A DNA stretch of 64,000 bases from NCBI RefSeq assembly GCF_949628265.1, contig NC_088789.1, positions 35,767,883-35,831,882 of the forward strand. Reading direction: 5' to 3'. This document shows, in pieces, positions 1 through 64,000 of this stretch. Numbering within the stretch: the first letter of the stretch is position 1; each line of letters begins with the position of its first letter. The notes beneath the pieces were generated by a model. That model saw only the letters and a list, made by a program, of their open reading frames with translations, had not been told where the DNA came from and did no database searches. This DNA is from Cloeon dipterum. Its lineage: Eukaryota > Arthropoda > Insecta > Ephemeroptera > Baetidae. The position numbers and the translations under genes were made by a program.

Positions 1-3000
1 CCTTTGCTGTCCTTGGCTTTCAAGTCAACCCCAGCTTCGTCCACAAGGAAACGATAAGTTTCCATCTTGTCTTTATATACGCGAAAGCGTTCGAAGTTAT
101 TGCTCGCCAAAATGTGCAGTGCAGTTTCTCCATTATTTGTCGTTTCTTTCACCAGTCGAGGATTAGTTTTGTACAGGAGTTTGACCACTTTCGAATTGTC
201 GCGGTCATTGAAGAAATTGGTGTAGCTGCAGGCGAAGTGCATAGCGTTCCATCCGTCGGCGTCTTTGGCAGCCACGTCGACGCCTTTCGCGATGAACTCG
301 CGGACGAGCTGCAAATGTCCGTGCTGGGCGGCGCAGTGAAGAGCGGTTTTGCCTCGCTCGTCCGATCTCGTCAGGTCGCCTTGCAGCAGCAGGAAGTGGT
401 CGTAGATGAAGTGATCGTCTTCGGTCAAATCTTGTCGCTCTCCGTTCGGAATCAAAGAACTCAGGTCGTCGTCAACTTCTCTCGCCAGCCAGATCACGAA
501 TTCTCCGAATCTACGGTCCACAGCCAGCTGCAAAGGACTCTTTTTCTCCTTTCCTGTCGGGATGTGTTTCAAGGCTGGACTCTTTGAGAGCAGGTACTCA
601 GCTATTTCCTTTTTATTGTAAATGATGGCACAGTGGAAAGCGTTGAAATCGCCATTGTACTCCTTCACTGTCTGAAAAATATTTGCCTCAAGCGTCACCT
701 TATCTCGGGCCAATCTGCTAATTTCTTCCTCCACGAAAAGCTTGACAATATCCAGGTGGCCATATTCCACAGCTACGTTCAAAGGGTCACAAATTTCATT
801 ATCAAAAATGGCTTGTTTGGCGCCGTGTTTTAGGAGAATTTTAACGCATTTGAGTTCCCCCCATGCGCAAGCACAGTAAAGGGTGTATCCATACATAAAA
901 GGTTCTAAAGTATCTTTGCCAAATCCGTTTTCCAGCAACAATTCGAGAATCTCATCGTTATCATTATGAACCGCTGTGCAACCGGCGCCGGCGATGGAAC
1001 TTGATTTTCTGAGCAGCTCGACGAAGTTGGGGAAAGTCTCTTTTAGCTGGTTGAACACGGAGATTGCGTTGTAACGGGCGATTTCTATGAGGACCGCATC
1101 CATGTTTTTTTCCAAGGTTCGTGAATCGATGGCGTTCATTTCCAACAGCTCGGTGAAGATTTCTTCGCTTCTTATCGAATAGACCAGCAATTCAATAGCG
1201 TAATTCACGCAAATGGAAGAACGGTGTTTTATACAACTAGGTATTCTAGCATGATCCTGGAAAAAGGAATAATTTTCCATTTGCTCGTCACAAAAAGTAA
1301 TGTGTGGCTTCAACACTTTAAAAATATGCTTGAGGTTTTCCTCGCAAACTTTTCGCAAAAACGGACCCGATTTAGTTGAAATTGCCTGGGACACGATTAA
1401 TTGCGTGTGAAACTCGATCTCTTCTTCGTTTTCCAAAGTCGAGTAGAAAAGATCGACAAACTTTCTGACCTCTTCCATATCCCATTTGCCAATAAATTCA
1501 AAATCAAAATTGCCTGACTCTTCCACGTTTTTCAAAAACTGTTGGGCAGCAAGGAATTCAGCAAATGTCCGGTGGAGGAAAGTGACCCTTTCTTGCTCCA
1601 CGGTTGCGACTCCATAGTCGTTCATCTTCGCCAAATCTTCTCTCGTCACTCCATCCCCGACAAGCGGCTCGTTATTCATATAGCGAAACGCGATCAACAG
1701 AAGAGGGATCAGTTCTTTGTCAATACTATCGTCTTCCACTTGTTTGCAGCCATATTTCCTCTCCAAACCCTTTTGTACCTTCTTCCTCACCACTTTGTCG
1801 TAAATTTGGAATAAATTTCCTTCGCTGCTGCTCTGAGCAACTAACGACAGGTGCAGCGGGTTAACCAGGATATTGTCCCCGTAATATGGATATATAGAGC
1901 TTCTTGAAAGGCCTATTTGCTTGACGGCATGAAGTACTCTTTTGATTTCTTCCTCGTTCATATCGGTCACAGACTGCAGAAACTCGATTTGCTTTGCTTC
2001 ATCGAATGGCTCTATTTCAACAAGTGTAGCGTTGCCAACCGCTTCCTCGATCACTTTCGCTTCGTGCGGTCTCGTTGCCACGCAGAGTGGAACTCTTTTT
2101 TCTTTCAAAGCCCTCACTATTCCGAGAGCTTTGTCCCTGCTGTGCGGACAAGTTTCGTCGAAACCGTCCAGGAAGACGACTACTTTTTTCTGAGCAATCC
2201 AATTTTTTATGTCTTCAGAGGAATTCCCTGTGGTTTTTGCTAGAAATTCGACTGCATCCACTCGAGGTTTTGTTAATGTTTTAAAGTTTTTATTTAAGGA
2301 GATATTCAAAACTCTCGCGTCTTGATCCGATTTTCCGATTTGGAAAGCGATTTCTTTGAGAACGGTCGTTTTTCCTGCGCCAGCCACCGAACTCAACTGC
2401 CAAACCTGGTTTTCTCGCAACATTTTCGCCTCTCCGATCAGATCCTCGAAGCAAATCTTTTTCCTGTTGTCTCTAAACTTCAAATCGGGTTTTACGAAAG
2501 TCCTCGGCCAGTCGGGAAAATCAAGTAAGTACTGAAGCGTCGAGTTAAGCAGAGTTAACTCTTTTTTAGTTCCAGTTGAAAGCAGTGGCACTAAAAGCTC
2601 TTGCAAACTTCTCCCTTTTTTCAGCTCATCTCCTTTAAAGATTCCGATCAATTGCTCCAGTAAGTCTGCGAAATAAACCGTGTTGGATTAACCATTAAGT
2701 TAAAAAATGAACGAATTGGGCGCTACCTTTGTCCTTCAAAATCATGACAAGCCAGCCGCTGTGGTTCGTTGAGGACACCTCAAATTTGCTCTTTGATGAA
2801 TTGTGCTAAAATCAAACCAAGAATAAAAAATATTGAACAAAAGAGAACAATGGAGCTCACAGAATCGCATTCCTGCGCCTTTTGGTCAACGATGAAAAAG
2901 ATTTTCGGCTTTCCGATCAGTTTGTCATTTTTCGGGCCGATAAATCCGTGTAAAATGTCGGCAATTGGTTTTTCTTCTCCGTTCACAAGCACGCAAACTT

Positions 3001-5074
3001 CTTCTTTTTCGCTCACTTGGCCGAAAATGCAAGTCAAAACGCAGCCGACGTCATGCTCCATCTCGCGAACTACAAAGTCAAACGTTTGCAAGTGTGCATC
3101 TTTTTTGGTTCTTGTAATACTAAACCTTGATTGAAATAAACGTCCAAAGATTCTTTTTTCCACTTCCAAAGTCTTGTATCAAAATCCAAGTTTTGCCGCA
3201 GAGCTTTTTCCGTTTCTTCAACTTCTCTTGTTTGCTGTTCATAAAAGATGAAGGCTCGCCGCCCTCGGATGTTTTGTCCTTCGTCCGACTTCCAAGAGAA
3301 AAATTCAGACGTTGACGTGATTGTTGCTGCTTTTTCCATGCGCGAATCAGTTCTTGAAACAGATGTTGCAGCTATCAATGACCTAGAAACCAATACGTTT
3401 CTTATTTAATTTTTCGAGGATACCAAAATTACCTTGAGAAGGAAAAGCTTGTGTCTGATGAGAACATTTTGACCTCTGGCGTCTGACCAAGATGAAGGTT
3501 TGTTGCGAAGTCTGGTCCGGCGATAGATGCTTTGTGCATTTTGTGCTGGACTGACGTGAGGAATAACAACAAAGGCTTATCCTCGTTGATCTGGCTCAAG
3601 ACATCGCACATGCTGTTCACGAACGAGGAACCGCGTTCACTTGTGTTAGCCATGGTTGCTGAAAGACGATAACTTATAAATGCTATTTATTTAGTGATTT
3701 CCGTGAAATTTTACTCTCGACTGTTGAATAAACGATGACTGTGTTGGGCATTTCAGGAGCCGACGTGATTCGGCAAGAGTTTTTGTTTTCGTAGTCCTTG
3801 TAATCCTTTTTTCGGTCGAATTTTGCGTCGTCTAGATTTCCCCTACACGGCTGTGGAATTTTGCTTTGATTAATTGCATTTTTAGTTATGCTACAGCAAA
3901 CTTACGCCAAAGTTGACAAACTTCAAGCTTTTCTCGAATCCATGCAGTTTTTTCAGGGAGTTGAAAACGTCTTCTGTCGTGAAGGAAATAAAATCACTGA
4001 GTGTCTTGCTCCAGTAATCAGTGTAGATGACTCCATTTTCGTTGCCGTGAGAGAGGAAGTACAGCTCGAAAACCGACGGGATTTTGTCTGAATTGAAATT
4101 AAAATAATTAAAACCGGATGTGACGATTTGTAAATTCGACTATTGCTAACCTTTTGAGGAGAAAAACCGCAAGAGCTTTTCCTGGCTGCCGAGAAGATCG
4201 AGCACAATTTCCTTTTTCGGTCTATAAAGGCTGCGGAAATTACAGTTCCGGTTCTTTCCAAAGGTCGTTTCCAGTTTCTCAACGTCTCGCGCATCACAGT
4301 TTCGTAATTTCGTCGTGTTTTGGAAATCGTAATGGACGACAAGAACGAACACGCTGCAAAGAAAAGTTGATTTAAACTAAATGGCGTTTAATAGATAAGA
4401 AAATTTACTTGTCTGCATTTCCTTTGCCTGATTCGAACTGAAAGAAACCAAGATTCGCTGGACCTTTTGGATGACCTTGAGCCTCACCTGGAAAATGGGT
4501 GATTTGCCGTTAGGTTCAAAATTAGTTAGGAAAAAATTACCTTGTCTTAAAATCTCCTCCATCTCATCCATAGTTTGATGTTTCTCTATCTTCCTTTTCT
4601 GTGAAGTGAATTTTAAATAAATTCCAAATGAAATGGCTAATTCATTTTTAAGAACGGCACTTGTAGCAATTTGAAAAGGCCCGGTTAGTCTTTGAATGTG
4701 GCCGCTTTTTCTGACTTTTTACACCTGAATACTTAAAATACTACTCAGTTCAAAATGATTAAACCCTGGCTCGTTCTTTTCGCTCTTGTAAAAACGTTTT
4801 TCTAACCTTCATTTTTGTGTGTACACATGCTGTCAAACAATGACAATCTTTAATACACACAACAGTCACATCTCATTGTTAGACTATTAAATAATAATAT
4901 TATCAAGAAAAAGGAAAAATTAAAATGGATGAGGATTCATGCAGCCACCGAGTCGATGTGACGTGCGTCGTCATCGAGGGAGATGAATTGGTTTCTGTCC
5001 CTAATTTTGTGTAGGTCGTTCATTGAAACTTACCGTTTTAACGAAAATTAAAATTTCACAGTTACCTTCGCCAT
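1..5074 (-). CDS. Caspase-pseudocaspase-NACHT-ankyrin receptor, copy 1 (3' end outside window)
   Basis: Spliced gene read right to left. Proposed coding exons are 5066-5074 (Met-Ala-Lys), 4541-4598, 4409-4487, 4151-4353, 3906-4087, 3715-3850, 3433-3658, 3126-3382, 2861-3069, 2727-2805 and 2665 down to the window edge. All junctions are GT-AG and the phases agree. Exons 4-7 encode a caspase-like domain with the SHG histidine motif and, straight after a 55-nt intron, the motif PCRG. Exons 8-10 encode a second caspase-like fold without catalytic residues. The last exon holds the NACHT domain and most ankyrin repeats and stays open at the window start; I checked its frame at several indels (9, 3 and 33 bases against copy 3, all multiples of three) but not every codon. 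It is nearly identical to copy 3 and lacks an 11-residue insert that copy 3 has. Family assignment is firm; the exact start codon is inferred. Confidence 0.82.
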
Positions 5075-5590
5075 CTGGATCTGGAGTGAGCCTCTTTCTT
5101 TTGATTCGCGGAAGCTTGCAACACGACAGCCACTCCAAAATTAAAGCTGCAGCTCAATCTGAAAAAAAAACATTCAAAATAGGAGAATTCGTTGTAGAGA
5201 TATAGTTTCTTTTTAGCGAAATTCAACTCCTTTATTGTCGCCGCCGAAGGCAGCGATTTGCCCGAAGCCACAATCGAAAAAAGAGCTTTTGCTCGCATCT
5301 GAAAGGGGAAGTTATGCACGGAGGTTGATAGATCGCCATTAACAACCCCGAAAAACGAATCGATCGAATTTGGAAACAAATCCGCGCCTATTTTGAGGCT
5401 CATTTGGGCTAATTGGGGCCAAAAATTAAAAATTAAAACAGATTTTACGCAGTTTTACCAGCCCGTGGGGCTGGAAGGGTCACACGGGCTTTAATTGGGT
5501 CGATTAAGTATTACCGTTCGATCGGAGTTTGCTCAATCGGACCCATAGGGCCGGAGCTAATATGTTACTGAAGCAAAATTATTAATTTGT
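5075..5590. repeat. 5' flank of receptor copy 1 (duplicated)
   Basis: DNA upstream of the proposed start codon, nearly identical to 43348-43865 upstream of copy 3 and recognisably related to 26160-26815 upstream of copy 2. It should contain the 5'UTR and promoter. A TATATC box lies near 5200 on the minus strand, with a pyrimidine tract and CAG near 5160 that could be an initiator or a 3' splice site. No promoter element is certain. Confidence 0.6.
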
Positions 5591-6900
5591 TGTGAATGAC
5601 GTCACAAACGGCACGCGCCCTGTGTGAGGCGAGAGTGCGACAGAGGAGTTAAGTGCTGTGAACCTACGGCCGGGTTGGTTTCGGTGCACCTGAACCTGAA
5701 CGAGTTGAGGCCCAACCTGCGAACGAATCGACCTTTGACACCTGGTGCACAGGTCGCCGATTTAGGCCACTTGGGCTCCAAACATTTGGGTTTCATTGGT
5801 ACCAAAAAATCAGCAAAATATATATTTTTTTTTGGTTTATTAATGTTGCTAGCGATTTCTGCCAAAAGCAAGTCTATAGAAAAAGCATGTCTTTTTTACC
5901 AAAACTTGTCGGCAGAACGCTTTTTTTGGGGGAAAAATCGAGTCGAACAGACCGTGAGTGCACGCTAGCCCTCGCGCGGTTTTGCCTGCATAAAGTAGCG
6001 GGCTGGGGTTTTCTGGGGGCTAATAGATCACGATTTCCACCCCAAACAACAATGGAAACCAGTTTAAAAAAAAGCTGCGCAGTTATTGATAGCTGTCGTC
6101 GAGGCGCGTTTTTTCCACTCATTTCTGGCACGATTGGGTACGCATAGTGCTACATAAAAAATTAAAAAGTTTTAGCGCGCCCTTATACTTTCCGTGTGAG
6201 CATATTTCGGTGTTATTCGACGCCGAATTTTGTGGCCGAAATTTTCAGTTTTGTTTCGGCCCGATCAAGCCCATAATAGGGCCCAAGCTATTAATTTTCA
6301 AAGTGCACATTTTCCATGTTGAGGGCTGTTCTACCCCGTGATCGAAAGACCATCTCAAGGGCAGTTAGTAGTCCAGGGCGGGGCGGATTTCGACTCGCGG
6401 AGAAAGTCGGTTAAAATCTATCCTTTCCTTGTTAAAAAGCAGGTGCACGCGTCCGCCAAACGTTTGGCTTGAGTTCAGCTCGCATTTTTTTATAAACTGA
6501 ATTTCCGATTTCGATCGGTAAAAGTACTTTTAATTTGATTATTGTTTGCATTTTAATGTTAATCTCAGCCGGCAAGAGCAGCGAGAATCGTGCAAGTGTG
6601 TGTGTGCTTTTCCTCCGGCCGCAAGACCTCGGCTCTGGCCGCATTTTTTACAAATTGAAACGCTGGTTGTGAGCGCGGTCAAGGAATTTTCAACTCGATT
6701 TGTTGACATTTTAAAATTAATTCCAGCCAGCAACAGCAGAGAATCTTGCGCAAAGTGCTTTTAAAGCCGCTTCTAAATTAACGAGGTGGCTGAATCTGAA
6801 ACAATTACTCCACATAGGAGAATTGTTTCTACAAATGTTATTTTGCAATTTACGTCTCCTTTATTTTAAAAATTGAAAGGGGCAGGGTAAGACTTTACTC
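5590..6900. repeat. Rearranged segment shared with 44.1-44.4 kb
   Basis: 5589-5690 matches 44279-44390 in the same orientation, starting with a TGACGTCA palindrome. 5757-5865 matches 44165-44270 in opposite orientation, so one locus underwent a local inversion. The rest, to 6430, is GC-variable DNA with no recognised gene. 6430-6780 carries one copy of a repeat block found also at 10570, 11280, 46220 and 48360 (CAAGAGCAGCGAGAATCGTG). Confidence 0.5.
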
Positions 6901-9900
6901 GATTAATCTGTAAAACAGGTTTTCTTTTCGATGCGAATGTTACCGGGAAAATTAACCGAGATGATCATGGGATTAATTTGTGTTTTCTCACTTACTTAAT
7001 GATCGCGGCTGCGGCACCCAAATCCCAAACGCTATATCAGTGTCTGTCGGTGAGTGAGAAGTGAGACTTTCAGCGCCTGCTGCTCGCGAGCATAATAGTT
7101 AGACTTTCGCAGCGAGTGGATTTTTTTATTGCATGGACCGAGCGCTGGCAGCCACTCAGATTAGGTTAAATCGAAACAGCGACTCAATTCTAAAAAGAGC
7201 AAGGCTTGATTTTAACCGCTTTTAGAGAAAAATATTTAATCTTAAATATTAATTTTGATTCGTTGATGTGAGAGTCGCGACGCGCGGGCGGGCACGCGGC
7301 AGCGATTGCTCCAATTAACATCACTGCAACCAAAAAAAAGTCCTACTTGATTATTTCAAGCTGTGCGTGTTTGTAATTATGGCAGCGGGCGCAAATAGGT
7401 CGACTGCGAGTGCAAAAACCGAGGAAAATGGATGAATTGTAACCCTTTCGGCGCAAATCTGCCTTTTCTAATTATTATTATTTTTTTCACCGCGGACTCT
7501 GCAAAAACAGTGGATTTTAATATTGGCACTAGCGTATAGTTAGTCGGTGACGCCTTACGATTAGACAAAAGTCTTAATCATTATGACTCTCATAATATAA
7601 TAGTTACCAGTGTAGAATCGAGGGGGTGCGCTGGCGTCCTCTCTCGAGGGAGCGCGGGATGCCACGCGAATTCACTCACTCGGCTCTGACTCACGAAAAA
7701 TGAGCAGCCGCAACGCAAAGTGGCCTGCTGCCTTTCGCGGATCCGCCCTGAGTTGTGACGCTCCCAGTCGGGCAAAGTGCGGCCCCGACGCAACCTAATT
7801 GTAAGACAGAAAAAGGCGAAATGGTTTATTAAAGTAAAAAAATGCAGTTCAGAGGAATTTGTAAAGTTAAGCATTGGAGAGAAACCGAGCCAAAATAACC
7901 CTAAGAATTGTATTTTTAGTCAGAATTAATTAGAGTCTTCTTTTATTTCTAGACAAGAGACCTGGAAATTTAATGTTGATCGTATTTCGACTCTTCTAAC
8001 AAATTATAAATCGCACAGTTCGTGCCGATTGGAAGACTTGCAAGGAGAGAAAATATATTCTGGTGTGGTAACAACTTTACTGAAACTCTTTCTTAGAGAG
8101 GCAAGCTGATGGCAAAACAGGCAATTGAATAATTTATTTAATCGCATACAAATTACCCTCGGTATTTTTAAAATACATATATTTTTGCTCTTTTTATCCG
8201 TGTCGTCGGATCGGGAAGGGCGCGCACTGCACTCTGGCACGAATGCTGAATTCCGAGTGCGAATATCACCGCGAACGGATATTATTAGCGCACCAGGCCG
8301 CACGCAGTGACCCAGCCCACTCAAGGGCCACTCGCCTCCGCTCCGAGGCCTTTTTTTGAAACGCTACACATTCGTGTCCCGTGAAGCCAAATCACAAAAA
8401 TGCTGGAAAGGTGCAAAGCAGCCCGTTGAGCAATTCGAGCATTTCGAGTCACTAAACTAACCACTTTTTGCCCTCTCTGACGCATTGGGTAGCAAGTATT
8501 AGATCTCCCAACTGCTCAAAATACCTCCCGTTGCTTTGACACTCCCGAGAATGCCGCTGAAGAATGCGAGCCAACGGGCTGGTTTTATCAATATTATTAC
8601 TTGAAATTGTTCCAACACATAGAATACAGGATCGGTTCACGCTTTGGGGCCCGAAAGGGGCGGGGGGTTTGGGAGGGGGATGTCTGCCAATGCTGCGACG
8701 GCTTCGACACTCGTAAAAATTCCGTAACTTTGCGATCCAACGGGCTGGTTCAAGATCTACAAAGGCGGTGGAGGCCCTAGTGCTTCAAACCTTGAACCTG
8801 CTCTGGTTTTCGGTTAAAAATAATTAATTGGTAAGCGAAGGAGCAAAAGACGGAGTAGAAGAAAAATCGAATTTCTGGCTGGCTTTTGAAAGGTTTCAAC
8901 TATAAAATTGTCAGCAGGCCCACTTGGGTTTCGGTTTAATTTCAAAACTGATGACTGGAAAATAATTTTCCTTGACACGCACGATTAATTAAGGCACTTT
9001 TTGGTATATATTTCGGCACAAAAATGATAAACTGAAAAATGTGCCGATTATTCACTCTCCTCGAGCCATCAATGCCTGCTGTTGGTCGGCGAAACCGGTG
9101 ACGCCGCGCGTGCAAGGAAAGTGTTAGTTGCTTCTTTCTCTCGCGCTTTGCTTCTGCTCTTAATGCGCGGTGCCGGTGGTCTTTTTTGAACTGATGCGGG
9201 CTCGGAAGGGCCATTCTGTGCTTCATTTTAAGTAGTTCGATTCCCAATTTTGGCCATCTAATTGTTCTAATCACGCCGCGATAATCATTTATTTTATTTT
9301 TACTTTTGCCATTGCTAAAAAGGGTCAAAAGCTGCGGAAAATTAAATACACTTTTTTAATACGTTAGCTCAGTGATATATTGTTTAAGTAATAACACATT
9401 GACCTTAATTTTATTTGCTGGCCCAGTCCGACATAAAAATAGCTCGCCGTCATTGTAATGGCAGTGACGCAAACGTAGACTTTAAACAAAGTCTAGCTTT
9501 TGCTCTGTTGCCAAGCCAGAAGCCCTCACGGCCGCGTTTATTTTTTTCCTTGCAGAAAAAAATATAACCACCGCATTGCAAAGAGGATTTTCGGCCTTGT
9601 ACTGTTCATAAATTGATTGAAAATTTTTGAACGTTTGAAGTTTAGTTTTTAAATTTGGGTTTCATTTTCTTCAGGCACAATTTTGGAATAACGCGTCCTG
9701 TCCACGGACAAAATATTTGCCGGGTCCTTTTAGCGAAAAAAGTTATTGGGCGACTGACTGTCTTTGGTGCGAGAGGTCGCAACCCTTTCCTCGTGGCAGT
9801 CTCTCCGGCACTCTTTTCCTTTTTGCTGCACTATTTTACACTCGTAGTTCGCGCGGCGCGAATATTAAAAACAAATAAATAAATGGACCAGGGGAAGGGG

Positions 9901-9980
9901 ATAATATCCATGTTATGGTAATCACAATTATTGCCTAATTTACAACAAATTCATTAAACCTTTGTTTCCCAAAGTGCGCA
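6900..9980. repeat. Repeat mosaic, no gene seen
   Basis: Holds one copy each of two dispersed blocks: 6900-7140 (block B, marked by GATCGCGGCTGCGGCAC and GAGACTTTCAGCGCCTGCTG) and 7620-7800 (block C, marked by ATGAGCAGCCGCAACGCAAA). 7138-7370 is repeated at 44403-44630. About 9655-9970 matches 46350-46640. Reading frames here are short and do not hold up between copies. Confidence 0.5.
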
Positions 9981-12900
9981 GGGAGAGGCAAGCTGACGGC
10001 AAAACATGCATTATATATCAGTGGCCGCGAATAAAAATTAATTTATTTGCAGCGCGACGCAAAATAGCATCCAAATGTTAGACTTTCCTGCGCGGCGATG
10101 TCACGGCGGGATAATAAATTCCAAGGCCAGCTCTATCAGACGGACAATTTTGCAAGTCGGACCCAATATATGAAAAGTGTAACACATTTTTTGGGAAAAA
10201 ATCAATAAATTGGTTCCGTCCGAACACTATTTAAAAATCAAGCGACTTATGTGCGCGTGCCCCCTTTTTTCTCTTGCTTTTATTTGAAATATAGCAACGA
10301 GTCAGACTTTTTATCGCTGCCTGTGTGTTTATCCGAGTCAATTGTTTCGTGGCCGAGCAACTTCCCTCTCGCGGCGCCTCGTCTCAATAAAAAACCAAGC
10401 CGCCGGAATAAAAAGCACTCGCATTTTTTTTAATTATTCCGCTGGGACAGTCTTAACCTCTTTAAAAGAGCGTCCCTTTGCCTGTTTGCATCCGAACTCT
10501 GCGGTTCTAAATGAAAGAAAAAAGTGGCCGATTGTTGTGATAGGCCAAACAATTTCCAACTCTATTATTCACATTTTAAAGTTCATCTCAGGTGGCAAGA
10601 GCAGCAAAGGGTGTTTCTAGCCATTTTTTTAAGAGAAGAGAAGTGATAAAAGCGAGTTGCAGTCGGATTTTGGCGGATTGCGCGAGTAAATTACCTGCTG
10701 TGTCGATTGATAAACAAGCATTTCTCACAGATGAAATTAAATGTGCTCTCCTTGCTTAAAAATAATAGACAAGTGCAAATATTGCGAGGAAGGCAAAAAA
10801 TTGACGCGACACAAATTGCTAAGACAAAAAACTCTCCCTGTGGAAGCGAGCAGCTGCGCGGCTTCAATTCGCGATAATTTCTCCGCGAAGGAGCTGCAGG
10901 AGAGCCGGAAACCGAGACCAATTCGGTGCGAGCCAAATAGACAAACGTAGAGTTGCTTCATTTCTTTCTAAATTTGTCAACCCTCCCGGTGAACCCCAGT
11001 TTGCAATTAATAATTTGTGAAGAGCCAAAAATATTCACGAGCTGATTTTCTTGGCCCGAGGCTGAAAAATGTCGTGAAAAAGAGAATTGTTGGTGCAACT
11101 CGGCCAGCCTTATTGTTCCTCCACAATTAAAATTCCAAATGTATGCATCGATTCCTTTTTTCTTTTCTTTTCTCCGCACGTCCGCCGAAAATGGCTCTAA
11201 AGGAAATATATGGCTGTGGCCGCGTTTTTTCCAAACTGATTGTGTTCCGTCAAATAATTTTCAACTCGATTATTCGCATTTTAAAATCTAATTTCAGGAA
11301 GCAACAGCAGAGATTCGTGCTAAAAGCGTTTCTGCAGCCGAATTTTGTAGAGATAAAGCGGATCAATTTGATGTTAAACAATAATTAATGAGAGGCGAAG
11401 CGCGGACACGGCGGCGATTGCTCCAATTGACGTCACAGCAGCGATAAAACTTTATTTATTTATTTCTGACTGTGTGACGGAGCGAATAAGTCGACTGCGA
11501 GTGCAAATCTGGCTGCATTTCTAATTCATTTCTTTCCAGCTGTGTCAATGAGAACGCAATGGTCGCGGCGGCCAACGGGAAAGCAAATAAAGCACTCCCC
11601 GTTTTTTTTTTTAAATTTTAGGTCGAACTCTGACTTAGCGAAGAGACTCTCTTGGTTCTGAGTTTCTGGCCGGCTTTTGAAAGGTTTTCGTCAGGAATTT
11701 CAAATCTGAAGGCTGGGAAATGATTTTCCTTCTTAATTATAGAACTTTTTAACCTCATTTTGGCAGAATTAATTTAAATTTCGAAAATCTGCCGATCGCT
11801 TGTCTCTTCTTCAACATGGACGCGTGCTTTTTAATTACACATTCTGCACAATTTCAGTATGCGCGAGTTAATTTTTAGAGAAAATAAATTGTTGATCAGG
11901 CAACACTAATAATTGCAATGAAAATAGTCTCAGTTTCCAATTTGCTCGCGATTTGCAAGAGGAAGAGCAGAGCAGACGAGAGGCCCCGCAAGGAAAGTGT
12001 TGCTTCTCTCTCCTGCGCTTTTTGCGCCTCTCTTAAATGCGGTGCCGGTGGATGTTTTTTTTTTTTTTAGAACGGCGGATGCAAAGGGCTACTCTGCGCT
12101 TAATTTCAAGTAGTTTGTTTCGCATATAATATCAATATTGGCCATCTAATTCTTTTAATTATACTGATAATATTTTGATTTAAAACACAGTCTGCTTAAT
12201 TTATTTGTTGGCCCAGCCTGACAAAAAATAACTAACATTCAAATGGCACTGGCAGTGACCCAGACGTAGAATTTTTACAAAGTCTAGCCTTTCCTCTGTT
12301 GCCAAGCATATTCTCAGAGGCCCTCTCACTTTTTTCCATGCAGAAAATAACCACCACTATAAAGAGGATTTGCGCTCTTCTTAACTGCTCATAAATTGAT
12401 TAATTCAAAATAATATTCGTGATTAGCATGTCACGCATTGCTCACAACAAATTTCCCAATTTTAATTTGTTGCGTTAAATTTTTTAAATAGTTAAAAAAC
12501 CCAACTGGTTGGCCAAATTACCTGTAAAATACTGAAAAAGAAACTTTTCAACGTCCTAAGTTTTAGTTTTTAATTTTGAGTTTGATTTTCTGCCGCACAA
12601 ATTAAAAGTTGCAATATAAAATTGCTACCAACACTCGGACATCTGCGGCAAGAGGAGACGCATATTTTCTTATTTCAAGTCGCGGAGCTGTGTAAATGTT
12701 TGATACCCAAAAATGCGGCGAATAATTAATTATTTGCGGGTCTTGTCTTTCAGATAAACGTTTTTCAAATTTCCAAATCGCGGTTACATGTTCTGAAAAA
12801 GCATCACGCACATTCCCTTTGGAAAAATTGATTTTCTCGAGATGTTCGCGTCTTGCCAGAGGTGAAACGAAGAAAAGGAAGCCCATTGTTGCGACACCGC

Positions 12901-14545
12901 GAGTGAAATTCAATTAATTGCGGCAGTGCGATTTGATTTATTCTGCAGGCGGATGGAACACCGCACAGGCAAAAGTGATTTTGGTTTTTTCAACTAGTAG
13001 TGTCAAGTGGGTTAAAACAAAGGTTGCAGAAAAAACCATTTCGTTAGTGCTGAAACCCCCACAAGTGGTGGAAAACTGTTAATTGCTGCAATCCCCGATC
13101 TGCCACTGCTTTCGACACTCCTGGAAATGCCGTGACAACGCGAGCCAAAAATAAATTAAGGAAAAAATAATATCTGGCGTGCTTTGCGTGGGACGGGCGT
13201 CTCTTTCTAATTCGATGAAATTTCAACACCCAGCACAAATTAAAATAATATTTAATACAGGAATTTGATGCAAGTCTTTTTAACAAAGAGGGCTGATGGC
13301 AAAACAGGTTGGCTGTTTTTCAAATCACGGGATTTTTAAGTTAAGTAAATTTCAGATCAACATAATTTCCTCAAACGATTTATACGCGGTTAATATTTTC
13401 GCCCTTCGCAGATTAAAATTAATTTCGTCGAATCAGGTGATGTACTACCGCTTGAAGGGACTGTTCATATTTAGCTCCACAAATCGAGCCGCGAATAAAA
13501 TTAATTTATTTGTTTCACCTCTTTTTTAAACGCGACGCGATATTATGCAAATGTTAGACTTTCCTATTTGGTGATGTCGCGGGCGGATCATAAATTCCGA
13601 GGCCAGCAAGCGCCGCTCTTTCTTTCAGCCCAGCAAACCCTCGATATAAAAAGTCTTTCTAATTCCGATAAAAATAATTTACAAATCCAGTTAGCTATTT
13701 TGAAAAGTGTAGAAAAATTGAGAATGTAAGACTTTTCGCCTTGCAACAAGTAGGTTAATTGATGATAAATAACTGACTGGCCGCAATAAATAATTTCCGA
13801 AATAAAATTAAACAAAAAATGAGATGCCTTTGAAAAGAGTGTTGGGCCGAAATTTGTTTCAAATAATTGCTGGTATTTAAAATTCCATCCTTTTGGTGCT
13901 TATTTTGGCTGTGCGCGAAATAAAAATAATGCAGATGCGGCAAGTCGTTACGAGTGGTTGAAAACTGACCAAAAGTGCTGATTGTGAGTGAGAAAGGTGG
14001 AGCTCGTGCGTCGTTCCTTCAGGTTTGGCTGTCGCTTGCGGCTGACGAGCGCCTGCCTCTTTTTCCCTCTTGCTCTCCGGGAAGAGTGAGACTTTTCGTC
14101 GCTGACTGACAATGGGAGGCTGCGCGTGAGTGTGCGGTAAGGAGCGACCATCTAGCTGCCCTCTCTCTGCGCCTCGTCTAAATAAAACATTAGGCAGAAC
14201 AAAAAGCTCTCGTTTTCGCAAACCAACTCATCCGCTTGTTCTAAAAGGCTTAGATCGAGACTAAATCTTCAATTTGAACATTTTCATCCGCATCTCTTCC
14301 TTTGTTAATCATTCTTTGCCTGTTTAACCCTTTGGTTTAACGCGTGGTGCAATAAATATTTCTGCTCGCTCTCAAACACAACCTTTTGTGTATCGAAACT
14401 AAGCTTAGACCAATTGAATAATAAAAATCACGCATAAAATATAATTAAAGCAGGCAAATGACTCTCTCTTCAGTTCGAGCGTGCGAACGGGCTCTGAGAG
14501 AAAACGTTTCTCCGGCTGCACGGACTAAAAGGGTCTCCGTCTCCG
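9980..14545. repeat. Long duplicated block, first copy
   Basis: 10340-12420 is nearly identical to 47450-49440, and 14305-14535 to 49453-49675. The intervening 12425-14305 is absent from the second copy, so a segment of about 1.9 kb was gained here or lost there. The block contains two copies of repeat A (10250-10400 and 14040-14200). Part of it has multi-base poly(T) tract length changes. No gene is supported. Confidence 0.65.
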
Positions 14546-15300
14546 GGCAGCCAACTGGCTATCGAAATCGGGACTTTGCGGGCGTGGCTTTGTGGCATGA
14601 GCCAGGCTGGCTGGTAAAAAAGGGCCTGATGAATCGGGAGAGTGGCTAATTCTAATTCAAAGCTGGCAGGAGAGATTTTTTGTTTCAATTCAGACATTTT
14701 ATTAAAATTTAATTTATCAAACGGGCGCAAAATATTAAAAGGCCGCGTGGGAATTTACTGCCGGGGAGGAACTGAAAAGAACCTAAAAGAAAATAGTTTT
14801 ATATATTTTATTTATTTAAAAAAATATTCCCAGGAAATCATAAAATTTAACTTCGTGAAAAAAATACATTTATTAATGTGAATAATGTGCCCGTTTCCAA
14901 CTTGATTTGCAGCAAAACTTGCTCGAGATATTTTGCGCGTTTAGCAAAAGGTTGAGCTGGTAGGCAAAAATGTTGAGGCCGCACGCAAGGAAATAGTGTT
15001 GCTTCTCTCGCGCTTTGCGTCTCTCTTGCTTGCCTCTTTCTTTGTTGCGCCCCTTTTTTAAACGCGAGACGCAAAATAACATGCAACTGTTAGACTTTTC
15101 CTGCCGAAGCGCCTCCTAGCCCGTTGAGCTATTTGAGCATTTCCAGTCACGTTTAGCAAACCCAGCTTTAGCAATTTGTGACATTGGGCCAGCTCAAATA
15201 TCTCCGATTGCTTCGACACTCCTGAAATTTCCTTAAAATTTGAGCGAACGGGCTGCTTGATTTTTCCGGGAAAAAAATATTTTGTGATGCTAAAAAATTT
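14545..15300. other. AT-rich intergenic stretch
   Basis: AT-rich DNA with one partial repeat similar to 11920-12010 (GCAAGAGGAAGAG-like and AAGGAAATAGTGTTGCTTC). No conserved frame, RNA gene or regulatory motif seen. Confidence 0.35.
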
Positions 15301-17053
15301 ATTGAAATTCTTTCTTAGTTAGAGAGAAAAGCTGATGGCAAAACAGCCAATTAATTGTTTTTTATCAGTATTATTACTTCATATTGAAGTAATTAAAATC
15401 CAATTAAAGTGTCCTGCTCCTACCGAAGCGGTTGATTATTGTGAGAAGTGGAATCAGTCCCTTTTTAACTCCTCAAGTTGGGCCGCGAATAAAATTAATT
15501 TATTTCCAGCGCGACGCAATGATCCAATGACATTAAAATTGCTGCTGTCGCGTCGAGGGCCGATGATAATTTCGAAGGCCAATACGAGCCGATCTTTTCC
15601 TCAGCCTACAATTTTGTAGGCCACATCGACTATTCTCCTTATGAAATGGTCTAATTAATTCCGTTGGGAATAATTCAATAATATCTTTCAATAAATTTTG
15701 AGGTCATAATTTCTGGAAATTCCTTTTCATTTGTAAAACGCTTTTGAAAATCAGACACGGCTTCGGGAAATAAATTTGGGCTGAAATTTTGTTTCAATTT
15801 CTGGAATAATATTTAAAAAATCAATCCTCTTGGTGCTTTGTGGCTTGAGCGTAATTAAAAATAATTCAGTTTTGCTGGAAAACTTACCAAAAGTGCCAAA
15901 AGTGCGAAGGGTGCAGCTCATCCGTCTTTGCTTCTCACTTGTTTTCGCCTGCCTCTTTTTCTCTCTCGCTCTCAGCGAAGAGTCTGAGACTTTTTATCGC
16001 TTCCTGCGTTTTTCTATTCAACAGGCTGCTCGTGAGTGCGTGTGGTTTTCGATTAGCTTTTCCCTCTCTCGGCGCCTCGTTTAAATAAAAACAAACACTC
16101 GTAGCGGAACGCGACCTCTGATTTTCGCAAACCAACTCAACCCCGCTGAACATGAAGCTTTGTCTACATTTCTCAGGCTTCAACTCCAATTTGAGCTTTT
16201 TTATCCATCCCCGTGAGTTCCTTTTTCTAATTATTCTGCTGTGACTATGCTGACTTCTTTAAAATCGCATCTCTTTGCCAGCGTTTCATCCTTTGTTCGC
16301 CCCGGTGCACGCGTCCCAATGAAGCAAATAAATATTCCTCTTAACTGAAACCAACCTTCTGCATCCAAACTGTGTTAATAATTGAAAAATAATAATAAAA
16401 TAAATTAAAATGCTCCAAATTGGAGAATTGACCGTAACAATTTATTTATTTTGAGAAAGGGTGAGAATTTTTATAAATTAATTTGATTTTGGTAAAAATT
16501 GAATAATCTGTAAAATAGAATTATTTCTTTTCGATGTGAATTGAATGCGGAAGACTCACCGATGCCTTGAATTTAGTTCCTCTTAAGTTGAAATTGCGAT
16601 CAATCTCACTCATGATGGCGGCAAACGCTATTTCAGTGTCCGACTGTGAATTTGAGATTTTCTGCGCCTCCTGCTCACAATGTTGTGCGACTTTCGCGGC
16701 GAGTGGACGTCAGCGCCCTTTTTTTTAGTGCAAAACAACGAGTGGCAGCCGCTTGAAGGCTAGCTTTTTACCGCCTTTGAAGGTAAAGCATACGAAAATA
16801 ATTAAATAATAATTGCTGACTGACTGCACTCAATGCTTCTTAACCACGGTAATTTCGCCATCAGCATTTCCAGTTTTAAATTTTTACAATATTTTCTATA
16901 AATATTTTGATAAAATTGTTAAAAATTCACGTCTTTTCGAATGTTTCCAAGACTTTGGCGGGTTTTGAAGATATTTTAAAACACTCAAAAATCGCTCTGA
17001 TTTGGCACTAGCTTGGCCGCCCACGCCTAATTGTGAGTCGGACAAAAAGTGTT

Positions 17054-17564
17054 AATTAATTTCCTTTATTTGCATTACACAGCGGTACAAAAATCGAAGC
17101 TTCTCCATTTCTGTCCGCGCATTTACAAATGAGTCTTAAACAACAAAATAATTAATAACAATAAAGAAGAAACATAGTGTTAACATTTCGTTATGTTTGT
17201 GTAACAAGCGAGTGTGTGTGTTTTGCTACATTTGATGCTCTGAAATTGAGATAATCATCATAAGTATAAAATTTGTTAGCATAAACAAAATTCTTTAACT
17301 GCTTTTCGTATTCGTCTAACTGCTGCTCGCCCCGAATCTGCTCAGGAAGTTTATTATACAAATTTAGCATGTAAATTTTTGGATTTCGAGAAGCCGCCGC
17401 TGACACCTGGGAGGGCACAAAATAATTATCTCTGGAGCGAGTGTTGTATCCGTGCACCTCCCTAACTAGCTGAAAATAGTGATGATGACGACGCACAAAT
17501 TTGCAACATTGCAATAGAAATATGGAAAAGACAGGCAACAAATCAAACTTCTCGAACCATGGTT
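17054..17564 (-). mobile_element. Non-LTR retrotransposon 3' fragment
   Basis: This stretch interrupts the 3'-flank module between GACAAAAAGTGTT and TTGCTTTGTAATC, sequences that are contiguous at 34741-34765 and 60961-60985. It is therefore a recent insertion in the copy 2 module only. The minus strand encodes the typical end of a Jockey/CR1-like reverse transcriptase ORF: VHGYNTRSRDN followed by IYMLNLYNKLPEQIR. The fragment is 5'-truncated, the usual outcome of target-primed reverse transcription. Its 3' end carries AATAAA but no long A tract, and I cannot define a target-site duplication. Confidence 0.75.
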
Positions 17565-17616
17565 TTGCTTTGTAATCAATTGCCAGTGTCGCGAACGAAG
17601 CGTCTCTCGCTTTCAA
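17191..17616 (-). pseudogene. Truncated reverse transcriptase ORF (C-terminal end)
   Basis: Frame of 141 residues ending at a natural stop. The first dozen or so residues come from host DNA outside the insertion; the rest matches the C-terminal tail of non-LTR retrotransposon ORF2 proteins, after the polymerase domain, with the H-x-YNTR and N-KLP-x-x-I motifs. The catalytic polymerase domain is missing, so this cannot be an active element. Confidence 0.65.
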
Positions 17617-18160
17617 TCGGGAGAGAGAGCGAGCGCGGAGATGCGGTGTTTGGAATTTTGGATGCTGCAGCAGATGCGAGCCGAATTGCCTCTCGTCTCA
17701 CGAAAAATGAGCAGCGGCAACGCAAATTGGCTTGCTTCGCCTTTCCGCGTCGAGTACTGACGCTTCTGGCCGCAAAGTGCCGCACCGAACACGACCTGAG
17801 ACGAAAAAGAAGAAATATTCGTATAAAGAAAATATGCAAGTTGGAGCAACTCTTCGAGCGAGCCAAAATTAATTCTTAAATGATATTTTCTGTTAGATTA
17901 ATCTAGCTGTGTAGCAATTCATTTAGCCCTCTATAGAAAATAGAGACCTGCAGCGGTTAAATTTTTGCTAATTGCGTTTCGACGACTCTAACCAAACATA
18001 AGTTGCATAAATCGTGCCGGTTGGAAGGCGATTAATCTATAAAAATCGAGAGAGGCCGCACACAAGGAAATAGATTGAATATCGCGACAAACTTATAACT
18101 TCAATATCACAATTTATTTCTTCTTCGAGTTTGAACAATATTATTTAGGTTACGCAAACA

Positions 18161-18379
18161 AATTGGCACAGTTTTTGTGACTGAGGCGCAGGTGCATGAG
18201 GGAATCTGCGCCATTCCTGTCGAGAACGCAGGGCTCTCGATCCTCTCCGCACCTTCGAGAGGTCGCTGTGTCGGGGCACCAGCCTTTTACCTGTTGACGC
18301 TGTCCACTCCAATGTTGGTGCCCGCGAGTTCCAAATGTCGCCACCAGCCCAACCAGCAGCTGCGATTTTTAAATAAATA
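18161..18379 (-). other. Conserved GC-rich block with splice-like signals (module 2)
   Basis: Conserved in all three modules (also 35341-35552 and 61561-61768). On the minus strand an AG acceptor (ATCGCAG) near 18380 is followed by an open stretch reading CWLGWWRHLELAGTNIG and then CAG|GTAAAA; in the other two modules that donor is CAG|GTAAGG. Past the donor another frame runs to a stop with ending CANLFA in all three copies, although the middle varies. A 3-nt insertion in module 3 keeps that frame. Product unknown; it could also be a conserved non-coding element. Confidence 0.3.
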
Positions 18380-18788
18380 ATGATTTTACGGGGATACCAA
18401 ACTCTCATTTGAAGTAATCGTGAAGGCAGCACGTTCTCATTGAGTAATTTTTATTTTTTATGCTTGACAGAGTAAAATAAATAATCCTAGCTTGCGCGCA
18501 GGGATTAAAATCCAAATTATCAACCCCTGCATGTGAGCATTGCCTTTCTGATTTTTAATTAAAATGTTTTGAGGGTTGGTGAACATGAGCTTGACGGCAC
18601 TTCCTGTTCGCTTGGACCTTTCGAAGCGAGATTAAAATTTAATGCTACACTTTCCTCCTTAAACAAATTTTTTGATACATTCCTCTTTCGCCCGGCTTTT
18701 TCATTCATTTTGTCAATTTTCAATCAGTAGTTGGAAACAAAGTTGCTATTCATTAATTAATTAATTATTAATTCAGAATTATCAGGGA

Positions 18789-18968
18789 ATGAGAAGACCA
18801 AAAGAAAAGCGGATGAAATTGCGGCCAGAAGGAGATTCTTTTCTCTCGTGCGGTGAGAGTGGAAAAAGCAAAAAGGCTCGCGCGCTCTTCTTTGCGAGCT
18901 CAAAAAACGGAGAAATGTTTCCTCCTGTCGGATTTTCATGCAAATTTGAAAACCGAATGACCAGCTAG
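18789..18968 (+). CDS. Small basic ORF, 59 aa, conserved in modules 2 and 4
   Basis: ATG to TAG frame beginning MRRPKEKRMKLRPE and ending FENRMTS. It is Lys/Arg-rich, with a Ser/Lys middle section and no recognised domain. The same frame with few changes is intact at 62193-62372, but a one-base deletion breaks it in module 3 (from 35991). Survival in two of three copies is weak support only; the copies may simply be young. The opposite strand also has a long open frame, so coding status is doubtful. Confidence 0.25.
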   Translation: MRRPKEKRMKLRPEGDSFLSCGESGKSKKARALFFASSKNGEMFPPVGFSCKFENRMTS

Positions 18969-19269
18969 TTGAACGCTGCAAAAGGATTTCTAAATTTGTA
19001 TAGTGAACAAAAAATCGCACATTTTTTTGTACAATTATATTTTTATTTATAAAATTAATATTTGAATGACAGGAAGGCTTATAAAAAAAATTCTGGTTCA
19101 ATTATTCGGTAAAATTACACGAAACGAAGCTTATCAGTTTTAATTACATTTTAGTATTAGTCCTAGTCGATTTCAACAGTTAATTTAATTTTTACATCTT
19201 TTCGCGAATGTGGTGCCTGTGAAGCGTTGCAAAGTATTGTGTTTTGATAAGGTTATTTCTTGTTTTCAG

Positions 19270-19303
19270 CCGCGGAGACGTCGTTTCGGAGCCATAATTC
19301 CAG
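19270..19303 (+). other. 34-nt exon-like unit (module 2)
   Basis: A perfect-looking 3' splice site (CTTGTTTTCAG) and 5' splice site (CAG|GTGAGTG) bracket 34 bases that are identical in all three modules (also 36472-36505 and 62674-62707). One frame reads PRRRRFGAIIP. It could be a micro-exon of an unrecognised plus-strand transcript or a chance pairing in conserved duplicated DNA. Confidence 0.3.
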
Positions 19304-20280
19304 GTGAGTGTTTATCTTTTTTAAATATTCTGTTTTTTACTTACAATCGGCCTCCAACGGCGATGGCCAATTTGATCAAAATGTGCTTGGAGCCTCCACA
19401 GATTTAAAATCGTCTTTATTATTTTGCAATGTGGTACAACGAGCCAAAATCGTGAAAATTCTGATAAAAACTGCCTAAATAAGAAACTCAGGGCATTCGA
19501 CCTGAGCAAGGAAGGCCGAAGGAGATTTAAAATAAAGTTGTGGAAGAGAGAAGTTGAAAAATGTGCTGCAATTGCGACGACAAATTAGTGGCTGCGGTTT
19601 CTGTCGATTCGCAGGTGCAGGCATTGGCGAGTGAAAGGGGGCGTGGCCTCGGGCGACACCACGCCCACCTGCCCCGCCATCCAGTTGTTCTTGCTAAGCC
19701 CTCGATGAATTTCGAACGCCAAGCCGAACCACAAATGAAAAAGACCCGAATTTCAGCAAAACTGCACGCTCTCTGCTTCCAATGTGCCCTGGAATGTGTC
19801 ATTTTCCTTCATTCGAGCCAAACGTGTTGATGCAGCTCTCCGCAAGGGCGAAATGCGCACAAGATGAGAGCGTTTTGGAACTCGGAGGAGCTGGAAAAAT
19901 CCTCAGGGAGTGCGACCTGAGGAAGGACGGTGTTAAGAGGGGCTGAAAAATGTACGATTACTGAAAAAGCTGTAAAATGCGGCCTGGGAAAGGATGCCAG
20001 GTCGGGGCAACCTGATAAAGGTCGGTGGGGTGTCCCAGGTAAAAGGTCGATTCAAACACCTGTCCAATCAGGAGGCCATCCGACAAACGACCGAATTTTA
20101 ACTGAAAGAACGGCCGGGCGTTCACGTTGCACATCTCCGCGAGTGCAAAAACCGAAAAGCCTCCAATTTGTTCACAGCAATCTTTAGGATTTAAAATTTA
20201 TAGAAACAAAAGAAGTGGAAAGAATCTGTTTTCCGAAATGAGTAAAGTCTGTCATCGACGTAGTGGCAAAGGTGACGAGC

Positions 20281-20325
20281 GGCGGCGGCCAGGGCGTGTC
20301 GCTTCAAAGCGCAGAAGCCGCCGCC
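20281..20325. repeat. GC-rich cruciform-type inverted repeat (module 2)
   Basis: Arms GGCGGCGGC and GCCGCCGCC are perfect complements. Between them lies a second small hairpin, CGCTT/AAGCG with a two-base loop. The structure is repeated at 37706-37750 in module 3 and has been deleted from module 4. Confidence 0.5.
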
Positions 20326-20630
20326 ACGGCAGGTTTTTCCGTTTGGTTAAACAACACATTGGCGCGGAACTAGTTTTGAGCCTTTTAAAAGAATTCCGGC
20401 AAGAGGCCAGAAACAAAGAAATCGAAAAGTCTCGCATTAAAATATGATCAAAAGATTGATTTTGCAATTTTATGGCCTGCTATGCTAAATTTTATTATTT
20501 TTTTACTATTTAGAAGCCGCATTTGATGATGATCAAATCACTGACATAAAATATAATTGAAAATAACGGATATAGGGAAACGCCAGAATAAAAAACGTGA
20601 AAGCACAAAATTTTTGATGAAATAAGTGAA

Positions 20631-20636
20631 TTTATT
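20631..20636 (-). terminator. Poly(A) signal AATAAA, copy 2
   Basis: AATAAA on the minus strand 40 bases past the stop codon of copy 2, inside a conserved AT-rich tail shared by copies 3 and 4. Confidence 0.6.
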
Positions 20637-20675
20637 TTTTTTCCGTGATAATGTATGATATTTCCTTTAATTAAC

Positions 20676-23600
20676 TCATTTAGAGCTACAGGATTCCCAA
20701 TTTTCTCTTATCCTATACCTATAAATTCTGCCTGAATAATCTTCATCTTCTTCACTTAAATGTCCCCAATAACCACGGTCTTTATCATTGGCCACGTCCT
20801 CTGCCGTGAGGCCTTTGCTGTCCCTGGCTTCCAAGTCCACCCCTGCTTCATACACAAGGAAACGGAAAGGTTTTCTGCCTGACCATGTATAACTGTTGGA
20901 AGATAAGCGTTTGAAGTTGTTGTTCACCAAAATGTGCAGTGCAGTTTCTCCTTTATTTGTCGTTTCCTTCACCAGTTGAGGGTTAGTTAGGTGCAGGAGT
21001 TTGACCACTTCTGAATTGTCGTGCCTGTTAATGAAATCGATGAAGGTGCAGGCGAAGTGCAAGGCGTTCCATCCGTTGGCGTCTTTGGCAGTCACGTTGG
21101 CACCTTTCGCGATGAACTCGCGGACGAGTTGCAAATGTCCGTGCTGGGCGGCGCAGTGGAGAAGAGTTTTACCTCGCTCGTCCTTTTCCGTCAGGTCGCC
21201 TCGCAGCAGCAGGAAGTGGTCGTAGATGAAGTGATCGTGTTCGGTCCAACTTTGTGTCTCGCCTCTTGGAATGAAAGAACTCAGGTCATCGCCGATTTCT
21301 CTCGCCAGCCAGAGCACAAATTCTCCGTTTCTGTGGTCCACAGCCAGCTTCAAAGGACTCTTCCCCTCTCCTGTCCTGATGTGTTTCAAATCTGGACTCT
21401 TTGAGAGCAGGTACTCGGCAATTTCCTTTTCTCTGTAATAGACGGCATAATGGAAAGCGTTGAAACCGTCACTTTCCTCGCCAATGAACTCTCGATTGTA
21501 TTGCTTGACCGCATTCTCCTTGTCTGTCTGAAAAATATCTGCCTCAAGCGTCACTTTATCTCGGGGAAAACCGCTAATTTCTTCCTCCACGAAAAGCTTG
21601 ACAATGTCCAGGTGGCCATATTCCACAGCTACGTTCAAAGGGTCACAAATCCTTTGGGGAATGCTAAAGGCTATATCAATGGCTTGTTTGGCGCCGTGTT
21701 TGAGGAGAATTTTAACGTACTTGAGTTTCCCCTCTCTGCAAGCAATGAAAAGGGTGCGTCCATACATAAAATGTTCTAAAAAATCTTTGCCGAATCCGTT
21801 TTCCAGCATCAATTCGAGAATCTCATCGTTATCATAATGAACCGCTATGCAACCGGCGACGTCGCTGATACTTGATTTTCTGAGCAGCTCGACGAAGTTG
21901 GGGAAAGTCTCTTTTAGCTGGTTGAACACGGAGGTTGCGTTGTAACAGGCGATTTCTATGAGTACATCATCCATATTATTTTCCAAGGTTCGTGAATCGA
22001 TGGCGTTCATTTCCAACAGCTCGGTGAAGATTTCTTCGCTTCTTATCGCTTTGACCAGCAATTTAATAGCGTAATTAACGCAAATGGAAGAACGGTGTTT
22101 TGTACAACCAAGTTCTCTATTATCCCGGTAAAAGGAATATTTTTCCATTTGCTCGTCACAAAAAGTAATGTGTGGCTTCAGCACTTTAAAAATATGCTTG
22201 AGGTTTTCCTTGCAAACGTGATTCAGAAACAGAACAGATTTGTTTGAAATTTCCTCGGGCACTTTTATTTGCGTGTAAATCTCGATCTCTTCTTCGTTTT
22301 CCAAAGTCGAGTAGAAAAGATCGACAAACTTTCTGACCTCTTCCCTATACCATTGGCCAATAAATTCAAAATCAAAATTGCCCGACTCTCCCACGTTTTT
22401 CAAAAACTGTTGGGCGGCGAGGAATTCTGCAAATGTCTGGTGGAGGAAAGTGACCTTTTCTTGCTCCACGATTGCGACTCCATAGTTGTTCATCTTCGCC
22501 AAATCCTTTTTCGTCACTTCAGGTCCGACAAGTTCCTCGTTTTTCATGAAGCGGAAAGCGATCAACCGCAGAAGGTTCAGGGCGTTGTCAATCTTCCTCT
22601 GTGCCACTTTATTTCCGTCATTTTCCCTTTCCAAACACAGTTGTACCTTCTTCATCACCACCTTGTCGTAAATTTGGAATAAATTTCCTTCGCCGCTGCA
22701 CTGAGCTACTAACGACAGGTGCAGGGGGTTGACCAGAATCGTGTCCTCATCTCTACGACTTGAAAGGCCTATTTGTTGGACGGCGTGAAGAACTCTCTTG
22801 ATTTCTTCCTCGTTGTTATTGGTCTCTAACCGCAGAAACTCGATTTGCTTTGCTTCGTCGAATGGCTCTATTTCAACAAGTGTAGCGTTTTTAATCGTTG
22901 CCTCGATCACTTTCGCTTCGTGCGGTCTCGTTGCCACGCAGAGTGGAACTCTTTTTTCTTTCAAAGCCCTCAATATTCCGAGAGCTTTGTCCCTGCTGTG
23001 CGGACAAATCTCGTCGAAACCGTCCAGGAAGACGACTACTTTTTTCTGAGCAATCCAATTTTTTATGTCTTCAGAGGAATTCCCTGTGGTTTTGGCTAGA
23101 AATTCGACTGCATCCACTCGAGGTTTTGTTAATGTTTTAAAGTTTTTATTTAATGAGATATTCAAAACTCTCGCGTCTTGATCCGATTTTCCGATTTGGA
23201 AAGCGATTTCTTTGAGAACTGTCGATTTTCCGGCGCCGGCGACCGAACTCAACAGCCAAACCTGGTTTTCTCGCAACATTTTCGCCTCTCCGATCAGATC
23301 CTCGAAGCAAATCTTTTTCCTGTTGCCTCTCACTGTAAGCTTGAAATCTGGTTTCACGAATGTCCTCGGCCAGTCGGGAAAATCAAGTAAGTACTGAAGC
23401 GTCGAGTTTAGCAGAGTTAATTCTTTTTTAGTACCAGTTGTAAGTACTAAAAGCTCTTGCAAACTTCTCCCTTTTTTCAGCTCATCTCCTTTGAAGATTC
23501 CGATCAATTGCTCCAGCAAGTCTGCGAAATAAACCGTGTTGGATTAACCTTTAAGTTAAAAAATGAACTAATTGGGCGCTACCTTTGTCCTTCAAAATCA

Positions 23601-25452
23601 TGACAAGCCAGCCGCTGTGATTCGTTGAAAACACCTCAAATTTGCTCTTTGATGATTTGAGCTAAAATCGAACCAAGATTAAAATTTATAGAATAATAGG
23701 AATTTATAAGGAGCTCACGTTGTCGCTTTCCATCGCCTTTTGGTCAATGATGAAAAATATCTTGGGCTTTCCGATCAATCTGTCATTTTTCGGGCCGATA
23801 AATCCATGCAAAATGTCGGTAATTGGAATTTCTCTTCCGTTCACAAGCACGCAAACTTCTTTTGTCTCTTTGTTTACGCTCACTTGGCCGAAAATGCAAG
23901 TCACAACGCAGCCAACATCATGCTCCATCTTGCTAACTACAAAGTTAAATGCTTAGATAATGCTAAATTTTTGTTCTTGTTATATACCTTGTGTGATATA
24001 CAGTTTCAAAGAATCATCATTCAATTTCCAAAGTCTTGTATCAAAATCCAAGTTCTGCCGCAGAGCTTTTTCCATATCTTGAACTTCTAACGTTTGCCGT
24101 TCGTAAAAGATGAAGGCGCGCCGACCTCTGATATTTTTTCCCTCGCGTGACTTCCAAGGAAAAGATTCAGACGTTGACGTGATTGTTGCTGCTTTTTCCA
24201 TGAGTGAATCATTTCTTGAAACAGGTTTTGCAGCATTCAATGCCCTGGAAACGAACACGATTTTTATTTAATTTTTTGATATAATCTAAATCACCTTGAG
24301 AAGAAAAAACTTGTGTCTAAGGGGAACATTTTGACCTCTGGCGTCTGACCAAGATGAAGGTTTGTTGCGAAGTCAGGTCCAGCGATAGATGCTTTGTGCA
24401 CTTTGTGCTGCACTGACGTGAGGAATAACAACAAAGGCTTATCCTCGTTGATCTGGCTCAAGACATCGCACATGCTGTTCACAAACCACGAACCGCGTTC
24501 ACTTGTGTTAGCCATGGTTGCTGTAACACGAGATCATTGAAATGGTTTATTCTGTAAATAATTTATGAAGTTAAATTTTACTTTCGACTGTTGAATAAAC
24601 GATGACTGTGTTAGGTAAATCAGGAGCCGAATAAGTGATTCGGCAAGAATTTTGGTTGTTGTAGCTCTTGTAATCCTCTTTTCGGTCGAACTTTGCGTCA
24701 TCTAGATTTCCCCTACACGGCTGTTCAATTTTTACTTTTATTATTTCGTCTTGTAGCAATTTCGACCGCAAACTTACGCCAAAGTTGACAAGCTTCAAAC
24801 ATTTCTCAAATCCATCCAGTTTTTTCAGAGAGTTGAAAACGTCTTCTGTCGTGAAGGAAATAAAATCTTTCTGTTGTTCGCTCCAGTGATCAGTGTAGAT
24901 GACTCCATTTTCGTTGCCGTGAGAGAGGAAAAAGAGCACGAAAACCGACGGAATGTCTAAAGGACAATGGAAATTATGAAAACCGGATTTGACGAAATAT
25001 GAATTTAATTATTGCACACCTTTTGAGGAGAAATAACGCAAGAGCTTTTCCTGGCTGCCGAGAAGATCGAGCAAAATTTCCTTTTCTGGTCTATAAAGGT
25101 TGCGGAAATAGCAGTTCCGGTTCTTTCCAAAGGTCGTTTTCAGGTTCTCCACGTCTGGTGCGTCACAGTTTCGAAATTTGTTCCACTTTTCGAAATTGCG
25201 GTAATGGATGAGAAGAACAAACACGCTTTAAAGAAATTACGTTTAAAACGATATGGCTTTTACTAAATAAGAAAATTTACTTGTCTGCGTTTTGTTTTCC
25301 TGATTCAAACTGAAAGAAACCAAGATCCGCTGGACCTCTTGGTCGACCTTGAGCCTCACCTGGAAAATCGGTGATTTGCCGTTAGGTTAGAGACATTTTT
25401 TAGCGAGCTGTAAAAGTTTACCTTGTCTTAAAATCTTTTCCATCTCGTCCAT
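20676..25452 (-). CDS. Caspase-pseudocaspase-NACHT-ankyrin receptor, copy 2 (complete)
   Basis: Proposed coding exons are 25422-25452 (exon extends to 25479), 25281-25359, 25020-25225, 24778-24956, 24582-24720, 24295-24520, 23988-24244, 23719-23936, 23583-23661 and 20676-23521. They sum to 4260 nt, giving 1419 residues plus stop. Residues about 35-245 form a caspase-like domain with SHG at 117-119 and PCRG at 166-169. Residues about 275-467 form a catalytically dead second caspase fold (FGQ in place of SHG, IDQKA in place of QACRG). NACHT follows, with Walker A AGAGKST near 566-572 and Walker B VVVFLDGFDE. Next come the NLR-type FLHQTFAEFLAA motif and ankyrin repeats to the end. The sequence matching the first coding exon of copies 1 and 3 (near 26370) has the donor but no in-frame ATG, so translation probably starts at the Met at 25452 or in an unseen exon. 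Confidence 0.88.
24721..24777 (-). other. 57-nt open-frame intron at the catalytic cysteine, copy 2
   Basis: Same position as in copies 1 and 3, with donor GTAAGT and acceptor TTGAACAG. Here it is 57 nt and has no in-frame stop, so an unspliced mRNA would add 19 residues directly before PCRG while keeping the frame. The conserved donor and the normal caspase spacing after removal favour splicing. Confidence 0.7.
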
Positions 25453-25479
25453 AGTTCGATGCTTAGCTTTCTTCCTTTT

Positions 25480-26815
25480 CTGTGGAATTTTAAATGTAAT
25501 TTAAATTTTAAATATTCCATAAAAGGGTTATTAATTTTTATGAATTGTGTTTATAACAGAAAGAATATGTTTCGTAAAGGCCCTGAAAGTCCTGGAATCG
25601 GACCAATGTTCCGTTTCTGTGACGCCTGCAGTTGACATCTGAGTCAGTTTGGATTTTGCTTCGCTTTCACTTTTTTATATTTATTATTTATTGAAGCAGA
25701 AAAATATATTGCTTTAGTGTTCCTTCCATCAGCAGCACGTGAAGGCGCGCTCGGCCTTTCAATTTTAGGATCAATTATTAAAATAAAGGACACTTTGATC
25801 AGCGCCCAGCGGCTGGCTTTGCGGCGCCGAGCCGTCAAAATTTCGTCGGCTCGGCTGGCGGCTGGCTTGCAGCTAGCTATAGTGCTTTTTAAGCAGGGCT
25901 CAAAAATTCACGTATTTTCAAAAAAAAACCCACTGCATTGAATAAAAACTTATGATGCGGCTTTATAAGACAATCGACTTTTTGAGTATGAACTACTTCA
26001 GGAAAATATCCATGAAATAGAAAAACGGCGTGAAAATTTTTAACTCGGGGCATGTGAATGCGAAAATGAAACATTGGGCTCGTGATAAAACCTGATAATG
26101 TTCCAAATTATGGATGGCTGGCTCCTGGCTGGCGCTGTGCAGCTGGCTCACAATCAGATGTCTATGCCAGACATTTGAAATTCTACTCCGTTCAAAATAA
26201 TTACGCCCTGGCTTGTTCCTCTCTTGCTTACAGAAACGTTTTTCCCAACTTCATTTTGCGTCAAACAATAATGGCAATCCCAACACACAACAGTCTCATA
26301 TTTTTGAGGAGCAAACATTATAAAGGGACACGACTAGAGCTCTGCACGAGTGGATTTCACAGGTTACCTTGAAAGCCTTAAATTGGCATCACGTATTATT
26401 TTAATTCATTGTGAGTTCCTTAAATTGTCCTTTTACGCGTGCCGCGGTGAAAGAGCTCGCATCCTAGGGGAGGTCTTTTACGGGGGTTGAATAATCACCA
26501 TTTTAACCCTTGAAAAACGAATCGATGCCTCTCGCCGAACCGCAACTTTCGAGACTCATTGCAGTCCATTGGGGCCAATGGGGCCCCGCAAAAAATTATA
26601 TCCGTTTTTCGCATTTTGTGGGTCCCGGAGTGCCCCATGGACTTTAATAGGGTCCATCAAGTACCGTTCAACGTAGAATTTATGTGCTTTTTTCAATCTC
26701 GGTTTGGCTCGTTTGGTCCCAATGGGCCGGAACTATATCAATTTTCTGTTTTTTTGTATTGTTCGTGTTTGCGGGGTCCGTAGGGCCCTTGCTACTCCGC
26801 GTTCTCAGCAGCGTT
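25480..26815. repeat. 5' flank of receptor copy 2, with an extra 550-base insert
   Basis: 25480-25610 and 26160-26815 match, with divergence, the flank of copies 1 and 3 (for example the stretch around 26190-26310 against 4745-4880, and 26560-26740 against 5400-5560). Between them about 25610-26160 has no counterpart in the other copies. That insert contains several TGGCTGGC-rich bits and no convincing coding frame. The position equivalent to the first coding exon of copies 1 and 3 has the GTAACC donor but no in-frame ATG. Confidence 0.55.
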
Positions 26816-28800
26816 GTAAAAATTCAGGGCTAAAGATTATTAAAAAAACCTCCCGTTAGCCTGCTTCTTAACATTTTGAAAAAATTAACACCCGCAACCT
26901 AAACTAAAACACTTTGGCATATTGCGAGTCCTCTCCTTAAGGAAGAAGCCTCCTGGAGCCTCATTTGAGCTCCGGGTGAATTTTTGAAAATTGCTTTTAT
27001 TTATGGGCAGGGTTTTTGCTTCAAGGGCACAAGCACTGAGGGTCCGAAAGAGCTTGCAACGACGCGTCAAACGAACTGCGGAAATCCGAAATTGGCCGGT
27101 GGAGAAAATAACTCACTTAGTGCAAATTTTTAAACCTAAGTACCTCCTAAAAGGGATATCAAATAATCAGGATCGATAGTTTAAAAATCGGCTCCATATT
27201 TTCCACGTCTTTTTGCACCTAGTTCATTCATTTATTTGAAGAATTGAATGATTGGATAGGTTCTGAACACGATAATATGTATATTGCCAAATCGAATAAC
27301 CGTCTTTTACGGGAATTCCTCAGAGACGCGGAAGGTCCGGTTTTAAACGCCCTATATTGCTCGTCTTTTGGCACCAAGTTTTCCAAAATAGCTTCGAAAA
27401 TAGCTTAATTAAGTTAATAAGGGTTGGAAGTTTGAAAAAAATACATTTTTTCCCCATCTTCCATTTGATTAGCATTGAAAGCAACATGTTTTCGAGATTT
27501 TCAGCTTCCCGTCGGAATTTTTCAGGATTTTTTCTCACGTCTCGACTAAAGACAGGGAGGGTAAAATCAAGGGGTGCGCGTTTACTGTTGAGACTTTTGG
27601 TGGTTGGGGGGATACACCACCCTTCGAGCACCCCCGGCCAAAAGTTTGGCCCCACGGGGCCCGCTTGTTTTAAATTTTAAACCGTGAGGGTGAAACTATT
27701 TATAAATGAAAAAATTTTAATATGGTAAACATTAAAATAGATTGATTTTGATTCGAATCGGGAAATCTCACCGACACCTTAAATTTTGTTCCTATCGAGG
27801 TCAAAATAAGCGATTGATTGTTCTTTTCACAATTATTATCACGGCAGCGGCACCAAAACGTTATCAGTATCTGACATTGCGAGTGAGAAGGGAGACTTTC
27901 GGCGCCTGCTGCTCACGAGCAGAGGGAGACTTTTTTGCGGCCTTTTATAGTGAAAAGTCCAACTTAAAACGGGTGCGGCGTAAGAGCAAATAATGCTGGC
28001 CATTGAAATCACCGCACGAAAGTCAAACATTTGGATTGATCGCGTCGCGTTCAAGAGGTGCGGCGATTGAAGAGGAAGGCATTCATTCGATTATGAGAGG
28101 AGAAGTGCAGCTGCAGTGAAATTACTCTAAATAAGTGATGGCAAAATGTGATGCAAAGTTGGACTTTTCACGTATGGCTCGCTACAAAAGACACAGCGGT
28201 CTCTCCATTTGTCCAAATAATTTTGAAAATTTCCAAATTTCAATTTTCACCACATTTTCTATGAATATTTAATAAACCCAATTGGATCGCCATTTCCTAG
28301 AAAAAATGGAGGCGACGTTTAGTTTGTGCACCAGATGCCAGGCGAATTGACCCTCTCATATCTGCTCTTATTGATTCACGAAAAAATGAGCAGCCGCAAA
28401 GTGGCCTCTTGCCTTTTGGGGTTTTTCTTAATTTAGTTTAAATTAAATTTGTGAGTTTAAAGCATTCAATAGAGGGATGCGAGACCAGAGGACGATTATT
28501 TTAATCTCAAATATGCGTCTAACAGAAAAATTATTTATATCTGGAATTTTCAAGGGTTCACAGAGGTCTCCATCTGTTTGAAATTTGACTTCTCAAAATT
28601 AAAACTTTCCATGAATGGATTATTAGCTAGGTAATGGGACAAAAAGAAAATAAAACTGATAGATAACGATGGAAAGCGACGAACGATATTTTTAATAAAT
28701 GGTTTAAAAAATCAGGCCGTGTATGTTTATTATTAAATGAAAAGAAAGAAAAATAATATATTGAATTGATCAGCGCGCGACTTGACTCACGCAAAATGCA
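26815..28800. repeat. Intergenic DNA with repeat blocks B and C
   Basis: 26815-27740 has no recognised gene. 27740-27990 is a copy of block B and 28330-28430 a short copy of block C. Reading frames here are short or shared with repeats. Confidence 0.4.
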
Positions 28801-29240
28801 CTTACCACTCAGATTCAGAATCAAGCATTCGCGTTGGCGTGCGGATGGGTGCTCCGTGTTTCCTCCCCCGTCGAGTGGGTGGTTTTCCGCCCTCGCGGTG
28901 TGACCGCGAGTTGACCTGGTAGGTCACTGCGACCTCTACGATGCCGTAGCCAGGCTCCAAGCGGGCGTTTTGGCTTGAATTAGGGTAAAATAACCGGCCC
29001 TGCTGGTGGTTCACCAATAAATGGCCAATTGATAAAAGGGCACAAAACACGGGCTTGGCAAGAGATAAACCGGATGCGCGAGCGGTGTGCTCGACGAGAA
29101 GCGAGAGAGGCACACTAAAAGACGTGCGTCTCGCGTGAGTGATAGCCGCAAATTGATAAGGATTCGAACGAGCAAAACTCCCTTCCCCAAAAGGCACCTT
29201 TATCTGGCGCTGCAATGTTTGAGTTGCACACACTAATCTC
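28800..29240 (-). other. GC-richer unique stretch with an open frame of 143 codons
   Basis: Single-copy in this window and richer in CpG than its surroundings. The minus strand is open for 143 codons from 29233 to 28802, with no recognised domain, no clear splice sites and a composition (Arg, Ser, Pro-rich) typical of chance frames in GC-rich DNA. It could be a promoter or CpG-island-like region or part of an unknown gene. Confidence 0.2.
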
Positions 29241-31960
29241 TCGTATTTATCGCTATTTTACAATAACAGAGAGCATTTATTGACGTATTCTTTTTGGGGC
29301 AGAAAATGTCGTGTATTTGGCTGACCGGTGAAACCCTGAAATCGATCTTATTTCTTTCAACCTAGCATATTTCGATTGAAAACTCAAAAAATCATTGAAA
29401 TTAATGGAAATCTCAACGTGAAAATTGGAACTTACTAATAATCATTTTTCTGTGCTTTTTACTTCGATTGGGATATTCAACGTCCCGGCCTCGTATATTA
29501 GTGTATAATGTTGTAATTTGGCCTCCAGCTCTCATTTCCACCTTAATTTTTGAATGCAATATTTTCTTTAAATATTTAATAAATCCACCTGGCTCGCCAA
29601 TTTAAAAACTCATGGTTTATTAATGCAACCGAACGCAATTAAATTGTAAAAATCAAAGAAATGCAATTTTTAAGTCAATAAAATTGTTTTGTTTAATTAT
29701 TTCACTGGTTTGAATATTAAAAATCTCTCTTTGTCTCTTTATTGTCAATGGTTTGGTCGGTGACGCCCAAGTGAGAGAAAAAATCTAAATGTGTAAACAG
29801 TATAAATATTGATAGCTTTGAATTATGGAGTTGTTTGCTCTCTCGCTTACTCCAGAGAGCGAAAAAGTGCGAGCGAGCGATAACGAGGATTATTTGTTTG
29901 GATGCTGCACCGCAGATGCCACGCGAATTCACTCTTTCGTCTAGCGAAAAAATGAGCAGCCGCAACGCAAAGTGGCCTGCTGCCTTTTGGGGATCCGCGG
30001 TGAGTTGTGCGAGAAAAAAAGCGCAACTTTGACGCTCCGGCCGGGCAAAGCGCCGCACTGATTGTGAGAGAGCACGACCCACGACAGAAAAAGGGAAAAT
30101 ATGCAGTTGGACGAACATTTCGAGCTAGGCATAAGATTCTTGCAATATTTTTTTAAATTAAATAGAGTCTAGGCATGCAATTATTTATTTTATTACGTAT
30201 TATATTATTTTTTATGAATTAATTTGAAACTTCGTTCAATTCAAACCTGGCAGGCGACGACATTTCTGTTTCTGTGGCTGCAGTTTCTGTCTCTGATTGG
30301 TTTCTCTAGGTTTGCAGGTGGAGGCAGGGCTCTCTGGGGGCTGGCGTCTTCGAAGGGTAGGGGGCGCGGCCCTGGGCTGCACCACGCCCACCTGGCCCAG
30401 CCGTGTCCAGTAGTTCTACTTGAGCGTCCAGTTGTCTTTGCTCACAATCAGCCCCGAAAAGCACTCAATTTTGATCGCCGAGCCGAACCACAAAGCAGAG
30501 AGACCAAAATTGCAGCAAATCTCCATGCTTCCGCGTGCTCTGTGATAAATGCACTTCTGATACTTTAATTTAATTACGAGAAATTTGGGAAAAAAGGAAT
30601 GCTTTCCACAGGCTGTAATCCGTCTTTCAAAATTCATTCGCACACATGTTTATTTTGTTTCCTCTAATTAACCAATTTATTTGTTCACATCAATGTGCAG
30701 TGTAAAAATAAAAGTCAACAGTTTGCAGACACGAAAAGTGGATAAAATCTTTGGATTACCGGCGAAACTTTAAATTTGCATCATCTTCAATTTAATTATT
30801 TTCTTAATTGAAATTTCAAACTCAATTTTGATTTTATGGCTGATTTTCCACACATTTTTGTAAAATAATTATTTGAGCAAGATACATTTTACTAATTATC
30901 TAAAATGTAGTGAAAGAAAAGTGGGAGTCTTTTTCGTCTCGTGTAAAGCGTCCATCTTGATTAAGTGAATCAGCGACGACATGCAGCGATTAAGATATTA
31001 TTGGCAGTAAGTACAAACGGTTTTAAAAATGCCTCATCTTCGGAAAATAAGTTTGGGCAACGATTTGTTTCAATTTGAGGAATTTAAAAAGTCGATCCTT
31101 TCGGTGCTCTCTGTGGTTGTGCGTAATTACAAATAATTCAGATCCGGTAAATAGTTGAGTAGTGAGTGCTGGAAAACTAAACAAATCCGCTGATTAAAAA
31201 AGTGTTGCTCTCGTTTTCGACTTCTTTTTCTCTCTTGCTCTCACATTCAGCGAAGAGTTAGAGTTTCCATCGCTGCCTGGCCTGCGTTTTTGTCCGTCGA
31301 GTGGCAAAGAGGCTGCGCGTGAAGTGTGCATGCGGTGGCCGATCGAGCAGCTTCTTCTTTCCCTCTCTCGGCACCTCGTCCAAATAAGAAACACAAAGGC
31401 CGGAAAGCACTCGCAACCCGCAGCCGCACGCGCGATCTCTCATTTTTGCAAACCAACTGAACCCCGCTCAACCTGAAGCTTTTTGTAAATTTCACGGGCT
31501 TATAACAAGGCTAGGACTCCAATTTGAGCTTTTTTATCCATCTTTTTCTGTTCTTTTTTGTAATTATTGCGCTGCGACTATGCTGATCTTTTTAAAAAAG
31601 CATTTGTTTGCCTTTTTAACCCTTTGTTCAGCACGGCGCACGTCCAGCTTGAGCAAACTAATATTCCTCCTTGCTCAAACTCAACCTTCTGCGTGCAAAT
31701 TATGTTGATAATTGAAAAAGAAACCGGAAAAATAATCTCAGCAGCGAATCGTGCGCCAAGTGCTTTTGCAGCCGTTTGTTTTTCCAATTTTCTAGAGACA
31801 AAAGCAGTAAAAATATGATTAAAATTACTCTAATTTAAATACGCGGAGGCACACAGTACGAAAGCCGCTGCTAAATTATAATGTGTCTACAGAATCTGAA
31901 CAAAAATACTTAAATTTGCAGAATTTTTTGCACAAATTTTTGCCAAGAACAAGTGGCAGC
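29240..31960. repeat. Repeat mosaic (blocks C and A)
   Basis: 29830-30130 is a copy of block C and 31200-31400 a copy of block A. 30290-30400 resembles the CCACGCCCACC-containing GC-rich segment of the 3'-flank modules. No gene supported. Confidence 0.45.
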
Positions 31961-34900
31961 TGCTCAGATTGTGTTCTACCAATCAAAACAGCGAATCAAT
32001 ATTTAGAAAATTTAGCTATTGATCCTTGCACCTTAAAAATTGCTTTAGAAACTATTTTTGGCATTTATTAATTTCAAGAATTCAAAGCGTGTGGTTGAGA
32101 CTTTTTATAAATAGAAAAAAATGGTAAAACTCGATTATCCTCCAAACTAGGTTTCCTTTTCGCTATCGGGAATACGCGATGCCTCGAGCTATGATGCTCC
32201 TCTAGCTAAAAAATGCGATAAATTTATGTTTTTTCACTTACTTGCAATTATATGATCGCGGCTGCGGCACTCAAACGGGACTGTGAGTGCGACACACACT
32301 TCCGCGGCAATTTGACGTCAGCGGCCTTTTTTATTGCAATCACTGAGTGGCAGCCAGCCGCTCTGATTATCGGCTCTATCAACCGAAAGAGCGACTCAAT
32401 TTAAACAAATATTAATTGTACTTCTGCCTTAAAAAGGCCAAAAGCTAGCTTTTTACCGCCTGAATAGATAAATCGTGCTAAATTGGTTGAATGTCATCTT
32501 AAATAATATTTATGCAGTCCCTAAATGCGCAACGAGAGGAACAAATTTTTAAATAGTGTAAATTCTCAAATTAAATTACCCACGCGAGCCAATATTTCGA
32601 ATATTTAATAAAGATTCACGGAGGAAGAAAACCCTGGTGCAAAAAAATCAACTGATCTATTATTAGTTAATTGTTTGCCTATTACGCTAAGGTAATTTAA
32701 CACAAATTTTTATATTAATAAATTTTATAGAAAAATATTGATGAACAAAATGCTTTGATGATGGCAGTGCACATTCTCTTTGGGAAAATTGGTTTTCTCG
32801 AAATTTTCTCATGTGGCCAGAGGTGGAGGGAAAAAAGGAAGCCCATTCTTCCATCGTTGCGACGCCGCGAGTGCTCTTTTTCAATCGACACTCGCAAACT
32901 CATTAGCTTGCTGCTGCAATTTTCCAACTGCAGGCTGATGGAACAAGCAAAAGGCGATTCTTAGCCAAAACCCTACTGAGTTTTGTTTTTATTTTCCTAG
33001 AGAAACTTTTTTAAAGATGATGGCAAAACCGGCAATAAATTAAAGTTTTTTAAATCGCAAAAATTATCCACTGGATTTAGAAAATATGTAAATTTTTATT
33101 AACGTTAAAGTGATAAATATTTTTGTAATCGCGAATTTCAAGCGGCTGATTGTGAGAAACGGAATCAGTTTATTTATTTTGCTCGCCAAGTTGAGCCGCG
33201 AATAAAATAAATTTATTTCCAGCGCGACGCAATGACATTAAAATTGCTGCTGTCGTGTCGAGCGCCGATGATACTTTCGAAGGCCGATCTTTTCCTCATC
33301 CTACAATTTCGTAGCTCACATCGAATATTCTCCATATGAAATGGTCTCATTAATTCCGTTGGGAATAATTCAATAATTTCTTTCAATAAATTTTGAAGTT
33401 ATAATTTCTGGAAATTCCTTTTCATTTGTAAAACGCTTTTGAAAATCAGACACGGCTTCGGGAAAAAAATTTGGGCTGAAATTTTGTTTCAATTGCTGGA
33501 ATAATATTTAAAAAATCAATCCTTTTGGTGCTTTGAGGCTGTGCGTAATTAAAAATAATTCAGTTTTGCTGGAAAACTTACCAAAAGTGCCGAGTGCGAA
33601 GGGTGCAGCTCGATCCGTCTTTGCTTCCGACTTGTTTTCGCCTGCCTCCTTTTCTCTCTTGCTCTCAGCGGAGAGTCTGAGACTTTTTATCGCCGCCTGC
33701 GTTTGTCTATCAAACAGGCTGCTCGTGAGTGCGTGTGGTTTTCGATTAGCTTTTCCCTCTCTCGGCGCCTCTTCTAAATAAAAAAAAACACTCGTAGCCG
33801 AACGCGACCGCTCATTTTCGCAAACCAACTCAACCCCGCTGAACATGAAGCTTTTTCTACATTTCTCAGGCTTCAACTCCAATTTGAGCTTTTTTATCCA
33901 TCCCCGTGAGTTCCTTTTTCTAATTATTCTGCTGTGACTATGCTGACTTCTTTAAAAGAGCATCTCTTTGCGTGTTTCACCCTTTGTTCGCCCCGGTGCA
34001 CGCGTCCCAATGAAGCAAATAAACATTGCTCCTTACTCAAACCAACCTTCTGCATCCAAACTGTGTTAATAATTGAAAAATAATAATAAAATAAATAAAA
34101 ATGCTCCAAATTGGAGAATCGATCGTAACAATTTATTTATTTTGAGCAAGGGTGAGAATTTTTATAAATTAATTTGATTTTGGTAAAACTTGAATAATCT
34201 GTAAAATAGAATTATTTCTTTTCGATGCGAATTGAATGTGGAAGACTCACCGATGCCTTGAATTTAGTTCCTCTTAAGTTAAAATTGCGACAAATCTCAC
34301 TCATGATGGCGGCAAAGAAATCCAAACGCTATTTCATGTCCGACTGTGAATTTGAGATTTTCTGCGCCTGCTGCTCACAATGTTGTGCGACTTTCGCGGC
34401 GAGTGGACGTCAGCGCCCTTTTTTTTAGTGCAAAACAACGAGTGGCAGCCGCTCGAAGGCTAGCTTTTTACCGCCTTTGAAGGTAGAGCATGCCAAAATA
34501 ATTAAATAATAATTACTGACTGACTGCACTCAATGCTTCTTAGCCACGGTAATTTCGCCATCAGCATTTCCAGTTTTAAATTTTTACAATATTTTCTACA
34601 AATATTTTGATAAAATTGTTAAAAATTCACGTCTTTTCGAATGTTTCCAAGACTTTGGCGGGTTTTGAAGATATTTTAAAACACTCAAAAATCGCTCTGA
34701 TTTGGCACTAGCTTGGCCGCCCACGCCTAATTTTGAGTCGGACAAAAAGTGTTGCTTTGTAATCAATTGCCAGTGTCGCGAACGAAGCGTCTCTCGCTTT
34801 CAATCGGGAGAGAGAGCGAGCGCGGAGATGCGGTGTTTGGAATTTTGGATGCTGCAGCAGATGCGAGCCGAATTGCCTCTCGTCTCACGAAAAATGAGCA

Positions 34901-35340
34901 GCGGCAACGCAAAGTGGCTTGCTTCGCCTTTCCGCGTCGAGTAGTGACGCTTCTGGCCGCAAAGTGCCGCACCGAAAACGACCTGAGACGAAAAAGAAGA
35001 AATATTCGTGTAAAGAAAATATGCAAGTTGGAGCAACTCTTCAAGCGAGCCAAAATTAATTCTCAAATGATATTTTCTGTTAGATTAATCTAGCTGTGTA
35101 GCAATTCATTTAGCCCTCTATAGAAAATAGAGACCTGCAGCGGTTAAATTTTTGCTAATTGCGTTTCGACGACTCTAACCAAATATAAGTTGCATAAATC
35201 GTGCCGGTTGGAAGGCGATTAATCTCTAAAAATCGAGAGAGGCCGCACACAATTAAATAGATTGAATATCGCGACAAACTTATAACTTCAATATCACAAT
35301 TTATTTCTTCTTCGAGTTTGAAGAATTTTATTTAGGCTAC

Positions 35341-35552
35341 GCAAACAAATTGGCACAGTTTTTGTGATTGAGGCGCAGGTGTTTGAGGGAATCTGCGCCA
35401 TTCCTGTCGAGAACGCAGCAGGGCTCTCGATCCTCTCCACACCTTCGAAAGGTCGCTGTGTCGGGGCACCAGCCTTACCTGTTGACGCTGTCCACTCCAA
35501 TGTTGGTGCCCGCGAGGTCCAATTGTAGCCACCAGGCCAACCAGCAGCTGCG
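35341..35552 (-). other. Conserved GC-rich block with splice-like signals (module 3)
   Basis: Second copy of the 18161-18379 block. It keeps the CAG|GTAAGG donor-like site on the minus strand and the frame ending CANLFA, with one extra codon (a second Cys) compared with modules 2 and 4. Confidence 0.3.
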
Positions 35553-35990
35553 ATTTTTTAAATAAATAATGATTTTACGGGGATACCAAACTCTCATTTG
35601 AAGTAATCGTGAAGGCAACACGTTCTCGTTGAGTAATTTATATTTTTTTATGCTTGACAGTGTAAAATAAATCATTTAATCTTGCGCGCAGGGATTAAAA
35701 TCGAAATTATCAACCCCCTGCATGCGAGCATTGCCTTTCTGATTTTTAATTAAAATTTTTTGAGGGTTGGTGAACATGAGCTTGACGGCACTTCCTGTTC
35801 GCTTGGACCTTCGAAGCGAGATTAAAATTTAATGCTAGACTTTCCTCCTTAAACAAATTTATTATTTTTTTGTACATTCCTCTTTCGCTCGGCTTTTTCC
35901 ATTCATTTTGTCAATTTTCAATCAGTAGTTGGAACTTGGAAACAAAGTTGCTATTCATTGATTAATTATTAATTCAGAATTACGAGGAAA

Positions 35991-36170
35991 TGAGAAGGCC
36001 AAAAGAAAAGCGGATGAAATGCGGCCAGAAAGAGATTCTTTTCTCTCGTGCGGTGAGAGCGAAAAAAGCAAAAAGGCTCGCGCGCTCTTCTTTGCGAGCT
36101 CAAAAAACGGAGAAATGTTTCCTCCTGTGGGATTTTCATGGAAATTTGAAAACCGAGTGTCCAGCTAGTT
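35991..36170 (+). pseudogene. Frameshifted copy of the 59-aa ORF (module 3)
   Basis: Starts with the same Met-Arg-Arg-Pro-Lys codons, but one base is missing after codon 10 (AAATGCGG where the others have AAATTGCGG), which shifts the frame. Confidence 0.3.
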
Positions 36171-38049
36171 GAACGCTGCAAAAGGATTTCTAAATTTGCA
36201 GAATGAACAAAAAATCGCACATTTTTTTGTACAATTATATTTTTATTTATAAAATTAATATATGAATGACAGGAAGGCTTATAAAATGAATTCTGGTACA
36301 ATTATTCGGTAAAATTACATGAAACGAAGCTTATCAGTTTTAATTACATTCAAGTATTAGTCCCATAGTCGATTTCAACAATTAATTTAATTTTTACATC
36401 TTTTGGCGAATGCGGTGCCTGTGAAGCGATGAAAAGTATTGTGTTTTGATAAGGTTATTTCTTGTTTTCAGCCGCGGAGACGTCGTTTCGGAGCCATAAT
36501 TCCAGGTGAGTGTTTACCTTTTTTAAATATTCTGTTTTTTACTTACAATCGGCTTCCAACGGGGCTATTTAATTTGATCGAAATGTACTTGGAGCCTCCA
36601 CAGATTTATAATCGTCTTTTTTATTTTGCAATGTGGTTCAACGAGCCAAAATCGTGAAAATTCTGTCAAAAAGCCTAAATAAGAAACTCAGGGCATTCGA
36701 CCTGAGCAAGGAAGGCCGAAGGAGATTTAAAATAAAGTTGTGGAAGAGAGAAGTCGAAAAATGTGCTGCAATTGCGACGACAAATTAGTGGCTGCGGTTT
36801 CTGTCGATTCGCGGGTGGAGACATTGGCGAGGGAAAGGGGCGTGGCCTCGGGTGGCACCACGCCCACCTGCCCCGCCATCCAGTTGTCCTTGCTCAGCCC
36901 TGAAAAAAACTGAATTTCGAACGCCAAGCCAAACCACAAGGGAAAAAGATCAAAATTGCAGCAAAAAAAGTTAATTCTTCCCGCACTTTCCCAACTTTTC
37001 GCCGCCTTTTAAAAATCCGTTAATGAAGACTTAAAATCACATAAGCCCAATAATTTTGATTCGTATCAATAAAAATAAAAATTACGCACATTTTTCGCGC
37101 TCTTCAAAGCCGAGCACGAGTTTTTGTACGAGCCCTCACTTGCCTGGATAAAATTTTGAATTTAAACCTGTTTGAAAATAAGAAAATGGCGACCTCGCCC
37201 AAAAGAATGGAAGTTTCAAGGCGAAGGTACAAATTTGCTGAAAAGGCCAAAGCTTTTTGCGCTACTTTCCCGCTAATTCCCTGCCGAATCGACAAATCGA
37301 GGTCGGTATTTTTCCCGCACCCCGCGAAAAAGCAGTGCTCAGGTGGTGCGACCTGAGGAAGGATGGTGACAGGTGAGGCTGACGAAAAAGCATTAAAATG
37401 CGGCCTGGGATAGGATGTCAGGTCGGGGCACCCTGATAAAGGTCGGTAGGGTGGCCCAGGTAAAAGGTCGATTCCAACACCTGTCCAATCAGGAGGCCAT
37501 CCGACAAACGACCGAATTTTAACTGAAAGAACGGCCGGGCGTTCACGTTGCACATCTCTGCGAGTGGAAAACCGGAAAAACCTCGTAAGTCATTAACATT
37601 TCAAATTGACAGAAACAAGAAGTGGAAAGAATCTATGTTTTGCGAAATGAGTAAAGTCTGTCAAGGAAAAAGTTTGTCATCGACGTAGTAGCAAAGGTGA
37701 CGAGCGGCGGCGGCCAGGGCGTGTCGCTTCAAAGCGCAGGAGCCGCCGCCACGGCAAGCTTTTCCGTCTGCTTCGAAACCACATTGGCGCGGAGGTTTAG
37801 TTTTGAACCTTTTGAAAGTATTCCGTCAAGAGGCCCGAAATAGGGAAATTGAAAATTCTCGCAAGCATTAAATGATCACAAGTTTGATTGCATTTTTGTG
37901 GCCTGCTATGCTAAATTCTATTTCTTTTTAATTTTAAGAAGCCGCATTTGATGATCAAATCCCTGACATAAAATATAATTGGAAATAACGGATATAGGGT
38001 AACGCCAGAATAAAAAACCAGAAAACAAACTTTTTATCAAATAAATGAA

Positions 38050-38055
38050 TTTATT
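38050..38055 (-). terminator. Poly(A) signal AATAAA, copy 3
   Basis: AATAAA on the minus strand 41 bases past the stop codon of copy 3, aligned with the signals of copies 2 and 4. Confidence 0.6.
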
Positions 38056-38095
38056 AATTTTTCCGAGATAATATATGATATTTCATTTCATTAAC

Positions 38096-40938
38096 TCATT
38101 CAAAGTCACTGGTTACCAAATTTCCTCTTATCCTAAACCTTCCACTTCTGCCTGAAATATCTTTTTCACTTAAATGTCTCCAATAAGTATCACGGTGTAA
38201 ATCATTGGCCACGTCCTCTGCCGTGCGGCCTTTGCTGTCCCTGGCTTCCAAGTCCACCCCTGCTTCATACACAAGGAAGTGAAAAGTTTTTGTGCCTGAC
38301 CATCTATAACTGCTGGAAGATAAGCGTTCGAAACTGTTGCTCACCAAAATGTGCAGTGCAGTTTCTTCTTTATTTGTCGTTTGCTTCACTAGTCGAGGGT
38401 TAGTTAAGTGCACGAGTCTGACCACTTCTGAATTGTCGTGCCTGTAAATGAAATCGGCGTAGCTGCAGGCGAAGTGCAAGGCGTTCCATCCGTTGGCGTC
38501 TTTGGCAGCCACGTCGGCGCCTTTCGTGATGAACTCGCGGACGAAATGCAAATTTCCGTGCTGAGCGGCCAAGTGGAGAAGGGTTTTGCCTCGCTCGTCC
38601 GTTTCCGTCAGGTCGCCTCGCAGCAGCCGGAAGTGATCGTAGTAGAAGTGATCTTTAAAGGTCCAATCTTGTCGCTCGCCGCTCGGAATGAAAGAACTCA
38701 GGTCGTCGCCGACTTCTCTCGCCAGCCAGACCAGGAACTCTCCGAATCGGCGGTCCACAGCCAGCTGCAAAGGACTCTTTTTCTCCTTTTCTGTCGGGAT
38801 GTGTTTCAAGGCTGGACTTTTTGAGAGCAGGTACTCAGCTATATCCTTTTTTCTGTAAGAGATGGCATGGTGGAAAGCGTTGAAATCGCCATTGTACTCC
38901 TTCACTGTCTGAAAAATATTTGCCTCAAGCGTCACCTCATCTCGGGCCGATCCGCTAATTTCCTCCTCCACGAAAAGCTTGACAATATCCAGGTGGCCGT
39001 ACTTCACAGCTACGTTCAAAGGATCCCAAATTTCATCGTCACAAAAGGCTTGTTTGGCGCCGTGTTTGAGGAGAATTTTAACGCACTTGAGTCTCCCCTC
39101 TTGGCAAGCAAGGTAAAGGGTGCGTCCATACATAAAACGTTTTAAATTATCTTTGCCGAATCCGTTTTCCAGCAACAATTCGAGAATCTCATCGTTATCA
39201 TTAGCTACCGCTGTGAAACCGGCGCCGGCGTTGGAACTTGATTTTCTGAGCAGCTCGACGAAGTTGGGGAAAGTCTCTTTTAGCTGGTTGAACACGGAGA
39301 TTGCGTTGTAACAGGCGATTTCTGTGAGGACTACATTAATGTATTCTTCCAAGGTTCGTGAATCGATGACGTTCATTTTCAACAGCTCCGTGGCGATTTC
39401 TTCGCTTCTTATCGAATAGACCAGCAATGTAATAGCGTAATTCACGCAAATGGAAGAAGAGTGTTTTATACAACCAAGTTCTCCATCATCATCATCCCAG
39501 GGAAGGGAATATTTTTCCATTTGCTCGTCACAAAAAGTAATGTGTGGCTTCAGCACTTTAAAAATATGCTTGAGGTTTTTCTTGCAAACATGAATCAGAA
39601 ACAGAGCAGACTTGTTTGAATTTTCCTCGGGCACTTTTATTTCCGTGGGGAACTCGATCTCTTCCTCCTTTTCCAAAGTCGAGTAGAAAAGATCGACAAA
39701 CTTTCTGACCTCTTCCATATCCCATTTGCCAATAAATTCAAAATCAAAATTGCCTGACTCTTCCACGTTTTTCAAAAACTGTTGGGCGGCGAGGAATTCT
39801 GCAAATGTCTGGTGGAGGAAAGTGACCCTTTCTTGCTCCACGGTTGCGACTCCATAGTCGTTCATCTTCGCCAAATCTTCTCTCGTCACTCCAGGTCCGA
39901 CAAGCGGCTCGTTTTTCATATAGCGAAACGCGATCAACAGAAGAGGGATCAGTTCTTTGTCAATACTATCGTCTTCCACTTGTTTGCAGCCATATTTCCT
40001 CTCCAAACCCTTTTGTACCTTCTTCCTCACCACTTTGTCGTAAATTTGGAATAAATTTCCTTCGCTGCTGCTCTGAGCAACTAACGACAGGTGCAGCGGG
40101 TTGACCAGAATCGTGTTCTGATTTCCACCAGATTTAACCAGGATATTGTCCCCGTAATATGGATATATAGAGCTTCTTGAAAGGCCTATTTGCTTGACGG
40201 CATGAAGTACTCTTTTGATTTCTTCCTCGTTCATATCGGTCACAGACTGCAGAAACTCGATTTGCTTTGCTTCATCGAATGGCTCTATTTCAACAAGTGT
40301 AGCGTTGCCAACCGTTTTCTCGATCACTTTCGCTTCGTGCGGTCTCGTTGCCACGCAGAGTGGAACTCTTTTTTCTTTCAAAGCCCTCACTATTCCGAGA
40401 GCTTTGTCCCTGCTGTGCGGACAAGTTTCGTCGAAACCGTCCAGGAAGACGACTACTTTTTTCTGAGCAATCCAATTTTTTATGTCTTCAGAGGAATTCC
40501 CTGTGGTTTTTGCTAGAAATTCGACTGCATCCACTCGAGGTTTTGTTAATGTTTTAAAGTTTTTATTTAAGGAGATATTCAAAACTCTCGCGTCTTGATC
40601 CGATTTTCCGATTTGGAAAGCGATTTCTTTGAGAACGGTCGTTTTTCCTGCGCCAGCCACCGAACTCAACAGCCAAACCTGGTTTTCTCGCAACATTTTC
40701 GCCTCTCCGATCAGATCCTCGAAGCAAATCTTTTTCCTGTTGTCTCTAAACTTCAAATCTGGTTTTACGAAAGTCCTCGGCCAGTCGGGAAAATCAAGTA
40801 AGTACTGAAGCGTCGAGTTAAGCAGAGTTAACTCTTTTTTAGTTCCAGTTGAAAGCAGTGGCACTAAAAGCTCTTGCAAACTTCTCCCTTTTTTCAGCTC
40901 ATCTCCTTTAAAGATTCCGATCAATTGCTCCAGTAAGT
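38096..40938 (-). other. Single large NACHT plus ankyrin exon of copy 3
   Basis: One uninterrupted exon of 2843 nt carries residues about 480-1426. It has a leader with LLDFPDWPRTF, Walker A AGAGKTT, Walker B VVVFLDGFDE with the acidic pair typical of NACHT, the sensor-like LCVATRPHEA, the winged-helix region and the NLR-type FLHQTFAEFLAA. A helical spacer follows, then ankyrin repeats such as RTLYLACQEGRLKCVKILL, GKTLLHLAAQHGNLHFVREF and GWNALHFACSY. Copies 2 and 3 are almost identical from Walker A to the sensor, but differ often in the spacer and ankyrin part. That gradient fits a conserved switch joined to a diverging recognition surface. Confidence 0.88.
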
Positions 40939-43347
40939 CTGCGAAATAAACCGTGTTGGATTAACCATTAAGTTAAAAAATGAACGAATTGGGCGCTACC
41001 TTTGTCCTTCAAAATCATGACAAGCCAGCCGCTGTGGTTCGTTGAGGACACCTCAAATTGGCTCTTTGATGAATTGTGCTAAAATCGAACCAAGAATAAA
41101 AAATATTGAACAAAAGAGAACAATGGAGCTCACAGAATCGCATTCCTGCGCCTTTTGGTCAACGATGAAAAAGATTTTCGGCTTTCCGATCAGTTTGTCA
41201 TTTTTCGGGCCGATAAATCCGTGTAAAATGTCGGCAATTGGTTTTTCTTCTCCGTTCACAAGCACGCAAACTTCTTCTTTTTCGCTCACTTGGCCGAAAA
41301 TGCAAGTCAAAACGCAGCCGACGTCATGCTCCATCTCGCGAACTACAAAGTCAAACGTTTGCAAGTGTGCATCTTTTTTGGTTCTTGTAATACTAAACCT
41401 TGATTGAAATAAACGTCCAAAGATTCTTTTTTCCACTTCCAAAGTCTTGTATCAAAATCCAAGTTTTGCCGCAGAGCTTTTTCCATTTCTTCAACTTCTC
41501 TTGTTTGCTGTTCATAAAAGATGAAGGCTCGCCGCCCTCGGATGTTTTGTCCTTCGTCCGACTTCCAAGAGAAAAATTCAGACGTTGACGTGATTGTTGC
41601 TGCTTTTTCCATGCGCGAATCAGTTCTTGAAACAGATGTTGCAGCTATCAATGACCTAGAAACCAATACGTTTCTTATTTAATTTTTCGAGGATACCAAA
41701 ATTACCTTGAGAAGGAAAAGCTTGTGTCTGATGAGAACATTTTGACCTCTGGCGTCTGACCAAGATGAAGGTTTGTTGCGAAGTCCGGTCCGGCGATAGA
41801 CGCTTTGTGCATTTTGTGCTGGACTGACGTGAGGAATAACAACAAAGGCTTATCCTCGTTGATCTGGCTCAAGACATCGCACATGCTGTTCACGAACGAG
41901 GAACCGCGTTCACTTGTGTTAGCCATGGTTGCTGAAAGACGATAACTTATAAATGCTATTTATTTAGTGATTTCCGTGAAATTTTACTCTCGACTGTTGA
42001 ATAAACGATGACTGTGTTGGGCATTTCAGGAGCCGACGTGATTCGGCAAGAGTTTTTGTTTTCGTAGTCCTTGTAATCCTTTTTTCGGTCGAATTTTGCG
42101 TCGTCTAGATTTCCCCTACACGGCTGTGGAATTTTGCTTTGATTAATTGCATTTTTAGTTATGCTACAGCAAACTTACGCCAAAGTTGACAAACTTCAAG
42201 CTTTTCTCGAATCCATGCAGTTTTTTCAGGGAGTTGAAAACGTCTTCTGTCGTGAAGGAAATAAAATCACTGAGTGTCTTGCTCCAGTAATCAGTGTAGA
42301 TGACTCCATTTTCGTTGCCGTGAGAGAGGAAGTACAGCTCGAAAACCGACGGGATTTTGTCTGAATTGAAATTAAAATAATTAAAACCGGATGTGACGAT
42401 TTGTAGATTCGATTATTGCTAACCTTTTGAGGAGAAAAACCGCAAGAGCTTTTCCTGGCTGCCGAGAAGATCGAGCACAATTTCCTTTTTCGGTCTATAA
42501 AGGCTGCGGAAATTACAGTTCCGGTTCTTTCCAAAGGTCGTTTCCAGTTTCTCAACGTCTCGCGCATCACAGTTTCGTAATTTCGTCGTGTTTTGGAAAT
42601 CGTAATGGACGACAAGAACGAACACGCTGCAAAGAAAAGTTGATTTAAACTAAATGGCGTTTAATAGATAAGAAAATTTACTTGTCTGCATTTCCTTTGC
42701 CTGATTCGAACTGAAAGAAACCAAGATTCGCTGGACCTTTTGGATGACCTTGAGCCTCACCTGGAAAATGGGTGATTTGCCGTTAGGTTCAAAATTAGTT
42801 AGGAAAAAATTACCTTGTCTTAAAATCTCCTCCATCTCATCCATAGTTTGATGTTTCTCTATCTTCCTTTTCTGTGAAGTGAATTTTAAATAAATTCCAA
42901 ATGAAATGGCTAATTCATTTTTAAGAACGGCACTTGTAGCAATTTGAAAAGGCCCGGTTAGTCTTTGAATGTGGCCGCTTTTTCTGACTTTTTACACCTG
43001 AATACTTAAAATACTACTCAGTTCAAAATGATTAAACCCTGGCTCGTTCTTTTCGCTCTTGTAAAAACGTTTTTCTAACCTTCATTTTTGTGTGTACACA
43101 TGCTGTCAAACAATGACAATCTTTAATACACACAACAGTCACATCTCATTGTTAGACTATTAAATAATAATATTATCAAGAAAAAGGAAAAATTAAAATG
43201 GATGAGGATTCATGCAGCCACCGAGTCGATGTGACGTGCGTCGTCATCGAGGGAGATGAATTGGTTTCTGTCCCTAATTTTGTGTAGGTCGTTCATTGAA
43301 ACTTACCGTTTTAACGAAAATTAAAATTTCACAGTTACCTTCGCCAT
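38096..43347 (-). CDS. Caspase-pseudocaspase-NACHT-ankyrin receptor, copy 3 (complete)
   Basis: Proposed coding exons are 43339-43347, 42814-42871, 42682-42760, 42424-42626, 42179-42360, 41988-42123, 41706-41931, 41399-41655, 41134-41342, 41000-41078 and 38096-40938. They sum to 4281 nt, giving 1426 residues plus stop with all phases consistent. The N-terminus is short and basic (MAKKRKIEKH, NLS-like). Caspase-like domain about 48-298 with catalytic-type His130 in SHG and Cys179 in PCRG. Pseudocaspase about 330-479 with FGQ at 399-401 and VDQKA at 444-448. NACHT Walker A AGAGKTT at 574-580, Walker B at 641-650, FLHQTFAEFLAA at 853-864, ankyrin repeats from about 1070 to the C-terminus. In known NLRs the NACHT ATPase drives oligomerisation; here the fused caspase would be the effector (inference). 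It has an 11-residue insert after DNILV that copy 1 lacks. Confidence 0.9.
41000..41655 (-). other. Caspase-like domain 2 (pseudocaspase) of copy 3 (exons 8-10)
   Basis: Three exons encode a second, shorter caspase fold. IRGRRAFIFYE is the first strand, and VEEMEKALRQNLDFDTRLWK matches the helix and second strand. DVGCVLTCIFGQVS stands where caspases have the strand ending in SHG. IADILHGFIGPKNDKLIGKPKIFFIVDQKA stands where they have the segment ending in QACRG. SKFEVSSTNHSGWLVMILKD resembles a cut-down p10. Both catalytic positions are replaced (Gln for the His region, Lys/Ala for Cys), so it cannot be a Cys-His protease. By analogy with c-FLIP beside caspase-8 it may dimerise with and regulate domain 1 (inference). 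Confidence 0.75.
41706..42626 (-). other. Caspase-like domain 1 of copy 3 (exons 4-7)
   Basis: Four exons encode a p20/p10 caspase fold. First strand NVFVLVVHYDF, then LRNCDARDVEKL, matching the caspase R-x-G-x-D-x-D-x-x-x-L segment that supplies an S1-pocket Arg. Next come YFLSHGNENG with the catalytic-type His and, across an intron, NFG|PCRGN with the catalytic-type Cys. PNTVIVYSTVE matches the start of p10 (caspases: AYSTVPG), and ERGSSFVNSMCDVL matches the helix after it. Two usual S1-pocket residues are missing: the Gln of QACxG is replaced (Gly-Pro before Cys), and the SWR arginine after YST is absent. The dyad suggests possible protease activity; the altered pocket suggests a non-classical P1 preference or loss of activity. 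Confidence 0.8.
42124..42178 (-). other. 55-nt intron at the catalytic cysteine, copy 3
   Basis: The donor GTAAGT follows codons for Asn-Phe-Gly and the acceptor TTCCACAG precedes the codons for Pro-Cys-Arg-Gly. The same intron is at 3851-3905 in copy 1. Its length is not a multiple of three and it contains stops in the reading frame, so retention would cut the protein before the catalytic Cys. Confidence 0.75.
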
Positions 43348-43865
43348 CTGGATCTGGAGTGAGCCTCTTTCTTTTGATTCGCGGAAGCTTGCAACACGAC
43401 AGCCACTCCAAAATTAAAGCTGCAGCTCAATCTGAAAAAAAAACATTCAAAATAGGAGAATTCGTTGTAGAGATATAGTTTCTTTTTAGCGAAATTCAAC
43501 TCCTTTATTGTCGCCGCCGAAGGCAGCGATTTGCCCGTAGCTACAATCGAAAAAAGGGCTTTTGCTCGCATCTGAAAGGGGAAGTTATGCACGGAGGTTG
43601 ATAGATCGCCATTACCAACCCCGAAAAACGAATCGACCGAATTTGGAAACAAAACCGCGCATATTTTGAGGCTCATTTGGGCTAATCGGGGCCAAAAATT
43701 AAAAATTAAAACAGATTTTACGCAGTTTAACCAGCCCGTGGGGCTGGAAGGGTCACACGGGCTTTAATTGGGTCGATTAAGTATTACCGTTCGATCGGAG
43801 TTTGCTCAATCGGACCCATAGCGCCGGAGCTAATATGTTACTAATAAGGCAAAAATTATTAATTT
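43348..43865. repeat. 5' flank of receptor copy 3 (duplicated)
   Basis: Second copy of the 5075-5590 flank, with a few substitutions. The near identity stops abruptly near 43850, where the two loci diverge into different repeat DNA. Confidence 0.65.
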
Positions 43866-46350
43866 GTGTTAAAGAGGCCTGACGGGGCATTGCTACGCCG
43901 CGTTCAAAGGCATATCTCAGGGGTAGTTGGCCATAGGTCGGGTGGAATTTTTTTCCTTGGTTTCAGGGTATAGGAGAAACTCCGAGCGGATGGTCGAAAA
44001 ATTGAAACTCCTATTAAATCCAAAAATTGCCTTATACATCAAGCTGCTCTCCTCCTATTTTTTTTTATTTTATTTATTAAAACACATTTGGTTTCTCTAA
44101 AAATTGGTGAAGCCGGGGTATGTGCGTCTGGTGCATTATCTTCCGGGGTCTAATAGACGTGTTTTTGGCCGAAATCGCTAGCAAGATTAATAAACCAAAA
44201 AACTAGAATTTTTGCTGATTTTTCGGCACCAATGAAACCCAAATGTTCGGAGCCAAAGTGGCCCAAATCGCCCCCCAGTTGTGAATGACGTCACAAACGG
44301 CACGCGCCCTGTGAGAGGCGAGAGTGCGACAGAGGAGTTAAGTGCTGTGAACCTACGGCCGGCTTGGTTTCGGTGACCTCTGCACCTGAACCTGAACCTT
44401 GGGCCGAGTGCTGGCAGCCCCTCAGATTAGGTTAAATCGAAACAGCGACTCAATTCTAAAAAGAGCAAGGCTTGATTTTAACCGCTTTTAGAGAAAAATA
44501 TTTAATCTTAAATATTAATTTTGATTCGTTGATGTGAGAGTCGCGACGCGCGGGCGGGCACGCGGCAGCGATTGCTCCAATTAACATCACTGCAACCAAC
44601 AAAAAGTCCTACTTGATTATTTCAAGTTGGGCGTGTTTGTGATTAAGGCGGCCGGCGCAAAAACTGAGGAATCTGTCCCTTCGGCGCAAATCTGGCATTT
44701 CTATTTTTTTTTAATTGCGGACTCTGCGAAAACAGCGGATCTTAATATATTGAGTGTTAATAGCTCAAGATGAATCCAATTTTTGAAAGTCTCTTTAATG
44801 CAAGGAGCTCATTGCAAAGCAGGTGGCAAATGAAAAGTTTTTTAGCTCTCGGGATTTTTAAATCAAGTAATTTCGGATCAAAATTATTGCCTGAAATATT
44901 TATACGTGCGATTAATATTTTGCCCTTCGCAGATTTAAATTAATTTCATTAAATTAGGTAAGGTGCTACCGTTTGAAGGGGCTGGAATAAAAAAAAGCAA
45001 AATCTGTTCGCATATTTTGTTCTTTAAAACGAGCCGCGAATAAATTGAATGCTTCCCCCTCTTTCGACTTTCCTGCGGCGACGGCACGGCCGCAGATAAT
45101 GTTTCCAAGGCCAGCGATGCTTCTCTCGGCCGAGCAATTTTGCAAGTTAGACTTTCTCGATATGCAAAGTCTAACTAATCGCGATGCAAATAATTGACAA
45201 TACCAGAAAGGTTTTCAAAATGTAGAAAAGTTTGGTGAAAAATTGAGAATGTGAAATATGTCACCTTTTTGCAAAAAGTTTATCTTCAGTAGTTAAAACA
45301 ATGAGTGGCGGCAGCAATGTATTTTCAAATTATAATTTCTGATTTAAAATTCCTTTAAAATACTGCAACGCTTTTAAAAATCACGCACGGCTTCGGAAAA
45401 CAAATTTTAGCCGAAAGTTTGTTTAAAGTGCAGAAATTGAAAAATCAAACCTTTTGGTGCTTGCCGACTGTGCGTAATTAGAAATAATTCTGACCCGGCA
45501 AATAGTTATGAGTGTTGGAAAACTTACAAAGAGTGCTGATCGAGAGTGCTGCTCGTCCGTCTTTCCTTCCGGTTTTGCTCTCGCGCTCGCGACTCATGTG
45601 CGTCGCTGCCTCCTTTTCTCTCTCGCTCTAACTGAGCGAAGAGTGAGACTTTTCGCCTCTGACTGACAATGGGAGGCTTCGCGTGAGTGTGCGGCAAAGG
45701 GAGCATCCAGCTGCCCTCTCTCGCCGCCTCGTCTCAATAAAAAACTCGACACACAAGCCGCGGTTAATGCCCTCGCAGCCGCACGCTGCTTCTCATATCC
45801 GCAAATTAACTCATCGGCTCAACCTCTGAAGCTGCCTTTTGACTTGGACTACAATTTGACCTTTTTTCAATCCCCATCAGATGCTTTTTTCAATCAATCC
45901 GCGGCGACGATCCTAAAACCTTTTTAAAAGTTCATCTCTTTGTCTGTTTAAACAAACTCTGGTTTTAATTAAAAATAAAAAGCGACCAGATAATAAAACC
46001 AGCAATAAAATGTAATGAGACGATGAGAGCACCGATTCCCGTTTCTCTTTTCTTTTCTTGTTGAAAAGCAGCTCCACGTCCGCCAAATTTGGCTTGAGAG
46101 AAAAAATAATTTGCCTTTCCTCCGCTCGCACGACCTCAGCTCTGGCCGCATTTTTTACAAACTGAAATGCTGATTGTGATCCATCAAATAATTTTCAACT
46201 TGATTGTTTAAAACAAATTAATCTCAGCCGGCAAGAGCAGCGAGAATCGTGCGCAAAGTGTTTTTCCCATTTCCGAGACAGAGCAGTGAATATAAGAATA
46301 TAAATCTAATTTAATTGCGTTTTGGGCCATCAAGCACGTCAGCCGCTCCA
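43865..46350. repeat. Repeat mosaic upstream of copy 3
   Basis: 44165-44270 is an inverted copy of 5757-5865, 44279-44390 a direct copy of 5589-5690, and 44403-44630 a direct copy of 7138-7370. 45590-45750 is a copy of block A. No gene supported. Confidence 0.5.
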
Positions 46351-49300
46351 ATAATTTGCCGGGTCCTTTTAGCGCAAAAAGTCGGCGGACAGTGGCTAAT
46401 GGGTGACTGACTGACTTTGGTGCGAGAGGTCGCAACACTTTCCTCGTGGCACACATATTTCGCTCGCAGCTCAGGCGGGCAGTCTCTCCGGCACTCTTTT
46501 CCTTTTTGCTGCATTATTTTACACTCGTAGTTCGCGCGGCGCGAATTATTAGAAATAAATGGACAAGGGGATAATATCCACGTTATGGGAATCACAATTA
46601 TTGCCTAATTTACAACACATTCATTAAATATTTGTTTCCCAAAGTGCGCAGAAAAACTAATTGGCGAGTGCTTAATTAATAATTACTGCAATTCTCGATC
46701 TCCCACTGCTTTGACTCTATTGAAAATTCCTTATCAATGCGAGAGGAAAAGATATCATCTGCGGCGTGCATTGCGAGGGACTTTCTATTGCGATGAAATT
46801 TCAACACCAAGTTATTAAAATATCTTTTCAGAATTAATAATAATTAAAGATTTACATAAATTTTATTCAAGTCTTTCTAATAGAGGGAGCTGATGGCATA
46901 ACAGGTGGTTTTTTTTAATCTCGGGATTTGAAATCAAGTAAATTTCAGATCAACACTTAACATCATTTTTTGCCTCAAATTATTTAAACGTGATTAATAT
47001 TTTTGGCATCGCAGATTGAAATTAATTTCATCGTAGTAATTATCTAACACTCCTCTGTTCAAGTAGTTCAAAAGCGAAATCAGTTCATATTTTTCCTCCT
47101 CAAATTGAACCGCGAATATCAAAAATAGCAAATTAATTGAAGAATGCACAGTAGCTAGATTGAGTCTGAAATCGCAGCGGAAGTGCCTTAAAATCGAAAG
47201 TCTACGGTGGCACCATCTGTTGGCGGCTTCGAACACTTTGGATTTATGCAACTGGTGAATTGCGAGAATACTAAAATTCGATCGTTTCGGCGCTTTCTGG
47301 CTCTGCGTGAATAAAAATAATTCTAGTGCTGGAAAACTTACAAAAAGTGCCGAGCGAGAAAGGTTCCATCTGGTTTTGCTCTCGCTCGCTCGCGACTTAT
47401 TTTATTCGAAGAGCGAGGCTTTTCATCGCTGCCTCAATTGTTTCGTGGCCGAGCAACTTCCCTCTCGCGGCGCCTCGTCTCAATAAAAAACCAAGCCGCC
47501 GGAAAAAAGGACTCGCATTTTTTTTTATTTATTCCGCTGGGACAGTCTTAACCTCTTTAAAAGAGCGTCCCTTTGCCTGTTTGCATCCGAACTCTGCGGT
47601 TCTAAGTGAAACATAAAAAGTGGCCGATTTTTGTGATAGGCCAAACAATTTTCAACTCTATTTTTTACATTTTAAAGTTCATCTCAGGTGGCAAGAGCAG
47701 CAAAGGGTGTTTCTAGCCATTTTTTTAAGAGAGGAGAAGTGATAAAAGCGAGTTGCAGTCGGATTTTGGCGGATTGCGCGAGTAAATTACCTGCTGTGTC
47801 GATTGATATATAACAAGCATTTCTCACAGATGAAATGAAATGTGCTCTCCTTGCTTAAAAATAATAGACAAGTGCAAATATTGCGAGGAAGGCAAAAAAT
47901 TGACGCGACACGAATTGCAAAGACAAAAAACTCTCCCTGTGGAAGCGAACAGCTGCGGCTTCAATTCGCGATAATTTCTCCGCGGAAGAGCTGCAGGAGA
48001 GCCGCGGAAACCGAGACCAATTCTTCTTTCTAAATTTGCCAGCCCTCCAAGTGAACCCCCAGTTTGCAATTAATAATTTGTGAAGAGCCAAAAATATTCA
48101 CGAGCTGATTTTCTTGGCCAGGGGCTGAAAAGTGTCGTGAAAAACAGGATTGTTGGTGCCACTCGGCCGGCCTTATTGTTCCTCCACAATTAAAATTCCA
48201 AATGTATGCATCGATTCCTTTTTTCTTTTCTTTTCTCCGCACGTCCGCCGAAAATGGCTCTAAAGGAAATATGTGGCTCGAGCCGCATTTTTTACAAACT
48301 GATTGTGTTCCGTCAAATAATTTTCAACTCGATTATTCACATTTTAAAATCTAATTTCAGGAAGCAACAGCAGAGATTTGTGCTAGAAGCGTTTCTGCAG
48401 CCGAATTTTGTAGAGATAAAGCGGATCAATTTGATGTTAAACAATAATTAATGAGAGGCGAAGCGCGGACATGGCGGCGATTGCTCCAATTGACGTCGCA
48501 GCAGCGATAAAACTTTATTTATTTATTTCTGACTGTGTGACGGAGCGAATAAGTCGACTGCGAGTGCAAATCTGGCTGCATTTCTAATTCATTTTCTTTC
48601 CAGCTGTGTCAATGAGAACGCAATGGTCGCGGCGGCCAACGGGAAAGCACTCCCCGTTTTTTTTTTAATTTTAGGTTGAACTCTGACTTGGCGAAGAGGA
48701 TCTGTTGGTTCTGAGTTTCCGGCCGGCTTTTGAAAGGTTTTTGTCAGGAATTTCAAATCTGAAGGCTGGAAAATGATTTTCCTTGTTAATTAAAGAACTT
48801 TTTAACCTCATTTTGGCAGAATAAATTTAAATTTAAAAATCTGCCGATCGCTTGTCTCTCCTTGAACATGGACGCGTGCTTTTTAATTACACATTCTGCA
48901 CAATTTCAGTATGCGCGAGTTAATTTTTAGAGAAAAGAAATTGTTGATCAGGCAACACCAATAATTGCAATGAAAATAGTCTCAGTTTCCAATTTGCTCG
49001 CGATTTGCAAGAGGAAGAGCAGAGCAGACGAGAGGCCCCGCAAGGAAAGTGTTGCTTCTCTCTCCTGCGCTTTTTGCGCCTCTCTTAAATGCGGTGCCGG
49101 TGGATGTTTTTTTTTTTTAGAACGGCGGATGCAAAGGGCTACTCTGCGCTTAATTTCAAGTAGTTTGTTTCGCATATAATATCAATATTGGCCATCTAAT
49201 TCTTTTAATTATACTGATAATATTTTGATTTAAAACACAGTCTGCTTAATTTATTTGTTGGCCCAGCCTGACAAAAAATAACTAACATTCAAATGGCGCT

Positions 49301-49680
49301 GGCAGTGACCCAGACGTAGACTTTTTCCTCTGTTGCCAAGCATATTCTCAGAGGCCCTCTCACTTTTTTCCATGCAGAAAATAACCACCACTATAAAGAG
49401 GATTTGCGCTCTTCTTAACTGCTCATAAATTGATTAATTCTAAATAATATCATTCTTTGCCTGTTTAACCCTTTGGTTTAACGCGTGGTGCAATAAATAT
49501 TTCTGCTCGCTCTCAAACACAACCTTTTGTGTATCGAAACTAAGCTTAGACCAATTGAATTATAAAAATCACGCATAAAATATAATTAAAGCAGGCAAAT
49601 GAGTCTCTCTTCAGTTCGAACGTGCGGACGGGCTCTGAGAGAAAACGTTTCTCCGGCTGCACGGACTAAAAGGGCAATTT
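46350..49680. repeat. Long duplicated block, second copy
   Basis: 46350-46640 matches about 9710-9970, 47440-49440 matches 10340-12420, and 49453-49675 matches 14305-14535. The junction near 49450 joins sequences that are about 1.9 kb apart in the first copy. Confidence 0.65.
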
Positions 49681-51180
49681 TTAAGTTTATTTGAATGTGG
49701 CCTAAATAATTGCGCTTACATAAAATTCATTATTTTACGTCTCAAGTTTAGTTTTTAAATTAGAAATTGATTTTCTTGGGGTACTTTTAATCTCTTAAGA
49801 GATTAAAAGAGAAAATCCTAATGAGGAGCCAATGCCACACAAAGAATATCAAAAGAGCTTTAATATAGTACATTGTTGCCTCAAATTTTTTAAACTTATT
49901 TAGAAACCTGGTGAAAAGTTGAGAATGTGAAACTTTTTTCTTCTTTAGCAAAGATTCTATTTTCAGTAGGTTAATTGGTGAGATAAATTAATTAATTAAT
50001 GGCTGAAATAAGTTCTCAAATTATTTTTTTTCACACAAATTTCCTGTTTTGTAAATAAAACGGTATTAAGGAATCACACAGCTTCGGAAAATATATTTAG
50101 CCACCATTTTTTTCATGTGCAGGAATTTAAAATTTGCTTTTTTTGGTGCTTTCTGATCCGGCAAGTAGTTGAGTAGCGAGTGTTGGAAAACTTAACAAGA
50201 GTGCCGAGTGAAAAAGGTCCGTCCTTTCCTTCTGATTTGGCTGATTTTTTGCTCTGATCGCTTTTGACTTTCGCGTGCGCCTGCCTCCTTATCTCTCTTG
50301 CTTTTTATCGCTGCTCGCGTTTGTCCGTCGAGTGTGCAAACAGAGGCTGCGCGCGAGTGGGCTCTAGCAAAGCAGCTTCTTTCCCTCTCGCGGCGCCTCG
50401 TACAAATAAAAAACACGACCCGGAAAGAACTCGCAGCCACACGCGCGCCCTCTCATTTTTGCAAACCAACTCATGCCTAAAGCTTTTTGCAAATTTGCAA
50501 AACAGGCTTGTAACAAGGCTAAAGAACTCTAATTTTAGCATTTTTATCCATCCACATCTGGCCCTTTTTTGTAATGTATGGCGCACATCACAATTGAGCA
50601 AATAAATATTTCTGTTGACCCACAAACACAATCCTTCTGCATCCAAAACTAAGCTTATACCAATTGAATAATAAAAATCAGCAATAAAAATGTAATTAAA
50701 TTGCCTTTTCTTGTTGCATGTGTGGTTCGAGAGGAAATTAATTAGCTTTGCCTCCGCTCGCACAGACTTCAGCTCTGGTCGCATTTTTTACAAACTCATT
50801 TTTAGCAATTTACACCTCCTTTTACAATAAGAATTGTCGCGAAAGCAATATCAATTGGCGATATTTATTAATTTAAAAATTTTACGCGTCATGGTGACAC
50901 TGTTTAAAAAGTCTTAATTTCGGTAAAACTCGATTAATCTCCAAAATAAATTTTCTTTTCGCTCCGAACTGAATCGGAAAAATTCACCGATGTCGAGAAT
51001 TTAGCTCCTCTACGTTTAAAGGGCGATTAATTATTATTTTCTCACTTACTTTTGATCGCGGCTGCGGCACTCAAAACCCAAACGCTATCAGTGTCTGTCG
51101 ATGAGTGAGAAGTGAGACTTTCAACGCCTGCTGCTCACGAGCATTAATAGTTAGACTTTCGCAGCGAGTTGACGCCACCA
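49680..51180. repeat. Repeat mosaic (blocks A and B)
   Basis: 50280-50420 is a copy of block A and 50930-51180 a copy of block B. Block B is cut off at 51180, where a different sequence begins. No gene supported. Confidence 0.45.
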
Positions 51181-51189
51181 AATGTTTTT

Positions 51190-51330
51190 GACTATCGATA
51201 TAAATCGATATATATCGTCTGAAAAATATCGATGTTAAAATATCGTCCTATATAACCAATGTAAAGCTACAAAAAATCGATAAATGTCGTCTGAAAAAAC
51301 ATCGATATTAAAAATCGATTTTTATTTGAC
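51190..51330. promoter_or_regulatory. Cluster of TATCGATA/ATCGAT sites
   Basis: Within about 140 bases there are at least five ATCGAT cores, several in the full form TATCGATA or ATCGATAT, plus related ATATCGTC half-sites. In Drosophila TATCGATA is the DRE bound by DREF, and clustered CGATA is bound by the insulator protein BEAF-32. The cluster lies between the receptor array and the 5S/EF-Ts-like region, so a boundary or promoter role is possible. A simple tandem repeat that happens to contain the core is the alternative. Confidence 0.4.
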
Positions 51331-51429
51331 CATTTCTACGGCCCAGACTCGCGCTACATGGTTATGCAACTTGACATTACATAGGAACTTAAATATCAGG
51401 TCGGCAATTTGCCTCTGAATACAAAAATA

Positions 51430-51757
51430 ACTCGATGTCACGCGGGACTCACTTCACCCCGCGCCATGCGGCTGACGCCGCCGCACTTTGGGGGCCTTTT
51501 TCGGGGTTTTTGGGTGGCGACAGGGGGAGCGCTGGGTGTTTTACCACAATTCAGAACCCTACCTGCTACTGGGACTGCATTTCGGGCGTCAGGGCACTCC
51601 TTTTCGAACTTTAATCTGGCACTACTTTCTTGAAGATGTGGTCCACCTCGCCGGCTGGCGTGACTGCCTCTTTTGTTTTTTTGCACACGGCGAATTTCCC
51701 GCGTCTGGCTAGATGGCGTCGGAGCTAGCCAGGCGCGGGAAACGCGGTCGTGCAATC
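51430..51757. other. GC-rich island inserted in repeat DNA
   Basis: GC-rich block with no other copy in the window. It starts after the ATCGAT cluster and ends where block A sequence resumes (CCGAACGCGACCTCTCATTT at 51761). It has an open frame of 115 codons on the minus strand but no recognised domain. The sharp borders suggest an inserted element. Confidence 0.4.
51695..51742. repeat. 18-bp inverted repeat (hairpin)
   Basis: Arms 51695-51712 and 51725-51742 are complementary at 17 of 18 positions (TTTCCCGCG.CTGGCTAG against CTAGCCAGGCGCGGGAAA) around a 12-base loop. It lies at the right border of the GC-rich island, as a transposon terminus might. Confidence 0.6.
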
Positions 51758-51759
51758 GC

Positions 51760-52010
51760 AGCCGAACGCGACCTCTCATTTCCACAAATCAACTCAACTT
51801 AAAAATATTCGAAAATTTGGTACGCTTATTGTGGCTACAAATTTTTATTCATCCCCTTAAGTTTTAATTATTCCGCTCTGATTTAAAAAGGAGCAGTAAT
51901 AATTGTTATTGCTGTGGTGCCCGCGCTTTACGATTCTCCTACCACCTGTTGGTTAATCAGATAAATATAATCTCATGAAATTATATAGCGTTTCTTGTCA
52001 AGGCGTTGGT
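51760..52010. repeat. Tail of repeat block A, then AT-rich spacer
   Basis: 51760-51880 resembles the downstream part of block A (compare 16105-16240). The rest, to the 5S gene, is AT-rich with nothing recognised. Confidence 0.4.
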
Positions 52011-52128
52011 GTCTACGACCATATCACGTTGAAAACACCGGTTCTCGTCCGATCACCGAAGTTAAGCAACATTGAGTGCAGTCAGTACTTGGATGGGTGA
52101 CCGCCTGGGAACACTGCATGTTGTAGAC
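52011..52128 (+). rRNA. 5S ribosomal RNA
   Basis: 118 nt with the full conserved 5S plan. The terminal stem pairs GTCTACGAC with GTTGTAGAC over nine positions including one G-T. It has GGTTCTCGTCCGATCACCGA in the first half and the internal control region boxes near 52060-52075 (GTTAAGCAAC) and 52090-52103 (TGGATGGGTGACCG). The last part, GGGAACACTGCATGTTGTAG, closely follows arthropod 5S genes. A T run follows. It is a single gene here, not the usual tandem array, and looks intact. Confidence 0.95.
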
Positions 52129-52137
52129 GCATTTCAC

Positions 52138-52142
52138 TTTTT
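52138..52142 (+). terminator. Pol III T-run terminator of the 5S gene
   Basis: Five Ts start ten bases after the 3' end of the mature 5S sequence, as expected for RNA polymerase III. Confidence 0.7.
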
Positions 52143-53033
52143 GCTAATCGGCATTTTGTTAAAATTTCATTTTCATCTTAAAAATTCGTTTTATTTATTT
52201 TTAGGTGCAATTCAAAGCTTTCAGGTTTATTAAAATTAATTATTTATCAAATAGCGAGATTTATTTTTTCTCCTCAAGCACAAAAGACACTCACGCAGTC
52301 ACTCTCGAAGTCTCGGACAAAGAAAAATAAACAAAATTGCTCATCGACGCAACGATTCCGTCCGGAGTCGGGAAAAGTGCTTTTAAATCGGGTTTGCCCT
52401 GCTCGTTCTTCATCCCCTGCATCAGCACCCCCTTCGGAGTCTACGAATTGATGATTTTTGTTGATTTTCGGACTGCCAGCCAGCTGTCCGTTGATGACAA
52501 TTTGTTTAAATTTATTTATCCCGACAGTGCGCAATAATGGCCTTTTTTCGTCTCTCCTCTCGTCGCTGCTTTTTATTCCAGCTGCCGCTTCATTTTTCTC
52601 TCTCCTGCCAAATGCCAATCTCCACTCGGAGCACACAAATAAGCGAGATAAGAGGCAAAAGCGGCCTTGGCACTTATTAGTCAAATTTTTTCCAATCGAC
52701 TTCCAACATTTAGCGGGTAATTTTTATTTCGCATCAAAATAATTGGATCAAATATCAAGTTTCCTCATCTCCGATAATCGCTTCCCAGTCCATTCAAAAA
52801 TTATTACCATCTCTCACTCAGCAAAGCCCATTTTCATTCAGGAAAATTTGTGTAATTTTTTATTTACTTTGAAAGTTGCATGGTTCGATTCTTGCCTTTT
52901 TTATTTAATTTTTACGACCGCTCCTTTAACTTCTCGTCTTCTTATTGTTAGAAAATGACGCGATCGACACGAACATGACACCTTCTCCATTGAAAACAAA
53001 CGTGGTCTTCGCGCCCAAAGTGTTCGAATTGCA
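52143..53033. other. Spacer between 5S gene and EF-Ts-like exon
   Basis: AT-rich to moderately GC-rich, single-copy in this window. The minus strand is open for 136 codons at 52274-52684, without a recognised domain or conserved counterpart. Nothing else supported. Confidence 0.3.
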
Positions 53034-53041
53034 TGACGTCA
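53034..53041. promoter_or_regulatory. CRE palindrome TGACGTCA
   Basis: Perfect cAMP-response-element palindrome 168 bases upstream of the EF-Ts-like start codon, in a GC-richer stretch that fits a promoter. The same octamer occurs near 5595 and 44286 in repeat DNA, so it may be incidental. Confidence 0.3.
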
Positions 53042-53208
53042 CAGTTCTTGCCAAGCTGCAGATGATTCTCGCAGTTGCCACGCGAGGGCAGCACCTCTCA
53101 CCCACACGGCCACACCCACTGCTCTATTTTCTTCTTCACGGCCAGCAGAGCAGCTGATCGAGCCCGTGTTTGTGTTTACGTCTCGCGTTTTGCACAGGAT
53201 CGGCGGGG

Positions 53209-53349
53209 ATGCAGCGGCTGTTGCACTCGTCGGCGCCACTGTTGGCGCCGCCGGACAAGGCCACGCTCGGCAAGCTGCGGGAAAAGAGCGCCGACACGTT
53301 GAGCAAGTGCGAGAAGGCGCTCGAGAACTGCGCCAATGACAACGCCAAG
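53209..53349 (+). CDS. First exon of a mitochondrial elongation factor Ts-like gene
   Basis: ATG at 53209, 47 codons, then a GT donor (AAG|GTATTA). The first dozen residues (MQRLLHSSAPLLA) look like a mitochondrial targeting peptide. Residues about 16-47 (KATLGKLREKSADTLSKCEK, then ALENCANDNAK) match the N-terminal UBA-like helices of EF-Ts (pattern LREKTG-x-x-x-x-x-C-KKAL-x-x-x-x-x-D). EF-Ts recycles EF-Tu-GDP in mitochondrial translation. I find no following exon in the next 10 kb, where Dscam-like fragments and the receptor flank lie instead. It is either an exon with a very long intron or an orphan duplicated exon. Confidence 0.55.
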
Positions 53350-53694
53350 GTATTAAAAAAACCTTAAATTCGCACCTGCGGAAATTTAAAGGGCCCTTCG
53401 ACCCTTCAGGGCGCACCTTCAAACTGATTCAGGGCTGGGTGAAATTTTTATTATCTGCGGTGTGGTTAGAATTTAAAAATTGTGGATTTCAAGGGCACAT
53501 TTCTTTAAATTTAATTCCATTTCCTTGATATCTATTTAAATTTTGTTAATTTTAACATTTATAAGCAAAGTGAAGCAAGGGAATGATTATTTTTAAATGA
53601 ATGGAAAATTTGAGAACCATTACAATTTTTACCAGGTTTAAATCTCAAAGGAATTTAATTTTTCCATAAAATAATTACCTTTTGACCTTTCAGG
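53350..53694. other. AT-rich intron or spacer
   Basis: AT-rich sequence after the EF-Ts-like donor. It contains no recognised exon and ends at a CTTTCAG acceptor-like site at the start of the first Dscam-like fragment. Confidence 0.4.
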
Positions 53695-54925
53695 TGGTGC
53701 CTTGAGGACCGCGAGCAATACCCACCGGTGATCAGCGGCTCTCCCTGGCGGTGCCAGGTCTTTTAAGAATAAAAAAGGTGCGTTTTAGCCTGACCCTGAA
53801 TTTCCACATTTTAATTTTTGAAATAAAATTCAGGTTCGCGGAGAGTATTATTTGTGCTCGGTGAATAATTCTGCTGGCGAGGAGACGGTGCAGGTGGCGC
53901 CGACAATGCCACCAGCCCCAGCATCAGGTCGTCGACGTCAGAAAGGCGGCCGTGTTCAGGTGAGAACAGTTCCATTTAAATTATAATAAAATATTAATAA
54001 AATGTCGATCTTGGCATTTTTAAAATTGATATTTTAGTTAAATAAACGTATCTGGCTGGTTTAAAATCATTTTAACCTGGTATCAGGGTGAAATTTAACC
54101 ACCTTACAAAATATCAGGCCTCTCTTTTTCTCAGGGACCCTTTTATAAGGGTTTAAAAACGCTAATTTGATTGATTTCGAGGCCAAAAAATATTTCAAAT
54201 TTTAACTGAATTAAATTTTTTTCCTAGCCTTTTTTGATCTGAAAACTTTTGGGGTTAAATATCAGGGTGTTTTCTCCAGCTGATCGAAATCTCGATTTAT
54301 CAGGTGTTAAAATTGCCAAAACAAAGTAAATTAAATAATGACCCTGAATAAAATTGTTTATTTGCAGACACGTGAGCGTAGCCATTGCGTGAGGAGCTCG
54401 CTGACCTGCCGAGGGTTGCCGTTGATTGGTGTGGAGAAAAGGACACCCTGGGCAGTGACTCGGAGGTGGAGACGTCAGTGTCGAGCGGCCGCAAGTCGTA
54501 CCCTTCGCTGAAGGGTCAGGTGCGCACCTCCAGCCACTACAAGCTAACAATTCCCCGACCTGGCATCAGGGTAAAGACCTGAGAGTTTTTAAATTGTTCA
54601 AAATTTGATTTGTAGCTCTTTTTATTTAATTATTTTTGCAAACGAATCCTCTATATTTCCTGAGTCAGGGTAGGATGTTTTTATCGCCATGTATGTCCTC
54701 ACCTGGTTTGAAGGTGGCTTCGATTTAAATTGTGGACTCGTGTTGCAGTGTCTTGGCGAAGACGGGCGTCGGGCCGCTTCTCCGACTCGCAGCTGAAAGC
54801 CGAGCGAGGCCGAGTGCCGCCTCTCTCACCTCGACAGGGACACCACCTTCCAAACCAACGTCCGGCCATTGTCTCTGAGTTCGCTACCCCCTCCCCTACT
54901 TAAATACAATTTTGTACTGTCAAAA
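53695..54925 (+). pseudogene. Dscam-like gene fragment 1
   Basis: Exon-like pieces in order: 53697-53780 (degenerate end of an Ig-domain exon), 53834-53959 and 54367-54580. In the second piece RGEYYLCSVNNSAGEETVQV matches the last strands of an Ig domain, bracketed by CAG and GTGAGA. The third encodes a Ser-rich part containing SSGRKSYPS and SSHYKLTIPRP. A tail at 54750-54905 follows. The Ig piece resembles the constant exon of arthropod Dscam that ends Ig3 and begins Ig4. Frame breaks between pieces (the second half of the Ig exon is out of frame) indicate a pseudogene. Related fragments lie at 55680-56690 and 56941-57955. Confidence 0.5.
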
Positions 54926-55679
54926 ATCTCGAATTTTCTTTATTTTATCAACCCGGCCAATCCGCTATTCTTTTAATTAATAATAATCAAACATCTCGGC
55001 TGCGCTGCTGCAACACTCCCTCTCGCGGCTGCTTCAGTTTTGGGATTTTTTATACGAATTTTTAGAATTTGTAACAAAATTTGAGAATCCTAGCACAAAA
55101 AACAAAAAGTTTACCAGGCGGAGGAATCGTTTCGGCACATCAGTTGGCGAATAAAGCGAATTAGTCTTTCTCTTCCGCGGCAAAGGTGCAGCCGCAACCT
55201 ACACATTCGCCTGAGATTTGGCATTCTATTCATTTTTTATAATCAAGATTTATTTTAAAAACTTAAATTTGACCTATTTAATTTTAAATTGCCTCAAATC
55301 TTAGAAATTGGCAGTTTTATTTTGAAAAAGACTCAAAGAGGAAAATTAAATTCAGTTACCTCTAACTTTGAAGTGTTTATTTTTTTATTAATTAAAAATC
55401 ATGCTATGTTCCCATTGAAAGAGTCGATGGTAATTAATGAAGCCTTTATCTAAATTCTTTAATACACACGTATTTATTTGTATTGATCAATTTAACAACC
55501 GGATTTTTAGCTGTAATTTGTGATTTCCTTCCTTGAAACATGACAAATGTGCGTTTTTAGCTGGAAAATTATCTAAAATTTAATTACGTGTGTAATCAAA
55601 GAGATCTCAAATCTAAAAACACCAATTTTAAAAATAAATTTAAGAAATAGCCAAAAAAATTGATATACTGACGACCTTT
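54926..55679. other. Spacer between Dscam-like fragments 1 and 2
   Basis: AT-rich. The end (55640-55745) resembles 58090-58200 after fragment 3 in the same orientation, so fragments 1 and 3 are direct duplicates and fragment 2 sits inverted between them. Confidence 0.4.
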
Positions 55680-56690
55680 GACAGGTTACCGCACCCTGAG
55701 ATCGATTCCAGTGAAACTTTTCGCGATTTGTTCAACATCCGCTCACGGTTTTTTCGACATAATTCAAAAGAAGCGAAGCAAAAACGCGAATGTCTCGCCG
55801 AGGCGGCCGCCGGACCGGAGGTCTGTCTGCTGAGGACGTGTCGAGCCGGATCGGAGGGCCCAAAGGCTGCTTCCTGCTTCTGCCGGTCAGGGTCAACCCT
55901 CGACAGGTCAGCGAGCTCCTCACGCAACAGCTAACCACGTGTCTGCAAATAAATAAAAACATTAAGGGATGATTTTGAATTTTCTTTCCAAATTGCGCTA
56001 TTTTGGCAAATTTAACACCTTAAAAATCCAGTTCTCGGTTACTTAGAAAGATGTAAATTATTTTTGCAAAATAAAAACACCCTGGGATGAAACTCGTTAG
56101 GTTTCAAACCTGTCAGGTTGTTGTAAAAAATTTTATTCACAGTTGAATATTGTGAAAAATTAAATTTTTTGCTTTCACTCGAACCAAATGTGTTTTTAAA
56201 CATTTAAACCCTTATCAAAGGGTCTGTTAGAAAAAACTATGGTCTTAAATATTTTAGAATGGTTAAAATGCACCCTGATATCAGGTTATTAAACCAACTA
56301 GATTTAAATACTAATTTAAAAATTGCCAAAAATGACATTTTTTTATTTTTACCAAAAAATATTGTCACCTGAACGTCCTGAACACGGCCGCCTCTCCGAC
56401 GTCGATAACCTGGTGCTGAGGCTGGACACGTGGGTCGACCCTGTACTCAGCGCCACCTGCAATTTTAACGTCTCCTCGCCAGCCGAATTTTTCAGCCAGC
56501 ACAAATATTTTCCGCGATCCTCCAGACGAACCTGAAAGTGAATTTTATTTTTTAAAATTAAATGGAAATTCAGGGTCAGGGTAAAACGCACCTTTGAGAT
56601 TCTTAAAAGACCTGGCGCCACCAGGGAGAACCGCTGATCACCGCGGCAGCAATTGCTCGCGGTCGTCAGGGTACCAACTGAAAGGTAAAA
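55680..56690 (-). pseudogene. Dscam-like gene fragment 2 (inverted)
   Basis: Best preserved of the three, on the minus strand. An exon end near 56688-56600 encodes FSLVAPGLLRISK and stops at a GTGCGT donor. After a short intron the exon 56531-56369 encodes VRLEDRGKYLCWLKNSAGEE, with the D-x-G-x-Y-x-C signature of an Ig domain. A frameshift follows, after which another frame reads QPQHQVIDVGEAAVF, like the start of Dscam Ig4 (QTVDFGRPAVF in the fly). 55927-55800 matches the REELADLPRV piece of fragment 1. Upstream codons of the first exon contain a stop, so it is not functional as it stands. Confidence 0.55.
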
Positions 56691-56940
56691 AAGAAATTAT
56701 TTTAAGGAAAATTAAATGCCCTGAGAAAAAAATAGATGGATAGAGAATTTGTTGGCAGGTGGCAAGACCCAAGAGTCGTGTGTGAACTGTTTCCGCAGCC
56801 GAATTTTGCCAAATTTCCAGTTCTAATAAAAATTATTCACTGCTAAAAATTGGCCAATTACACGCGGGAACTTTTCAGCTGCGGTCGTCGCTCAGCTTAA
56901 TTTGTTGCACCCTCAATTTGGCGATTTTCCCCTGGACGTT

Positions 56941-57955
56941 GTTGGCCATTGACCAGCCTCAGGACCAGGTCGTTGATGTCGGAAAGGCGGCCGTCTTCAG
57001 GTGAGAAAATTTTTATTTAAATAAGGAAGAATTAAACAATTTTTAAATGTTGGTTTGAAATAATATTAACCTGATATCAGGGTGCATTTTAACCTTTCTA
57101 CGACATTTTAGACCCCTGATTATCTACGGGCCTCATTTGAAAGGGTTCAAAATTTAGTAACGCTGGTTTTTTTCATGTGGAGGTGAAAAAAAATTATTTT
57201 TCACAAATTTATACTGAATTAAATTTTTCTTAACAACGTAGGTGACAGATCTGAAATCTTTTGGGTTTAATCTCAGGGTGTTTTTATCCAGCAAAACAAA
57301 TTTTAAACTTTCTAAGTAATCAAAAAACCGGATTTACAAGGCAATTTGGAAAGAAAATAAAAAATTGGCCCTGAAAAAAATATTTATTTGCGCGAGGAGG
57401 TCGCTGACCTGACGAGGGTTGACCCTGATTGGAAGAATCAGGAGGTACACAAGGTGCAGAGCAAAGAACAACCTGCAATGGGCACCGATTCGGAGGCGAC
57501 TCCACCACGTCCTCCGAGGCGTCGGTGTCGAGCGGCCGCAAACCGTACCCTTCGCGCAAGCACAAGCCAAAGGGCCAGGTCGCCGCCAAGCACCAGGTGC
57601 GCACCTCCAGCGACTACAAGCTAACAATTCCCCGACTTCATCAGGGTTAAGACCCTGATTTGTTAATTGTTCAGAATTTTATATCTATTCTTTTTTTTTA
57701 AATATTCCTTAAAATACTCTGAGTCAGGTTAGGCTGTTTTTAAAAATTTCGTTTGTAGTTGGTTTCGGTTAAAATTTTTGACTCGTGTTTCAGTGCTGTG
57801 GCATGCGCGCGGGTACAGCAGTGGCGTCGTGCCGCTTCTCCGACTCGCGCCACGAGCTGAGAGCCAAGCGAGGCCGAGTGCCACCTTCAGGGACACCACC
57901 TTCCAAAGCAACGTCTAGCCATTGTCTGCGATTTGCCGCCCTTACCGACCCCTAA
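56941..57955 (+). pseudogene. Dscam-like gene fragment 3
   Basis: Direct-orientation copy. 56941-57000 encodes QPQDQVVDVGKAAVF ending at a GTGAGA donor. 57388-57650 encodes the Ser-rich piece with EASVSSGRKPYPSRKHKPKG and SSDYKLTIPR. 57795-57930 corresponds to the tail of fragment 1. The Ig strands before QPQDQ are missing or unrecognisable. The Ser-rich piece is longer than in fragment 1. I do not recognise its protein family; its place after Ig exons may reflect rearrangement. Confidence 0.45.
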
Positions 57956-60900
57956 TTCATTTTATTAATTCACTTTATTTAATTTGGACGAGAAAATAAT
58001 CAAACAGCATAGGTTCTCGGCTGCTCTGCTTCTCTTGTTGCAGCAGCTTTTAAAAATTAACCCAAGGGTTTTTTTGAAAAATCTTAAAAATACAAACATC
58101 AATTTTAAAAATGAATTTAAGAACAAGCTAAAAAAATTGAAATACTGACGACCTTTGAGATCGATTTTAGTGCAACTTTTCGCAATTTTTCAACATCCGC
58201 TCAAATTGTGTTCTACCAATCAAATCAGCGAATCAATATTAAGAAAATTTAGCAATCCTTTCACCTTAAAAATTGCTTTAAAAACTATTATTTGGCATTT
58301 ATTAATTTCAAGAATTCAAAGCGTGTGGTTGAGACTTTTTATAAATGGAAAAAAAATGGTAAAACTCGATTATTCTCCAAAATAGTTTTTTTTTCGTTAA
58401 TCAGGAACACGCGATGCCTTGATTTTTGCTCCTCTAGGTTTAAAAGGCGATTGATTCTTAATTTCTCAATTACTTAATGATCGCGGCTGCGGCACTCGAA
58501 CGCTTAACATAGTGCGACACTCACTTCCGCGGCAATTGACGTCAGCGGCCTTTTTTATTGCAATCACTGAGTGGCAGCCAGCCGCTCAGATTATTCGCTC
58601 TCTATCAACCGAAAGAGCGACTCAATTTAAAGAAAATATTAATTTTACTTCTGCCTTAAAAAGGCCAAAAGCTAGCTTTTTACCGCCTGAATAGATAAAT
58701 CGTGCTAAATTGGTTGAATTTCATCTTAAATAATATTTATGCAGTCCCTAAATATGCGCAACGAGAAGAACAAATTTTTAAACAGAGTAAATTCTCAAAT
58801 TAAATTACCCACGCAAGCCAATATTTTGAATATTTTAATAAAGATGCACGGAGGAAGAAAACCCTGGTGCACAAAATCAACTGATCTATTTATTAATTAA
58901 TTGTTTGCCTATTACGCTGAAGTAATTTAACACAAAATTCTATGTTAATAAATTTTATAGAAAAATATTTATGACAAAAAATGCTTTGATGATGGCAGTG
59001 CACATTCTCTTTGGGAAAATTGGTTTTCTCGAAATTTTCTCATGTGGCCAGAGGTGGAGGGAAAAAAGGAAGCCCATTCTTCCATCGTTGCGACGCCGCG
59101 AGTGCTCTTTTGCAATCGACACTCGCAAACTCATTAGCTTGCTGCTGCAATTTTCCAACTGCAGGCTGATGGAACAAGCAAAAGTCGATTCTTAGCCAAA
59201 ACCCTACTGAGTTTTGTTTTCCTAGAGAAACTTTTTTAAAGATGATGCCGAAACCGGCAATAAATTAAAAGGTTTTTCAATCGCAAGTATTCTCCTCTGG
59301 ATTTAGATCATATGTAAATTTTTATTAACATTAAAGTGATAAATATTTTTGTAATCGCGGATTTCAAGTTTCAAGCGGCCGATTGTGAGAAACGGAATCA
59401 GTTTATTTATTTTGCTCGCCAAATTGAGCCGCGAATAAAATAAATTTATTTCCAGCGCGACGCGATAACATTAAAATTGCTGCTGTCGTGTCGAGGGCCG
59501 ATAATAATTTCGAAGGCCGATCTTTTCCTCAGCCTACAATTTTGTAGCTCACATCGACTATTCCCCATATGAAATGGTCTCATTAATTCCGTTGGGAATA
59601 ATTCAATTATTTCTTTCAATAAATTTTGTAGTCATAATTTCTGGAAATTCCTTTTCAGTACTAAAACGCTTTTGAAAATCAGACACGGCTTCGGGAAATA
59701 AATTTGGGCTGAAATTTGGTTTCAATTGCTGGAATAGTATTTAAAAAAATCAATCCTTTCGGTGCTTTGTGGCTTGAGCGTAATAAAAAATTATTCAGTT
59801 TTGCTGGAAAACTTACCAAAAGTTCCAAGTGCGAAGCGTGCAGCTTGATCCGTCTTTGCTTCCGACTTGTTTTCGCCTGCCTCCTTTTCTCTCTTGTTCT
59901 CAGCGAAGAGTGAGACTTTTCGCCGCCTGCGTTTGTCTATTAAACAGGTTGCTCGTGAGTGCGTGTGTTTTTCGATCAGCTTCCCTCTCTCGGCGCCTCG
60001 TCTAAATAAAAAAAAACCTCCTAGCCGAACGCGACCTCTCATTTTCGCTAATGAACTCAACCCCGCTGAACATGAAGCTTTTTCTACATTTCTCAGGCTT
60101 CAACTCCAATTTGAGCTTTTTTATCCATCCCCGTGAGTTCCTTTTTCTAATTATTCTGCTGCGACTATATGCTGACTTCTTTAATAGAGCATCTCTTTGC
60201 CAGCGTTTCACCCTTTTTTCACCACGGTGCACGCGTCCCAATGAAGCAAATAAATATTGCTCCTTACTCAAACCAACCTTCTGCATCCAAACTGGGTTAA
60301 AATAATTGAAAAATAATAATAAAATAAATTAAAATGCTCCAAATTGGAGAATCGATCGTAACAATTGATTTATTTTGAGCAAGGGTGAGAATTTTTATAA
60401 ATTAATTTGATTTTGGTAAAACTTGAATAATCTGTAAAATAGAATTATTTCTTTTCGATGCGAATTGAATGTGGAAGACTCACCGATGCCTTGAATTTAG
60501 TTCCTCTTAAGTTGAAATTGCGATAAATCTCACTTACGATGGCGGCAAACGCTATTTCAGTGTCCGACTGTGAATTTGAGATTTTCTGCGCCTGCTGCTC
60601 ACAATGTTGTGCGACTTTCGCGGCGAGTGGACGTCAGCGCACTTTTTTAGTGCAAACAACGAGTGGCAGCCGCTTGAAGGCTAGCTTTTTACCGCCTTTG
60701 AAGGTAAAGCATGCCAAAATAATTAAATAATAATTACTGACTGACTGCACTGAATGCTTCTAAGCCACGGTAATTTCGCCATCAGCATTTCCAGTTTTAA
60801 ATTTTTACAATATTTTCTATAAATATTTTGATAAAATTGTTAAAAATTCAAGTCTATTCGAATGTTTCCAAGACTTTGGCTGGTTTTGAAGATATTTTAA

Positions 60901-61560
60901 AACACTCAAAAATCGCTCTGATTTGGCACTAGCTTGGCCGCCGACGCCTAATTGTGAGTCGGACAAAAAGTGTTGCTTTGTAATCAATTGCCAGTGTCGC
61001 GAACGAAGCGTCTCTCGCTTTCAATCGGGAGAGAGAGCGAGCGCGGAGATGCGGTGTTTGGAATTTTGGATGGTGCAGCAGATGCGAGCCGAATTGCCTC
61101 TCGTCTCACGAAAAATGAGCAGCGGCAACGCAAAGTGGCTTGCTTCGCCTTTCCGCGTCGAGTAGTGACGCTTCTGGCCGCACCGAAAACGACCTGAGAC
61201 GAAAAAGAAGAAATATTCGTGTAAAGAAAATATGTAAGTTGGAGCAACTCTTAAAGCGAGGCAAAATTAATTCTCAAATGATATTTTCTGTTAGATTAAT
61301 CTAGCCGTGTAGCAATTCATTTAGCCCTCTATAGAAAATAGAGACCTGCGGGGGTTAAATTTTTGCTAATTGTGTTTCGACGACGCTAACCAAATATAAA
61401 TTGCATAAATCGTGCCGGTTGGAAGGCGATTAATCTCTAAAAATCGAGAGAGGCCGCACAAATTTAAATAGATTGAATATCGCGACAAACTTATAACTTC
61501 AATATCACAATTTATTTCTTCTTCGAGTTTGAACAATATTATTTAGGCTACGCAAACAAA

Positions 61561-61768
61561 TTGGCACAGTTTTTGTGATTGAGGCGCAGGTGTTGGAGGG
61601 AATCTGCGCCATTCCTGTCGAGAACGCAGGGCTCTCGATCCTCTCCACACCTTCGAAAGGTCGCTGTGTCGGGGCACCAGCCTTACCTGTTGACGCTGTC
61701 CACTCCAATGTTGGTGCCCGCGAGGTCCAAATGTCGCCACCAGGCCAACCAGCAGCTGCGATTTTTAA
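61561..61768 (-). other. Conserved GC-rich block with splice-like signals (module 4)
   Basis: Third copy of the block, with the same donor-like site and the same frame ending CANLFA. The codon that is Met in module 2 and Lys in module 3 is Gln here. Confidence 0.3.
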
Positions 61769-62192
61769 ATAAATAATGATTTTACGGGGATACCAAACTC
61801 TCATTTGAAATAATCGTGAAGGCAACACGTTCTGATTGAGTAATTTATATTTTTTTATGCTTCACAGAGTGTAAAATAAATAATTTAATCTTGCGCGCAG
61901 GGATTAAAATCGAAATTATCAACCCCCTGCATGCGAGCATTGCCTTTCTGATTTTTAATTAAAATTTTTTGAGGGTTGGTGAACATGAGCTTGACGGCAC
62001 TTCCTGTCCGCTTGGACCTTTCGAAGCGAGATTAAAATTTAATGCTACACTTTCCTCCTTAAACAAATTTATTATTTTTTTGTACATTCCTCTTTCGCTC
62101 GGCTTTTTCCATTCATTTTGTCAATTTTCAATCAGTAGTTGGAAACAAAGTTGCTATTCATTTATCAATTATTAATTAAGAATTACGAGGAA

Positions 62193-62372
62193 ATGAGAAG
62201 GCCAAAAGAAAAGCGGATGAAATTGCGGCCAGAAAGAGATTCTTTTCTCTCGTGCGGTGAGAGTGGAAAAAGCAAAAAGGCTCGCACGCTCTTCTTTGCG
62301 AGCTCAAAAAACGGAGAAATGTTTCCTCCTCTGGGATTTTCATGGAAATTTGAAAACCGAATGACCAGCTAG
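62193..62372 (+). CDS. Small basic ORF, 59 aa (module 4 copy)
   Basis: Intact counterpart of the ORF at 18789-18968, same length, same start and stop, with a handful of amino acid replacements (for example E to R near residue 15 and C to W near residue 51). Function unknown. Confidence 0.25.
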   Translation: MRRPKEKRMKLRPERDSFLSCGESGKSKKARTLFFASSKNGEMFPPLGFSWKFENRMTS

Positions 62373-63528
62373 TTGAACGCTGCAAAAGGATTTCTAAATT
62401 TGCACAATGAACAAAAAATCGCACATTTTTTTGTACAATTATATTTTCATTTATAAAATTAATTTATCAATGACAGGAAGGCTTATAAAATAAATTCTCG
62501 TACAATTATTCGGTAAAATTACATGAAACAAATCTTATGGGTTTTAATTACATTCAAGTATTAGTCCTAGTCGATTTCAACAGTTAATTTAATTTTTACA
62601 TCTTTTCGCGGTTGCGGCGCCTGTGAAGCGTTGCAAAGTATTGTGTTTTGATAAGGTTATTTCTTGTTTTCAGCCGCGGAGACGTCGTTTCGGAGCCATA
62701 ATTCCAGGTGAGTGTTTACCTATTTTAAATATTCTGTTTTTTACTTACAATCGGCCTCCAATAGGGCTATTCAATTTGATCGAAATGTGCTTGGAGCATC
62801 GAGAGATTTAAAATCGTACAGAAAAATCGTCTTTTTTATTTTGTAATGTGGTACAACGAGCCAAAATCGTGAAAATTCTTATAAAAACAGCCTAAATATG
62901 AAACTCAGGGCTCAGGGCATTCGACCTGAGCAAGGAAGGCCGAAGGAGATTTAAAATAAAGTTGTGGAAGAGAGAAGTTGAAAAATGTGCTGCAATTGCG
63001 ACGACAAATTAGTGGCTGCAGTTTCTGTCGATTCGCGGGTGGAGGCATTGGCGAGGGAAAGGGGGCGTGGCCTCGGGAGGCACCACGCCCACCTGCCCCG
63101 CCATCCAGTTGTCCTTGCTCAGTCCTAAAAAACACTCAATTTCGAACGCCAAGCCGAACCACAAAGCAAAAAGTCACGAATTTCAGCAAAACTGCACTTT
63201 CTGGTCGCACGCACGTGCCCTGGAAATTCATATTTTTCCGTCTGCTTCGAAACCACATTGGCGCGGAGGTTTAGTTTTAAACCTTTTGAAAGTATTCCGG
63301 CAAGAGGCCCGAAATAGGGAAATTGAAAATTCTCGCAAGCATTAAATGATCATAAGTTTGATTGCATTCTTGTGGCCAGCAATGCTATATTTTATTTTTA
63401 TTTTCAATTTTAAGAAAAAACAGCGCCATTTGATTAAATCACTGACTTAAAATAAAATTGGAAATAACGGATATAGGGAAACGCCAGAATAAAAAACCTG
63501 AAAACAAACTTTTTATGAAATAAATGAA

Positions 63529-63534
63529 TTTATT
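63529..63534 (-). terminator. Poly(A) signal AATAAA, copy 4
   Basis: AATAAA on the minus strand 71 bases past the early stop of copy 4. It aligns with copies 2 and 3, so the 3' end is conserved although the stop moved upstream. Confidence 0.6.
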
Positions 63535-63604
63535 ATTTTTTCCGTGATAATATATGATATTTCCTTTGATTAACTCATTCAGAGCTACTGGATCCAATTT
63601 TCTC

Positions 63605-64000
63605 TTACCAAACCCCATAAATTCTGCCTGAATTATCTTCATCTTCTTCACTTAAATGTTCCCAATAATCACGGTCTTTATCATTGGCCACGTCCTCTGC
63701 CGTGCGGCCTTTGCTGTCCCTGGCTTCCAAGTCCACCCCTGCTTCATACACAAGGAAACGGAAAGGTTTTCTGCCTGAATATCTATAACTGTAGGAAGAT
63801 AAGCGTTCGAAGTTGTTGTTCACCAAAATGTGCAGTGCAGTTTCTCCTTTATTTGTCGTTTCCTTCACCAGTTGAGGGTTAGTTAAGTGCAGGAGTTTGA
63901 CCACTTCTGAATTGTCGTGCCAGTTAATGAAATCGGTGAAGGTGCAGGCGAAGTGCAAGGCGTTCCATCCTCTGGCGTCTTTGGCAGCCACGTCGGCGCC
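63605..64000 (-). CDS. Caspase-NACHT-ankyrin receptor, copy 4 (C-terminal ankyrin end only)
   Basis: The minus frame is open from the right window edge to a TAA at 63605-63607. It encodes ankyrin repeat sequence closely matching copy 2 (GWNALHFAC, GETALHILVNNN, AGVDLEARDSKG). The protein ends RIYGVW, whereas copy 2 continues for eleven more residues. The DNA after the stop still resembles the longer copy 2 tail, so a small indel brought the stop forward. An AATAAA lies 71-76 bases downstream. Its 5' part lies outside the window, so whether it still has the caspase domains cannot be seen. Confidence 0.85.
   Translation of the reverse strand, partial: GADVAAKDARGWNALHFACTFTDFINWHDNSEVVKLLHLTNPQLVKETTNKGETALHILVNNNFERLSSYSYRYSGRKPFRFLVYEAGVDLEARDSKGRTAEDVANDKDRDYWEHLSEEDEDNSGRIYGVW

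Follow-up and report, generated by a model that had tools for sequence, protein, structure and literature searches.

Tandemly arrayed mayfly genes predicted to combine a caspase, a pseudocaspase, a NACHT ATPase and ankyrin repeats in one polypeptide

Gene copies and domain organization in the window

The window, i.e. the whole 64,000-nucleotide stretch of Cloeon dipterum DNA analysed here, carries three copies of one gene and the end of a further copy (Table 1). An earlier note on this DNA had counted four paralogs; copies 1–3 are indeed present, but copy 4 is represented by only its last ~460 bases, which encode the ankyrin tail. The tandem amplification described in that note was confirmed and had been understated, as the array contains 18 NACHT genes and the family has about 100 copies in the genome. 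The spliced product of copy 3, with GT/AG exon borders, is identical to a database protein of C. dipterum (P0001, LOC135942245), and the splice models proposed for copies 2 and 3 proved to be in frame across 10 and 11 exons, respectively, with GT-AG introns. The exons of copies 1 and 2 were located using a purpose-written spliced aligner that allows GT-AG introns only, and join in frame in ten exons each. The five remaining ORFs in the window with a length of 150 aa or more gave no Pfam match, and the NCBIfam scan added only matches to the ankyrin and NACHT parts below the cut-off and short weak ones.

Table 1. Coordinates of the gene copies, exons and domains in the window
Feature	Position	Strand	Remarks
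Copy 1	9..4598	-	ten exons modelled, short first exon left out; 3' end ~100 bases past left window edge
Copy 1 exons, first five modelled	4598-4541, 4487-4409, 4353-4151, 4087-3906, 3850-3715	-	
Copy 1 exons, last five modelled	3658-3433, 3382-3126, 3069-2861, 2805-2727, 2665-9 and on	-	
Copy 1 stretch near-identical to copy 3	1561..5318	-	exons and introns; 98-100% in 200-base steps
Copy 2	20679..25479	-	ten exons modelled, short first exon left out
Copy 2 exons, first five modelled	25479-25422, 25359-25281, 25225-25020, 24956-24778, 24720-24582	-	
Copy 2 exons, last five modelled	24520-24295, 24244-23988, 23936-23719, 23661-23583, 23521-20679	-	
Copy 3, complete gene	38096..43347	-	RefSeq LOC135942245; 11 exons; 1426 aa
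Copy 3 exons 1-6	43347-43339, 42871-42814, 42760-42682, 42626-42424, 42360-42179, 42123-41988	-	
Copy 3 exons 7-11	41931-41706, 41655-41399, 41342-41134, 41078-41000, 40938-38096	-	
Copy 3 domain 1, caspase p20 + p10	41706..42626	-	exons 4-7
Copy 3 domain 1 catalytic codons	His130 42322-42320; Cys179 42120-42118	-	
Copy 3 domain 2, pseudocaspase	40800..41655	-	exons 8-10 plus the start of exon 11 (~140 bases); approximate at its 3' end
Copy 3 domain 2 residues at the catalytic positions	Phe399 at His position (41298-41296); near Gln446 at Cys position (41157-41155)	-	
Copy 3 NACHT core, Walker A (GAGKT) + Walker B (FLDGFDE)	40247..40660	-	Pfam, motifs
Copy 3 ankyrin repeats, putative sensor	38258..39211	-	Pfam; borders approximate
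Copy 4 tail	63538..64000	-	ankyrin end only; whole model C4:35836256-35831420

By sequence or model, one polypeptide was shown to contain an N-terminal C14A-type caspase with its His and Cys, a second caspase fold lacking them, a NACHT ATPase whose Walker motifs are intact and, at the C-terminus, ankyrin repeats. NACHT is matched in Pfam (E = 1.6e-9), above the cut-off for both copy 2 and copy 3; all 18 of the 18 array copies have the Walker A lysine and Walker B aspartate, which belong to motifs already recognized in the earlier note. The ankyrin repeats that it had also reported were recovered at the C-terminus of copy 3 (Pfam, E = 6.2e-33), while Pfam yielded no LRR family in the exons that encode NACHT and ankyrin in copies 2 and 3. 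With a central NACHT and C-terminal superstructure-forming repeats, the proteins fall, as far as sequence defines it, within the broad NLR/NACHT-type STAND class; ligand-induced oligomerization is predicted for them. N-terminal CARD, PYD, BIR and DED domains are absent from copy 3, in which Pfam detects only Peptidase_C14 in residues 1–297. Lacking LRRs and such N-terminal domains, copy 3 falls outside the stricter, vertebrate-type definition of an NLR.

The two caspase-fold domains

Exons 4–7 of copy 3 match Peptidase_C14 (Pfam, E = 2.7e-14), and a weaker match that is still above the curated cut-off (E = 3.9e-5) extends from exon 8 to the start of exon 11; exons 4–10 thus have the caspase matches that the earlier note had anticipated. 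Both motifs that it had listed, SHG and PCRG, are located in domain 1. The catalytic His and Cys are found in 69 of the 72 family proteins that span both columns (86 aligned) and in all 18 array copies. At two domain 1 positions lie what we take to be the S1-pocket arginines (for Asp at P1); the first is present in 68 of the 72 proteins with a residue at that column, and the second in 50 of 82, being apparently replaced in most array copies in an alignment-dependent manner. The p20 and p10 fold and the catalytic His and Cys support the assignment of domain 1 to the C14A-type caspases, with predicted protease activity.

The catalytic His of domain 2 is missing from every one of the 86 aligned family proteins. 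A profile built from nine domain 2 sequences was compared with the PDB, and the best 60 of its 126 matches were all caspases (best E = 5e-8); for a model of domain 2 of a relative (P0077), caspase fold matches include 3h11 and 3h13. Single domain 2 sequences of other family members gave a Pfam caspase match in 0 of 10 cases. The presence of a second caspase fold devoid of catalytic residues, as originally described, therefore rests on the Pfam match of copy 3, the nine-sequence profile and the modelled fold. A recent duplication of domain 1 was considered as its origin and found to be unsupported: profile–profile alignment of the two domains yielded a probability of 0.1%, which, together with the Pfam result for the other members, indicates that domain 2 is an old divergent copy or an independent caspase.

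Evolution and integrity of the array

The family has undergone lineage-specific expansion in both genera, Cloeon and Neocloeon. Beyond the near-identical stretch shared by copies 1 and 3, their identity drops to 81–94% further 3' (the helical and ankyrin part). The opposite arrangement is seen when L022 is compared with L031 and with copies 2 and 4, with 89–96% identity in the sensor half and 78–84% in the caspases. Judged by these comparisons, the array copies are mosaics. A general rule of a shared effector combined with a private sensor holds for copies 1 and 3 and is reversed in L022; because mosaics occur in both directions and the mean identities across the regions of the array copies are nearly even (84–89%), the rule is unsupported. 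The exon plans of L021 and L032 are more or less broken. The dN/dS ratio is well below 1 for the caspases and NACHT and 0.72 for the ankyrin part, in which dN exceeds dS in 5 of 78 pairs; by this measure, the caspases and NACHT are under more constraint than the ankyrin part. Positive selection on the latter was also considered, but the evidence consists of a raised dN/dS and variable positions, and a ratio still below 1 is no demonstration of it.

As the exons join in frame, a RefSeq model exists, the same fusion is found in Neocloeon and a single open frame at C5:22.15 Mb extends from mid-domain 2 across NACHT to within the ankyrin part, the caspases and NACHT are assigned to one gene, in agreement with the earlier note. 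The older Cloeon annotation splits or fuses certain family genes (P0012 and P0013), but it is extremely unlikely that the caspase exons and the NACHT exon belong to distinct genes mis-joined by gene prediction: all three window copies join in frame, 38 of the 68 listed matches (nine of the 38 from Neocloeon) each cover at least 90% of copy 3, the exon for domain 2 precedes NACHT in the same orientation at 97 of 101 places, and the frame at C5:22.15 Mb unites the second half of domain 2 with NACHT and ankyrin. An array made up mostly of amplified pseudogenes or silent copies is also very improbable. In-frame stops do occur in L023 (one) and L032 (three), but the other 16 of the 18 models are stop-free, and the retention of His and Cys throughout the array and the low dN/dS of the caspases and NACHT argue against decay.

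Proposed function and comparison with known systems

The genes probably encode single-chain NLR-like receptor-proteases that work through a NACHT switch and tethered caspases in immunity, which is the most likely use given that amplification is lineage-specific and the sensor variable. The ankyrin repeats would bind or guard a variable ligand, and ligand binding would free the NACHT switch for nucleotide exchange and oligomerization, so that the tethered caspases could meet in the assembly without a CARD or PYD adaptor. At rest, the pseudocaspase of each chain may act as a built-in c-FLIP-like partner that keeps the caspase latent; in the assembly, it may complete the caspase active site, leading to local cell death or substrate cleavage. 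A relative (P0063) carries BIRs at its C-terminus. We tentatively envisage, with somewhat less than even confidence, a self-contained mayfly inflammasome, in which ~100 receptors have their own initiator caspase and c-FLIP and need no adaptor, and a relative whose two caspases are dead, and to which a pair of BIRs and probably also a RING are fused, brakes the set.

Two other readings keep part of this scheme. The same switch might serve a non-defence role such as allorecognition, developmental cell clearing or symbiont control; the sequence itself does not point to a particular ligand, and fungal NLR genes are reported to act in allorecognition (PMC12881547), but expansions in both genera and a more variable sensor suit pathogen conflict at least equally, and we regard this role as unlikely while giving it appreciable weight. 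Somewhat less probable still is a caspase acting only in cis, which would cut its own chain upon sensing, the freed NACHT-ankyrin part or pseudocaspase being the signal instead of killing via other substrates. Protease and putative substrate do share one chain, and a pattern search found a stretch of 15–24 residues after CRG in 49 of 136 proteins, the printed examples all containing Asp; this stretch, however, varies in sequence, and no conserved cleavage motif was established.

Receptor-proteases of the proposed kind can be compared with several known systems. In the vertebrate proteins NLRC4, NOD2 and NLRP3, NACHT lies mid-chain, LRRs are C-terminal and the caspase is recruited through CARD or PYD. 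These three proteins top the PDB fold matches of the mayfly NACHT part and share with the mayfly proteins a mid-chain switch followed by repeats, whereas the mayfly repeats are ankyrin and the caspase is within the chain. The Apaf-1/CED-4/Dark apoptosome proteins differ in having an N-terminal CARD, a domain absent from residues 1–297 of copy 3 in Pfam. Exon-by-exon CARD and NB-ARC searches returned no Apaf-1/Dark-like gene and at most one CARD; because insects are expected to have some CARD and Apaf-1/Dark-like genes, such searches miss genes.

The presence of an active caspase and a pseudocaspase that share one fold resembles the pairing of caspase-8 with c-FLIP(L), c-FLIP being described in PMC11121540 and the PDB entries 3h11 and 3h13 being among the matches of domain 2; in the mayfly proteins, the pair resides in one chain with the switch and repeats, copy 3 has no Pfam DED and the dimer is putative. 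The earlier note had stressed that a caspase–NACHT fusion is unlike vertebrate NLRs; the fusion as such has a precedent in bacterial metacaspase-NACHT-WD40 proteins (PMC3501461), which likewise combine a caspase-fold protease, NACHT and repeats. The bacterial proteins have a metacaspase and WD40 repeats and are not described there as carrying another, inactive caspase, in contrast to the C14A-like caspase and ankyrin repeats of mayflies. In fungi, NLRs that begin with a protease module (S8, CHAT) control gasdermins (PMC12881547). They thus resemble the mayfly proteins in the N-terminal place of the protease, which is of the CHAT or serine type; the mayfly module is a caspase, and no gasdermin match was obtained here or in the control genomes.

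NACHT is reported to be absent from Drosophila and Caenorhabditis elegans (PMC2575513), which makes ~100 NACHT genes in an insect unexpected. Three protein searches listed 68, 97 and 85 matches, none of which shows the full architecture outside mayflies; those listing 97 and 85 proteins scored only the ~8000 candidates with the most shared words. Among the papers listed by searches of the open-licence PubMed Central literature, none had a title or abstract on mayfly NLRs. The family would provide a natural one-chain system for testing how a caspase is switched on by NLR assembly and which role a pseudocaspase plays, and the published C. dipterum genome (PMC7250882) makes experimental tests feasible. 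The earlier note needs amending in that caspase-free proteins with NACHT followed by ankyrin repeats also occur in a midge (Contarinia LOC116347724) and a tick (Ornithodoros LOC135371357). Both gave no caspase match with Pfam or the mayfly caspase profiles, and their NACHT domains matched the mayfly NACHT profile with E values of 2.7e-21 and 1.3e-23, respectively, among 43 non-mayfly proteins. The tick protein carries SAM_NCD1 at its N-terminus.

Gene models and the fused polypeptide

The window corresponds to C4:35767883-35831882. The spliced product of copy 3, the complete gene, is 1426 aa long and identical over its full length to LOC135942245 of Cloeon dipterum. Using a purpose-written spliced protein-to-DNA aligner, which allows only GT-AG introns and recovered exons 2–11 of copy 3 exactly, ten in-frame exons each were identified in copies 1 and 2. 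The in-frame exon joining that the earlier note had described for copies 2 and 3 was thus reproduced. Of the four paralogs that it had placed in the window, copies 1, 2, and 3 were recovered (copy 1, cut by the left edge, lacks ~100 bases), whereas only the final ~460 bases of copy 4 lie inside. Among the 16 loci modelled besides copies 2 and 3 in the array (the tandem cluster containing these copies), eight have ten exons, six have eleven (one extra short piece), and L021 and L032 have 12 and 16, respectively. With copies 2 and 3 included, 16 of the 18 array models are free of stops; L023 contains one and L032 three. Five intergenic open frames in the window had no Pfam match.

Features with defined coordinates (window positions unless a contig is named)
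Feature	Coordinates	Strand	Description
Copy 3	43347..38096	-	11 exons
Open frame	5662-6147	+	151-168 aa class, intergenic
Open frame	17191-17697	-	151-168 aa class, intergenic
Open frame	28802-29257	-	151-168 aa class, intergenic
Open frame	37104-37589	-	151-168 aa class, intergenic
Open frame	50305-50787	-	151-168 aa class, intergenic
P0063 (LOC135942178; L035)	C4:8632645-8639465		nine exons, exactly reproducing the database protein

The in-frame joins, the RefSeq model, and the near-full-length protein matches (38 of 68 span ≥90% of copy 3, 9 of these 38 being from Neocloeon triangulifer) argue for the caspases and the NACHT-ankyrin part forming one polypeptide. In addition, a single open frame of 1180 codons at C5:22.15 Mb runs from family residue ~392, in the middle of domain 2 (the pseudocaspase), through NACHT into the ankyrin repeats; a portion of this frame may be an unspliced intron, but the border between domain 2 and NACHT is crossed nonetheless. 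The earlier placement of caspase and NACHT in one gene agrees with all of these data. Three predicted proteins of 511–528 aa (P0080, P0082, and P0083) contain the caspase and the domain-2 region without NACHT and are either genuine stand-alone forms or truncated models.

Catalytic residues, constraint, and proposed mechanism

In an alignment of 86 family proteins, many of which come in pairs from one Cloeon gene annotated twice and hence are not independent, the catalytic His and Cys of domain 1 (the N-terminal caspase) are both present in 69 of the 72 proteins covering the two columns; the exceptions are P0041 (Cys to Ser), P0085 (Cys to Phe), and P0063 (His to Tyr and Cys to Phe). Both residues are kept in all 18 array copies. 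In domain 2, the His position is occupied by F, I, L, or Y in all 86 proteins, and none of the 84 with a residue printed at the Cys position has Cys. At the second S1-pocket arginine position, known from caspase-3, R and T occur in 50 and 28 of 82 proteins, respectively, and most of the array has another residue in place of the arginine, in a stretch where the alignment is not firm. Because this arginine is often replaced, cleavage specificity may differ between subfamilies.

Mean dN/dS was calculated for 78 pairs among 13 array copies; the one-stop L023 was included, and L019, L020, L021, L032, and L033, which are broken or diverge furthest, were omitted. NACHT had a mean of 0.34, domains 2 and 1 had 0.40 and 0.42, respectively, and the helical and ankyrin parts had 0.65 and 0.72. 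By this measure, the dead domain 2 is about as constrained as the live domain 1. In descriptive terms, the ankyrin part varies at many positions that the generally known ankyrin consensus would place in loops or at helix ends.

Domain order and domain state are established, as is constraint acting on the two caspase folds. In the mechanism proposed, the ankyrin part would serve as the sensor and NACHT as the switch and assembly module, assembly would bring the caspases together, and the direct caspase-NACHT fusion would make an adaptor unnecessary. The pseudocaspase would complete or restrain its partner in the way c-FLIP(L) acts on caspase-8, with which c-FLIP(L) forms an active heterodimer of altered specificity (accessible text of PMC11121540). 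We consider a receptor-protease of this kind fairly likely; a built-in caspase-pseudocaspase dimer we rate as less likely than not.

Family size and probable exchange among copies

Pfam NACHT matches at least 101 places in the 190-Mb genome, and 97 of these 101 have a domain-2 exon ≤6 kb upstream on the same strand; nearly all NACHT places found in C. dipterum are therefore members of this one family. The domain-2 exon peptide itself matches 119 places (111 without eight rows matching only the next short exon). The NACHT places are concentrated at C4:29.2–36.05 Mb (45) and C2:0.79–4.7 Mb (30), and the array, with 18, lies at C4:35.60–36.05 Mb, ≤0.4 Mb from the contig end. At C3:8.347–8.632 Mb, nine domain-2 exon matches have no paired Pfam NACHT match; these may be divergent family members because a weak match to copy 3 NACHT residues 642–710 lies nearby in the part read as L038. 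Exon-by-exon searches of the whole genome found CARD at one place and NB-ARC at two, both of which are NACHT places; since an Apaf-1-like Dark and CARD caspases are expected in insects, such searches evidently miss genes.

In a tree of 48 selected proteins (29 Cloeon and 19 Neocloeon), rows cluster by genus (2 changes versus 15 in shuffles). The Neocloeon rows form clades of 10 and 8, and the remaining one pairs with a Cloeon row below the support mark. Thus, a few genes probably predate the split, each genus having had its own expansion.

Copies 1 and 3, 38 kb apart, share 98–100% identity per 200-base step between window positions 5318 and 1561, with introns counted, versus 81–94% beyond 1561 toward the 3′ end; codon identity is 98.6–100% through residue 800 and 80–91% thereafter. 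Such a pattern is expected from gene conversion, or from a recent duplication with later exchange. High effector identity with a divergent sensor was rejected as an array-wide rule, L022 showing the opposite: compared with L031 and copies 2 and 4, it has 89–96% identity in the sensor half and 78–84% in the caspases. Across eight regions and all 78 pairs, mean identity is 84–89%. Module exchange in both directions fits best.

Relatives, likely origin, and BIR-containing genes

Among the matches listed by three protein searches (68, 97, and 85 proteins, the latter two scoring only ~8000 candidates sharing most words), the full architecture occurs only in Cloeon and Neocloeon. NACHT-ankyrin proteins of the midge Contarinia nasturtii (P0088) and the tick Ornithodoros turicata (P0090) match the mayfly NACHT profile, with no match to the mayfly caspase profiles and no Pfam caspase. 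Arthropods may have NACHT receptors more often than has been supposed. P0090 carries SAM_NCD1 at its N-terminus. Fish caspase-8 (P0134) matches both mayfly caspase profiles (E 4.3e-12 and 3.1e-6; set of 43 proteins). A likely origin is the fusion, within the mayfly lineage, of a caspase pair onto an arthropod NACHT-ankyrin gene.

In the accessible portions of the cited papers, bacteria have direct caspase-NACHT-repeat fusions (PMC3501461), fungi have NLRs headed by proteases (PMC12881547), and amphioxus has caspases joined directly to LRR or TNFR domains (PMC2575513). No animal caspase-NACHT protein is described in the accessible parts of the papers covered on animal NLRs and apoptosis, the article on the Cloeon genome (PMC7250882) does not use the words caspase, NLR, or ankyrin in its main text (word search), and no mayfly NLR of this kind appears among the literature matches listed, which cover open-licence PubMed Central papers. 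The gene models are already in databases under labels such as ‘uncharacterized protein’ or ‘NACHT domain-containing protein’. What would be new is an NLR-like receptor with an attached caspase and pseudocaspase as effector; caspase-NACHT and protease-headed fusions are already known.

In P0063, both caspase folds are dead in the family alignment, and the C-terminus carries a pair of BIR domains plus a RING-like finger (E 1.6e-4 for RING, short of its cut-off). This fusion is no annotation error because NACHT, ankyrin, BIRs, and finger share the last exon of 3845 bases. P0063 resembles NAIP in parts and, by analogy with IAPs, could at a guess act as a built-in brake on active family members. 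At L037 (C1:20.965–20.970 Mb), a BIR frame ~1.7 kb upstream of a divergent caspase-pseudocaspase-NACHT gene on the same strand represents either another case of BIR association or an adjacent gene. The genome contains 102 BIR matches in total, and IAP-like BIR frames are dense on both strands at C3:7.77–7.88 Mb, a cluster suggesting that caspase inhibitors were amplified too.
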